Positions 1-64,000 of a stretch of DNA of 64,000 nucleotides are shown here, piece by piece. Origin of the DNA: Arachis hypogaea. Its lineage: Eukaryota > Streptophyta > Magnoliopsida > Fabales > Fabaceae. Below the pieces are notes generated by a model. It saw only the letters and a list, made by a program, of their open reading frames with translations, had not been told where the DNA came from and searched no databases. The DNA lies in contig NC_092051.1 of the NCBI RefSeq assembly GCF_003086295.3, forward strand, positions 77,880,445 through 77,944,444. The letters run 5' to 3'. The translations under genes were made by a program, and so were the position numbers. How positions within the stretch are numbered: position 1 is the stretch's first letter; each line of letters starts with the position of its first letter.

Positions 1-588
1 ATCCCGGGTTAGTTAACCCAATTTACCAAGTGATAAAGCACCCCTGAGAGCTTATTCATCCAAGTAGATCCCTCACACAGGAGCACCACAGACACTTGTC
101 TTAAGGTCCAAACCATTGGTGCCTAGCCTTATTGCTTACTCTTTTTCTTTTGTTTTTCACTTCCATTGTTCTTTCCCTTTTCTCTTATTAGGATCTTGTT
201 ATTAACTTAGTCTCATGGGTATATCCAAAGTTAAGTTTCAGGATAGATAGTTGTCCTCCTAGCCTTGTGGTTGAACCAACTTAGCTAACTTATGACTACC
301 CCAAAGATTCATGAATGCACTTCCACATTATGAACTCTACTCTGGTCTTTTTAAAAAAAACATAAACATTCTCTTCTTCATTTGATTTAAAATGGACAAG
401 CTTACAAGTAAATAAGGGAAAGATGCAGTGACATTTAAACCAGAAATCATGGACCTATTCAGAAAGAAAACTTAAAAGACAGAATTTAAAAAGTTTAAAC
501 ATAACACGGAAGCAAGTTCTATTTCATACAAGATCTTCCTTATTTTAAAGCATAGAAAACGATGGACTAAAAAGAACTCCACCACCTT
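1..588 (-). other. 3' UTR of A1
   Basis: Noncoding stretch downstream of A1 ORF2. The minus strand matches the A2 3' UTR from about 39073 to 39660 (for example the motif around the TTAACTAAC block). I see no ORF in it. The terminal hairpin and 3' LTR lie beyond the left edge. Confidence 0.75.
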
Positions 589-2120
589 TCATTCATGTGG
601 ATGCCCATGCTCCCATTCTTGCTTGTCCTCATTGTGTCTCTCTTGAGTGCTTGTGCTCCCACTTCCTTTGCCTTTTCCAAGCAGCTTCTTCCAGAAACCA
701 CCATCTTCCATCTTCTTCTTGAGTGTCTCCTTTTGCTGTTTCACCTTCCTCTCTTCTTGTTCTACAAAGTCTTTTTGGACCTCGTCATATGTAGGGATGG
801 CATAGTGTAGCTGATGCATATTACTAGTCATGTAGTTCAACTTGGCTTGAGTGTTCACATAGAACTCCTCCCTATGTAGTTGCCTTCCTTCATTGAGTAC
901 ACTGAACTCATTGAAAGTTTTTATTTGGGCTATCTGCCGCTAGTTGAGTTCTTGCAAGTGCTTCTCTTGAAGCTCTTGCCTCTCATTCACTTGGTTGATG
1001 GCTTGAGTGAGCCTGGAGTAGTGTTCCTGCTGCTGCTCCATTTGTTATTTTTGCCATGCTTCCTGTTGGCTCAGCCAGTTGGTTTGAAGGTTCAGTATTT
1101 GCTCTTGTTCTTCCATATGTCTCATCCCCAAATTCTCAATGGCTCTTAGAAGGTGACTCATGTTCAAGTTGGCTGGATCATAATACTCTCCTTGTTGATA
1201 TTCTTCCTGATGAGGTTCCTCTTGGTGAACTATTTCTTTTGCTTTTGCTTTTCCTATTTGTGGTTTTCTTTGTTGTTGAGCAGGTGTAGTATAAACCAAT
1301 CACTTGAGTGTAACTGGCCTCCCTGGGTTCACCCAGTCTGGATTGCTGTCCTCAAATACTACCCTGGCCTTGTTGCATAAGCGGAGAATGGTGCTGGGGT
1401 ACCAAAACCTGGCACCTGAATCAACCTTCTCAGCCGAATCTTGAATCCCCTCGGCGATGAGCTCATTCACATTGATTTCCCCCCTTGTATTAAGCAATGC
1501 ACCATAGTAGCTCGATTGATGTTTACCTCTTAATTATTTGCAGCTGGTAAAATGGACCTCCTCACAAGTTCAAACCACCCCTTGGCTTCAGGGCTCAGGT
1601 CTCCTCTCTTGATGAACTTGGGTCTCCCATCTGTGTACCTCTCCCAGTCAGCTGCTATAACACAGATGTCTGCCACTATCTCTGAGAGCTCATTATTATC
1701 AGGGCTTCTACTTATCCTTGCCTGATAACTTTCCTCATCAAAACGAGGTGATTTCAGGTGAAGAACTCTTGTTATGGCATTTGGGCTGAAGTCCACCTCT
1801 TTTCCTCTTACGTAACTTTTGAAGGTTGGGGCCTTGGTTTTATCCTCTCTTACTACATTCGCATAAAATTCTTTGATGAGGTTTCCATTGATCTTCCCCT
1901 CTGGACTTGTGAGCAATTGCCACCCCCTCTGTTCGATTTTCTCCAGAATTTGTGGTGACTCATCTGCATTGATTTGGAAGATTAACTCTGGCAATATCTT
2001 TCTCGCCCTTATCCGTTCGAATTCACGTTCATGAAAGGCAGTTTTGAATTTCTTCTCATCAAAAGGAACACTCTCCATGGGTTCCTTCCTCTTTTGCCTC
2101 TTTGAGCTTGATGATGCCAT
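589..2120 (-). pseudogene. ORF2 of A1 (putative plant transposon protein type), broken
   Basis: Accessory ORF found between the protease and the 3' LTR in Athila-like elements, of unknown biochemical role. The start is set at 2118-2120 because A2 starts with the same MASSSSKRQKRK residues; the longer upstream methionine at 2270 is probably leader. The N-terminus is basic and serine-rich. A globular domain follows with RGW, EFYAN and VRGKEVDFSP motifs, then a Q/E-rich coiled-coil half, and the end is a basic FWKKLLGKGKG tail. Damage: a TAA at about 1530 where A2 has Ser, a one-base loss in a G run near 1481-1486, and stops near 1297 and 1042. A TATA box lies about 160 bp upstream. The ORF2 copies in A2 and G are homologous. 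Confidence 0.8.
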
Positions 2121-2901
2121 GAATTGAGTTACTGTTTTGAGATGGAGGTTGGAGGATACGGAGAGATGAGGAATAGGTTGGCTAGGACAGAGTGTGATGA
2201 AGGGGTTTGAGCAAGCCGAAAGTATGAAGTGTGGAGAGTGGGAATTTGAGTGTGAGGAATGATCATGCACTAAGGTTCACTTATATAGGGAGATCATGAG
2301 TGGATGGAAGGTGTGGATTGCAAGGATTGTTGCTTGATGGACGGTTGGAGTTGTGTATGAAGGAAGGACAAGGATCATCACTTAATGAGAGTGATTGGTT
2401 CGGTCTTCAAGGTCTTCTTTCTCCAATGTTGCATGGCAGCGTTTCCCCATGCATTCCCTCTTGAGATATGTGTGTAGTACTCTTCATTAAGTGGCGAAAT
2501 CTCCCCCATTTAATTGTCCAATCAATCCCCTTTTTATGCTTCTTTTCCTTTCCTATAAAGATTTAAAATAAGGAAATTAATATCATAAAAATCAAACTCT
2601 ACGGCTAGAATAATAAATAGAAGAAAAAGAGTTTGTTTATTTATGAATTTCAACTAACTAACTACTTGTGTATCCTTATGCATTTTGGTGGCACCATGGG
2701 GTGACAACAAACATAGTTTGAAGCAATGTGATGAAAAGTTTTGTTCAAAGCTCCCAAGACTAGCATGCATCTTGGCTTGCTTTGAACACCAAACTTGTTC
2801 TTCACTATATACTGCATGATAAAGATTGCACCAAGTGTTTGTCAAGTTTGGGTTGAAATTCATAAACATTGATTTATTCATTATTTTAAAAACATATAAA
2901 A
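2121..2901 (-). other. Protease-ORF2 intergenic region of A1
   Basis: Noncoding, AT-rich. On the minus strand it holds, in order, the AAGTTTG motif region, a compound hairpin at 2684-2711 (outer arm TTTGGTG, inner CACC/GGTG), and a TATA box at 2280-2287. The layout matches 36791-37575 in A2. Confidence 0.6.
2280..2287 (-). promoter_or_regulatory. Candidate TATA box for A1 ORF2
   Basis: The minus strand reads CCCTATATAAG about 160 bp upstream of the ORF2 ATG. A2 and G have TATA boxes in the same place. Function is inferred from position and recurrence only. Confidence 0.45.
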
Positions 2902-2919
2902 CATGGGTTGCCTCCCATG
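2902..2919 (-). promoter_or_regulatory. Post-protease hairpin CATGGG-AGGCAA-CCCATG
   Basis: Perfect 6-bp stem with a six-base loop about 40 nt after the protease stop codon, preceded by the palindrome GAAGCGCTTC. The same loop and position occur in A2, B, E and G with different stem bases. Confidence 0.6.
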
Positions 2920-2960
2920 AAGCGCTTCTTTAGCGTCACTAGCTTGACGTTTTTCCTTCA

Positions 2961-5798
2961 TCAGGGTGGTTGGTAGTGCTTAAAATCCTCCCCTCTTGCT
3001 GTGGACTTATATCCATTGGTTGGATCAATGATCTCCACATGTTCCAGGGAAAGAACTCTGTTGATAGTGAAGACCTTTGGTAACTGAGATGGTACAGTGG
3101 GGAGATTAGGGGGAATATCTGGGAAGTAAGCTGAGACAACTCTATCCCCTGGAGAGAAGTCTTCCGTAGGGATTTTCTTGTTCTTCCACCTCCTTGGTAC
3201 CTTCTTCTTTGTCTCTTTTGATGTTGCCTTCCCCTTGGTGACCTCTTTTTCTAAAGGAGTTGTGGTGCTGTCTTCACCTGCCTCTAGAGGTTTAGGTTCC
3301 TCCAACTTTTCCTTGAGCTGTGGCAATTGCTGTTTTCCTTGTTTATCTATTAAAGGGATCTCAGAATGAACTGGCTGTGCTTCAGTGCTTGTTTCCTCCT
3401 TCAGTGTCTCATTATCATTTGTGCTTAGTTCCTTGTCCTCTTGATCTGTTTCTTGTGAGAGTTTGAAAACATTGAAGCTGAGTCGTTCATCATGGATTCT
3501 CAATATTAGCTCCCCTTTCTCTACATCGATAAGTGCTCTGGCCGTAGCTAGGAATGGTCTTCCCAATATGATTGGATGAGTGTGACTCTCTTCCATGTCC
3601 AGGATGACAAAGTCTATTGGGAGAAAGTATTTCCCAACCTTTAGCAACACATTTTCCACCACTCCTATTGCTTGCTTTTGAGTTTTGTCAGCGAGTCTGA
3701 TGATTACATCTGTGGGTATTATCTCATTGATCTGCAGCCTCTTCGCCAGGGATAAGGGCAGTAAGTTGATGCTGGCACCCAAATCACATAGTGCTCTATC
3801 GAACATAGTTTCACCTATGGCACAAGGGATGTGAAAACTCCCTGGGTCTCTTCATTTTGTAGGCAACTCAGGTTGAATAAGGGCACTACATTCCTTGTTC
3901 ATCACTATAGTCTGGCCTCCTTTGAGTGAGCTTTTCCTGGGAAGAAGTTCCTTCATATACTTGATGAATGCAGGCATTTGTTGAATTGCCTTGATGAATG
4001 GTATGTTTACATGCAGAGATGCAAACAAGTCTAGGAACCTTGAGTATATTCTTTTTCTCACAGCACCATTGAGCAGTTGAGGGAAGGGTGCATAGAGCTT
4101 CAGCAGCTCTTGTTGTGAGATTTCTGGTTCTTGGCGATCTCTATCCTCCTCCTTTGTTGAGTTGTCTTCAGGTTGTTTGCAAAGTTTGCCTTGCTTGTCT
4201 TCAGTCTCTTGATCACTCGCAGTAACCATTTTGCAATCTTCCCATCTTACTTTCTTTGCTTCTCCTTTGGGGTTTTTCTCCGTGTCACTTGGGAAGCTAT
4301 CAGTAGGTTTGGGAATCTTCTCAGCTAAATATCCCACCTAGAATTCCAGCTTCCTGATGGTCTCTCCCTGGTTCTTAATATTGGCTCGCAACTCCTCTTT
4401 GAACACCTTATTTTCTTGAATCTCTTGGCATATTTCTTCAAGTAAGGCCTCAATCTTAGAGAGCTTGTCATTAATTGATGAGTGATTTGGAGCAGATGTG
4501 CCGTTTTGGTTTTGATAAGCGTGTGGAAAAGTATTGTTGTGGAGGTGTTGAGATGTCCTCTGTGTGAATTGCTAGTGAGCTGCATTGTTGTTGGAGTTGT
4601 AACGTCTCTGGTATTGGTTTTGATCTTGCTCACTTCCCCACCCAAAGTTTGGGTGGTTTCTCCATCCAGGGTTGTAGGTCTTGGAGTATGGATCATAGTT
4701 TTTCCTTGGTGAATTCCCAATGTAGTTGGCTTGCTCCTGACTCCCCTCTGCTTCTTCATTCACTCCTTCTTGGGTTGTTGATGAAGTGGAGATTGCTGCT
4801 ACTTGGTTCATCTCCATCTTCTTGGTGAGGTCAGCCAGCTGCTGGATAATGAGCTTGTTTTGGGCCAACAGAGCATCTACATTGTTTAGCTCCATTACTC
4901 CTCTTGTGTTCCCTCTTTCGGAAGCATAGAAGTAATCGTTCTCTGCTACTGTTTCAATAACATCTATGGCTTCCTCAATAGTCTTCTTCTTGTTCAAAGA
5001 TCCTCCGGATGAATGGTCTACGGCCTTCTTTGACTCATAAGAGAGTCCTTCATAGAAAATGTGCAGCTGCACCCATTCGTTGAACATGTCAGGTGGACAC
5101 CTCCTTGTTAAGTCCTTGAACCTCTCCCATGCTTCATATAGAGTCTCACCATCTTGTTGCCTGAAAGTTTGGACCTCATCTCTCAGCCTATTGATTCGTT
5201 GATGAGGGTAAAATCTTGCTAAAAATTTGTTCACCATGTCTTCCCAAGTTGTCAAGCTTTCCCTTGGGAAAGATATCAGCCACTTGGCTGCTTTGTCCCT
5301 AAGTGAGAATGGAAACAAGAGCAGTCTATAGGTATCAGGATGAACATCATTAGACTTCACTGTGTCACATATTCTCAGGAAGGTGGTCAAATGTTGATTG
5401 GGGTCTTCTTGAACACCTCCTCCAAACGAACAGTTGTTCTGAACAAGGGTGATGAGCTGTGGTTTAAGTTTAAAGTTGTTGGCATGGATTGTTGGCTTTT
5501 GGATGCTACTTCCACAATTGCCTGGGTTTGGATTGATGTAAGAGCCCAAAATTCTTCTATCCTCCCCAGCATGATTTGCTCTACCTCCTCCCCCATGGTT
5601 GTGATCCTCTTCTTCATGATGGTTTTCCATGTTGTCTTCCATATTTGTTTCAAAGAATTCCTCTTCTTCTTCAGCACCAACCACTTTCTTTCCTCTTGCC
5701 TCCCTCCTTAATCTAAGGAAGGTCCTCTCAGGTTCAGAATCGAAGGAAGTTGAAGCCCCGCTTCTTCTCCCTGTCATACAACCATCAAGTGCAAGCAA
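2961..5798 (-). pseudogene. gag-protease polyprotein of A1, stops in frame
   Basis: A single frame of about 945 codons. The N-terminal MTGRRSGASTSF region is followed by a retrotransposon gag domain (motifs TLYEAWERFKDL and RRCPPDMFNEW). After a linker comes a retropepsin-like domain with active-site context CDLGASINLLPLS and flap-region motif ILGRPFLATA. A conserved C-terminal block (YFPDIPPNLP, FTINRVLSLEHVEI) ends the protein. In-frame stops lie at 4572-4574 (TAG), near 4340, and at 3852-3854. The first lies where A2 also has a stop, so it may be a genuine gag end; the other two look like decay. No zinc knuckle is visible. It acts in capsid assembly and processing by family knowledge. No RT follows. 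Confidence 0.85.
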
Positions 5799-6045
5799 GA
5801 AAAGATAGGTGCAGAAAGTATTTGTGTCAGAATTACTATTAGTTGTGGGTGATGCAATATATCAAACAGTTAGTGGGTTAGCAAACAGACTTGAAAATAA
5901 CAAAGAAAAACAAAAGAGTAGAGGGGGAAGGGAAGAAGTTTAACTAAAACAAAAAGTAAATCACTCAAACAGAAAATGAAATTCACAAAATAAAAATGCT
6001 CAATCTAGTGATCTTCCAATTTAATCATTGTTGATGCACAATCAA

Positions 6046-6063
6046 TCCCCGGCAACGGCGCCA
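6046..6063 (-). other. Primer-binding site of A1 (tRNA-Asp)
   Basis: The minus strand reads TGGCGCCGTTGCCGGGGA, complementary to the 3' end of plant tRNA-Asp including CCA. It begins 7 nt after the LTR end. The segment 5799-6045 is the short leader to gag and holds nothing else I recognise. Confidence 0.9.
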
Positions 6064-7044
6064 TAAACTTGATGCGGGGAAAACTTGTCTCTCAACAAAT
6101 CTCCCTTCGGCAAGTGTACCGAATTTGTCGTCAAGTAAAAACTCACAATAGAGTGAGGTCGATTCCCACAGGGATTGATTGATCAAGCAACTTTAATTAG
6201 AAGAATGTTCTAGTTGAGCGAATCCAGAATTTGGGTTGAGAATTGCAGAAAATAAAATGGCGGGAATGTAAATAACAGAAAAGTAAATGCTAGAATTAAA
6301 GGACTGGAAGTTAATGACTGAAAATAAATTGCAGAATTGTAAATGGGAATGGGGGATTTGCTCATAAAAGTAAATGGCAGAAATTAAAGAGAATGGGTAA
6401 GATTAGAGATGGGGAGTTCATTGGGCTTAGGAGATGTTGCAATTCTCCGGATCAAGTTCATTTTCATCTCTTCCTCAATCAATGCACTCATTGATCTCCT
6501 TGGCAATCTTAATTGATTGAATTACAATTTCTTGCAATTCAATCTCTCAAGTCTTGATCAATAGCCAATTCCTTGGTCAATTGCTCATGAGAAGAGATGA
6601 ACTATGGTCACTGATTATACCACATGCATTTCCCAAATCAAGTATTGAGAGGGTTATAGTTACATACCCATCCAAACCCAATTTGGTCCAACATGAGAAA
6701 GCATTTCTAGCTTGATCTTTTCATTCCTCTTTCAAGGTTCAAAAGAGATCCAAGTTTGAATAGCTTCTTTTCCAAGATAACTACTCAATGGGATGAAGAT
6801 CGAAAGCTTTCAAGTAAAATCAAGAGAAAAGATAGAAGAAGAATAATGAAAATTAGTATTGATCCATCAAATTACAACAGAGCTCCCTAACCCAATGAAA
6901 GGGGTTTAGTTGTTCATAGCTCTAGAAAATGAAAACAAAGATGGAGAATACATCATAAAACTAGAAAATGCAGAGAAGGTAAAATACAGAGAGTAGTTCT
7001 CTTTTTCCAGCCTCCAGAACTCCTTTAACAATTCAAAGCTACTC

Positions 7045-7054
7045 CTATATATAC
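7045..7054 (-). promoter_or_regulatory. TATA box of A1 LTR
   Basis: The minus strand reads AGTATATATAGGAG, in the same place in both A2 LTRs, just downstream of the palindrome array. It is the expected element promoter. Confidence 0.6.
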
Positions 7055-7185
7055 TACTCTTCTCAGCTTCTAGTTTGCTCTTCAAGTCTTGGGCCTTTGG
7101 ATCTTGAGTTTGAAGCAGTTCTTTTCTTCATTTGGGCTTGGCTTTACTTGCAGAGAGAAAGTGCTAAGTGGGCAGAGACTTTAGC

Positions 7186-7925
7186 TCAGGGCGTTAGGGG
7201 TGTTAACATTTAGTGAAAGTATATGTTCGAGAACGTTAGTGACACTTAACATTTTCACTAACGTTCCAATGTACCCCTTTGCCTCACGTTAGAGCCCACG
7301 TTAACTAGGTTAACGTGGCTTCTAACGTGGCCTTGCCAACCTTCGAGAACGTTAGTGACACTCAACATTGTCACTAACATTCCAATGTGCCCCTAGATCT
7401 CACGTTAGAGTCCACATTAACTAGGTTAACGTGGCTTCTAACATGGCCATTCTTAGCCATCCCAACGTTAGTGATAATGTTGAGTGTCACTAACGTTGGC
7501 TCATCATTCATCCCTCATCGTTAGCTTCCACGTTAACTAAGTTAACGTGGAAGTTAACGTGGCTCCTTGAGGGGTTGTGTGGTTACTTCCAACGTTAGTG
7601 ACGATGTTGAATGTCACTAACGTTGTCGACAACTCTCACTTCTTACGTTAGCTCCCACGTTAACCAAGTTAACGTGGGAGTTAATGTTGTGTGTTGCATT
7701 CTTAGGCCAACGTTAGTGACAATGTTGAATGTCACTAACGTTGGCTTCTCTTCCCCCTTTAACGTTAGAGGCCATGTTAACTAGGTTAACGTGGGCTCTA
7801 ACGTGGCCACTCATGAGTGTTTGCTAACGTTAGTGACAATGTTAAGTGTCACTAACGTTGGCTCAACTTCCCTTCTCCACGTTAGAGTGCACGTTAACTT
7901 AGTTAACGTGACTCTTAACGTGGGA
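7186..7925. repeat. Palindrome array in A1 LTR
   Basis: Two hairpin types alternate. Type 1 is centred on CACGTTAACT-A-AGTTAACGTG and flanked by complementary GAG/CTC-containing arms. Type 2 is AACGTTAGTGACA, a loop of about 8 nt, then TGTCACTAACGTT. About a dozen hairpins are present. The array is variable in unit number between copies of the family. Confidence 0.85.
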
Positions 7926-8251
7926 AATGATGGCTTTGAGAGTGTTATTAGCAATCACTTTTCTCATTAACCTTGCAATTTACCTCCCTTTCCTTGCTTC
8001 CTTTGGTCCTGAAATCAAGCAATAGAGTGCATCAAAGTTCTAGTCCAAGTCATGGGTAATGCAGCATACAATTTGTCACTAAATTCATGCAAAATCCTCA
8101 TGAAATAATGTAAAATGCACAATGTATGCTTGAATCAAGGTGTAGGTGAATATCTACCCAAAACTAGCTTATTTCCTAAAGAAATGCATGAAACTACCCT
8201 AAAAACAGTAAAGAAAAGGTCAGTGAAACTGGCCAAGATGCCCTGGCATCA

Positions 8252-9890
8252 GCGTCGGTTAGTCCTCTCCGAGGACGAATCTGAAACGTCACTTAAGGAA
8301 GAAACAAGCTCCCTTTTTACTGATTCGGTTGATTTACATGCAGGCGACATGGCAGCACCTATGAGAGTTACTATCCAGGAAGCTGGAGCCCCTAATTTTA
8401 CACTGCAACCGTATCAAGTGCATCACCCAGCTGTGGCTGTGGATTTTGAAATAAAGACTGCACTACTCAACTTGATGCCCAAGTTTCATGGCTTACCTGC
8501 TCAAGAGCCTATCAAGCACCTTAGGGATTTCCAGGCAGCCTGTTTTACTGTCAGGCATGATGGTGCAGATGAAACTTCTATTTTGTTAAAAGCCTTCCCA
8601 TTCTCTCTTGAGGGAAAGGCGAGAGAGTGGTACTACACTCAACACGGAGCAACTGTTTCTAACTGGGATACGCTTAGAAGAGAATTTTTGAAAAAATTCT
8701 TTCCAGCTGATGTTACTAATAAACTGAGGAAAAACATTTCCACGATTGTTCAGGACGAATTTGAGACTCTCTACGAATACTAGGAGCACTTTAACGATCT
8801 TCTGGAAGCATGTCCCCAGCGTATGATTGACAAGATAGTGTTGCTCGGCTACGTCACACAGGGCATGAAGCCTCAAGATAAGACCACATTGGAAAGTGCT
8901 AGCAATGGGTCTATGAAAAAGTACAAGACCACTGATGAGGCATGGCAATTGATCAGCGACTTAGCTGAATCTACTCGAAATCACAGGCAGAAACAAAGCC
9001 GGTCAAAAGCTATTGCAGAGGTATGTTCTAGCAAAGAGACTACTACTCTAACTCAGAGTATATGTGAAATGACCAACTTACTGAAGCAGATGCAGTTGAG
9101 TCAATAGCAAGCTCAGCCCTCTCCACCACAGCAAAGCCAACAGTTGGTTCCACAGAGTATGCGAGATCTGTGCTGATTATAGCCATTATACTGATGAATG
9201 TCCGCAGCTCTAGCAGGAAGATAGCACTGTGACAGCCACTCATAACTTCTATGACAACCCCAATCAAGGATACAATCAAGGTGGCAGCTACAACCATGGA
9301 TGGCAGGACAATTCCAACCAAGGTTGGAGAGATAATTCTAACCAGGGTTGGAGGGACAATCATAACAGAGGAGGCATAGATAACAATAAAAACCAGAGGT
9401 AGAATAACAGTAACAACATCAGACAGCAGAATCAGAATCAGGCCTACAGAGCACCTCATCTAAGGCAGCCTCAAGCATCTCAGCAGACCCCTCAGATCAC
9501 TTATTCCTCTTCATCTTCTAATGATGAGTTATTACACTCTATTGATCGGAGACAGCAGGCCATGGAAAATAACCTTACTTTTACCCTAAATGGTCTGAAC
9601 TCTACCTTGCAAGCTCTTGTCTCACAGATTGGGTCACTAAATAACTCCACTAACCAACCTTCGAGCTCCAGTGGACTTCCTTCTCAACCCTTACCTAATC
9701 CCAAGGGTGGCATTAATGCCATCACTATGAGATTCAGAACAACATTGCAGAAGAGGAACCAAGAGGAGCCAAGTCCACCAGAACACACCCCAGTTGAAGA
9801 TGCAGTGGAAATAGAAGATGCTTAAGAAGAAGAGGACACACAGGACATAGTTGAAGAAGAGGAAACTCAACCATAGGGTGAAGTACCAAA
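8252..9890 (+). pseudogene. gag of B (C-terminal part after A1 insertion)
   Basis: Retrotransposon gag domain with motifs FHGLPAQEPIKHLRDF and KAFPFSLEGKAREWYY. A CX2CX4HX4C zinc knuckle is encoded at 9160-9201 (CEICADYSHYTDEC), and a glycine/asparagine-rich NQGW repeat follows. Stops at about 8781 and 9105 and a frameshift near 9150 break it. The zinc knuckle indicates genomic RNA binding, and it is absent from the A1/A2 gag. Confidence 0.85.
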
Positions 9891-9903
9891 GGATGCTGAA
9901 ACT

Positions 9904-10596
9904 ATGGATAACACCCGTCCTGTTCCCTTTCCACAACTCACAAGGAAGCCCAGGAAGCAGATGGAACTCGATCCCATAATGGTAGAAATATTCAAAATAG
10001 TTGAGGTAACCATTCCCCTTTTTGAGGTTATTCAACAAGTACCTAAATATGCGAAGTTTCTAAAGGATTTATGTATACATAAAGATAAATTTAATAAATT
10101 AGAAACCATTCCTTTAGGTAGTTCTATCTCTGCTTTAATGGGAGGTATACCTGAAAAATGTAGTGATCCAGGTCCATGTATGGTTAACTGTACTATTGGA
10201 GGTGTGATATTTTCTGACTGCATGTGTGATTTAGGAGCGTGTGTTAGTATAATGCCATTGTCTATATAATATGCTTTAAGGCTCCCTCCCTTAAAAAGGC
10301 CTTTGTCTATATGTGATTTAGCAGATAAAAGTATTATCACAGTGATTGGAGTTGCTGAAGATGTATTAGTGAGCATCAAGGAGCTCATGTTTCCCATTGA
10401 TCTCTATATCCTGGAAATGCCCCTAATGACTCCGGGAGGCCATCCTCAATCCTACTTGGAAGACCATTCTTGAAGACTTCAAAGTTCAAGCTTGACGCAT
10501 TTTCAGGAACTTATTCTTTTGAAATAGATGGCAGAATAGTGAAATTCAGTTTAAATGAAGCTATGAAGCATCCTCCGGAAGATCATTCTATCTCCT
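9904..10596 (+). pseudogene. Protease region of B
   Basis: Gag-pro linker followed by a retropepsin-like domain. The active site lies in CMCDLGACVSIMPLS (about 10220-10265). A frameshift near 10420 precedes SILLGRPFLKTSKF, the flap-side motif, and a stop follows at 10267-10269. The protease normally runs on into about 300 residues leading to RT motif 1, but here it stops at 10596 and RT starts abruptly, so a deletion junction sits at about 10597. Confidence 0.8.
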
Positions 10597-10599
10597 AGT

Positions 10600-13041
10600 G
10601 TGAATGATCATTACCCCTTGCCATTCATTGATCAGATGCTTGATCGCCTGTCAGGTAAATCCCATTACTACTTTTTAAATGGTTATACAGGCTACTTTCA
10701 AATTCATATAGCCCCTGAGGATCAGGAAAAGACTACTTTTACATGTCCTTTTGGAACTTATGCTTATAAGAGAATGCCTTTTAGTTTATGCAATGCACCA
10801 GCTACTTTCCAAAGGTGCATGATGAGTCTTTTCTCTGACATTATTGAGACTTATATGGAAGTTTTTATGGATGACTTTAGCGTGTGTGGTGATTCATTTA
10901 GCCTTTGCTCAGATAGTTTATCTAGAGTATTGGACAGGTGTGTTAGTTCAAACCTTGTTTTAAATTTTAAAAAGTGTCATTTTATGATGAAACAAGGAAT
11001 TGTTCTAGGGCATGTTGTTTTTGATACTGGTATCTCTGTAGACCCAACAAAGGTGGATGTTATTTCTAGTTTACCTTACCCTTCCTCCGTGAGGGAAGTC
11101 CATTCGTTCCTTGGCCATGCAGGTTTTTATAGGAGATTCATTAAGGACTTTAGTAAGGTAGCATTACCTTTATCCAGATTGCTGCAGAAAGATATTGAGT
11201 TCGAGTTCAGTGAACATTGTGAGTAAGCTTTTAATAAGCTGAAGACCGCCCTGACTCAAGCTCCAATTGTGGGAGGACCAGACTGGAGCCAGCCATTTGA
11301 AATTATGTGCGATGCTTCCAATCATGTAGTAGGAGCAGCGCTCGCTCAGCACGAAGGTAAGGACCCTTTTGTTATTGCTTATGCATCTAAAACTTTAGAC
11401 GCTGCTCAGTCTAATTACACAACTACTGAAAAAGAGCTCTTAGCTATTGTGTTCGCTCTGGATAAATTCCGAGCCTATTTACTTGGTACTAAAGTAGTAG
11501 TGTACTCAGACCACGCAGCTCTAAATTATTTATTAGCTAAGAAGGAGTCCAAACCAAGGCTTATACATTGGATACTGCTACTACAAGAATTTGATTTAGA
11601 AATTAAGGATAGGAGTGGTAACCAGAATCTAGTGGTAGACCACTTGAGTTGCCTTGATCACATTACGGATGTCTCCACTCATATAAATGATAATTTCCTA
11701 TTTGACAACTTACAAGCAGTATCTGAAGTAGTCCCTTGGTATGCGCCTGTAGCTAATCATCTAGTCAGCCGCACTTTTCCTCCAGACTTTACTAAGCATC
11801 AAAGAGACAAGCTGAAAAGCGAGTCCAAATATTATATATAGGATGACCCATATTTATGGAGGTGTGGTGCTGACCAGGTAATTAGACGATGTGTGCCTCA
11901 ATCAGAATTCCAGTCCATTTTAGAGGCATGCCACTCATCAGAGAGTGGAGGAGATTTTGGTCCTTAGAGAACAGCTAGAAAAATTTTAGACTGTGAATTC
12001 TGGTGGCCTACTATTTTTAAAGACGCTGCTGAATTTTGCAAATCTTGTTCCCCATGCCAAAGGTTTGGTAATATATCCAAGAGGGATGAGATGCCTCAAC
12101 AGATTATGCTTTTTTGTGAAATTTTTGATGTTTGGGGCATTGACTTCATGGGTCCATTTCCAAATTCTAATGGTTACTTTTATATATTGTTAGCTGTGGA
12201 TTACGTTTCTATATGGGTGGAAGCAATTCCTACTCGCACTGATGATGCTAACACTATTGTTTCCTTTGTTAGAAACCATATCATCTGTCGCTTTGGATCA
12301 CCCCGAGCTATCGTGAGTGATCAAGGCACCCATTTTTGTAACAGGAGACTAACATGATTACTGAAAAAGCATGGGATAATTCATAAAGTGGCAACCGCCT
12401 ACCATCCCCAGACTAATGGGCAAGCCGAGGTGTCTAATCGAGAAATAAAATGTATATTACAGAAGATAGTCAAACCTCATAGAAGAGACTGGAGCACCAG
12501 ACTACAAGATGCACTTTGGGCATACAGAACGGCATACAAGACACCCATTGGGATGAGTCCCTTCCGCTTAGTTTATGGTAAAGCCTGTCACCTCCTAGTT
12601 GAAGTAGAGCACAAACCCTTTTGGGCAGTGAAAGAGTGCAACATGGGATTTGAGAAGGCCGGAGCTGAAAAGAAGCTGCAACTGCAGCAATTAGAAAGCC
12701 TTCGCTTAGAAGCTTATGAGAACTCCAGGCTTTACAAGGAAAAGATGAAGGTTGTGCATGATAAGCACATCAAGAGGAGAGAGTTCCAACCGGGGGACTT
12801 AGTCCTCCTTTACAACTCCATATTGAAGCTCATGCCAGGCAAGTTGAGATCAAGATGGGACGGTCTGTATCGAGTAGAGAAGGCTGAGCCATACGGAGTT
12901 TTCCACCTGAGTCATCCTTCAAGCTCTGAATTCATCAAAGTCAATGGACATCGCTTAAAACTCTATCATGGTGAAAAGATGAAGAATAAGAAGGAGCTAG
13001 AGATCTTCCTCTTGGAAGATCCACCCACAGCAGAAGACTGA
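10600..13041 (+). pseudogene. pol of B: RT (N-terminus missing), RNase H, integrase
   Basis: One frame of about 814 codons, no frameshift, stops at 11224, 11839, about 11965 and 12355. RT begins at NDHYPLPFIDQML, so the fingers and the first catalytic Asp region are missing. The palm is present: FGTYAYKRMPFSLCNAPATF and the catalytic FMDD (as VFMDDFSV). RNase H shows [12 protein letters not shown] and YSDHAAL. Integrase shows a zinc region with CKSCSPC and GGDFGP where GGHFGP is usual (His lost), then the DDE core ([18 protein letters not shown], and Glu in [12 protein letters not shown]). The C-terminus ends with FQPGDLVLL and HRLKLYH blocks. Order RT-RH-INT is gypsy. Confidence 0.92.
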
Positions 13042-13084
13042 GCTAGTGGAGCATCCAACTTAAGGACGTTAAAGCAAAGTGCTA

Positions 13085-13102
13085 GGTGGGAGACAACCCA
13101 CC
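13085..13102 (+). promoter_or_regulatory. Post-pol hairpin GGTGGG-AGACAA-CCCACC
   Basis: Perfect 6-bp stem 44 nt after the pol stop, loop AGACAA. It is the positional equivalent of AGGCAA hairpins in A1, A2, E and G, and its stem differs from theirs at paired positions. Confidence 0.6.
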
Positions 13103-13219
13103 ATGGTATGATTGTTCCTTTCTCTCTTCTTAGTTTTCTTTTTCAATAAATCTTCTCCGTACTAGTGCATATAGTTTGCATTTTCATATTGCATAAAAAA
13201 AAAAGAAGAGCGAGGAGGA

Positions 13220-13760
13220 AAGCGGCATGCAACGCGACAGCATCACCGACGCGTCCGTGTCGTATTAACCCTAGGAAGCAAAGCAAACTTAACAGAGAGT
13301 CAAGAAAAAGTGCGGCTGGAGGCGCGCCTTTGGCAAAACTTGATCCACGCGACTGCATCCCCGACGCATCCGCGTCATGTGGGAAAAATGCCTCCCACGC
13401 GTCCGCGTCAAGCACGCAAATGCGTGCCCTGAAAATCGATGTAAGAAAGGGTGTATGGCAGAATGTTACGCTGGACCGGGGCTGGAATGATGCTAGTCGC
13501 ACAAGCCCTACCACACAAACGCGTGCCTCACGCGTCCGCATTGTTTTCCAGTCTTGGCCATTCACGCGATCGCGTCTACCACGCGAACGCGTCACCTTGA
13601 AATTTGGAAACAATGAGTTTCGAACAGAGAGTTGTGCGGGCACGAGGCTGCCCTCGCACCACTAGCATAGAACAAGTCACGCATCCGCGTCGATTCATAT
13701 ACGCGCTTTTCACACGAACGCGTAACCCACGCGTCCGCGTCGCCTGCGCCGCACATCTTG
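13220..13760. repeat. Internal palindrome array of B (ACGCGTCCGCGT type)
   Basis: CG-rich stretch with many copies of ACGCGTCCGCGTC, ACGCGAACGCGT and ACGCGATCGCGT between pol and ORF2. Open frames exist on both strands, but they follow the repeat and are not genes. The same motif class recurs in the LTR of B at 17560-17740. Confidence 0.8.
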
Positions 13761-14560
13761 TCTAAATCTGCCAAAATATCTTATCTTTTTCTTCCCCAAA
13801 TCCTACTTTTTCTTTTCCCTTCTTTCCCCCCATCTTCTTCCTTCTTCCCTCTTTCTCACTTTCTACTTTCTCTCTCTCACCACCATTATCAAGGTTTTTC
13901 TGTTCTTCTTCCCTCATTCCTTTTCTATTCTTCCTCTTATTTTTATGTTCTCTTATTCTTTTTCTTTCTACTTTCACTATCCTTGTTTTCTTTTTCTTTC
14001 TTCTTCTTTTTATTGGTATTGGAAATTTATTTGGGTCATTATTTCTTATATTTTGCTTGTGGATTGTTAAGGAATTGTTTGACAATTATATATTAATTTT
14101 TAAGGGTTGCTTGCATGTTCAATTTAATACTTTCAATAGCTTATTCACCATGCATGCTATGTGTTTTCTGAAAACGCCCGTATGGCATTGTGCACTATCT
14201 TTAGATTTCTTTTATTCTACTACTCTAAGTGCTTGCTTTTCACTAAACCCTTTTTATACTATATTATTTAAATATAATTGTTATTACAAATAGGTTATTA
14301 GTTTGAAAGGCTTGATAATCTAACGTGGACATTGAATGCTTGATCTATGCTACTCATGCCTTTGCCGGCATGCCAATAAACACCTTGCATTTAACTGTCA
14401 TCATATGCACTTGCTTTATTTTCATTGATGATCTTTCACATGTAGTCATGACCATGTGTTCACATCATTCATCTTTAATGTGCCTTGATTACCACCTTTC
14501 CCGTTCTCTTCCTTGCTCTACCCCTTAACATCTTAACATCCTTACTCTTTCTTTTTCAGG
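13761..14560 (+). promoter_or_regulatory. Pyrimidine-rich leader of B ORF2 with a candidate splice acceptor
   Basis: CT-rich leader right after the array, then a very T-rich stretch ending in CTTTCTTTTTCAG|G immediately before the ORF2 ATG. A weak donor AAG|GTTTTTC lies at 13893/13894. Together they could define an intron of about 0.67 kb, T-rich as plant introns are. This is inference from sequence only. Confidence 0.4.
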
Positions 14561-15870
14561 ATGGCCACCAAGAAAGGAAAAGAAAAAGCTACCCCAAAAC
14601 CACCAGCAAGGAGAGGAACAAAAAGAGCATTAGTGGCAGAGCCATCTTCAACTGCAGTCAAGCCCTCAACAAAACGAATTAAGAGGATTATAAAGGTCGA
14701 TGAAAAAGAGAAAGCCTTCCCAGCAAAGGACACTGCGCAATTTCTCAACCGCTACTGTGAGCAGATGTTCCCCATCCTGGCAGCAAAGAATTAAAACAAT
14801 GAATACCTGCTTATCCTCCCGACTCATATTGCTGAATTTGTTGAGCCGCGAAATGAACAAGACACTAGGGATTCCTACAAAGACAGCCACGACAGGTTAA
14901 TCTCTCATGGGTAGTCGAGTTCTACTCTAATTTTCACTTGCCAACCCTGTAGTCTGTCTATCTCCGTCAGAAGCAAATCCCCATTACAGAAGAGGCCATT
15001 CAACGAGCGCTGGATCTCCCCCTGCTCCAGAAGGACAGGACGCATTTCAAGAGGCCGCACTCAAGCGCCAGACGTACCAATTTGACTGGGACGCTGTTCT
15101 CAGAGTTATCGCACAACCTGGCAGCAGATGGATTTATGAATACCATCGTTCCCGACCTAAGGGAATTTCGGCTTTCGCACTTACCTTGGAAGCTCGCGTA
15201 TGGGCACAGATTATGTCCCATTATGTCTTTCCGAGCACTCATGCGTCCTCCTTCACTGCAAACATGGCCGTTCTACTATGGTGTATCCTTACAGACCAGC
15301 CTCTAAACCTACCAAGACACATCCGGAATGCCATGGGACACGTACAAATTGCGGGCAACTTACCTTTTCCTGCCTTGATCTCAGATCTTGTCTCAGCAGC
15401 CAGAGTCTCCTACAGAGCTGGGGACACCAAAGCTATGCTTCCACGGGATGAGCAGTACGTCCCTAACGGGAAATATCTCAGGCCACCTACAGCCACTACC
15501 AGCTAGTCTGCAGAACAAGCTGTGGACATTCCCCCTTCCAAACCACAAGCACCTTCAACAAGTCAGCTGCTCCATTAAATACTAGAGAGGTTGGACCGAC
15601 AAGACCAGAAAGCGAAGCTACGAGATCGCCGCAACCAGCGCCGTTTCAAATACCCCAAGGAGCTACTCACAGGCATCCACAGACCTGAAAAAGACCTAGA
15701 CACTCCAAACTCCACTTCCTTTACCAGCACAGGGAGCCCTGAGGTCCCGACTGTGGAGATACTGCTACCAGTCCACCTTTGTTCCTGACAGATGGCACCG
15801 AGGATGGTGCAAAGCCTTATGTGTGGGGAAGTCGGTCAGTACCTGACTTTCAGAGGTAATTTCTCTTCCT
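14561..15870 (+). pseudogene. ORF2 (env-position accessory ORF) of B, frameshifted
   Basis: Starts ATGGCCACCAAG with a basic N-terminus (KKGKEKATPKPPARRGTKR), followed by pieces of the putative plant transposon protein domain in different frames: LRQKQIPITEEAIQRALDLP near 14960 and EARVWAQIMSHYVFPSTHASS at 15188-15250. A proline-rich and then basic tail follows to about 15790. The first stop is at 14792-14794, and several frameshifts follow. No signal peptide or membrane segment is visible, so 'env-like' refers to position only. Confidence 0.7.
15795..15831 (+). promoter_or_regulatory. Internal hairpin plus PPT-like motif of B
   Basis: GCACCG-AGGA-TGGTGC (15795-15810, one G.T pair), then CTTATGTGTGGGGAAG at 15816-15831. 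It resembles the terminal cassette at 17196-17232, and the internal cassette of K at 61816-61850 has the same AGGA loop on a different stem. Confidence 0.5.
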
Positions 15871-17195
15871 TAACACTAATAAAATAGAATATTTAGTTAG
15901 TTTTTCTTTTTTCTTTTTTTTTAGGATAGATTGCATAGTAATAGGTTAATTGCATGCATGTTCTAATTGATTGAAAAGATAATAAGTTTCTCCTAAGACC
16001 TGAAATTTTTCACTAACTTAAATCAAAACCTTTATGTTAAATTTGTTTGAGGTTGTAATTGGAACATGGTTTTCAAGCTAAGAAACACACAACCTGTGAG
16101 ACTTTGAGTCCAAATACATGGTTACATTATTTAACCATAACTATTTTATTCTTGTGTATTTACTTCTCTATGATTGTAATTTGAATTTTGTTTTATCCTA
16201 TATGTCCAATGTTAATGTGTTATATGCATGCATATGATTGAGGCCATTATTTGTTTAGCTCACTTATCTCAAATAAGCCTACCTTTGAAATTACCATTGT
16301 TAGTCACTTTGAGCCGTTTTAATCCCATTTGTTCTACATTTTACCATGTTACTAACCTTAAGCAGAAAAATAATTAAATATCCCAACTGAATCTTTGGTT
16401 AGCTTAAGATAGAAATTGTGTGTTGATTGAGTATGGGAAGATTGTGGGAACAAGGGTTAACAAAGGAATGTGTCATGATGGAAATTTGGGTACCTACTCA
16501 TGTGAAACCATAAAAGAAAATTAAAAGTCTATGTGCATTGATAAGCTATAAAAAAATTAGAATAAATAAATCTAAACAAGGGGACAAAAATTACCCCAAT
16601 GCTAAATTAAACAATCAATGCACATGTGATAAAATTAAAACAAAGGTTGATGCATGAGTATAGAATGTGGAAAGGAAATTCTGGGTAGCTAGGTATGAAA
16701 TTTGATTTTATATAGAATATACATATATGATTAGGTGAAAGCTTGGGTTAATTAAAGATTATATTTATAAGCTCACTGAGTCATATATACCCTTACCCTT
16801 ACCTTGGCCCCATTAAAACCCTGAAAAAACCTCATGATGTTTGCATTAGTACATTAAATGTTGTTGATTGGTTAGGTGAAGAACAAAAATTAGAAAGCAT
16901 GATTAGAGAAGGATAAAGTGATTACCCTATACACTAGAGAGATTAGAGTGCACACACACCATCAGTGAGGGTTCAATGCTTGATTCTATGTCCCCTGCTT
17001 TCACGAGCTGTCTTCTTACAAATTTACCTGCTTTTACTGTATGATTTGAATTACTGGAGTCTGCTGTGTTTTGTCTTAGAAAACTCATTTATTTTTAATC
17101 AGATAGACAAAATCATATAGTTGCATTCATATACATAGGTTACATTGCATGAGTCTTACATGTCCCTATTCATTCATATTTATCTCCTTCAACTA
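15850..17195 (+). other. 3' UTR of B
   Basis: AT-rich, no coding capacity. Related to the internal stretch of F (42200-43220) and to K (60266-61815, minus), with shared blocks such as the one around GTGAGGGTTC at 16965-16975. Confidence 0.7.
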
Positions 17196-17232
17196 AGCAT
17201 GAGGACATGCTAATGTTTAAGTGTGGGGAGGT
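17196..17232 (+). promoter_or_regulatory. Terminal hairpin and polypurine tract of B
   Basis: AGCATG-AGGA-CATGCT hairpin (17196-17211), then GTTTAAGTGTGGGGAGGT directly abutting the LTR start. The purine-rich end is the expected plus-strand primer. Confidence 0.7.
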
Positions 17233-18634
17233 TGATAAACCATTATTTTATGATTTGTATTGTGCTTAATTGTGTGGTTTTATCAAGTCTTCACCCACTT
17301 ATTCATATGATTAGCATGATATTACAAGTCCTTCCCAAAATTGTTCCATGGTGGAAAAAATTGCTTCCTAAAGATCTTTTAATTATATATTTTTATTCTC
17401 CTCTATACCGTTCGATGCTGTGATCTGGGTGTTAAGTGTTTCAGGCTTCATAGGGCAAGAATGGCTTAGAGAATGGAGAGGAAGCTGGCAAAAATGGAAG
17501 GAACACAAGAAATTGTGGAGATAACCAGCGAGAAGCGATGTGGATGCATGGCTTACGTGACCGCGCGAAATAGAGGAAAGCGCATTGACGCGCTCGCATG
17601 CCTGACACGAACGCGTGGATTGAAAGCTACACGAGTGATGCGAATGCGTGGATGACGCGCACGCATGGCAAGGAAAAACGCTGGATGACGCGAACGCGTG
17701 GATGACGCGATCGCATGACATGCGCGATCTGCAGAATTTGCAGAAATTACTGGCGTGGATTCTGGGCCGCATCTCAACCCAGTTTTTGGCCCAGAAACAC
17801 AAATTAGAGCCAAGGAACATGCAGAGACCAAGGAGGACATTCATTCGGCATAATTTTTAGTTTTATATCTGACTTTACTCCTCCTTTAGGTTTTCTCTCT
17901 ATACATTCATAGTTCTTAGGATTTCATTGTTTATTACTTTTTAGATTGGGATATAGAGAAGAGCTATTACCTCCGCAAGACTTCATCTCTCTAGTTTGTT
18001 TTCTATACTTTTTACTTACTCTTTCATATCCTTAATCTGTTCAGAGTTACCATTGGATTATTTTTAGAATTTATTAATACAAGAACTATTTTTATTTTTA
18101 ATTGGTCTTTTTGATCATTATTTTATCATGTCTTCCTTTATTTCCCTTTCTTATTTTGTGAACTTTACATTCATGATAAGCGAGTAGTTCTCTAACTTGA
18201 TTGGGAGTTGATTGAAAGGAGAACTTTGAGTTGGAATGTTCAAGAGTAAAATTGTAATTGGGTTTATTGTTGGATGGCTCTCTAGTCACTGACACTAATC
18301 CTTCCCAAGGGAGAGGATTAGAACTTGTGAATAGAAGTAGACTTCCAACTTACTTGACTTTCCTCTACCGAGTAAAGGATAACTAAGTAGAACAACCTTC
18401 AATTATCAATTGATCTTGGGAGAACTCCAACAAGGATAGAACATCCGATTAATCTACTCTCGGTCAAGATCTTTATTTAAATTATATAAATTCTCTGATT
18501 TAATTTCCTGTTTATCAAACTCAACCAATTTGAAAAATCTCTGATTAATAAAATAGCACATCTTTCTGTAATTCGTTGGGAGACGACCTGAGATTCATAC
18601 TCCCAGTATTTTAATTCTAATTTTGTGACAACCA
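17233..18634 (+). repeat. 3' LTR of B
   Basis: Begins TGATAAACC right after the polypurine tract. It ends between 18630 and 18636 (..GTGACAACCA), where ORF2 of C resumes. The partner LTR is outside the window, so the end is approximate. LTR starts of F (43258) and, less closely, K (60230) are related. Motif array at 17560-17740. Confidence 0.8.
17560..17740. repeat. Palindrome array in B LTR
   Basis: Repeats of GACGCGAACGCGTGGAT, GACGCGATCGCATGAC and similar. Same motif class as the internal array at 13220-13760. Confidence 0.75.
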
Positions 18635-18636
18635 CA

Positions 18637-19215
18637 TAGGAGGAGAAGGAGAGAAGAACCACGGGAGGAAGAAGAACATCAAGCAGAACAAGGAAAGGAG
18701 CAACAATTCCAACCACACAACAACATGGACATGGTACTAATGAAAGAAGCAATTGAAAGGCTATCCGAACAGTACATGAGAATTCAAGAGAAACAAGAAG
18801 AATTCCATTGTACATGAGAACTCAACAGAGACAAGAGGAGCTTCAGTTGAGGATGATGAGTCAACAGAGAGACTATGAGTCAAGATCCTTAGTTATACAA
18901 AGGGAACAAGCTTCACAGTCTCAAGAGTATTTTAACCAACTGGCCCAACTTCAAGTTAAGAAAATGATATCTTTCAATGAGTTCACAACCTTTCAAGCTG
19001 ATTACAACAGAAATAGCCAAATCAAGCTCAATTACATTGGGGAACATCTGTATAGCATGGACCCAGCATTTCCAATTTACGATGAATACTTCAAGGAAAG
19101 GAGTGAAAGAAAAATAGACAAAGCAATACGCCTTGAAAACAGAGTAGAAGAGACAATGAAGAAAGCTGGATTCTGGCAAAAGCTAAAAGGACAAAGGCAA
19201 GGGAGAGAGTTGTAA
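18637..19215 (+). pseudogene. ORF2 C-terminal part of C
   Basis: Arg/Glu/Gln-rich coiled coil (QQRQEELQLRMMSQQRDYES) ending FWQKLKGQRQGREL, which parallels the FWKKLLGKGKG tail of ORF2 in A1 and A2. A TGA at about 18817 interrupts the frame. The N-terminal domain was cut off by B at 18634. Role unknown. Confidence 0.75.
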
Positions 19216-20246
19216 GCAAGCAAGTGAGAAGAAGAAGAAAGACAAACAGGATAAAAAATGAAAGGTGGACTTGCTCCTAGCTATTCCATTTAATAAAGAA
19301 AGAACATGTTTGTCTTAGTTGATAGTAACCTTTAGTCGTAGTTGTTTTGCATCCTGTTATGTTTAATTTTGGCAATAAGTGTGCTAGTCTAAGTATGTGT
19401 GCTTTCACTTTCACTTGTTAAATGCTTGCCTTGTTCCCTAAGTCTTTTCAATTAAATAAAAGAAATGTTTGAACAAAGAAGTAGAATAGTTCTTTTTTTA
19501 GCAAGTAGTAAAATAACAGTAAGTGGTGGTGTATGATTGAGTGTGTAGTAGCTCACTTATAAATGAATAAAAGGATAGATTGTTCTCTTTCTAAGTGAAA
19601 GCTAGCATGCTATCTATGAATCTAAGTAAATAGAAGTCCTTGGTTGAAAAGGGAAACAAACAAAAAGAAAAGAAAAAGAAAAGCCAAAAGTGGCAGCAAA
19701 AACAAAAGAAAGCAATGAATAAGGCTAGACACCAATAGCTTGGACCTTATGACATACGCCTATGGTGCCTGTGTACTAGGATCTGCTTGGATGATAAGCT
19801 TCTATGGAGTGGTTTAATACTTGGTAACTTGGGTTAACTAACCCGGGATTATCAACCAAAAGTCCATCATCAAGAGCAACCTAGCTACAAGACATTTAGT
19901 AACCCAAAGAGGTGCTGGGGATCAATGTCTTAAGAAGACTTGTGAGCCAAGTGTCTGTAGCGAAAAATGTGTTAAGTACAAATAAACTAAGAAACTGCTA
20001 CAACACATGACACTAAGCTGAAGTTTACAGGAAAAGAAAATGAAGAAAAGCAATTACTAAGGATAAGTAAATGATAAGAGGTCATAGCAGTGTGTTAGTT
20101 GATTCTTGAAGGAGACATTCTATGCTTAAAGATCAATAAGAAGTTAGCTACTGCATTGTCTGCATAAAACTCCATGAGCTACTAATAATGCTTTGCTGAT
20201 AAGAATACTCCCTTCTGTTTCATTCTTTCTTCTTGAAAATTCAGTG
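19216..20246 (+). other. 3' UTR of C
   Basis: Noncoding. Contains the 3' UTR cassette with GCCTATGGTGCCTGTG at about 19751-19766, homologous to cassettes in A2, E and G, plus a degenerate second copy near 19920-19975. Confidence 0.65.
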
Positions 20247-20283
20247 CTTGCTTAGGGACAAGCAAGATTTAAGTTTGGTGTTG
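20247..20283 (+). promoter_or_regulatory. Terminal hairpin and PPT of C
   Basis: CTTGCTT-AGGGAC-AAGCAAG (20247-20266), then ATTTAAGTTTGGTGTTG up to the LTR start at 20284. Identical in arrangement to A2. Confidence 0.7.
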
Positions 20284-22113
20284 TGATGCCAGGGCATCTT
20301 AGGCTAGTTTTACTAGCCTTTTTCTTTGTTTTTGATAGGTTTTATGCACTTTCTTGAGTTATAAGTAAGCCATTTGAGTAGAAATTCATGCATACTTAGA
20401 ATCATCCAATTATGATTAATTTGATGCAATTTCATGAGAATTATGCTATAATAACTTGTGTGCTAAGAATGATTAGAATTCTCATGACTTTAGCAAGCCT
20501 TTGATGCATGTATTGGTTGATGATAGGTGAAGAAAAATATGGAAAAAGATTGAAGAAGGAGTCTAACATTGCCTTCAATGCTAGCCTCCAACGTCCGCGA
20601 TGCTCAGCCCAGAATTCATATTTGAAAATTTTCAATCGACGCGTACACGTGGATGAGAAAAAATACCAATGCACGCGTAAGTGTGGAGTACGCGTACGCG
20701 TGAAAACGCCAATGTTGGAGGGAACGTTTGAGGTCCAACGCTGAGAACAAAGTCCCATGCTTTATTTTAAAACTGCAAAGTGAAAATCTTGCATCCACGC
20801 GCACGCGTGAAGCACGCGTACGCGTGGATGAGCATTTTTTACCCTTTTGCGCGGAAGCGCACAGTACGCGTACGCGTGGGTTAGCTGACGTTGGCCCTCC
20901 AACGTTGAGTCAAATGCCAATGACAGCAAGCTTTCTGGTTTTTGCTGGTTTGTTTTAAATGGCGTTTGAGTCAACGTTGGCCCTCAAATGTTGACTCAAA
21001 CGTGAAGCATCAGGATTCAAATTTTACACAGATCTCTTCTCAACACAAAGGGCAACCCATTGGAGCCATCTTCAACCCAATTCCATCAAGGCCTAAAGCC
21101 CAATTCAAGGCTTGAAGATCAATGGAAGAAAGTGTATAAATAGCTTAGAATTTAAGTTTCAGGGACTTTTGGATCTTTTTTTTCAATTTTAGAAATTTCA
21201 CACTTACTGCACTTTTAATTTCAGAATGTATTTTACAATTCTAATTTCCATTTTGAGAGCTATGAACAACTAAACCCCTTTCATTGGGTTAGGGAGCTAT
21301 GTGTAATTCAATGGATCAATAGTAATTTTCATTCATCTTCTTCTTTCTTTTTTCTTGATTTTACTAGAAAGCTTTCGTTCTTCATCTAATTGGATAGTTA
21401 TCTTGGGAAAGAAGCTATTCATAATTGGATCTTCTCAAACATTGGAAGAGGAACGAGGAGATCATGCTAGAATTGCTTTCTCACATTGGATTAGATTGTG
21501 GTTTGGATGGATATAGTGACATGTAATCCTACCAACACTTTGATCTATGAATTTGTGTGGTATAATCAGTGACCAAACTTCATATCTTCCCATGAGCACT
21601 TAAATCAAGGAATTGGGTAATTGTTCATGCTTAGAGAGATTAGATTACCAAGGAATTGGGATCTAATCACTTAAGATTGCTAAGGAGATCAATGAATGCA
21701 TTGATTGTGGAAGAGATGAAAATAAATTTGATCCGGAGAATTATACATCTCCTGAACCCAATGAATCTCCATCTATGATCTACCTATTCTCTTTACATTT
21801 TGCTTCTTTAATTTCATGTTAAATCCCCAGTCCCTTTTAATTTCTTACAATTTAAGCTTCTGCACTTTAATTCCTTGCAATTTAATCTTCTGTTCCTTTA
21901 ATTTCTTGCAATTTAAGCTTCACGTTAATTTTACTTTCTGTAATTCCAATTTCACTTCCGATTCTGCTCAACTAGTATAATTCTCCAATTAGCATTGCTC
22001 GATCTACCAATCCCTGTGGGATTCGACCTCACTCTTTTGTGAGCTTTTACTTGACGACAATCCGGTGTACTTGCCGGAAGGAAATTTGTTAAGAGGAAAA
22101 TTCCGGCGCATCA
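20284..22113 (+). repeat. 3' LTR of C (1830 bp)
   Basis: Begins TGATGCCAGGGCATC and ends GGCGCATCA. TATA box TATAAATAG at 21135-21143. Array of ACGCGTACGCGTG and AACGTTGG..CCAACGTT motifs at about 20590-21000. The R-region block AACCCC..TCATT..GGGTT is shared with A-type LTRs. Confidence 0.85.
20590..21000. repeat. Palindrome array in C LTR
   Basis: Several ACGCGTACGCGT perfect palindromes (20690-20701, 20814-20825, 20863-20878 region), mixed with CCAACGTT/AACGTTGG units. Confidence 0.75.
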
Positions 22114-22368
22114 GATAACGTGGTAGAGGATGGCAAGATTGTACCTGCCCCAGATGATGAAGATGAGGGCCCTCCTCTTATGCCGCCAACTAAGGCTTCC
22201 TCAGCTTCTACTACTGCAGCTCCTCCTGCTGAGCTGGTACCTCCTAGTCCCGAGCCGGACCTGGAGATTCTGAATAGGCCAGATAGAGTTGTCAATGCTA
22301 CCCCGATCTCGACCTTGCCTCTTTCTCCTAAAGATGTAGCTACTGGGGCGAACTTGGATCCCCTATGA
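22114..22368 (+). pseudogene. C-terminal fragment of an antisense ORF in D
   Basis: Open frame running in from the C insertion point and ending TGA at 22366-22368. It encodes an acidic stretch (DDEDEG), then a Pro/Ala/Ser-rich low-complexity tail (SSASTTAAPPAELVPPSP). It is antisense to the D pol and lies downstream of it. Tat-lineage elements are known to carry extra ORFs in this position, some antisense, but the diagnostic domain is not in this fragment. So the assignment rests on position. Confidence 0.5.
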
Positions 22369-23420
22369 TGTTCTTTTTATATTGTTGTTTTGATTATATA
22401 TTTGGTACGGTCCGGTCTGTGGACCACTTGAAACTTGTAAGTCTTTGTGGATGACTTTTATTCCTGACACTCTACTAGTTGCTTCATAGCAACTTTTATT
22501 TTATAAAAAAACACTTTGAACTTTTGGGGTCTTTAATGTTTTAATCTTTGCTTAGTTTGAGTGTTAGCTTGATATGCGAAGTTGACCTTTGGCGAGATGC
22601 CTTTTGTTCTTGGGTTGCTTTTTCAGCCCTTGTATGGTTTTGTATTCTCTAACGACGTGGCTCCTTTGTGATACCCTAGGATGTAGGTGCTCGGGATTCC
22701 TTGACACCTTTCGAGGTGGTGCTCACCTTATGGATTTCCCTTTTTGCCACTTGAACCACGCCTTTTCGTTAACTGTGTTGACGACTTTTTAGCTATGTCG
22801 TTTTTGCGTTTCACCGTCTGGGCTTCTTAGTCCAGTTCCAAACAACTTCTTTAGGTAGTGTTCTCTTGTGGAACCTTTTCTTTTTAGTTTGTTTGGATGT
22901 CTTTTTACCCTACTTCTGACTTGTGCTTCTGCTTTTTGAGTAATGTCTTTTTTCAAGACTTGTACCTTTTAGCTAAGCACTTCTGGCCTAAGTTTTGCAA
23001 CCTTTTTTTTGGCCTTTGTGTGATGTTGTCCCCTTTTTAGTGAACCTTTTATTGGTCCGACTTCTCTGTCAGGCCTTCTCAAGTTATTTTTAGTAATCAC
23101 ATTTTTTGTCCGACCTCGTCAGGTCGCTTTATATGGATTACTTTTTATAACTTATTGCATTAACTCGAGCTTCACCTTGCCGACTTGTCTTGGTCAGGCG
23201 ATGATTTTTGCATTTGTGAGCGTGAATTAATGCATCTTAGAAGGAAACTTTTTTAGGGAATCTTAAAATTTTATTCAAGTAATAAGATAAAAAATATAAA
23301 TAAGAATAAGTACATACGAGTGCTTACTCTGCTAGTTCGGGCAGCTTTCAGACTTTAGCCTAGCACCTCATTAAAAAACCCTTTAGGAAAAAGAGTGTGC
23401 CTTGGCCTAAGATCTTTTTC
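22369..23420 (-). other. 3' noncoding region of D
   Basis: Between the integrase end and the antisense ORF. T-rich on the plus strand with no convincing ORF. The minus strand carries TAATGAGGTGCTAGGCTAAA close to the pol end. I do not see an LTR boundary here. Confidence 0.6.
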
Positions 23421-24545
23421 CTAGCTATAGTACCTTCTTAGGTTACAGGCGTGCCATGAACTTGGTAGCTCTCGCCCTTGGAGGTCGGCCTCCCTATAGT
23501 AACCCTTTCCTAGTACTTCTATAACTCGGTATGGCCCTTTCCAGTTGGCTGCTAGCTTTTCTTCTCCTGACCGACCAGCCCCGATATCAATTCGGATTAA
23601 AATGAGATCGTTGGTGGTGGAGCTTCGCTGGATTACCTTCCGATTATATCTTAAAGCTATTCGACGCTTTAGCGCTTCCTCTTTAATCCGGACTCTTTCT
23701 CGGACTTCTGGAAGTAGGTCGAGCTCCTCCCTTTGTGTTTGGAAGTTGGTATCTTCGTTGTAGTGGATTACCCTGGGGGACCTTTCCTCTATCTCTACGG
23801 GGATCATTGCGTCTATTGCAAGTCAGAAAGGTGACTCCCCGGTGGTGGAATGTGGCATTGTCCGATATGCCCATAGGACTTGCGGGAGCTCTTCAGCCCA
23901 AGCTCCTTTTGCATCCTGTAGCCTCCGTTTTAACCCGGCCAAAATAACTTTGTTTGTAGCCTCCACCTGTCCATTGTCTTGTGGGTGTTCTACAGAAGTG
24001 AATTGGTGCTTGATTTTCAGGTTGGCTACCAAGTTCCTGAAGCCCGTGTCTGTGAACTGAGTACCATTGTCTGTAGTGATGGAGCACGGGATTTCGATCC
24101 TTGTGACAATATTTCTGTACAGGAACTTCCGACTTCTTTGAGCGGTGGCAGTAGCTAGTGACTCTGCTTCAATCCACTTTGTGAAGTAGTCTATCCCTAC
24201 AATAAGGAACTTTACTTGCCCTGATCCTTGGGGGAATGGTCCGAGGAGGTCGAGCCCCCACTTTGCAAATGGCCAGGGTGAAGTAACACATATGAGTTCT
24301 TCAGGCAGAGCTATATGGAAGTTGGCATGTTTCTGACATGGGGGACATGTCTTGACAAACTCTATTGCTTCTTTTTGTAAGGTCGGCCAGTAGAAACCAG
24401 CTCGGAGTACCTTCTTAGAGAGAGCTCGTGCACCAAGGTGGTTACCCCATATGCCACTTTGGACTTTCTCCAAGACTTCCTTTGTGGCAGAGGTCGAGAC
24501 GCATTTAAGGAGGGATGTTGATATCCCTTTTCTCTATAGGATGTC
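23421..24545 (-). pseudogene. Integrase of D
   Basis: Frame open from the E insertion point. The zinc-binding region has GNHLGARALS and CPPCQKH, but Gln stands where the first His is expected (KVQSG). The catalytic core shows GLDLLGPFP, SITTDNGTQF and Glu in DNGQVEATNK. The C-terminal part ends NWKGPYRVIEVLGKG and HACNLRRYYS. Stops: TGA at about 23824 (CpG-type Arg to stop) and a TAG near 24534. Joined through the atgtc duplication it is continuous with the RNase H linker at 31299. Tat/Ogre type. Confidence 0.9.
24541..24545. other. Left target duplication of E (atgtc)
   Basis: Identical to 31294-31298. D's frame is restored when one copy and E are removed. Confidence 0.95.
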
Positions 24546-26141
24546 TGATGAAAAGTCATCTTATGCTAGTTTTACAAGCATTTTTCACTTGTTTCATTAG
24601 GTTTTATGCACTTTCTTGCACAATAAGTAAGTGATTGGAGTGGAATTTAATGATCATTTTGAATCAATCAAACATCATTTATTTTACACAAAATCATAAG
24701 GTTTATGCTAGAATTAATTAATTTTATGAATGATGCAAAGACCTTGCGATTTTGGTGAGACTTTGATTGCTTGTTTGGTTGCTTGTAGGTGAAGAAATGA
24801 AGAAAAAAAGGAAGCAAACAGTAAAGCGTTATGTTCAAAAAGGAAGCGCCATGCTCAATAGCAAACAAGGCTAGCATTCACTTCCAAAGTGAGCGCTACG
24901 CTCACTTAGTTACCTTTTTCGTGGATTTCAAGCTTTGGGGGAGGAATCCTTGTGCCATCCGCACTAAGCAGTGCTCAAAATTAGAGCGTAGAGCTCACTA
25001 AGGGAGCGCCAGTGAGGAGAAGCGCACCAAAGGGTATCACTCAAATAGCTAGCGCAATGCTCATAAAGAGAGCGCTAAGGGAGGCAATTGGCACACCAAA
25101 GGAGAAAGGAACGTAGCGCTCATTGACTCAATGGAGCGCTCCACTGGAAGGAGCACCAAACACCCCTAACCCACTTCAAACAATTGCCACTCGGATCCAC
25201 TTCTTCAAGGCCAAACCAAAAAGCCCACTCCAAGTGCTTAATGACTGACAATAGAAAGTGCATAAATAGGAGCAAGTTTGATTTGAGAGGGGATTTTGGA
25301 GCTCTTTTTATTTTTCCTTTCTAGAATTTTAGAATTTGGGAAATCGGGATCAGATCTAAGTTTTGGGTTTTGAACTTAGGTTAAAGAACTACACTGAAAT
25401 TCTTCATCTGAGAATCATCTTTTACTTTTTCTTTTTATAGTTCTAAGAATTGGAAATTAGATCTCAATCTTCTTTTCTATTTTTATTTTATTTCTTCTGC
25501 AATTTCTTTTTTACTTTTTGGTCAAGCGAGTAATTGAGATATAGATTTGCTTGCTGTTCTTGTTACTCTTCTGCAATTGTCAAATTTCTCTTTTAGGATT
25601 TCATAATTGAGCTAAGCTTTCTTGTTGTTTTGATTCTTCGGCAATTTTTCATTTCTATTTTAGTTCTTCTGCAATTTCTCTTAATCTCATACTTCTTTAA
25701 TCCACTGCACTTCTATTTTCTAGTTCAATTTGAATCCCAATACCCAAATCCCTTTATTCTTAATGCAATTTAAGTTTATTGTCAATTTAGATTCAGCAAA
25801 TTTCAATACCTTGCACTTTAAGTTTCAATTATTTACCTTTCTTACAATTTAAGTTTCAGCTCTTTTACTTTCTTACACTTTAAGTTTCTGCAATTTATTT
25901 CCTCTGCACTTTAAGATTTTGTCAATTTACCTTCTCCCTTTTATTTCCATGCAATTTTACTTCTGTTAATCAAGTTTCACTCAAATCATCAAATATTCCC
26001 TTAACTAAATTCATCACCATACTAAAGTTGCTCAATCCATCAATCCCTGTGGGATCGACCTCACTCTTGTGAGTTATTACTACTTGATGCGACCCAGTAC
26101 ACTTGCCGGTGAGTTTGTGTTGAATTATTTTTCCCTCATCA
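24546..26141 (+). repeat. 5' LTR of E (1596 bp)
   Basis: TGATGAAAAG..CCCTCATCA. Array of AGCGCTC-type units at about 24830-25145. TATA-like CATAAATAGG at 25261-25270. A U5 with many CTGCAATTT-like units follows. Confidence 0.85.
24830..25145. repeat. Palindrome array in E 5' LTR (GAGCGCT type)
   Basis: Repeated GAGCGCTACGCTC, TAGCGCTCA and GAGCGCTCC units, imperfect palindromes around AGCGCT. Confidence 0.7.
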
Positions 26142-26147
26142 AGTTTT

Positions 26148-26165
26148 TGGCGCCGTTGCCGGGGA
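26148..26165 (+). other. Primer-binding site of E (tRNA-Asp)
   Basis: TGGCGCCGTTGCCGGGGA 6 nt after the LTR end. The stretch 26166-26350 to the ORF is leader without other features. Confidence 0.9.
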
Positions 26166-26350
26166 TTGATATAGATCGACAATGATTAAGTGGGTGAGAA
26201 GTCTAGATTAAGCATTTTCTTTGTTTTTTGTTCTTTTTAATTTTCTATTTTAAATTGATACCAAGATGTTTGAGTTATTGCCTCACTAAGAAATTCCTCT
26301 CTGTAACATAAATTTCAATTTTCAGTGGTTATGTATTTTACAAAATTCAA

Positions 26351-27718
26351 ATGGAGTTCAACTCATCTTGTGATCAAACAAATTTTTTGGGATATTACTC
26401 AACATCACCAATTGACTATTCTAATGGTGGCTAGGAATATCACCGAAAAATCATAGCTTCTGAGCACTCCAATCAATGAAGATATGCTTCAGAGCCACAA
26501 GATGAGCAAGAGAATCATATGGGATATTGCTCACCACCACAAAATGATTCAAGTCATTATGCTAATGGTGGTTGAAAATATCACCAAGAGATCACATCTT
26601 CTGAGCAACCCAACCAATGGGGATATGCTCCAGAATCACAAATTGATCAAGCAAATCACATGAGATATTGTCCAGAACCACAAAATGATCTATGTCATTA
26701 TCCTTATGGTGTCTGGGCATATCAACAAGAGTGTGAACAATCAAGTGAAATAAATTTCCTCCCAGAGCCACAAAGTGACTCATACTGTTATGACAGTTAC
26801 ACAAACCATGGCTGGGAAGGGAATTTCAATGATTCATATTCTACTCATCAAGAGACATCATCAATGGAGTGTGCTTTCAATAAATTCATGCAAAATTGTC
26901 CCCTAATGCCACAAGATGATTCATACTGTGATGAATTCAACAATTCTTCAAGTTGTGCTTGGAGAATCAAAACCAGAATGCATTTGACAATTCATACTCC
27001 ACTTATCAAGAGCTATCATCACTTGAGCAAAACCTTCAATTCATTAATGGAAAGCTGTCAAACCTCACCTCCCAGTTTTTCATCTGAAAATTCTTCATCA
27101 CTTAACTATCCCTTGACACAAAATCTCTTCCAAAACTCATAGTCCACACAAACTTTCATGAACCAAAGCCTCTCAAGGCTTGAAACCATGCTTGAAAGAT
27201 ATGAAGGGAAGGCACAGATATCTTGAAATGACCAAGAAAAATCCTTCAAAAATATGAAAGTGCTGGTAAACCAAATGTTAAGTGTGAAGGAGGAAGTGGA
27301 AGAGCAAGAAGAAGAGGCCCCTGTGTCAAGTGACTTTTTAGTGAAGAAGGAGGAGGTGGTGGAGGTATTTGAACCTGAACTTGCATATCCACAGAAGACA
27401 CTTGAGATGACAAGAGAACATGAAAACTCACAACCCCCACAAACTTTTCTGAACCAAAAACTCTCAACACTTGAATCTGTGATTGAAAGATATGAAGAGG
27501 AGATGAAGAAATCTTGGGAAGAACAACAAACCTCCTTCATGAAAGTACTATTACATCAATTCTTGAGTGTAAAAGAGGAAGTGGAGGAACAAGAAAGTAA
27601 GGAAGATAATCAAGGAAGTCCATACTCAAGTGAGGTAGAAAGTTACATAGAAGAAGGGCTCATTGAACCACCAATTCAAAAGGCTTTTGTTGAAGATAAA
27701 ACTCCAACAATCACATAG
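26351..27718 (+). pseudogene. Repeat-rich ORF of E, unknown function
   Basis: One frame of 456 codons from ATGGAGTTCAAC with five in-frame stops. The first three, near 26432, 26480 and 26573, are each at a position where the repeats elsewhere suggest Trp. The N-terminal half repeats a unit of about 30 residues built on PEPQND, Tyr/Cys and GGWEY motifs. The C-terminal half has two copies of a coiled-coil unit (QKLSTLESVIERYEEEMKKS and LSVKEEVEEQE). I see no gag fold motif, protease, zinc knuckle or RT. Position right after the leader is where gag normally lies. The product may be a structural or RNA-binding protein, or the frame may be maintained for cis signals only; neither is shown. Confidence 0.7.
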
Positions 27719-28016
27719 CAACCATGTCTTGATATCCAAGGAGTGAAGGCAACTAACAAGAGCACCGAGAAGAGGATTGTGACCAAGATATAAATAACAA
27801 CATTCAAGAAAAGGTCAACTGCAAACAATCCTACCCCTGATCCAGCAAGCAAGCTCAAACAAGCAACTTACGAAAGGAAGCTTGCTGAGGAGAGACCAAA
27901 ACAGGGGACAATAGCTGAATCTTCTCCCCCTTGAGGTCATTCCTCTTAACAAACTGGAAGAAGAGGAAGAAAGTGAAGAACAACATGTCAAGCTAATGAC
28001 ACTAAAAGAGCGCTTG

Positions 28017-28032
28017 TTGGGAGGCAACCCAA
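28017..28032 (+). promoter_or_regulatory. Post-ORF hairpin TTGGG-AGGCAA-CCCAA
   Basis: Preceded by AGCGCTTG, as in A and G elements. Same loop as A1, A2 and G. Confidence 0.6.
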
Positions 28033-28092
28033 TCTTAGGTAACATTTTATTCCTTTGCTTTGTTCATTTTACCTGTTTGCTTTGTTTACGTT

Positions 28093-28665
28093 TCAATAAA
28101 TTGGCATATGATTACATTTTAAGTTTGGTGTTGCCCTGCAACAATTTGTTTTCAATCTTTATGGATGATTGTATCTAATAAAAAATGAAAGTGTCACACT
28201 AAGATTCTAAGTTTGGTGTGCCACTTATTTTTCTATGCAATTTATTCAGCAACACCACTTGTCTGCATAATCATAATGCCTCTGCAAAGTTTTCTTTCTT
28301 TTGGTTTAACATTTTTTTATTATTTCTGTTTTAGGGATTTCTTTGTTTTTAATACTTTCATTTATTTTTCTCGTTAACTGTTTTTGTTAAATACCCCACC
28401 AAGAAATCCTTATTCATGACAAATTCTTGCTTGGTGATTGTATTTAACATATAGTAGTTCCCTGTGTTTAGTTTAGTCAAATAAATTGACATATGGTTGC
28501 ATTCTAAGTTTGGTGTTGCTATGCAACAAAATTTGTTCCCAATCTATACTGGATACTTGCATCAATTCCAAGTGAAAGTGTCACACTAAGTTTGGTGTGC
28601 CACTTATATTTTTATGCAATGTATCATGCACACCCTCTTATGTTTGCAATCACAATGTCTCTGTT
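28093..28665 (+). repeat. Tandem duplication carrying AAGTTTGGTG motifs
   Basis: Unit 1 (28093-28290) and unit 2 (28485-28665) share, in order, a motif AAGTTTGGTGTTG, ATGCAACA-like and AATTTGTT blocks, GTGAAAGTGTCACACTAAG and AAGTTTGGTGTGCCACTTAT. That gives four copies of the PPT-like AAGTTTGGTG motif inside the element. Confidence 0.8.
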
Positions 28666-28782
28666 TCCTGTGCCCTGATGGTTATTCTTAATTTTGCTTG
28701 CTTAAACACATGTACTACTAACATTTCATTGTGTAAGACACTCATGATCCATCTTAACCCCATCACCACTGTTCTAATTGTG

Positions 28783-28817
28783 GCTTGAGGATGAGCAAGC
28801 ATTCTGAGTTTGGTATG
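28783..28817 (+). promoter_or_regulatory. Internal hairpin plus PPT-like motif of E
   Basis: GCTTG-AGGATGAG-CAAGC (28783-28800), then ATTCTGAGTTTGGTATG. It corresponds to the cassette upstream of ORF2 in G, but here no ORF2 follows. Confidence 0.5.
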
Positions 28818-29298
28818 GGAAGTGGAAGAATAGGAGGAAAAGGACAACAACAAGGAAGATGAACCACAAGGTGGTAACGCTCCTTTCTCCTCCTACTTAT
28901 TTCCAGCACTGTAAATTGCATGATTGTCTTTATCTTCTCTGAATGCATGTGTGTTATGAATAAGCATGGTTTGATTACTGATTTTTAACATCTTGCTGTG
29001 ACATTATGACTACTATCTTGAATTTTGTGAGTTCAAAAGCAATAAAATATCATGATCATTAACAAACAAGGAATTAAAGAAGAACTTAGTATGAGCTTAT
29101 GAGTATTGGAAGGCTAGTATGGTTAATTGTTTCTCAATTGCATTAGATTTATTTAATTGAAGTTTTCATCTAGAACATTTTATAAAATTTTTGAAATCAT
29201 GAAAACCTTGAAAAAGTAAATACAGTTAAGGAAAGAAAAGAAAAAGGGAAAGAATGAGAAAGCTGAAGGTTCTGAATACCAATGGCAATTAAATTGTT

Positions 29299-29517
29299 AA
29301 GTGCTTGTGGTGTTTATGTATCAGGCAAAAAGCTTGAAAACAAAACACTTAGAGTCAAGGCTAAGCTCAAGTGCAAAAGCACTCCCTCGAAGATCAAGGT
29401 TCTGAGCATCAATGATTAGAGAGTCAGGAAAAGAAACAAATGAGCTTAAAGAAGTCCTCTAATTAAATGCTTGTGGTGCTTATGTATCAAGTGGTAATAC
29501 TTGAAAACAAAGCATTT
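29299..29517 (+). repeat. Duplicated 3' UTR cassette of E
   Basis: Two copies of a unit TGCTTGTGGTG..TATGTATCA..AAAACAAA. In the second, AAATGCTT (29465-29472) pairs with AAGCATTT (29510-29517), and inside it CAAGT-GGTAAT-ACTTG forms a hairpin. Related cassettes occur in C, A2 and G. Confidence 0.6.
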
Positions 29518-29763
29518 AGAGTCGTAGCTTTGTTATCAACTCACGGGACAAAGCACCCAAAAGGAGAAGCTAATAAGAGAATGTAAAAGCTTGTTTCAAG
29601 GAAGAAATATAAGGAAAAGATTTCATAAAATGAGCTAGATAGAAGCATCAATCATTTACATTTCTTTTGTGATTGTAGCATGCAGGGAAAACTAGCCAAC
29701 CATGAACATTAACTTGCTATTCTTCCCACCTTGATTTGTCAAAATTTACTGCATGATTCTTTT

Positions 29764-29800
29764 CTTACTTGGGGAAAAGCAAGGTTTAAGTTTGGTGTTG
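29764..29800 (+). promoter_or_regulatory. Terminal hairpin and PPT of E
   Basis: CTTACTT-GGGGAA-AAGCAAG (one A.C mismatch), then GTTTAAGTTTGGTGTTG up to the LTR. Confidence 0.6.
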
Positions 29801-31293
29801 TGATAACATGTCATCATGTCATGTTTTTATATGCTTTTTCATACAAGAAATTGATGATTAGTGCTTAAATATTGAATGCTTTTGTGCTTAAATGGTATAT
29901 TTCTTTGATCTTTTGATTTTATAAATTTTGAAGGAAATAAGTGGAAAAAGAAGAAAAATAGCACAAAATCAGCTCAAAAGAAGAAAAGAAGAATTTTGGG
30001 GCACATTTTAGAGATCAGACCCACTTTGGAGCCTTAGGACACGCTTTTTAAAGTGTGGCCCATGACTAAATCAAGGAAGCGTGACAATCAGCGCTCATTT
30101 GCCAAGTGAGCACTACACTCACTAATTGAGCGTTTTCGTGAATTTTTAGCTTGGAAGCAAGCTTTTTACTGTCCAAGCGCTCACTAAGTTAACTTAGCGC
30201 TCACTAAGTTAATTTGGCGCTGACAGCACGACCATGCCTTCTTCAAAACACCATAACTTGAGCTACAGATGTCCAATTAATGTGCTTCTAGTTGTGTTGG
30301 AAAGCTTACATTCAGAGCTTTCCAACGATATAAAGTAATCTATATTTAGCATGAAATTGAAGCACAAGTGATAGGCATCTTTAAGGCCCAAAAACACATT
30401 TGGGGTAGCGCACCATAAGCTAGCGCACCAAAGAGCACGCTTGGTGAAGTGAACGCTATGCTCATTATTTCAACTGAGCACTCCACTGGAGGCAACACCC
30501 AAGACCCATTTCATTGAAGCCCCAAAGCAAAGCAAAGCCCATTGACATGACTCAGAGGCACAAGAAACAGTTAGACTAGGAATTTCATTTAAATTGTAAT
30601 TTATTTTCAATTTCAATTTCATTTTTATTTTGTAAAGCCTATATAAAGGCATCAGTTTCATTTCATTAGAGAAGGCAGGCTCTGCTAGAGAGCAGTAGGA
30701 GTAGGAGTAGGAGTAAAATAGAAGGCTCTCTTTGATACACTTTTCTTTTCTACACTTTCTACATCTCAGTAGTGAATTCAATTTGGCTTATGCAATTTCA
30801 GTTTTCGATAATTCTCTTCTGCAAATTTCCCTTTCTGTAATTTTACAATTCAATTTACATTGAGCTTGATTTTAATCTTCTGTTCCCATTGCTTTATGTT
30901 CTCATTGCTTCCAATTTACTTTCATGAAATGTAGATCTTCTGCAATTATTCAGAGATTTGATTTACTGCTTTATTTAATTCCCCAGCACCCAATGCCCTT
31001 TACATTTACTGCACTTTACCTTTCTTGTTATTTAAGCTTATGCAGTTTACATTCTTTGCTCTTTAAGATTCCGCCAATTTACCTTCTGCATTTTATAATT
31101 CCTGCAATTTATATTCTGTGCTCCAATTTCATTCAATTCACCAATGTTAGCTTGACTAAACTAATCACCTCACTAAAGTTTCTTGATCCATCAATCCTCG
31201 TGGGATCGACCTCACACTAAGTGAGTTATTACTAATTGATGCGACCTGGTACACTTGCCGGTGAGTTTGTGTGGAATTATTTTTCCCTCATCA
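29801..31293 (+). repeat. 3' LTR of E (1493 bp)
   Basis: TGATAACATG..CCCTCATCA. TATA box TATATAAAG at 30640-30648. AGCGCTCACTAAGTTAA units at 30090-30220. The last 100 bp (GGGATCGACCTCAC onward) match the 5' LTR well; the U3 part does not. Confidence 0.85.
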
Positions 31294-31298
31294 ATGTC
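31294..31298. other. Right target duplication of E (atgtc)
   Basis: Matches 24541-24545. Confidence 0.95.
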
Positions 31299-31618
31299 GT
31301 CTACCAAGGTGTAGTATTGTGCCTCCTTTATGAGCCTTTTTGCTTCCTTTTTATCTGCTGGGAGTGTTTTGGACATGAGGTAATTGATTGTGGGAGTCCT
31401 CCACCCTTGGTCCTGGCCTGATATGGTTAGGATCTTCTTTTCCTCGGAGGTTGACGGATTTTGCAGTGTTTCTTGGATGAGGTTACTATTATTGCCCCCT
31501 GGTTTGGTGTTGGCTAGCTTTGAGAGTGCATCAGCTCGAGCATTTTGTTCCCGAGGTATATGTCCGATCTCATATCCCATGAATTTTCTGAGCTGTTCTT
31601 TAGTTTTCTCTAGGTATT
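31299..31618 (-). pseudogene. RNase H C-terminal part and linker of D
   Basis: Encodes LEKTKEQLRKF, then the last RNase H motif region (EQNARADALSKLA), and a linker to integrase ending YTLVDD. Continuous on the left with 24545 across E and on the right with 42110 across A2. No stop in this piece. Confidence 0.9.
31614..31618. other. Left target duplication of A2 (gtatt)
   Basis: Matches 42105-42109. D's RNase H frame joins perfectly through one copy. Confidence 0.95.
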
Positions 31619-33628
31619 TGATGCCAGGGAATTTTGGCCAGTTTCACTGACCTTTTCTTTACTGTTTTTAGGGTAGTTTCATGCATTTTCTTAGGAAATA
31701 AGCTAGTTTTGGGTAGATATTCACTTACACCTGGATTCAAGCATACATTGTGCATTTTACATGATTTCATGAGGATTTTGCATGAATTTAGTGACAAATT
31801 GTATGCTGCATTACCCATGACTTGGACTAGAACTTTGATGCACTCTATTGCTTGATTTCAGGACCAAAGGAAGCAAGGAATGGGAGGTAACTTGCAAAGT
31901 TAATGAGAAAAGTGACTGCCAATAACACTCTCGAAGCCATCATTACCCACGTTAAGAGTCACGTTAACTAAGTTAACGTGAACTCTAATGTGAAGAAGGG
32001 AATTTGGGCCAACGTTAGTGACACTTAACATTCTCACTAACGTTGGCCAATGCTCACAAGTGGCCACGTTAGAGTCCACATTAACTTAGTTAACGTGGCC
32101 TCTAACGTTAAAAAGGGGAAAGGAAGCAAACGTTAGTGACATTCAACATTGTCACTAACGTTGGGGATGGCTAAGCATGGCCACGTTAAAGAGCCACGTT
32201 AACTAAGTTAACGTGGGCTCTAACGTGAGACATGGGGGCACATTGGAACGTTAGTGACAATGTTGAGTGTCACTAACATTCTCGAAGGATGGCAAGCCCA
32301 CGTTAAAGATCCACGTTAACTAAGTTAACGTGGGCTCTAACGTAGGAGCAATGGGGGCTTTTCAACGTTATTGGGAAAGTTAAGCCCCAATAACGTGTGC
32401 GAAGGACCTAGAGGCAACGTTAGTGGCAACGTTTGTGCCACTAACGTTGAAGTTAACATGGCTTTTACTTAGGAACGTTAGTGAGAAAGTTGATTGTCAC
32501 TAACGTTCTCGAACTCATATTTTCACTAAACGTTAACACCCCTAACGCCCTGAGCTCAAGTCTCTGCCCACTTCACACTTTCTCTCTGCAAGTAAAGCCA
32601 AGCCCAAATGAAGAAAAGAACTGCTTCAAACTCAAGATCCAAAGGCCCATGACTTGAAGAGCCAACTAAAAGATGAGAAGAGTAGTATATATAGGAGTAG
32701 CTTTGAATTATTTTAGGGAGTTCCGGAAGTTGGAAAATAGCATAGAACTACTTCCTGTATTTACTTTCTCTGCACTTCTAGTTTTCATTATGTATTCTCC
32801 ATCTTTGTTTTAATTTTCCAGAGCTATGAACAACTAAACCCCTTTCATTGGGTTAGGGAGCTCTGTCGTAATTTGATGGATTAATACTAGTTTTCATTAT
32901 TCTTCTTCTATCTTTTCTCTTGATTTTACTTGAAAGCTTTCGATCTTCATCCAATTGGGTAGTTATCTTGGAAAAGAAACTATTCATACTTGGATCTCTT
33001 CGGAACCTTGGAAGAGGAATGAAGAGATCAAGCTAGAAATGCTTTCTCATGCTGGACCAAATTGGGTTTGGATGGATATGTGACTATAATCCTCTCAATG
33101 CTTGATTTGGAAAATGCATGTGGTATAATCAGTGACCATACTTCATCTCTTCTCATGAGCAATTGACCAAGGAATTGGCTATTGATCAAGATTTGAGAGA
33201 TTGAATTACAAGAAATTGTAATTCAATCACTTAAGATTGCCAAGGAGATCAATGAGTGCATTGATTGAGGAAGAGATGTAAATGAGATTGATCCGGAGAA
33301 TGCAACATCTCCTAAGCCCAATGAACTCCCCATTTCTGATCTTACCCATTCTCTTTAATTTCTGTCATTTACATTTATGAGCAATTCCCCCATTCCCATT
33401 TAAGATTCTGCAATTTACTTTCTGCCATTTACTTTTCCGCCATTTAATTTTCTGCAATTCTCAACTTAATTCCTGATTAGCTCAAGTAGAACATTCCTCT
33501 AATTAAAGTTGCTTGATCAATGAATCTTTGTGGGATTCGACCTCACTCTATTGTGAGTTTTTTCTTGACGACAAATTCGGTACACTTGCCGAAGGAAATT
33601 TGTTATGAGACAAGTTTTTCATGCATCA
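31619..33628 (+). repeat. 5' LTR of A2 (2010 bp)
   Basis: TGATGCCAGGG..CATGCATCA. Array 31930-32540. TATA box TATATATAGGAG at 32685-32696. R-region hairpin AACCC..TCATT..GGGTT at 32837-32854. Confidence 0.95.
31930..32540. repeat. Palindrome array in A2 5' LTR
   Basis: Alternating CACGTTAACTAAGTTAACGTG-centred and AACGTTAGTGACA..TGTCACTAACGTT hairpins. The first third differs in units from the 3' LTR array (40480-41000). Confidence 0.85.
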
Positions 33629-33634
33629 AGTTTA

Positions 33635-33652
33635 TGGCGCCGTTGCCGGGGA
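33635..33652 (+). other. Primer-binding site of A2 (tRNA-Asp)
   Basis: TGGCGCCGTTGCCGGGGA 6 nt after the 5' LTR. 33653-33888 is an AT-rich leader. Confidence 0.9.
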
Positions 33653-33888
33653 TTGATTGTGCATCAACAATGATTTGATTGGAGGATAACTAGATTGAGC
33701 ATTTTATTTTTTGTTTGATTTAAATTTCTGTTGAGTTATTTACTTCCTGTTTTAGTTAATTTCTTCCCTTACCTCTACTTTTCCTTTGTTATTTACACTT
33801 CATCGCACTAACCCACTAACTGTTTGATATATTGCATCACTCACACTAACAGTAATTCTGACAGATATACTTTCTGCACCTATTCTCT

Positions 33889-36731
33889 TTGCTTGTACTT
33901 GTTAGTTGTATGACAGGGAGAAGAAGCGGGGCTTCAACTTCCTTTGATTCTGAACCTGAGAGAACCTTCCTTAGACTAAGGAGGGAGGCAAGAGACAAAT
34001 GTGTAGTTGGTGCTGAAGAAGAGGAGGAACACTTTGAGGAATACTTTGAACCAAACATGGAAGAAAACATGAAAAACCATCATGAAGAAGAGGCTCACAA
34101 CCATGGTGAAAGAGGTCGAGCAAATCATGCTGGGGAGGATAGAAGAGTTTTAGGCTCCTACATCAACCCAAACCCAGGAAACTGTGGGAGTAGCATTCAA
34201 AAGCCAACCATCCATGCCAACAATTTTGAACTGAAGCCACAGCTCATCACCCTTGTGCAGAACAACTGTTCGTTCGGAGGAAGTGTCCAAGAGGACCCAA
34301 ATCAACATTTAACCACCTTCCTGAGAATATGTGATACAGTGAAGTCTAATGGTGTTCATTCTGACGCCTATAGACTGCTCTTATTTCCATTCTCACTCAG
34401 GGATAAGGCAGCTAAGTGGCTGGAATCTTTCCCAAGGGAAAGCTTGACAACTTGGGAAGACATGGTGAACAAATTCTTAGCAAGATTTTACCCTCCTGAA
34501 CGAATCAATAGGTTGAGAGCTGAGGTCCAAACCTTCAGGCAACAAGATGGTGAGACTCTATATGAGGCATGGGAGAGGTTTAAGGACCTGACAAGGAGGT
34601 GTCCACCTGACATGTTCAATGAATGAGTGCAGCTGTACATTTTCTATGAAGGGCTCTCTTATGAGTCAAAGAAGGCTATAGACCATTCATCCGGAGGATC
34701 TTTGAACAAGAAGAAAACCATTGAGGAGGCTGTAGATGTCATTGAAACAGTAGCAGAGAATGACTACTTCTATGCTTCCGAAAGAGGGAACACAAGAGGA
34801 GTAATGGAGCTAAACAATGTAGATGCTCTGTTGCCCCAAAACAAGCTCATTACCCAACAGCTGGCTGACCTCACCAAGAAGATGGAGAGGAACCAAGTGG
34901 CAGCAATCTCCACTTCATCAACAACCCAAGAAGGAGTGAATGAAGAGGCAGATGGTAGCCAGGAGCAAGCCAACTACATCGGGAATTCACCTAGGCAGAA
35001 CCATGATCCATACTCTAAGACTTATAACCCTGGATGGAGGAATCACCCAAACTTTGGGTGGGGAAATCAACAAGACCAAAGCCTTGATCAAAACGCCCAA
35101 ATCCAAACAATGCAGCTCACTAACACTTCACATCTAGACCATATCAACATCCCAATAACAACACCTCTCCACATTCATATCAAGGCCAGAACAACCCTCC
35201 TCAACCTGACCTATCATCATTTGATGAAAGAATCTCAAGGATTGAAAATCTACTTGAAGGCATATGCAAGGATATCCAGGACAGTAAAGTGTTCAAGGAG
35301 GAAGTGCGAGCCAGTTTCAAGAATCAGGGAGACACAATCAAGAGGTTAGAATCTCAAGTAGGATATCTCTCTGAGCAAATTCCCAAACCCACAGATGGAT
35401 TCCCAAGTGACACAGAGAAGAATCCGAGAGGTGAAACAAAGAAAGTAAGATGGGAAGATTGCAAGATGGTCACTGTAAGTGATAAGGAGACTAAGGACAA
35501 GCCAAGCAAGCTGTCAGAACAACCTGAAGATACCTCAGCAGAGAAGGGGGAAAAAGAATACCGAGAACCAGAAATATCAAAACAGGAGCTGCTGAGACTC
35601 TATGCACCTTTTCCCCAGCTGCTCAATGGTGCTGTGGAGAAGAGAATATACTCAAGATTTCTGGACTTGTTTGCATCTCTGCATGTGAACATACCATTTA
35701 TCAAGATTATCCAACAAATGCCTGCATTCATCAAGTACATGAAGGAGCTACTTCCTAGGAAAAGCTCACTCAAGGGAGGCCAAACTATAGTGATGAACAA
35801 GGAGTGCAGTGCCCTTATTCAACCGCAGTTGCCTACGAAAAGAAAAGATCCAGGGAGTTTTCATGTCCCCTGTGCCATAGGAGAAACAATGTTTGATAGA
35901 GCACTATGCAATTTGGGAGCAAGCATCAACTTAATGCCCTTAGCCCTGGTGAAGAGACTGCAGATCAATGAGATATTGCCCACAGATGTGGTCATCAGGC
36001 TGGCTGACAAAACTCAAAAACAAGCAATAGGAGTGGTGGAAAATGTGTTGTTAAAGGTGGGGAAATACTTTCTTCCCACAGACTTTGTCATCTTGGACAT
36101 GGAAGAGAGTCACACTCACCCAATCATATTGGGAAGACCATTCCTAGCTACAGCCAGAGCACTCATAGATGTGGAGCGAGGGGAGTTAATATTGAGGATC
36201 CATGATGAGCAACTCAGCTTCAATGTCTCCAAACTCTCCCAAGAAGCTGACCAAGAAAATAAAGAACCAAGCAATGATCACACTGAGATGCTGACAGGGG
36301 AAACAAGCACTGATGCACCACCAACACATCCTAAAACCCCATTGCATGAGGAACAAGGCAAACAGCCATTGTCACAACTCAAGGAGAAGCTGGAGGAACC
36401 TAAACCACCAGAGGCATGTGAACACAACAACAAAATTCCCTTAGAAGAAGTCACCAAGAGCAAGGCAACACCAAAAGGAACAGAGAAGAAGGTACCAAGG
36501 GGGTGGAGGAACAAGAAGATCCCTACGGAAAACTTCTCTCCAGGAGATAAAGTGATCTCAGCTTACTTCCCAGATATCCCCCCTAATCTCCCCACTGTAC
36601 CATCTCAGTTACCTAAGGTCTTCACTATTAACAGAGTCCTCTCCTTGGAACATGTAGAGATCATTGATACAACCAATGGATATAAGTCCAAGGCAAGAGG
36701 GGAGGACTTGAAGCATTATCAACCTCCCTGA
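33889..36731 (+). pseudogene. gag-protease of A2
   Basis: Same layout as A1: MTGRRSGASTSF start region, retrotransposon gag domain (TLYEAWERFKDL, RRCPPDMFNE), linker, then protease with CNLGASINLMPLA, so the catalytic Asp seen in A1 as CDLGA is Asn here. ILGRPFLATA and the FTINRVLSLEHVEI end are intact. A TGA at 34624-34626 replaces a Trp, a frameshift lies near 35090, and a TAA at 35121-35123 falls at the same point as the A1 TAG at 4572. From 35124 the frame is open to 36731. Confidence 0.88.
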
Positions 36732-36772
36732 TGAAGAAGAAACGTCAAGCTAGTGACGCTAAAGAAGCGCTT

Positions 36773-36790
36773 CATGGGAGGCAACCCATG
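36773..36790 (+). promoter_or_regulatory. Post-protease hairpin CATGGG-AGGCAA-CCCATG
   Basis: 41 nt after the stop, directly behind the palindrome GAAGCGCTTC (36764-36773). Identical in A1. Confidence 0.6.
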
Positions 36791-37575
36791 TTTTATTAGA
36801 TTTTACTATTGAATAAGTCAATATTCATGAATTCCAACCCAAACTTGGTGAAATCCTTATATTGCAGTATATAGTGAAAAACAAGTTTGGTGTTCAAAGC
36901 GTACCAAGAAAGCATGAATGCAACAGAGAGCATGCTAGTCTTGGGAGCTTTGAACAAAACTTTTCATCACAATGCTTCAAACTAAGTTTGGTGTCACCCC
37001 ATGGTGCCACCAAAATGCATAAAGGGATACACACTTAGTTAGTTGGTTGGAGTTCATGAATAAACAATCTAATTTTTTTTCTCTTTATTATTTTAGCCGT
37101 AAAAATCTAAATTGATTTTTTTTATGATATTTATTACTTTTCTTATTTGATCTTTATAGGGAAAGGAAAGGAGCATTGAAAGAGATTGATTGGACAATTT
37201 AATGGGAAAGGATTCGGCCACTTCATGAAGAGGGCACTACACACGTGCCTCAAGGGGAAATGCATGGGGAATGGTTGCCATGCAACATTGGAGGAAGAAC
37301 AAACTTGGAAAGCGAACCAACTCCATCATAAAGTTGAGAATCCTCGTGCTTACTCCATACACAACCCCATCCGTTCATCATATACCAACCCTATCAATCC
37401 ACACCTTTCATCTCTTCATCACTTCTCTATATAAGTAAATCAAATCCACACCCTCTCCACATTCGAAATTCATACCCCTTGCACTTCACTTTCCAGCGAC
37501 CCACTCTTCAACTTCCCACTCTCTAAATCCCACATCTCTTCCCTTCACTACACCCATTTTGCTTTAACTTCATTC
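36791..37575 (+). other. Protease-ORF2 intergenic region of A2
   Basis: Contains AAGTTTGGTG motifs at about 36882 and 36984, a compound hairpin at 36987-37014 (outer TTTGGTG/CACCAAA, inner CACC-CCAT-GGTG), and a TATA box at 37427-37435 (CTATATAAG) 140 bp before the ORF2 ATG. No ORF. Confidence 0.6.
37427..37435 (+). promoter_or_regulatory. Candidate TATA box for A2 ORF2
   Basis: TCTCTATATAAG, followed by a CT/CA-rich leader to the ATG at 37576. Same position in A1 and G. Confidence 0.5.
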
Positions 37576-39072
37576 ATGGCATCATCAAGCTCCAAGAGGC
37601 AGAAGAGGAAGGAAGCAACAGAGAACATTCCCTTCGACGAGAAGAGATTCAAGACTGCCTTCCATGAACAAGAATTTGAGCGGATAAAGCTCAAAAAGAT
37701 ACTGCCAGAGTTAACCTTCCAAATCAATGAAGACGAATGCCCACAGATTCGGAAGACGATTGAAGAAAGAGGGTGACAATTGCTCACCAATCCAGAGGGG
37801 TAGATCAATGCAAACCTCATCAAAGAGTTCTACGCAAATGTGGTCAGAGAAGACAAAACCAGAGCCCCAACCTTCAAAAGCTATGTAAGGGGAAAGGAGG
37901 TAGAGTTCAGTCCAAATGCTATAATAAGAACTCTTCACCTGAAATGACCACACTTTGATGAGCCTAGCTATCATACAAGGATAAGTAAAAACTAAGACAA
38001 TGATGAGCTCACTGAGATAGTGACTGACATATGTGTTATAGCAGCGGACTGGGAGAGGTATGGAGATGGGAGACCCCGGTTCATCAAGAGGGGAGACCTT
38101 AGCCCAGAAGCCAAGGGGTGGTTTGAACTCGTGAGGAGGTCTATTCTCCCAGCTGCTAATAATTCAGAGGTAAATATTAATCGAGCAACTATGGTACATT
38201 GCCTAGTACAAGGTGGAGAAATCAACGTGCATGAACTTATAGCTGAGGGAATTCAAGATTCAGCTGAGAAGCTTGAATCAGGTGCCAGGCTTTGGTACCC
38301 CAGCACCATTCTCCGATTGTGCACAAAGGCCAAAGTAGTTTTTGAGGATAGTAATCCAGACTGGGTTAACCCAGGGAGGCTAATGACAACCCAGCGTATG
38401 GCCTATACCACACCTTCTCAGCAACAAAGAAGGCCACAAATAGGGAAACTAAAAGCAAAGGAAGCAGCTCACCAAGAGGAGTCTCATCAGGAAGAATATC
38501 AACAGGGAGAGCATCCTTACCCAGCCGATTTGAATATGAATCAACTTCTCAGAGCTATTGAAGACTTGGGGGTGAGACATATGGAAGGACAAGAGCAAAT
38601 ATTAAACTGGATGAGTCAACAAGAAGAGTGGAAGAAACAACAAATGGAGCAGCAACAAGAACAATACTCCCAGCTCACTCAAACCATCCACCAAGTTACC
38701 GAGAGGCAAGAAAGTCAAGATAAGCATTTGCAGGAACTCAATCAGCGACAACTAGCCCAGATGAAAGCATTCAATGAGTTCACTGTACTTAATGAAGGAT
38801 GACAACTACAGCGGGAGGAGTTCAACATCAACACTCAAGCCAAGTTGAACTACATGTCCAGTAATATACATCAGCTACACTATGCCATCCCTACATATGA
38901 TGAGGTCCAAAAAGATTTTGTAGAACAAGAAGAGAGGAAAGTGAAACAGTAAAAGGAGACACTCAAGAAGAAGATGGAAGATGGTGGTTTCTGGAAGAAG
39001 CTTCTTGGAAAAGGCAAGGGAAATGGGAGCACAAGCAATCAAGAAGGAGAGCATGGACATCCACAAGAGTAA
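37576..39072 (+). pseudogene. ORF2 of A2, many stops but no frameshift
   Basis: 498-codon frame. MASSSSKRQKRK start, RG(stop)QLL where A1 has RGW, EFYANVV, VRGKEVEFSP, DICVIAADWERY, and a Q-rich coiled coil. It ends FWKKLLGKGKG and GEHGHPQE. Stops near 37774, 37801, 37945, 37996, 38800 and 38950; three of these compare with Trp, Arg or Gln in A1 and fit C-to-T or G-to-A change. Function unknown; G has an intact homologue. Confidence 0.8.
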
Positions 39073-40130
39073 AAGGTGGTGGAGTTCCTTCTTTGGTCCT
39101 TCTTTTTCTATGCTTTAAATAAGGAAGATCTTGTATGAAATAGAACTTGCTTCCATGTTAGTTTAAACCTTTTTGAATTCTTTTTTTTTAGTTTGTGTGA
39201 TGAAGAGGTCTTTGTGTGCTGGTCTTTATGTTACTGCACCATTTCTTTACTTACTTGTATGCTTGTCCCTTTTGAATCAAATGAAAAAAGAATGATTGTT
39301 TTCAAAAGACCAGAGAAGAGTTCATATTAGGGAGTAAATCCATGAGGTTGTGGTATGGTCATAAGTTAGCTAAGTTGGTTCAACCACAAGGTGGGAAGAC
39401 AACTATCTGTCATGAATACTATGCCTGAGACACACCCCATGAGACTAGCTAAGTAAGAAGATCCTAATAAGAAAAAGGGAAAGAACAATCAAGGTTGAGG
39501 AATAAAAGAAAAAGAGTAAGCAATAAGGCTAGGCACCAATAGTTTTAAATCTTGAGGCATGTGTCTGTGGTGTTCCTGTGTGAGGGATCTACTTAGATGA
39601 ATAAGCTCTTAGGAGTGCCTTATCACTTGGTAACTTGGGTTAACTAACTCGAGATTATCAGCTGAAAGTCCACTATCAAGAGTAACCCTCACCACAGAAC
39701 ATTTAGTAACCCAAAGAGGTGCTGAACACCAAGGCCTCAAGTAAAGAAAAAGAATAAACTATATGCCTGTGGTGTGCATGTATGGGGGAAAGACTTGAGC
39801 AAGTAAGTCCTTAGGGGTGTCTCAACACCTAGCACCTTGAACTAACTGGTTCGGGAGTGTTGGCTGAAAGCTTATCTTAAAGAGTTGCCCCCTTACAGAA
39901 CACTTAGCCTGAAGGACACCAATAAGCCCAGAAATGACAATAAAAGGATCAATGAATAAAAGTCTCATGGGATGTAAGCAAAGTGACTATTGTAGGGCAT
40001 GATAAAGGTCTGAAAGCCAGGAATGAACCTAAGTTGCCATGCATGAAACCACCATAAAATCAGTGACATGACTTCCACAAGAATGACTCATTTCTCTTGG
40101 CATTTCATTCATCATTCTCTTGTTCCAGTA
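39073..40130 (+). other. 3' UTR of A2 with duplicated cassette
   Basis: Noncoding. Two cassettes, about 39535-39730 and 39770-39915, share GTCTGTGGTGTTCCTGTG-like and AACTAACT..GCTGAAAG blocks. Related to C, E and G 3' UTRs. Confidence 0.65.
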
Positions 40131-40167
40131 CTTGCTTAGGGACAAGCAAGCTTTAAGTTTGGTGTTG
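40131..40167 (+). promoter_or_regulatory. Terminal hairpin and PPT of A2
   Basis: CTTGCTT-AGGGAC-AAGCAAG (40131-40150), then CTTTAAGTTTGGTGTTG to the LTR. Confidence 0.7.
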
Positions 40168-42104
40168 TGATGCCAGGGCATTTTGGCCAGTTTCACTGAC
40201 CTTTTCTTTACTGTTTTTAGGGTAGTTTCATGAATTTTCTTAGGAAATAAGCTAGTTTTGGGTAGATATTCACTTACACCTGGATTCAAGCATACATTGT
40301 GCATTTTACATGATTTCATGAGGATTTTGCATGAATTTAGTGACAAATTGTATGCTGTATTACCCATGACTTGGACTAGAACTTTGATGCACTCTATTGC
40401 TTGATTTCAGGACCAAAGGAAGCAAGGAATGGGAGGTAACTTGCAAAGTTAATGAGAAAACTGACTTCCAATAATGTCAACGTTAGTGACACTCAACATT
40501 GTCACTAACGTTGGAAGGAGCCACACAAGCCACTATGAGCCACGTTAACTACCACGTTAACTTAGTTAACGTGGAAGCTAACGTGGATGAGTAAATAATG
40601 AGCCAACGTTAGTGACACTCAATATTGTCACTAACGTTGGGGATGGCTAAGCATGGCCACGTTAAAGAGCCACGTTAACTAACTTAACGTGGGCTCTAAC
40701 GTGAGACATGGGGGCACGTTGGAACGTTAGTGACAATGTTGAGTGTCACTAACGTTCTCGAAGGATGGCAAGCCCACGTTAAAGAGCCACGTTAACTAAG
40801 TTAACGTGAGCTCTAACGTAGGAACAATGGGGGCTTTTCAACGTTATTGGGAAAGTTAAGCCCCAATAACGTGTGCAAAGGACCTAGAGGCAACATTAGT
40901 GGCAACGTTTGTGCCACTAATGTTGAAGTTAACGTGGCTTTTACTTAGGAACGTTAGTGAGAAAGTTGATTGTCACTAACGTTCTCGAACTCATATTTTC
41001 ACTAAACGTTAACACCCCTAACGCCCTGAGCTCAAGTCTTTGCCCACTTCACACTTTCTCTCTACAAGTAAAGCCAAGCCCAAATGAAGAAAAGAACTGC
41101 TTCAAACTCAAGATCCAAAGGCCCAAGACTTGAAGAGCCAACTAGAAGATGAGAAGAGTAGTATATATAGGAGTAGTTTTGAATTATTTTAGGGAGTTTC
41201 GGAAGTTGGAAAATAGCATATTACTACTTCCTGTATTTACTTTCTCTGCACTTCTAGTTTTCATTATGTATTCTCCATCTTTGTTTTCATTTTCCAGAGC
41301 TATGAACAACTAAACCCCTTTCATTGGGTTAGGGAGCTCTGTCGTAATTTGATGGATTAATACTAGTTTTCATTATTCTTCTTCTATCTTTTCTCTTAAT
41401 TTTACTTGAAAGCTTTCGATCTTCATCCAATTGGATAGTTATCTTGGAAAAGAAACTATTCATACTTGGATCTCTTCAGAACCTTGGAAGAGAAATGAAG
41501 AGATCAAGCTAGAAATGCTTTCTCATGCTGGACCAAATTGGGTTTGGATGGATATGTGACTATAATCCTCTCAATGCTTGATTTGAAAAATGCATGTGGT
41601 ATAATCAGTGACCATACTTCATCTCTTCTCATGAGCAATTGACCAAGGAATTGGCTATTGATCAAGATTTGAGAGATTGAATTACAAGAAATTGTAATTC
41701 AATCACTTAAGATTGCCAAGGAGATCAATGAGTGCATTGATTGAGGAAGAGATGTAAATGAGATTGATCCGGAGAATGCAACATCTCCTAAGCCCAATGA
41801 ACTCCCCATTTCTGATCTTACCCATTCTCTTTAATTTCTGTCATTTACATTTATGAGCAATTCCCCCATTCCCATTTAAGATTTTGCAATTTACTTTCTG
41901 CCATTTACTTTTCCGCCATTTAATTTTCTGCAATTCTCAACTTAATTCCTGATTAGCTCAAGTAGAACATTCCTCTAATTAAAGTTGCTTGATCAATGAA
42001 TCTTTGTGGGATTCGACCTCACTCTATTGTGAGTTTTTACTTGACGACAAATTCGGTACACTTGCCGAAGGAAATTTGTTATGAGACAAGTTTTCCGTGC
42101 ATCA
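40168..42104 (+). repeat. 3' LTR of A2 (1937 bp)
   Basis: TGATGCCAGGG..CGTGCATCA. Array 40480-41000, TATA box at 41162-41169. Very similar to the 5' LTR except for the start of the array, which matches A1 instead. Confidence 0.95.
40480..41000. repeat. Palindrome array in A2 3' LTR
   Basis: Same two hairpin types as in the 5' LTR. Confidence 0.85.
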
Positions 42105-42109
42105 GTATT
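42105..42109. other. Right target duplication of A2 (gtatt)
   Basis: Matches 31614-31618. Confidence 0.95.
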
Positions 42110-42199
42110 TCTTCATGGTGGGATCCTTGGCCGGATAGCTCCCTTCTATTTGTGAGGTGATTACTTGTGAGTCGCTGAATATGGTAAGGTTTTGAGCCT
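42110..42199 (-). pseudogene. RNase H fragment of D
   Basis: Encodes LTIFSDSQVITSQ and YPAKDPTMKKY, including the Asp of the FSDS motif. The left end joins 31613 through gtatt. The right end is a deletion junction at about 42195-42200 with element F. Confidence 0.88.
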
Positions 42200-42475
42200 A
42201 ATTAATCCCTTTTATTCTTAATATTAGCACATCACTACCCCTAAGTGAAAAACAATAAATATCCCTTAATTTGGATCTTTGATTAGCTTAGGCTAGTGAG
42301 GGTGTGTATCATTTGGGTATGGAAAACTTGCAACATTGGTTGAGGTAAAAGTATAATTTTTATTTTTGTTAAAAATATTGGGAATTGGGTACATATAAAT
42401 GCACTATATGTAAAACGATATGCATTGATATGTTTGTATATACTTTAGAAAAAAATGATAAAGAAAAAGAAAAAA

Positions 42476-42477
<2 letters not shown>

Positions 42478-42525
<48 letters not shown>
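42478..42525. repeat. (TA)n microsatellite in F
   Basis: About 24 TA dinucleotides inside the F 3' UTR. Flanked by A-rich sequence. Confidence 0.95.
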
Positions 42526-42528
<3 letters not shown>

Positions 42529-43220
42529 AAAAAAAGAGATACAAAAAAAAGAGAAAAAGAAATAAAAAGGGGACAAAAATGCCCCAAAGTAAAGTTCAAT
42601 AAAAATCAATACATATGGAATGTGAATTAAAAAGAATGCATGAGTATGTGAAAAAGTGGGAATTATGGGTAGCTAGGCTGTGTATTAGAATTGTATAGGT
42701 TGTTATATGTGTTAGGTGAGAGCTTAGGCTAATCAAAGATTCAAATTTCAAGCTCACTTGACCATATGCATACTACCTTGACCCTAGCCCCATTACAACC
42801 TATGAATAAGTCCTCATGATGAATGTATGCATGCATTGAATAATTGTTGATTGTTAGATGAAAAACAAATCATAGAAAGCATGATTAGAAGAGAATTGAG
42901 TGATCGACCCTATACACTTAAGCGACTAGAGCGGATACACTTCCGGTGAGGGTTCGATGCTCAATTCCTTGTTCCCGGCTTTCATGAGCTTTTCTTCTTG
43001 CAAGTCTACTTGTACTTTATTTTGATATTCAAATTGGTAGGATTCATAAATCATCATACTACTCAGCCCTACATGTGCATATGTGTTCTTGGAGATTGAT
43101 TTGCTTTTAACCAAGTAGGTAGAATCATTTTGCATATAGTTACATTCATGTAGATAGGTGCATATAGTTTATTTGCATTGACTAAATGTTCATACCCTTT
43201 TCTTGTCCTTCTTTATTATT

Positions 43221-43257
43221 AGCATGAGGACATGCTTAGTTTAAGTGTGGGGAGATT
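43221..43257 (+). promoter_or_regulatory. Terminal hairpin and PPT of F
   Basis: AGCATG-AGGA-CATGCT (43221-43236), then GTTTAAGTGTGGGGAGAT to the LTR. Confidence 0.7.
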
Positions 43258-44803
43258 TGATAAACCCCAATTTTATGGTTTATCTTGTGCTTAATTTGGG
43301 GGATTTTATCAACTTTTCTCACATTTATTCAATGAAATAGCATGGTTTTGCAATTCTCCCTGAATTTGTGCTTAAGTGTGAAAACATACTTTTTCGGCCA
43401 TAAAATAGCTAAATTTAACTCACTTTAATTCCATTCGATGCCTTGATATGTTTGTTGAGTGATTTCAGCTTCATAAGGCAAGTATTGGATGGAAGAAGTG
43501 AGGAGAAAAGCATGCAAAGTGGGAGAACTCATGAAGAAATGAAGGAACCGTAAAGCTGTCAAGCCTGACCTCTTCGCACTCAATCGATCATAACTTGAGG
43601 TACAGAGGTCCAAATGAGGCGGTTTTAGTTGCCTTAGAAAGCTAACATTCGGGGCTTCGAAATTATATAAAATTTTCCATAGTTTCCTGATGTATAGAGG
43701 CGCGCACGTACCATGTACACGTGTGCACCGATGCTGCACATGGCCCATTAAAAGTGAAATTGTGGCCAGCGATTTTGCAGCTCATTTTGGGCCCAATCCA
43801 ACCCATTTCTGATGCTATTTCTTGCAGAATTCAAGCTTGGGCAAGGGGGAAGCAATTTTTTGGTAGTAGAGCATCATGTAGGTTAGTTTCTAGAGAGAGA
43901 AGCTCCCTCTTCTCTCTATAATTAGGTTAGGTTAATCTCTCTTAAATCTAGGTCAATTTTCATGTTTTCATCTTATTTCCTTCATAATTTCTTGTTTCTA
44001 TTACTTGATTCTCTTAATTTTTATGTTAATTTCTCTTTTATGTTTCTTTTGTGATGATAAACTCATGTTGGATTTGATTTACATTTAATGAAATTTGATG
44101 TTGATGTTTCTTTTTAATTGTTGAGTTGAGTTGTGAATTTACTTTTCTTGCAATTTATGATGTTTACTTTTGTTGCACACTAAGTGTTTGATAAAATGTT
44201 TCCTTTAGTTTTTGAGTAGTTTTCTTTACTCTTGGCCTAGGCTAAGAGAATTGAGTGACCTTGAATCATTGGGTCTCGATGATTTCGTGATTTGAGAATC
44301 CTTGTTGATCAATTTGATACTCATTGACATTAACCAACTACTAATCTAATTAGTAGATAGGTTGGGACTTATGGGTTGATGTTGATCAAGCCATTTGATA
44401 TACTTCAAGTATAGAAGTACACTTAATGAGCTTGGTTCCTCATAATTATCAATATTTGGTTTGTAGACAAGGATGGTGATCTCAATTACCTAAGTCTAGT
44501 CAAGAGTTCTTTTGCTTTATTTCATTAGTTCTTATCATTTACTTTCTTGTTATTTACTTTCTTGCAAAAAATATAAAATCAAACCCCCTTGCATTTTTAT
44601 AGCCAATAATTGATCACTTTATTGCAATTCCTTGTGAGACGACCCGAGGTCTAAATACTTCGGTTAATTTTCATTAGGGTTTGTTACTTGTGACAACCAA
44701 ATTTTTTATTGGAAGGATTGTTTGTTGGTGTAGAACTATACTTGCAACGAGAATTCATTCATTTGAGGAAATTCTATACCGAAACGACAATTTTCTTAAA
44801 TCA
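43258..44803 (+). repeat. 3' LTR of F (1546 bp)
   Basis: TGATAAACCCC..CTTAAATCA. The U5 contains GAGACGACCCGAGG and GTGACAACCAAAT blocks typical of this clade. No clear palindrome array. Confidence 0.8.
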
Positions 44804-44808
44804 TTGTG

Positions 44809-46141
44809 TGTAATGGGATGCATCCAAGTGGCTGAATTGGTGTGTTTCCGAGCCCGAATAGGCTATTAGGATATGCTCTGAGCACTTTTTTCTTGTAGGC
44901 CGAGCTTGTCGAAGGCGGATTTGAATAGGATATCTGCAGAGCTTCCTTCGTCTACCAGTGTTCGGTGGAGATTGCGTTGGCGAGTATGATGGTAACGACC
45001 ACGGGTCATCATGCCCTGGGATGATGCCTGTGGTGTTTTCTTGAGTGAAGGTAATAGTGGAGAGGTCGACCGACCTGTCCCTTCCTCCGACATGGTACAC
45101 CTCTTTAAGGTGTCTTTTGCGGGATGACTTGGGGATCCTTCCTCCTGTGAATCCTCCATTTATCATGTGAATATGTCTCTCAGGGGTGTGAGGGGGACAT
45201 TCAGCTCGTTCGCCCTCTTCACCCATTCTTCTCTTTTTTGGTTCGTCTGCTCTGTTGGCTAAGAACTGATCTAGTCTCCCTTCTCTTGCCAGTTTTTCTA
45301 TGACATTCTTCAGGTCATAGAACTCGTTCGTAGGGTGCCCGTAGATTTGGTGGTATTCGTAATACTCTGTCTGACTTCCTCCTCTCTTGTGTTTGATCGG
45401 GCGAGGGGGTGGGATCTTCTCAGTGTTGCATATCTCTCGGTAGATATCCACAAGAGACACCCAAATAGGGGTGTAATTATGATACTTTCTAGGTTTCTTA
45501 GTGGGTTGGTCTTTTTTCTTCCTGGACTCCTTATCCTTGTCCCGTGGTGGGTAGGAGAATCCGGTATTTAAAGCTTCTCCTAATCGGGAGTTCTCCTCCA
45601 TATTGATGTACTTTTCTGTCCGTTCTTGTACCTCGTTCAGAGATGTGGGGTGTTTTTTGGATATGGAGTGGCTAAAGAGTCCTTCCCGGAGACCGTTGAT
45701 GAGTCCCATAATTGCTGCTTCTGTAGGGAGATTCTGTATATCAAGGCATGCTTTATTAAATCTCTTCATATAACTGCGGAGGCTTTCCCGATCTCTTAGC
45801 TTGATCCCTAGTAGGCTTAGAGCGTGCTTGGTTTTGTCTTTCTAGATGGAGAACCTGGCTAAGAACTTCCTGGCGAGATCATCAAAACTTGTGATCGACC
45901 TTGGTGGCAAGCTGTCGTTTTAGTCAAGGTGGTTGGAAAAGCTTTGCAACGGGTTGCATCTGAGGCATTCGTGAGGTACATCCGACTTTTGAAGTTGCTA
46001 AGGTGTGACTTGGGTCGGACGTACCATCATATGGGGTCATGTCCGGGACTTTGAAGTCCTTCGGGACCTTAGCCTTCATGATTTCTTTTATGAATGGGTC
46101 TTGGTCCTTGTGGGGGCTATCTTCGCAGTTGGACCGAGCGG
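44809..46141 (-). pseudogene. gag C-terminal two thirds and protease start of D
   Basis: Gag domain with KVPKDFKVPDMTPYDGTSDP, a small deletion where about five residues are expected before SLPPRS, a TAG near 45847, then YMKRFNKACLDIQNLPTEA. A degenerate YYEYHQIYGHPTNE stands in place of a zinc knuckle. Frameshifts lie near 45000. The protease active region is LVDEGSSADILF (about 44920-44955), followed by FDKLGLQEK. The frame is open into the F insertion at 44808. Tat/Ogre type. Confidence 0.88.
46137..46141. other. Left target duplication of G (agcgg)
   Basis: Matches 56487-56491. D's gag frame joins through it. Confidence 0.95.
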
Positions 46142-47880
46142 TGGTGCACGAAATTGTGATCTCCAGGCTCGAACAAATCCTGGTAATGGCTCCAGAGCTT
46201 GGTGCTCTGATCTTAATTCATAATTGTCACAACTTCGATACAACTAACCAGCAAGTGCACTGGGTCGTCCAAGTAATACCTTACGTGAGTAAGGGTCGAA
46301 TCCCACGGAGATTGTTGGTATGAAGCAAGCTATGGTCACCTTGTAAATCTCAGTCAGGCAGATATAAAGTGATAAAGGTGTTTTCGAATATGATATAATA
46401 AAAGAGGGATAGAGATACTTATGTAAATCATTGGTAGGAATTTCAGATAAGTGAATGGAGATGCTTTTCGTTCCTCTGAACCTCTGCTTTCCTGCTATCT
46501 TCATCCAATCAGTCTTACTCCTTTCCATGGCTGGCTTTATGTGATACATCACCACTGTCAATGGCTACTTTCGGTCATCTCACGGGAAAATGATCCAATG
46601 CCCTGTCACGGCACGGCTAATCATCTGGAGGCATCACCCTTGTCAATGGCTTCATCTTATCCTCTCAGTGAATAATATGCTCACGCACCCTGTCACGGCA
46701 CGGCTATTCATCAGTCGGTTCTCGATCATGCTGGAATAGGATTTACTATCCTTTTGCGTCTGTAACTAACGCCCTGCAATCGCGAGTTAGGAGCTCGTCA
46801 CAGTCATTCAATCATTGAATCCTACTCGGAATAGCATAGACAAGGTTTAGACCTTCCGGATTCTCTTGAATGCTGCCATCATTCTAGCTTACGCCACGAA
46901 GATTCTGGTTAGGAGATCTAAGAGATACTCATTCTAGCTTATTTCATGTAGAACAGAAGTGTTTGTCAGACACGCGTTCATAAGGGAGAAGGATGATGAG
47001 CGTCACACATAATCATCACCTTCATCACGTTCTTGGGTGCGAATGGATATCTTAGAAGCGAAATAAGAAGAATTGAATAGAAAACAGTAGTACTTTGCAT
47101 TAATCTTTGAGGGACAGCAGAGCTCCACACCTTAATCCATGGAGTGTAGAAACTCTACCGTTAAAAATACATAAGTGAAGGTCCAGGCATGGCCGAGATG
47201 GCCAGCCCCCTAAAACGTGATCAAAGGATCATAAGGTAATCCAAAGATTCTTAATACAATAGTAAGAGGTCCTATTTATAATAAACTAGCTACTAGGGTT
47301 TACATGAGTAAGTAATTGATGCATAAATCCACTTCCGGGGCCCACTTGGTGTGTGTTTGGGCTGAACTTAAGTGTTCCACGTGCAGAGGCCATTTGTGGA
47401 GTTGAACGCCAGTTTCTGTGCCAGTTTGGGCGTTCAACTCTGGTTTTGGATCCTTTTCTGGCGCTGGACGCTAGATTTGGGCAGAAGGCTGGCGTTGAAC
47501 GCCAGTTTACGTCGTCAATTCTTGGCCAAAGTATGTACTATTATATATTGCTGGAAAGCCCTGGATGTCTACTTTCCAACGCAATTGGAAGCGCGCCATT
47601 TTGAGTTCTGTAGCTCCAGAAAATCCACTTTGAGTGCAGGGAGGTCAGAATCCAACAGTATCAGCAGTCCTTTTTCAACCTCTGAATCTGATTTTTGCTC
47701 AAGTCCCTCAATTTCAGCCAGAAAATACCTGAAATCACAGAAAAACACACAAACTCATAGTAAAGTCCAGAAATGTGAATTTAACACAAAATCTATTAAA
47801 AACATCCCTAAAAGTAACTAGATCCTACTAAAAACATACTAAAAACAATGTCAAAAAGCGTATAAATTATCCGCTCATCA
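46142..47880 (-). repeat. 3' LTR of G (1739 bp)
   Basis: Minus strand TGATGAGCGGATAA..TCGTGCACCA. Palindrome units GGCGTTGAACGCC at 47400-47520. TATA box (TATAAATAGG) at 47271-47280. The intact orientation of its terminal 190 bp serves as reference for the inversion in the 5' LTR. Confidence 0.95.
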
Positions 47881-47918
47881 CAACACCAAACTTAAATTGT
47901 TGCTTGTCCCCAAGCAAC
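47881..47918 (-). promoter_or_regulatory. Terminal hairpin and PPT of G
   Basis: Minus strand GTTGCTTG-GGGA-CAAGCAAC (47899-47918), perfect 8-bp stem, then AATTTAAGTTTGGTGTTG to the LTR. Confidence 0.75.
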
Positions 47919-48989
47919 TGAAAATCAAAATAGGATAAAAAGAATAGAATATACTATAAATTCCAAACTATCAATGAAACATAGCTGTAATCATATGAGC
48001 GGGACTTATAGCTTTTTGCCTCTTGAATAGTTTTGGCATCTCACTTTATCCATTGAAGTTTAGAATGATTGGCATCTATAGGAACTTCAGATTTCGAATA
48101 GTGTTATTGACTCTCCTAGTTCAGTATGATGATTTTTGAACACAGCTTCTTTATGAGTCTTGGCCGTGGCCCTAAGCACTTTGTTTTCCAGTATTACCAC
48201 CGGCTACATAAATGCCACAGACACATAATTGGGTGAACCTTTTCAGATTGTGACTCAGCTTTGCTGAAGTCCCCAATTAGAGGTGTCCAAGGTTCTTAAG
48301 CACACTCTTTGTTTTTGCTTTGGACCTTGACTTTAACCGCTCAGTCTCAAGTTTTCACTTGACACCTACACGCCACAAGCACATGGTTAGGGACAGCTTG
48401 GTTTAGCCGCTTAGACCAGGATTTTATTCCTTTAGGCCCTCCTATCCACTGATGCTCAAAGCCTTGGGATCCTTTTTATTTGCCCTTGCCTTTTGGTTTT
48501 AAGGGTTATTGGCTTTTTCTGCTTGCTTTTTCTTTTTCTCTTTTTTTTTTATAAATATTTTTTTTTCTGCAAGCTTTGTTCTTTGCTGCTTTTTCTTGCT
48601 TCAAGAATCATTTTTATGATTTTTCAGATTATCAAATAACATGTCTCCTAGTCATCATTCTTTCAAGAGCCAACATATTTAACATTCTTAAACAACAACT
48701 TCAAAACACATATGCACTGTTCAAGCATACATTCAGAAAACAAGAAGCATTGTCACCACATCAATATAATTAAGCTAAGTTCAAGGATAAATTCGAAACT
48801 CATGTACTTCTTGTTCTTTTGAATTAAAACATTTTTCATTTAAGAGAGGTGATGGATTCGTAGGACATTCATATCTTTAAGACATAGTTACTAACTACTA
48901 ATGATCATGTAATGAAGACACAAACATAGATAAGCACATAACATAGAGAACGAAAAACAGAAGAAATAAGAACAAGGAATGAATCCACC
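47919..48989 (-). other. 3' UTR of G with duplicated cassette
   Basis: Noncoding. Two cassettes at about 48180-48260 and 48350-48400. The first has the hairpin CCGGT-GGTAAT-ACTGG on the minus strand (48188-48203), the second CAAGT-GAAA-ACTTG. A T-rich run is at 48530-48570. Confidence 0.65.
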
Positions 48990-50156
48990 TTAGTGATGGT
49001 GGCGTTTCCTTCTTGAGGAACCAATGATGTCCTTGAGCTCTTCTATGTCTCTTCCTTGTCTTTGTTGCTCCTCCCTCATTGCTTTTTGATCTTCTCTTAT
49101 TTCATGAAGCATGATGGAGTGCTCTTGATGTTCCACCCTTAGTTGTCCCATATTGGAACTCAATTCTTCTAGGGAGGTGTTGATGTGCTCCCAATAGTTT
49201 TGTGGAGGAAAGTGCATTTGAGGGATTTCCGGGATCTCATGGAAATGAGCTTCTTGTGCCTCTTGAGCTCCATGACTGGGCTCTCTTGCTTGCTCCATCT
49301 TTTTCTTAGTGATGGGCTTGTCCTCTTTAATGAGGATATCTCCCTCTATGTCAATCCCAGCTGAATTGCATAGGTGGCAAATGAGGTGAGGAAAGGCTAA
49401 CCTTGCCATAGTGGAGGACTTGTCAGCCACCTTGTAGAGTTCTTGAGGTATAATCTCATGAACTTCCACCTCTTCTCCAATCATGATGCTATGGATCATG
49501 ATGGCCCGGTCTATAGTAACTTCAGACCGGTTGCTAGTGGGAATGATTGAGCATTGAATAAACTCCAGCCATCCTCTAGCAGTAGGCTTGAGGTCCAATC
49601 TTCTTAGTTGAACCGGTTTGCCTTTGGGGTCAATCTTCCATTGAGCTCCTTCTACACATATGTCCATAAGGACTTGGTCCAACCTTTGATCAAAGTTGAC
49701 TCTCCTTGTGTAGGGGCGTGCGTTCTCTTCCATGTATGGCAAGTTGAACGCCAACCTCACATTCTCCGGACTAAAATCTAAGTATTTCCCCCGAACCATT
49801 GTAACATAGTTCTTTGGATCCGGGTTCTTAATTTGATCATGGTTCTTGGTGATCCATGCATTGGCATAAAATTCTTGAACCATTAGGATGCCGACTTGTT
49901 GGATGGGATTTGTTAGAACTTCCCAACCTCTTCTTTGAATTTCATGTTGGATCTCCGGATACTCATTTCTTTTGAGTTTAAAAGGGACCTCAGGGATCAC
50001 CTTCTTCTTGGCCACAACATCATAGAAGTGGTCTTGATGGGATTTGGAGATGAATCTTTCCATCTCCCATGACTCGGATGTGGAAGCTTTTGTCTTCCCT
50101 TTCCCTCTTCTAGAGGATTCTCCGGTCTTAGGTGCCATCAATGGTAATGGAAACAC
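48990..50156 (-). CDS. ORF2 of G, intact 388-aa accessory protein
   Basis: The only long undamaged ORF in the window. The N-terminus is basic and Ser/Lys-rich (ESSRRGKGKTKAS); initiation could be at residue 1 or at Met7. The domain at about 30-250 has FYDVVAKKKVIPEVPF, RRGWEVLTNP, VQEFYANAW, VRGKYLDFSP and RAIMIHSIMIGEEVEV, matching ORF2 of A1 and A2 and the family often named putative plant transposon protein. A coiled coil follows at about 320-378 (EHQEHSIMLHEIREDQKAMR), then a basic SSRRKRHHH tail. No membrane segment or signal peptide. Upstream lie a TATA box and a strong hairpin. Function is unknown; it is not a recognised transposase active site. Confidence 0.85.
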   Translation of the reverse strand: MFPLPLMAPKTGESSRRGKGKTKASTSESWEMERFISKSHQDHFYDVVAKKKVIPEVPFKLKRNEYPEIQHEIQRRGWEVLTNPIQQVGILMVQEFYANAWITKNHDQIKNPDPKNYVTMVRGKYLDFSPENVRLAFNLPYMEENARPYTRRVNFDQRLDQVLMDICVEGAQWKIDPKGKPVQLRRLDLKPTARGWLEFIQCSIIPTSNRSEVTIDRAIMIHSIMIGEEVEVHEIIPQELYKVADKSSTMARLAFPHLICHLCNSAGIDIEGDILIKEDKPITKKKMEQAREPSHGAQEAQEAHFHEIPEIPQMHFPPQNYWEHINTSLEELSSNMGQLRVEHQEHSIMLHEIREDQKAMREEQQRQGRDIEELKDIIGSSRRKRHHH

Positions 50157-50180
50157 AAAAAAGCTATGCTTTTACCACAC

Positions 50181-50213
50181 CAAACTTAGAATATTGCTCG
50201 CCCTCGAGCAATA
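50181..50213 (-). promoter_or_regulatory. Internal hairpin plus AAGTTTGGTG motif before G ORF2
   Basis: On the minus strand a 9-bp perfect stem TATTGCTCG with loop AGGG (50192-50213), then TTCTAAGTTTGGTGTGG, ending about 20 nt before the ORF2 ATG. Confidence 0.6.
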
Positions 50214-50656
50214 AACAAAAGAATAGAAGAAGAAGAAGAAGAAATATGGAGAGGGAGATGTGGTTTCGGCCAAGAGGAGTGTAGAGGGGTGTGTTGTGTG
50301 AATTTGAAGAAGAATGGATGGCTTTATATAGGGAAGGGAGGGGGGGTTAAGGTTCAGCCATATGGGTGGGTTTGGGTGGGAAATTGGTTTTGAATTTTGA
50401 AGGTAGGTGGAGTTTATGAGGTAGGTTTATGGGGAAGAGTGGATGGATGTGAGTGGTGAAGGTTTAGTGGGGAAGAGAGATTGAGGTGATTGGTGAGGGG
50501 TTTTTAGGGAAGAGTGTTTGTGGGGTTGCGTGAAAAAGAGTGGTGAGAAGAAGTGAGTGGAGGTAGGTGGGGATCCTGTGGGGTCCACAGATCCTGAGGT
50601 TTTCAAGGATTTACATCCCTGCACCCCTTAGGCATGTAAAAATGCCTTTGTATCCA
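50214..50656 (-). promoter_or_regulatory. Pyrimidine-rich leader and TATA box of G ORF2
   Basis: CT/CA-rich on the minus strand. TATATAAAG at 50322-50330, 166 bp before the ATG, flanked upstream by a C-rich run. Likely core promoter for ORF2 by sequence and by recurrence in A1 and A2. Confidence 0.5.
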
Positions 50657-50840
50657 ACTCTGGGCGTTCAGCGCCAGGTTGGTGGCCATTTTGGGTGTTC
50701 AACGCCCATTTGTGTGCCATTTCTGGCGTTGAACGCCAGAACCATGCCTGTTCTGGCGTTCAGCGCCCAGAAGCTGCCCATTTTGGGCGTTCAGCGCCAG
50801 AACCATGCTCTGTTCTGGCGCTGAACGCCAGACAGATGCT
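50657..50840. repeat. Internal palindrome array of G (GGCGTTGAACGCC type)
   Basis: Six or more units such as GGCGTTCAGCGCC, GGCGTTGAACGCC and GGCGCTGAACGCC between the protease and ORF2. The same unit occurs in both G LTRs (47400-47520, 55990-56120). Confidence 0.85.
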
Positions 50841-50968
50841 CCTCCAGGGTGTGATTTTTCTTCTGCTGTTTTTGATTCCGTTTTCAATTTTTATATTTAT
50901 TTTGTGACTCCACATGATCATGACCCTAAGAAAACATGAAAAACAATAAAAATAAGAATTAGATAAAC

Positions 50969-50984
50969 ATTGGGTTGCCTCCCA
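50969..50984 (-). promoter_or_regulatory. Post-protease hairpin TTGGG-AGGCAA-CCCAA
   Basis: 50 nt after the protease stop. Preceded by AAGCGCTT, as in A1, A2 and E. Confidence 0.6.
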
Positions 50985-51034
50985 ACAAGCGCTTCTTTAA
51001 TGTCAATAGCTTGACAGTGGGCTCTCATGGAGCC

Positions 51035-53362
51035 TCACAGATGTGCAGAGCTTTGTTGAGACTCTCCAACGCCAAACTTAGAGTTTGGATATGGGAGTTC
51101 AACACCAAACTTAGAGTTTGGTTGTGGCCTCCCAACACCAAACTTAGAGTTTGACTGTGGGGGCTCTGGTTGACTCTGCTTTGAGAGAAGCTTTTCAAGC
51201 TTCCTCTCCATGGTTGCAGAGGGAGATCCTTGAGTTTTGAATCCAAGGGAGTTCTCATTCCATTGAAGGACTATTTCACCTCTGTCAACGTCAATCACAG
51301 CTCTTGCTGTGGCCAGGAAAGGTCTTCCTAGGATGATGGATTCATCCTCTTCCTTTCCAGTATCCAGGACTATGAAATCAGTAGGTATGTAAAGGCCTTC
51401 AACCATTACTAATACATCTTCTACTTGTCCATAAGCCTGTTTTCTTGAGCTGTCTGCCATCTCTAATGAGATTTTAGCAGCTTGCACCCCATAGATTCCC
51501 AGTTTCTCTATTACAGAGAGGGGCATGAGGTTTATTCCTGAACCAAGGTCACACAGAGCCTTAAAGATCATGGTGCCTATGGTACAGGGTATTATGAACT
51601 TTCCAGGATCCTGTCTCTTCTGAGACAATGTCAGTTGATCCAGATCACTTAGTTCATTGATGAACAAGGGCGGTTCAACTTCCCAAGTATCAATGCCAAA
51701 TAATTTGGCATTCAGCTTCATGATTGCACCAAGAAACTTGGCAGTTTGCTCTTCTGTAACATCCTCATTCTCTTCTGAAGAGGAATACTCATCAGAGCTC
51801 ATGAAGGGTATAAGGAGGTTCAATGGAATCTCTATGGTCTCTAGATGAGCCTCAGAGTCCTTTGGTTCCTCAGAGGGAAGCTCCTTATTGATCACTGGAC
51901 GTCCCAGAAGGTCTTCCTCCTTGGGATTCACGTCCTCTCCTCTCCTCACAGGTTCGGCCATGGCGCTTATGTCAATGGCCTTGCACTCTCCTTTTGGGTT
52001 CTCTTCTGTATTGCTTGGGAGAGTACTAGGAGGGATTTCAGTGATCCTTTTACTCAGCTGGCCCACTTGTGCTTCCACATTTCTAATGGAAGACCTTGTT
52101 TCATTCATGAAACTTACAGTGGCCTTAGATAGATCAGAGACTAGATTTGCTAAATTAGAAGCATTTTGTTCAGAGTTCTCTGTCTGTTGCTGAGTTGATG
52201 ATGGAAAAGGTTTGCTATTGCTAAACCTGTTTCTTCCACCATTATTAAAGCCTTGTTGGGGCTTTTGATCTTTCCATGAGAAATTTGGATGATTTCTCCA
52301 TGTTGAGTTATAGGTGTTTCCATAAGGGTCACCTAAGTAGTTCACCTTTGCTATTGCAGGGTTCTCAGGATCATAGGCTTCTTCTTCAGAAGATGCCTCT
52401 TGAGTACTGTTGGATGCAGCTTGCATTCCATGCAGACTCTGAGAAATCATATTGACTTGCTGAGTCAATATTTTGTTCTGAGCCAATATGGCATTCAGAG
52501 TATCAACTTCAAGAACTTCCTTCTTCATAGGCATCCCATTACTCATAGGATTCCTTTCAGAAGTGTACATGAACTGGTTATTAGCAACCATGTCAATGAG
52601 TTCTTGAGCTTCTGCAGGCGTTTTCTTTAGGTGAATGGATCCACCTGCAGAGGTGTCCAGTGACATCTTTGATAGCTCAGATAAACCATCATAGAATATA
52701 TCTAGGATGGTCCATTCTGAAAGCATGTCAGAAGGACACTTTTTGGTCAACTATTTGTATCTTTCCCAAGCTTCATAGAGGGATTCACCTTCTTTCTGTC
52801 TTAAGGTTTGAACATCAGCTCTAAGCTTGCTCAGCTTTTGAAGAGGAAAGTACTTGGCTAAGAAAGTCGTGACCAGCTTATCCCAAGAGTTCAGGCTGTC
52901 TCTAGGTTGAGAATCCAACCATAATCTAGCTCTGTCTCTTACAGCAAAAGGGAAAAGCATGAGCCTATAGACTTCAGGATCTACTCCATTAGTCTTAACA
53001 GTATCACATATCTGCAAGAATTCAGTTATGAACTGAAAAGGATCTTCAGATGGAAGTCCATGAAACTTGCAGTTCTGCTGCATCAGAGAAACTAATTGAG
53101 GTTTCAGCTCAAAGTTGTTTGCTCCAATGGCAGGAATGGAGATGCTTCTTCCATGTAAATTGGAATTAAGTGCAGTAAAGTCACCAAGCATCTTCCTTAC
53201 ATTATTATTGTTTTCGGCTGCCATCTTCTCTGCCTGTTCAAAATTTTCTGAAAGATTATCTCTGGATTGTTGTATTTTAGCTTCTCTTAATTTTCTCTTT
53301 AGAGTCCTTTCAGGTTCTGGATCTGCTTCCACAAGAATGTTCTTATCCTTGCTCCTGCTCAT
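51035..53362 (-). pseudogene. gag-protease of G, one in-frame stop
   Basis: Frame of 776 codons with a single TAG at 52751-52753, at the end of the gag motif LYEAWERYK. Starts MSRSKDKNILVEADPEPERT. Gag domain motifs: ANNFELKPQLVSLMQQNCKF and MLFPFAVRDRARLWL. Protease has CDLGSGINLMPLS and ILGRPFLATARAVIDVDRGE. The C-terminus holds three copies of PNSKFGV encoded by the DNA unit CCAAACTCTAAGTTTGG. No zinc knuckle. No RT follows. Apart from the one stop and the misplaced PBS the genes look usable. Confidence 0.88.
51072..51154 (-). repeat. Three copies of CCAAACTCTAAGTTTGG in the protease tail
   Basis: Copies at 51072-51088, 51105-51121 and 51138-51154 (the last with one change). Each is a 7-bp inverted repeat CCAAACT/AGTTTGG around CTA and includes the PPT-like AAGTTTGG. 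They encode the PNSKFG repeat. Confidence 0.8.
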
Positions 53363-54762
53363 ATGACAAAGAAGAAGGCACAGAAAAATAATAATAATAA
53401 TAGAGATCCTTTATACCACAGTATAGGGATTCCTGTGTGAGTGGAAGAAGAGGGGGAGACAAAGAATGTAATATAATGGAAGAAACACAACTGTGAGGAT
53501 GGAAGAGAGGTGAGATGAGATGTTAGGATATGAATGAATAAATAGAATGAGATGGGGGAGGGATAATTTTTGAAAATTATTTTGAAAAAGAGTTAGTGAT
53601 TTTTGAAAATAGTTTTTGAAAAATTTTAGTATTTTTTTCGAAATTTTTTTTGAAATCAAAAATAAAAAATAAAAATAATTAGTTAATTAAAAAGAAGTTT
53701 TTGAAAAAAGGGGAAGATATTTTCAAAAATTAGAAAGAGAGAATTAGTTAGGTGGTTTTGAAAAAGTTAAGAAACAAACAAAAAGTTAGTTAGTTAGTTG
53801 AAACAATTTTTGAAAAGATAAGAAGTTAGGAAGTTAGAAAAGATATTTTGAAAAGATATTTTTGAAAAAGATAAGATAAGAAGATATTTTTGAAAAGATA
53901 TGATTGAAATTAGTTTTGAAAAAGATTTGATTTTTAAAATCACAATTAATGACTTTATTCATAAGAAATCACAAGATATGATTCTAGAACTTAAAGTTTG
54001 AATCTTTCTTAACAAGCAAGTAACAAACTTCAAATTTTTGAATCAAAACATTAATTGATTATGTTATTTTCGAAAATTTGGTATAAAAATAAGAAAAAGA
54101 TTTTTGAAAAATATTTTTGGAATTTTCGAAAATAACTAAGAATTTTGAAAAAGATTTGATTTTTGAAAAAGATTTTGAAAAAGATAAGATTTCCAAATTG
54201 AAAATTTGATTTGACTCGTGAGAAACAATTTGATTTTAAAATTTTTTGAAAAAGTCAATCCAAATTTTCGAATTTGATGAGAGAAAAAGGGAAAGATATT
54301 TTTTTGATTTTTGAAATTTTTATGATGAGAGAAAAAAAAAACAAGTAAAATAATGCAATGCATGAAATTTTTAGATCAAAACATGTGATGCATGCAAGAA
54401 TGCTATGAATGTCAAGATGAACACCAAGAACACTTTGAATGTCATGATGAACATCAAGAACATATTTTTGAAAAATTTTTAATGCAAAGAAAACATGCAA
54501 GACACCAAACTTAGAATTCTTTAATGCTTACGCACTAAGAATTCAAGAATGCATATGATAAACATGAAAAGACACAAAACAAAAAATCATCAAGATCAAA
54601 CAAGAAGACTTACCAAGAACAACTTGAAGATCATGAAGAACACTATGAATGCATGAAATTTTTGAAAAATGCAAGATGCACATGCAATTGACACCAAACT
54701 TATAACATGACTCAAGACTCAAACAAGAAACATGAAATGACACAGAGGAAATGCACATGCAA
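53363..54762 (-). other. AT-rich leader of G with TTTTTGAAAA repeats
   Basis: Noncoding leader between PBS region and gag. From 53560 to 54480 degenerate repeats of TTTTTGAAAAAGAT-like units dominate on the plus strand. The CACCAAACTTA motif occurs at 54503 and 54691. No ORF. Confidence 0.7.
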
Positions 54763-56486
54763 TTGGACGACCCAGTGCACTTGCTGGTTAGTTGTATCGA
54801 AGTTGTGACAATTATGAATTAAGATCAGAGCACCAAGCTCTGGAGCCATTACCAGGATTTGTTCGAGCCTGGAGATCACAATTTCGTGAACCAAGTATTT
54901 GGCGCCGTTGCCGGGGATTGTTGGTATGAAGCAAGCTATGGTCACCTTGTAAATCTCAGTCAGGCAGATATAAAGTGATAAAGGTGTTTTCGAATATGAT
55001 ATAATAAAAGAGGGATAGAGATACTTATGTAAATCATTGATAGGAATTTCAGATAAGCGAATGGAGATGCTTTTCGTTCCTCTGAACCTCTGCTTTTCTG
55101 CTATCTTCATCCAATCAGTCTTACTCCTTTCCATGGCTGGCTTTATGTGATACATCACCACTGTCAATGGCTACTTTCGGTCATCTCACGGGAAAATGAT
55201 CCAATGCCCTGTCACGGCACGGCTAATCGTCTGGAGGCATCACCCTTGTCAATGGCTTCATCTTATCCTCTCAGTGAATAATATGCTCACGCACCCTGTC
55301 ACGGCACGGCTATTCATCTGTCGGTTCTCGATCATGCTGGAATAGGATTTACTATCCTTTTGCGTCTGTCACTAACGCCCTGCAATCGCGAGTTAGGAGC
55401 TCGTCACAGTCATTCAATCATTGAATCCTACTCGGAATACCACAGACAAGGTTTAGACCTTCTGGATTCTCTTGAATGCTGCCATCATTCTAGCTTACGC
55501 CACGAAGATTCTGGTTAGGAGATCTAAGAGATACTCATTCTAGCTTATTTCATGTAGAACAGAAGTGTTTGTCAGACACGCGTTCATAAGGGAGAAGGAT
55601 GATGAGCGTCACACATAATCATCACCTTCATCACGTTCTTGGGTGCGAATGGATATCTTAGAAGCGAAATAAGAAGAATTGAATAGAAAACAGTAGTACT
55701 TTGCATTAATCTTTGAGGGACAGCAGAGCTCCACACCTTAATCCATGGAGTGTAGAAACTCTACCATTAAAAATACATAAGTGAAGGTCCAGGCATGGCC
55801 GAGATGGCCAGCCCCCTAAAACGTGATCAAAGGATCATAAGGTAATCCAAAGATTCTTAATACAATAGTAAGAGGTCCTATTTATAATAAACTAGCTACT
55901 AGGGTTTATATGAGTAAGTAATTGATGCATAAATCCACTTCCGGGGCCCACTTGGTGTGTGTTTGGGCTGAGCTTAAGTGTTCCACGTGCAGAGGCCATT
56001 TGTGGAGTTGAACGCCAGTTTCTGTGCCAGTTTGGGCGTTCAACTCTGGTTTTGGATCCTTTTCTGGCGCTGGACGCCAGATTTGGGCAGAAGGCTGGCG
56101 TTGAACGCCAGTTTACGTCGTCAATTCTTGGCCAAAGTATGGACTATTATATATTGCTGGAAAGCCCTGGATGTCTACTTTCCAACGCAATTGGAATCGC
56201 GCCATTTCGAGTTCTGTAGCTCCAGAAAATCCACTTTGAGTGTAGGGAGGTCAGAATCCAACAGCATCAGCAGTCCTTTTTCAACCTCTGAATCTGATTT
56301 TTGCTCAAGTCCCTCAATTTCAGCCAGAAAATACCTGAAATCACAGAAAAACACACAAACTCATAGTAAAGTCCAGAAATGTGAATTTAACACAAAATCT
56401 ATTAAAAACATCCCTAAAAGTAACTAGATCCTACTAAAAACATACTAAAAACAATGTCAAAAAGCGTATAAATTATCCGCTCATCA
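54763..56486 (-). repeat. 5' LTR of G with inverted end
   Basis: The segment 54917-56486 matches the 3' LTR in normal orientation (TATA at 55877-55886, array 55990-56120). The segment 54763-54916 holds the LTR end plus primer site in opposite orientation, and about 38 bp of LTR present at 46266-46305 are missing. Confidence 0.9.
54900..54917 (+). other. Primer-binding site of G, wrong strand
   Basis: TGGCGCCGTTGCCGGGGA on the plus strand although G is a minus-strand element. Part of the inverted segment. Confidence 0.9.
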
Positions 56487-56766
56487 AGCGGCATTAGTTT
56501 TGAGGTCCACTTTGAGCTTCAAGAGTTTGTCTTCTAGCTCTCGACGCTGTCCTGCTTCTCTCTGGGGATCTCGCTCGGCTTCATGCTGACGTTCGGCTTC
56601 TTGTTCGAGCTGTTTGCTATTCACGAATGGCATCTGGAATTTTTGCGTTCTGAGTCTGTTTGTCTCCCTTGACTTGGTGTGTGTCTTTTGATGTGGCATC
56701 CATGTTCTTAAGCGGCGTTCCTTCCTCCAATCCGGAGCTATGGCCGTTGGCAGGGTTATTTTCCAT
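56487..56766 (-). pseudogene. gag N-terminus of D
   Basis: ATG at 56764-56766 encodes MENNPANGHSSGLEEGTP, followed by a frameshift near 56640 and a Glu/Arg-rich coiled coil (EQEAERQHEAERDPQREAG) ending LKTNAA at the G insertion. Continues at 46141 through agcgg. First bases 56487-56491 are the right duplication of G. Confidence 0.8.
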
Positions 56767-56782
56767 GGGTTGACTTCCAGGC

Positions 56783-56800
56783 TCCCCGGCAATGGCGCCA
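56783..56800 (-). other. Primer-binding site of D (tRNA-Asp, one mismatch)
   Basis: Minus strand TGGCGCCATTGCCGGGGA, 6 nt after the LTR. One base differs from the site in the other elements. Confidence 0.85.
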
Positions 56801-56806
56801 ACGTTC

Positions 56807-57279
56807 TGTGGGTTAGCTGAAACAGGGAGGTCGATCTCGGATGAGATCTTCTGATCTGGTCAAGGCTTTCGTGCCCGACTTGTTGTAGCTTGAGATGCTG
56901 CTGGTCCGTGTTCACCGGAGGGGGGTGGTACCTATAAGAGACTCCGATGCTTAAGTCAGTACAGGCTTTAGGCAGGTTTTTAGTAGAATTAGAGTATGAA
57001 TTATACCTAGGTGCTCCAGTGTATTTATAGTAGTACTTTGATGATCTCTCTTATAGATAAGGTTTGTTATCTTATCTTATCTTTTTTGGGTGACATCATA
57101 TCTTTGGGCCATCTGCCTTCTAGTGGTTGGTGGCCTTTTTGTTCTGGGCCTTCTAGGATCTTTACAGTGATAGTCTGACCTTTATAGAAGAAGTCGTCCA
57201 AAGGGGTAACTTTCAGAAGAGGTCGGCCCTTCCAGCCTTATGTCGTTCGGACCTGGTAACTCGGACCAGTGTATGAACA
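56807..57279 (-). repeat. 5' LTR of D (473 bp)
   Basis: Minus strand TGTTCATACACTGG..CTAACCCACA. TATA box CTATAAATAC at 57021-57030. The short LTR is unlike the 1.4-2.2 kb LTRs of the other elements. Confidence 0.8.
57021..57030 (-). promoter_or_regulatory. TATA box of D LTR
   Basis: Minus strand ACTATAAATACAC. Confidence 0.6.
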
Positions 57280-57284
57280 ATATC

Positions 57285-58215
57285 CAATCCCGAAACCCAG
57301 ATTTACTCAATGTGAGAAGGGATTTCAAGCATGATTTCATGTTTCCTCTTCTAAGGTTCCCATGAAACCCAAATTGCATTCAATCTCTTTTCCAAGATAA
57401 TTGAATGCTAAGCTTGCAGAACAAAATTCCTTCTATCAAATCAAAGAGAGATGAAGAGAAGAAGAAATTCACTAGCATTAATCCATCAAGTACAACAGAT
57501 CTCCCTCCCCGAATGAGAGGGAGTTTAGCTAATCATAGCTTAGAGAGAGTACAAGAGATGGAAGAAGATAAAAGTAAAGTAATGTGGAGTAAAAGTTCCA
57601 AGCCCCTTTTCAGTACTCTTCAAGGGGTATTTATACTACTCCTATTCTAGAAATGAAAAATTACAAAAAGAAAAGAAAATTACAATTGAAAGCTAAAGGG
57701 AATAACCATTCATTAGAGGCATGTGAGTGGCGTGTGAATGGCGTGTGAGTGGCGTGCCACGCCCAAAAGGTCAAGCTGGCTTGGCGTGCCATGCCCAAAT
57801 CTCAAGTGGCATGCCCCTTAGTGAAGCTGGCTTGGCGTGCCACACCCAACTCTCAAGTGGCATGCCCATGAAGATTGGCCTGGCATGCCACGCACAAAAC
57901 TCAAGTGGCACGCCCTAGGTGCAGTCTTCCATCTTCTTCACTGGCAATTTAAACTGGTGTGCCATGCCCTCAGCAAAATCGTTATTCTTCTTCTCTGGAA
58001 GGTTTGCTTGGCGTACCACGCCCAGGTCTGGCGTGCCACGCCCTTTGTTGGTGCACAAACATTCCTCTCTGGTCCAGTAAGCTAGCGTGCCACGTCCAGG
58101 ACTGGCATGTCACGCCCATGGTGCTAATAAGGTTAGCGTGCCACACCCAACTCCCAAGTGGCACGCCCTCGATGAAGTCTTCAATCTCCCTTTCTAGTTA
58201 AGTGAACTGGCATGC
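57285..58215 (-). repeat. H: LTR fragment, A/C-type clade
   Basis: Central part of an LTR cut on both sides. Minus strand shows an array of GGCGTGCCACGCC-like units (57726-58180), a TATA box (57629-57636) and an R-region block with CTCCC..TCATT..GGGAG comparable to A and C LTRs. The left end was cut by D; the right end by K. Confidence 0.75.
57726..58180. repeat. Palindrome array in H (GGCGTGCCACGCC type)
   Basis: About a dozen imperfect copies of GGCGTGCCACGCCC and TGGCACGCC half-sites. Open frames over it are repeat artefacts. Confidence 0.8.
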
Positions 58216-60230
58216 TGACAATGGCCAAATGCAGGGGTTTTGATTTTCACACTAAAAGTAGAATTTGTCCGTTGCAATTATAGTCCAAACCCAACAATTG
58301 AACATCAATCAAATAATAAATTCAATACAAAATATAACCAAGAGTATTTAGCTCCCGGGTCGTCTTTCCTAGGAGTTGCAATTAAGTGTACAATTATTGG
58401 CTATGAGAGGGCAAGAGGGATTGGGAATGAAAGCAAGAGATGTAAATAGCAAGGAATTGAAAAGAAAGTAATTAAAGGACTCTTGGCAAGAAGTGGGTAA
58501 TCTAGGTTTCCTATCCTAGTTATGGAATACAAACATGGCAATTGTGTGGAAGCAATCCCAATCAATCAATCCTCCTTGAGAATTAGTCAAAGGTGTAATT
58601 GATCTCAATCCATAAGTCCTAGTCAACTCACCAATTACTTAGTGAAAGACTAGCGTCAAAGGAAACCAAATTAATTAACCATTGTCACACAATGCAGAAT
58701 GGACATCCACAACTCAATTCCACCCAAACAACCAATTTCTCAACCAAGAGTGTGAAAACTAAACATGCAAGGATTTAAACATCAAAGCAATAAAAGTGAA
58801 AACAATTAAATGCAAAGAAAAGAAATGGCAAGAAAGTAACTTGACATGCAAGAAAGTAAATGAAAGCAAGTAAAAGTCAAAGCAATAAAACTTCAAAAGC
58901 AAGAAACCTCTTGACAAGTAATTGAGGACTAAGGCTACCTATCCTAGCCATTGACCACAAATATATGATAATTATGAAGAGTTAATCCTACTTTGTCAAC
59001 CTTACATCGAAGATAAGTCAAATAGGCATAGTTAATTTCAATCCCTAAGTCCTATGTCAACACTAAGAGGTCACATAGAGTCAAGGGAAACCAAATCAAC
59101 TAACTACTCTAATGTATCAAACAAGAATGGACATCAATGACTCAAGGAACACCAAAGTCAACAATTTCAAACCAAGAATGAAAAAAACAAAGTAAAAACT
59201 AAGATAGGTATCTTATCAAACACTTGGTGTGCATGAGAATAAAATAATATTAAAATACATTAAAATAAATGCTAAAATACCAAATGCAAGAAAATGACAA
59301 TAATAACTAAAGAAAGCAATAAATGACATAGAAACATAAATTTGCATTTATTGGAATTAAAATAACAAAAGAGTGCTCATAACATAAAAGTGGCAAAATA
59401 AAGGAAATACAAGAGAAATGAAGAAGAAAGATGCAATAACAATAAATGACAAGGAAAAATAAATGAAAACAAGAATTAAAAGTAGAAATTGCAAGAAATT
59501 AAACTAAAGAATCCTAATTCTAGAGGGAGGGGGGAGCTTCTCTCTCTAGAAACTAAGAGAAAACATAATAAAAACTAAACCTAATTGCCCCCCTTCATTC
59601 CTCTTCACTTTGGCCTTAAATAGCTTCAAAAACTGAGTTGGAATGGGTTTTAGGGGCCTAAAAATCGCCCGCAGTAGTTTCCAATTAATGAGCTCACGTG
59701 CAGGGACCTGTGCGGACGCACAGATGTGTGCGTCCACACACTTGCTGTTTTCTGACTTGTGCGGACGCACAAGTACCTGTGCGGATGAACAAGTAGAGTT
59801 ATGTCCACTATAGTAAATTATATATCAAATCGAAGCCCCGGACGTTAGCTTTCCAATGCCATGAGAACCGCCTCATTTGGACCTCTGTAGCTCAAGTTAT
59901 GACCAATTTAGTACCGAGAGGTCAGGATAGACAACTTTCCAAATCTCATTTCTTCATGGTTTCTTCCCTTTTGCATGCTCTTCTGCTCACTTATCCAACC
60001 CATGCTTGGCTTGGAAACCTGAAATCACTTAACAAATACATCAAGGCACCAAATGAGATTAAAGTGAATAAAATTAACTAGAACTAAGCACAAAAGAGCA
60101 TGTTTTCCCATTTAAGCACAATTTAGGAAGAAATCTCATAAGCATGCTATTTAGATGAATAAATGTGGGTTTATATGATGAAATCCACTCAAATCAAACC
60201 AAAAGATATCGTAAAATATGGACTCATCCA
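58216..60230 (-). repeat. 3' LTR of K with two tandem U5-like units
   Basis: Minus strand TGGATGAGTCC..GGCCATTGTCA. Units 58899-59480 and 58490-58898 are diverged copies of the same region (shared TACCTATCCTAG-like and AAGTCCTA blocks). Array of TGTGCGGACGCACA at 59695-59795. Confidence 0.7.
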
Positions 60231-60265
60231 TTCCCCCACACTTAAATCAAGCATGTCCTCATGCT
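60231..60265 (-). promoter_or_regulatory. Terminal hairpin and PPT of K
   Basis: Minus strand AGCATG-AGGA-CATGCT (60250-60265), then TGATTTAAGTGTGGGGGAA to the LTR. Confidence 0.7.
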
Positions 60266-61815
60266 AAACCAACCAAAGGAGATGAATGATGGGGTAATTA
60301 TTAATGCAACTACCTACATGCATGTAACTATACTAAATACTATCTATATATATCTACACTATGATTCCTATTGAGTTTAGCAAAAATAAAAAAAAAGAAT
60401 CTCAATCAATACATAGTAGAACTTTAGGGCCAAGACAAGAAAATATAGCAATATAATCAATGTCCAAAGATTGATTTGAAATTTTCAAAATTAAGTTCAA
60501 CAACTTGCAAAAAGATACAAAATAAGCAATGGAAACATAGAATTGAGCAATTGAAACCCTCACCGGATGTGTTTACACTCTAATCGCTCAGTGTGTAGGG
60601 TTTAATCACTCAATCCTCCTTTAATCATGTTTCTCAAAGATTTGCAAGTCATCTAACAATCAACTAATACTTGATGAATGAATGCAAATATCATGAGGAC
60701 TTTTGTGGGTTGTAATGGGGCTTAGGTAAGGGTAGGATTAATATGGTTTAGTAGGCTAATAAATTGGATCTTTGATTAGCTCAAGTATCCCACCTAATCC
60801 CATATCATCCCATATACATAACAAAACAACCTAACTACCCATTTATTCTCTTTCTCACATTCACTCATGCATGCTTCTTTCCAATTCAACCACATATGCA
60901 TCTCTTATTTTCATTATTATTATCTTTTTTTTTTCTTTTTTTTTTCTTTTCTTTTTTTTCTTTTTCTTTTTCTTTTTCTCTCTTTTTTTTTCTATGCAAA
61001 GTATATACACCAAAATTTTTTTCTTTTATCAACACAAAGAGATGCATATGTCTTACTTAATAGATGCATGAGTGTTTACCCATTTTTCCAAATATTCTCA
61101 ATGTCTCAACTAACTTTCTACCAATGTTTCCCTCAAATTCCCCCACACTTGATTAATACACACACTCAAACCCAAGCTAATCAAAGATACAATTCAAGAA
61201 CATTAATGATTTTTCACTTAGGGCAAATGATGTGCTTAAAATAAGAACAAAGAGGAATTAAAAGGCTCAAAAGTGGTTTACAAAGGTAGATGTAAGGGTT
61301 GGCCATATGGTTTAAGTGAGTTTAATTTCAAGAATAGCCTCAATCATACTAGATGCATTCAAAACAACAAATATAGGATATATAGACTAAAGCAAATCAA
61401 AGATCACAATCATAAAAAGGGAGTTTATAGCACACAAGAACAAAATTTTGTGGTTGAAAATATGCAACCACACACTTTAAGCTCAAATATCACTTGGTAT
61501 TTGTTCAAGCTCTTTTCTATGTTCCATTAAAAGATGCTTCAAGCAAGTTCAAAAATATGTTTTCAAATCTAATCAATGGGATGCCCACAAAGAGATTTTT
61601 TTGAAAATTCTTTGTTGTTTTACCAAACTTATTCAATCTAATCATGCAACATGAAAATAAAACTATAAGCAAGCTAAGATATATACAAGCAATCTAAGCA
61701 AAATAAAATGAAATAAAAGACTAACAAATATTCACAAAAATATAACTAATAAAAACTAGAAAATAATGCAAAGTGTTGAGAAAGAGAAATTTACGCCCCA
61801 AAAGTTGCGGATCCT
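60266..61815 (-). other. 3' UTR of K
   Basis: No coding capacity. Homologous to B 15850-17195 and F 42200-43220 in places. A T/C-rich run at 60918-61004. Confidence 0.65.
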
Positions 61816-61850
61816 CCCCCACACTTAAACGTTGCACGGTCCTCCGTGCA
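61816..61850 (-). promoter_or_regulatory. Internal hairpin plus PPT-like motif of K
   Basis: Minus strand TGCACGG-AGGA-CCGTGCA (61833-61850), perfect 7-bp stem, then ACGTTTAAGTGTGGGGG. Same order as the terminal cassette of K but different stem. Confidence 0.65.
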
Positions 61851-62834
61851 TGCACTCAATCCGGGGGTGAAGCCACGCTCTACAAGGCTCCACCTTTAGC
61901 TGGTGGCCACCGCGGCTCCGGGTTGCTATAGAAAACAAGAATTGAGGAAAAATAAGATATGTGGGGTGATATGATAAAAGACAATGTGTGTGTATTCTAA
62001 ATGCGCATAGTTTAGAATCCACACATTGATTGGGTGAAAAGGTCAACCACATAAGGAAAAGAAATAGCATGTTTCTCAATCAAGTGGCCTAGATTTCAAG
62101 TAAAGCATAAGCAAGAGTGAATGCACAAATAACCCTAGGTAACCACAACTAAAGTGAATTGAGTATATGAGATATTGGATATTGAAATTATGCAAGTGAA
62201 AGCGCAAAATTAATAGAACATGGCACAATTAACAATAACCAATTCAATGATGAAAAGAGACTACTTATTCACCCTTAGGATTAATGAAATAATCACATGT
62301 ATAAGGTGCTTGTTACAAAAAGCGACAAGTCATTATAAGAATAAAATCAAGTCAACTCAAAAAAATGCAAAGCATTAACAAGGAACAAATACCTTGTTAT
62401 GTGATTATATTCACTTAAGAACCATGATGACTAAGTAGTTCAACTCAATTCACTAAAGTACAAGTGCACAATTCATGATTAAGATGCCAAACAAGGATAA
62501 AGTCTAATGCATATGGTCATGACAACATATGAATCAAACTAACAATTCAATTAGGCAATCAAACAAGGCTTTAATAATTAGTGCACATATCCATCAACAA
62601 TGAAATCAAAATTCAAACAAGAAGCAACCCATATCACATCAATCAACACTTGTAATTTATTTAATCATGAACAATTAAACTAAAACAAATATAATAATTA
62701 AAATCGAAATGAAATGGAATGGAAAGCAACTAGAATAAGTAGAAAAGAGGACAAAAGTAAGAGAAGAGAAGGGTGGAAGAGAGAAGAAAAGAGGAAGTAG
62801 AGAAAGGAGGAGAAAAAGAAGTAAAGTGGAAGAA
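61851..62834 (-). other. Internal noncoding region and CT-rich leader of K
   Basis: AT-rich; the minus strand from 62834 to about 62700 is a CTTCTTTTTCTCCTCC-like pyrimidine leader following the array, as in B. No ORF2 remains. Confidence 0.6.
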
Positions 62835-63360
62835 AACAGGGGTGTCCGTACGCACAGGCATGCGTGCGTACGCACACTAGGTGGAAAAGGGGTTTATGTG
62901 AGCGCACAACAGCGTGCGGGCACTGCAGACAAAAGAGGGAACAAGAAGTGTGCGCGCGCACCAAGGTGTGTGCACGCACAGAAGACTATTTTTTTTTTAA
63001 AATCATGTGTGCACGCACAAGGAACCGTGCGCGCGCACAAGAGCGTAAGGGGCAGGGGTTCACATGCACACGCTGTGCCAATGCTCCCACCAGAGTGGTT
63101 GCAAGTTGGCGTGCGGACGTACACGTCTGTGCGGCCGCACGAGAAGCGCGAAAAAGGGTATGTTTGCGTACGCACAGGTGGGTTTGCACGCACAGGTCGC
63201 AGAAAGCATAGGAACGCGTGCCCACAAGGCATGCTAGCACTGTGAGCAGAGGGCAAAATCATGTGTGTGCATGCGCACAGGTCGGTGCGCACGCACAGGA
63301 AGCAGAAAATTGCTGTTCTGTGCGCACGCACAAGTACGTGCGTCCGCACAGATGCCCTAT
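62835..63360. repeat. Internal palindrome array of K (TGTGCGTACGCACA type)
   Basis: Many copies of TGCGTACGCACA, TGTGCGCACGCACA and GTGCGCGCGCAC. Same class as the LTR array at 59695-59795. Confidence 0.8.
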
Positions 63361-63773
63361 TTTGCAAAAATTTTTCTTCAAAATTCTAAGGTACCAAGCC
63401 TTAGTTCAATTAAAACCAAACCCAAAACATGCAAGAACCCATAAATTCATGATCCAAATAAAAATTAACCTATCTAAACTCAAAATTAAACTAATTCTAA
63501 GCTAATCAATCAAACAAAAATGCAATTAAGTCAAAATATGTACAAAAGGAGAAGAGTTAGAACAATGTTACCAAGCACTTTTATTTAATGTCTTTAAGTT
63601 AGACAATTGGGAGAGCCCTTGCTATGGTGGTTTGTGCTTGACTTTCCCACCAAATGCTTGAATCTCCAATGTCCTCCGGGATCCCAATCCTAACCATCAA
63701 CAAAGACAACCAAAAAGCAAGCTATTTACATATTGACATATTTACAATAGCCAAAAATATACACCATTGCAAC
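63361..63773 (-). other. Leader of K
   Basis: Between primer site and array. AT-rich, no ORF or repeat recognised. Confidence 0.6.
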
Positions 63774-63791
63774 TCCCCGGCAACGGCGCCA
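63774..63791 (-). other. Primer-binding site of K (tRNA-Asp)
   Basis: Minus strand TGGCGCCGTTGCCGGGGA, 4 nt from the LTR end. Confidence 0.9.
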
Positions 63792-63795
63792 AATT

Positions 63796-64000
63796 TGATA
63801 AGAGAATTTTTGCTGGTTTAGAATCAAGAATCAAGAAACCTCTTGACAAGTAATTGAGGACTAAGGCTACCTATCCTAGCCATTGACCACAAAAATATGA
63901 TGATTATGAAGAGTTAATCCTACTTAGTCAACCTTACATCGAAGATAAGTCAAATAGGCATAGTTAATTTCAATCCCTACGTCCTATGTCAACACTAAGG
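63796..64000 (-). repeat. End of the 5' LTR of K
   Basis: Minus strand ends AATTCTCTTATCA. From about 63835 on it matches the 3' LTR from about 58899, but the last 40 bp are unlike the 3' LTR end. Confidence 0.75.

Follow-up and report, generated by a model that had tools for sequence, protein, structure and literature searches.

How reverse transcriptases (RTs) choose one short RNA primer and spare it from cutting is an old open question. A 64,000-nt stretch of the Arachis hypogaea genome (NC_092051.1, positions 77,880,445 to 77,944,444; hereafter the window) raises it in a particular form: does a hairpin standing next to the primer tract of several LTR elements contribute to that choice? 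An earlier note, made from the sequence alone, had placed such a hairpin in seven elements (B, C, E, A2, F, G and K), always followed by TTTAAGTKTGG-type sequence. All seven hairpins were present, with coordinates and loops as described, and the downstream sequence followed in 7 out of 7 terminal copies. The hairpin AGCATG-AGGA-CATGCT, with identical arms, occurred in B (17196..17211, plus strand; tract 17216-17232; LTR start 17233), F (43221..43236, plus; tract 43240-43257; LTR start 43258) and K (60250..60265, minus; tract 60246-60227; LTR start 60226). Arms were likewise identical between C (20247..20266, plus; tract 20268-20283; LTR start 20284) and A2 (40131..40150, plus; tract 40152-40167; LTR start 40168), both of which carried CTTGCTT-AGGGAC-AAGCAAG. 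In E (29764..29783, plus; tract 29785-29800; LTR start 29801), an eight-pair stem with two mismatches enclosed a GGGA loop, and the 3' hairpin of G (47899..47918, minus; tract 47896-47881; LTR start 47880) was GTTGCTTG-GGGA-CAAGCAAC.

A perfect stem of at least 6 bp ending 10-26 nt 5' of the LTR start was found at 7 out of 8 LTR-anchored sites, compared with 2.6% of 20,000 random positions. These sites comprised the seven terminal copies and L028, a copy outside the window whose LTR start is provisional; E, with 2 of 8 pairs mismatched, was the sole site without such a stem. Among the 16 TYTAAGTKTGG sites in the window, eight had a perfect stem of at least 6 bp ending no more than 4 nt away, against a background of about 1.8% of 9,126 positions per strand. 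At control purine tracts, which are a different kind of tract (at least nine purines with GGGG, and TG within 6 nt; 0 out of 7 primer tracts qualify), the preceding 38 nt contained a 6-bp stem in 0 out of 19 cases. A search of the whole window against Rfam 15 at the gathering threshold yielded no match at any hairpin and three snoR71 matches elsewhere. The 40 nt upstream of the hairpin were pyrimidine-rich in 8 out of 8 terminal copies (0.66-0.76 vs local means of 0.39-0.53), with the weakest enrichment, at the 3' copy of K, being reached by 14% of nearby windows.

The description of the hairpin as lying 17-21 nt before the 3' LTR and directly before a polypurine tract (PPT) stood in part. The gap was 17 nt in C, A2 and E (a direct reading in E), 18 nt in G and 21 nt in B and F, and it exceeded the range in K (23 nt); the LTR starts of B, F and K were read from their common TGA start rather than from LTR pairs. 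In C, E, A2 and G (4 out of 7), the tract is G/T-rich rather than polypurine: the 16 nt TTTAAGTTTGGTGTTG, with purines at 7 out of 16 positions, lie directly before the LTR, a boundary set by LTR-LTR BLAST, 5' LTR copies and 5-bp target site duplications (GTATT in A2 and ATGTC in E).

A motif-first scan revealed two hairpin copies beyond these seven, internal in G and K. The G copy, TATTGCTCG-AGGG-CGAGCAATA followed by TCTAAGTTTGGTGTGG (50192..50213, minus), stands directly ahead of the Transposase_32 open reading frame (ORF), and the K copy is TGCACGG-AGGA-CCGTGCA followed by TTTAAGTGTGGGGGAGG (61833..61850, minus). Both are candidate internal primer modules, and each provides its element, as judged from sequence, with a second primer-like tract resembling a central PPT. 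The K internal copy has no pyrimidine stretch (0.49 vs 0.60 locally). Hairpin-first inspection gave two tentative candidates, one in E (28783..28796, plus; a 5-bp stem including a G-U pair, an AGGA loop, then TTCTGAGTTTGGTATGG) and one in B (GCACCG-AGGA-TGGTGC; 15795..15810, plus; collinear with the K internal copy); their model scores of 13.3 and 8.9 bits were at noise level, and we did not accept them as firm copies. The seven terminal copies, the G and K internal copies and L028 make up the ten-copy set, to which the twelve-copy set adds the E and B candidates. The distance from the RGGR loop to TYTAAG was 9-10 nt in 10 out of 10 copies despite varying tract length (8 nt in C and A2 if the loop is counted as six letters).

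The claim that paired change marks a selected structure did not hold on the covarying-pair count among the seven copies alone, which contain four stem types and three covarying pairs of eight, a count that 282 out of 500 shuffles reached; their covariation score and number of doubly changed cells were reached by 0 out of 500. With ten copies, 93.3% of cells were paired, 5 out of 6 pairs had changed on both sides (reached by 9 out of 500 shuffles) and the covariation score was 0.763, compared with 0.155 in shuffles (0 out of 500). With twelve, 93.1% were paired and 5 out of 6 pairs were doubly changed, a count reached by 120 out of 500 shuffles. The arms of the K internal copy have 8-17% in common with those of the other eight copies in the window and 50% with L028, and are still fully paired, and its loop and tract core are conserved though the arms differ. 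A covariance model built from the seven copies scored the G internal, K internal and L028 hairpins, all untrained, at 32.5, 32.3 and 24.7 bits, with the best other plant match at 19.7 bits (a margin of 5-13 bits). Without structure, the scores were 13.2, 16.4 and 13.2 bits, with the best other match at 12.1 bits (a margin of 1-4). The structure model thus parts untrained copies from noise better than the sequence model. Selection on the pairing of the hairpin is supported when copies beyond the seven are used.

L028, with its near-copy L029, was recovered from a plant-like contaminant contig by a search on the RT that took no account of the hairpin; it has a new stem, with loop type and spacing as in the window copies. 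Viral loci chosen beforehand for a GGAC...TTTAAGTKTGGKGG pattern (n = 27) served as a negative control and gave 24 matches at E<=1 under default filters, the best at 24.3 bits. Because this is close to 24.7 bits, L028 cannot be judged by its score alone; that it lies in a plant-like contig bearing an RT argues for it more strongly. None of the 27 viral pattern matches listed had such a hairpin by eye, and neither the RT of B nor RT alignment found relatives in viral contigs. Three plasmid records contained an RT, at identities of about 40% or less, and no RT relative was found in phages.

In folds of 104 nt, the hairpin was dominant in 5 out of 12 copies (the 3' and internal copies of G and K, and the B internal candidate), made up about half in the 3' copies of F and C, and was minor in the 3' copies of B, A2 and E, the E internal candidate and L028. 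The local-fold z-score passed -4 only in the two G copies. RGGR loops lack self-complementarity, which counts against dimerisation through loop-loop kissing, a suggestion of the earlier note. Two further pairings were tried and rejected: when the pyrimidine stretch upstream was matched with the RGGR loop, as in a pseudoknot (permutation p 0.117), or with the tract (permutation p 0.121), cognate pairs did no better than swapped ones.

RT, RNase H and integrase in Ty3/gypsy order were found in B only. A2 and G contain gag, a weak protease and Transposase_32, and an RT was absent from the three ORFs scanned per element. Among the 120 RT matches listed, the named ones were plant RTs without lineage names. 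An identical 17-nt TGGCGCCGTTGCCGGGG, which we take to fit tRNA-Asp, lies 4-6 nt past the LTR end in A1 (6063, minus), A2 (33635), E (26148) and K (63791, minus), and is inverted in G (54900); no primer-binding site (PBS) was found for B, C or F. In the accessible text of PMC1142308, the PBS of Athila/Calypso elements is described as complementary to tRNA-Asp and located about 5 nt beyond the 5' LTR.

What the sequences show directly is how hairpin and tract are laid out, that their spacing is fixed, that the arms vary freely and do so by paired changes, and that hairpin and tract also occur internally in G and K. The suggested role at the primer was upheld as far as association with the primer tract goes, through the constant 9-10 nt spacing and the two internal hairpins with the same tract. 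Inferring function from sequence, we give about an even chance to the hairpin being one component of a plus-strand priming module in Ty3/gypsy elements of the Athila/Calypso-like type. Such a module would run from a 6-9 bp hairpin with an RGGR loop, across 9-10 nt from loop to tract, to the TYTAAGTKTGG... U-box/primer tract and the 3' LTR, and in terminal modules a pyrimidine-rich stretch would precede the hairpin as well. An RT copying the RNA from the 3' LTR would pass the tract and then meet the stem, folded in plus RNA or minus cDNA; the stem might slow the RT or be held by it, which would place RNase H near the tract/LTR junction and leave the tract as primer. The stem would be most important where the tract is G/T-rich and has no purine run (C, E, A2 and G), and internal copies would supply extra (central) primers. 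A bolder and rather unlikely proposal is that Athila-type elements have a two-part plus-strand origin, in which the primer, at the 3' end and at internal sites alike, is marked by the hairpin rather than by a run of purines; if true, elements with G/T-rich tracts would still start plus-strand DNA precisely, some of them at two places. A strict polymerase-to-RNase H ruler does not fit because the stem-LTR gap is not constant (17-23 nt, a spread of 6 nt) and exceeds the ~13 bp separating the Ty3 RT active sites (PMC5371799, accessible text). For HIV-1 RT, one study argues in the part available that binding, sliding and in-register stalling do not determine PPT generation (PMC5766924), and the authors of the HIV/SIV work, in the text available, thought RNA structure per se an unlikely modulator of PPT priming (PMC3616985).

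The hairpin could instead be a Gag/nucleocapsid site for RNA packaging near the 3' end, with the purine loop as contact. Retroviral nucleocapsid binds purine loops in known cases, a precedent that favours this reading, as does the loop GG, the only invariant letter pair in the ten-copy and twelve-copy alignments. Packaging nevertheless leaves the fixed hairpin-tract spacing unexplained, and a hairpin scan found no RGGR hairpin within 300 nt past the PBS of A1, A2, E and K (weak ones lie ~400 nt downstream of it in A1 and ~670 nt in E); we consider it unlikely. An element acting on the mRNA (stability, export, processing or splicing) would account for the pyrimidine-rich stretch ahead of all eight terminal copies, which together with a YAG resembles a 3' splice site: C, A2 and G have TTCAG or TCCAG at the stem or immediately ahead of it, F and K have TAG where the stem starts, and an ORF follows directly after the G internal copy. 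No such YAG is present in B, E or L028, however, no ORF was seen from the terminal copies to the LTR, and the hairpin instead keeps a fixed position relative to the primer tract, making an mRNA role quite improbable.

Common descent and chance, by which the block was inherited with the primer tract and its pairing is unselected, draws on the arms of the seven forming two close families, on a covarying-pair count equal to that of shuffles and on flank comparisons above the random 95% level (12 out of 45 upstream and 14 out of 45 downstream). This explanation is already strained, as the arms of the K internal, G internal and L028 copies are very different and still paired, and we hold it very unlikely. 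Most improbable in our estimation is an inverted repeat working as DNA (a protein site, a cruciform or a minus-strand cDNA hairpin) rather than as plus-strand RNA. Read on the minus strand, the A.C mismatches of C, A2 and E would become G.T wobbles, whereas the loop is strand-asymmetric and the two tentative copies, though no others, have plus-strand G.U pairs inside the six-pair stem; wobble pairs do not separate RNA from minus-strand DNA.

A priming module of this kind would be a compact covarying signal by the primer in a common lineage of plant elements. Its stems vary naturally, its tracts include some that depart from the polypurine rule, and it allows a direct test of how structure contributes to primer choice. 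The hairpin is also a precise landmark for locating element ends and internal primers.

A U-box or T-rich stretch stands upstream of retroviral PPTs, and TTTAAG and the pyrimidine stretch of the window elements resemble it; we know of no hairpin there. The literature matches listed contained no description of a hairpin of this type (subscription papers were mostly outside the search). Sireviruses, which belong to another superfamily, are alike in having multiple PPTs and, at the terminal one, a secondary structure in a precise position, and their inverted repeat was proposed by the authors to aid primer formation (PMC2829016, accessible text). According to the same text, its left arm borders the PPT and its right arm lies within the LTR, which leaves the PPT in the loop; the mean arm length is 28 bp, and the repeat is absent from upstream PPTs. 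In the window elements, by contrast, the entire hairpin lies 5' of the tract, with 6-9 bp and an RGGR loop, and also occurs at two internal copies. No Sirevirus-type layout was found in them: both arms are 5' of the tract, and the stretch against the tract plus a few LTR bases gave p 0.12. Athila4 and Calypso, as cited in PMC2829016, have an extra internal PPT; they are likened to G and K by element kind and by a primer-like tract additional to the terminal one, located between pol and the 3' LTR, and the accessible part of that citing account mentions no hairpin at it. In HIV and SIV, the two lentiviral primer sites, the cPPT and the PPT, have a structural motif in common, and the available text describes the PPT itself as partly paired (PMC3616985, PMC4439019), as it is weakly in Ty3 (PMC11381356), whereas in the window elements the tract is outside the hairpin. 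Structure at the PPT (Sireviruses) and an extra internal PPT (Athila4/Calypso) are, by these partial accounts, already known, and the hairpin described here is a new variant.

The coordinates and loops that the earlier note had given for hairpins before the 3' LTR of seven Athila/Calypso-like elements were confirmed in every case (B, 17196; C, 20247; E, 29764; A2, 40131; F, 43221; G, 47899, minus strand; K, 60250, minus strand), as was the TTTAAGTKTGG sequence 3' of each hairpin (7/7). The distance from stem to LTR, put there at 17–21 nt, measured 17–23 nt. Perfect stems of at least 6 bp ending 10–26 nt upstream of the LTR start were present at 7 of 8 LTR-anchored sites (the seven hairpins plus L028, a contig outside the window bearing a plant-like LTR element, with a provisional LTR start), compared with 2.6% of 20,000 random positions. 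E was the exception, as its eight-pair stem contains two mismatches. Among all 16 TYTAAGTKTGG sites in the window, picked regardless of hairpins, eight lay no more than 4 nt from the end of a fully paired stem of 6 bp or longer, versus about 1.8% of positions; the remaining eight were E, with its imperfect stem, and seven motif copies away from LTR junctions. Nineteen control purine tracts, which contain GGGG, have a TG close by and differ in type from the primer tracts here, yielded no stem of at least 6 bp.

By the true LTR starts, TTTAAGTTTGGTGTTG lies directly 5' of the LTR in C, E, A2 and G. Purines make up 7 of its 16 letters, so the name polypurine tract (PPT), previously applied to all seven elements, is unfitting in these four; the B, F and K tracts (17–20 nt, with LTR starts taken from the common TGA) are purine-richer. 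The shorter AAGTKTGG occurs at 33 sites in the window versus 6.6 expected (for example 28121, 28209, 28506, 28588, 36883, 36984, 51138, 51105 and 51072). In E, A2 and G, several AAGTTTGGTGT copies are grouped near or past the point where gag/pro ends; some of these copies lie within other small hairpins, and they may be primer-like repeats. A second conserved stem-loop, with a GGGAGRCAACCC core, was found at five sites with at most one mismatch (0.13 expected): A1 2916–2905 (minus), A2 36776 (plus), E 28019 (plus), G 50983–50972 (minus) and B 13088 (plus). In four of these elements (A1, A2, G and B) it sits 45–52 nt past an ORF end, and none was read in E; its outer pairs vary in step (CATGGG/CCCATG, TTGGG/CCCAA, GGTGGG/CCCACC), and a small extra hairpin (CGTCA..TGACG or TGTCA..TGACA) lies 5' of it in A1, A2, E and G.

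The host elements are nested plant LTR elements: every named match among the 120 listed for the B RT is a plant, and the G LTR presumably resembles a peanut (Arachis) family. LTR pairs delimit A2 (TSD GTATT), E and G, and K has a PBS at 63791 (minus) with LTR pieces on either side (58893–59067 and 63824–63999), and the window therefore contains the whole of its internal region. Common to A1, A2, E and K, 4–6 nt past the LTR, is a 17-nt PBS, inverted in G, that is putatively of tRNA-Asp type. A tRNA-Asp PBS is reported for the Calypso group in PMC1142308. B encodes RT, RNase H, integrase and a Transposase_32 domain; A2 and G have gag, a weak protease and Transposase_32, and RT was absent from the three ORFs scanned in each. 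In G, the end of the 5' LTR and the PBS appear inverted (54763–54911): 131 bp there match 46142–46272 at 99% in the opposite orientation, and the PBS runs along the plus strand. E (24546–31293) has a 5-bp TSD, ATGTC, yet its LTRs align just piecewise at about 67–72% identity, which points either to an old element or to recombination of its LTRs. The Rfam family snoR71 matched, with scores exceeding the gathering threshold, at three places (5086–5189, plus; 34510–34613, minus; 52721–52828, plus) that are antisense to the A2 and G gag ORFs and, by homology, the corresponding A1 stretch; either gag contains a snoRNA-like piece or the Rfam family was fed by these elements.

A motif-first scan revealed internal hairpins in G (50213–50192, minus, 9-bp stem) and K (61850–61833, minus, 7-bp stem), and tentative internal candidates in E (loop start 28788) and B (loop start 15801) were found hairpin-first. 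An RT alignment search of genome contigs, blind to the hairpin, gave two confirmed loci among 113 pattern matches, L028 (NZ_QPKJ02000021.1) and L029 (NZ_JABGCL010000066.1). These plant-like LTR-element contigs in bacterial drafts are 99.6% alike and are probably plant contamination, since their named RT relatives are plants. Scanning for RGGR purine loops on stems with six or more of eight positions paired, by which their hairpin was chosen, returned three matches per locus, TTTAAGT adjoining just one. L028 has a 2001-aa open reading frame, and its hairpin, ACATTG-AGGA-CAATGT, with 10 nt from loop to TTTAAGTTGGGGGGAGG, lies about 2.8 kb past the long ORF.

The claim that both stem arms change together was partly upheld among the seven: against shuffles that, here and in the larger sets below, leave the relatedness of copies in place, covariation scored 0.458 versus 0.151 (0/500), but the 3 of 8 doubly changed pairs were matched by 282/500 shuffles. 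Only four stem types occur among these copies. With the G and K internal copies and L028 included (ten copies, 93.3% of cells paired), both sides changed in 5 of 6 pairs (equalled by 9/500 shuffles), there were eight further pair types (4/500), and covariation was 0.763 versus 0.155 shuffled (0/500), registers slid along scoring at most 0.193. Adding the two tentative copies gave 0.854 versus 0.242, with five doubly changed pairs equalled by 120/500 shuffles. A covariance model trained on the seven alone scored the G and K internal copies at 32.5 and 32.3 bits, L028/L029 at 24.7 and the best other match (three sources) at 19.7; the E and B candidates scored 13.3 and 8.9. The same alignment without structure yielded 13.2 (G), 16.4 (K), 13.2 (L028), 10.8 (L029) and 12.1 (best other match), so structure increases the margin over noise from 1.1 to 12.8, 4.3 to 12.6 and 1.1 to 5.0 bits for G, K and L028, respectively. 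The top score in 27 viral loci preselected for a tract-like motif was 24.3 bits; a score near 24 alone is thus no proof.

Identity among the ten copies was 8–100% in the arms, 50–100% in loop letters and 82–100% in the tract core, and the four-letter RGGR loop stood 9–10 nt from TYTAAG in all ten. Their 40-mer flanks were at or below 0.46 identity, the random 95% level, in 33 of 45 pairs upstream and 31 of 45 downstream. Pairs above that level are partly close relatives, and we think that shared pyrimidine richness explains part of the above-random identity. A pyrimidine-rich stretch lies upstream of the eight terminal copies and the G internal copy, with none upstream of the K internal copy. 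In 32-nt folds (z-scores −0.4 to −5 over the copies), the hairpin, or most of it, was the lowest-energy structure for 10 of the 12 copies, the exceptions being the terminal and internal copies of E; in 104-nt folds, it was dominant in five of 12, at about half in the terminal copies of F and C, and minor in five.

Because the position of the hairpin is fixed to the tract, not to the ORF or LTR, and the two also occur jointly at internal sites, we read hairpin and tract as, most likely, one plus-strand priming unit. The stem may slow reverse transcriptase, and RNase H would then rest near the tract/LTR junction; the fold may form in the RNA or in the minus-strand DNA. An exact fit to the spacing of about 13 bp given for Ty3 in PMC5371799 was rejected, as the stem distance mismatched. 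Also counting against such slowing, one HIV-1 study disputes that PPTs are generated through in-register stalling (PMC5766924). Other explanations remain behind the priming unit: we rank a packaging role highest among them and an mRNA-level role second, followed by inheritance without selection and, last, a role at the DNA level.

Sireviruses, according to PMC2829016, have several PPTs as well as an inverted repeat across the boundary between PPT and 3' LTR. Its authors propose that the repeat helps primer formation, and they mention one extra PPT for Athila4 and Calypso. PMC3616985 and PMC4439019 describe structure inside the PPTs of HIV and SIV. A term search of the available text of a Retand survey, a domain survey and an Athila paper found no hairpin of the present kind, nor did the literature matches listed, from a search with subscription journals mostly outside it, include an account of an Athila-type hairpin.
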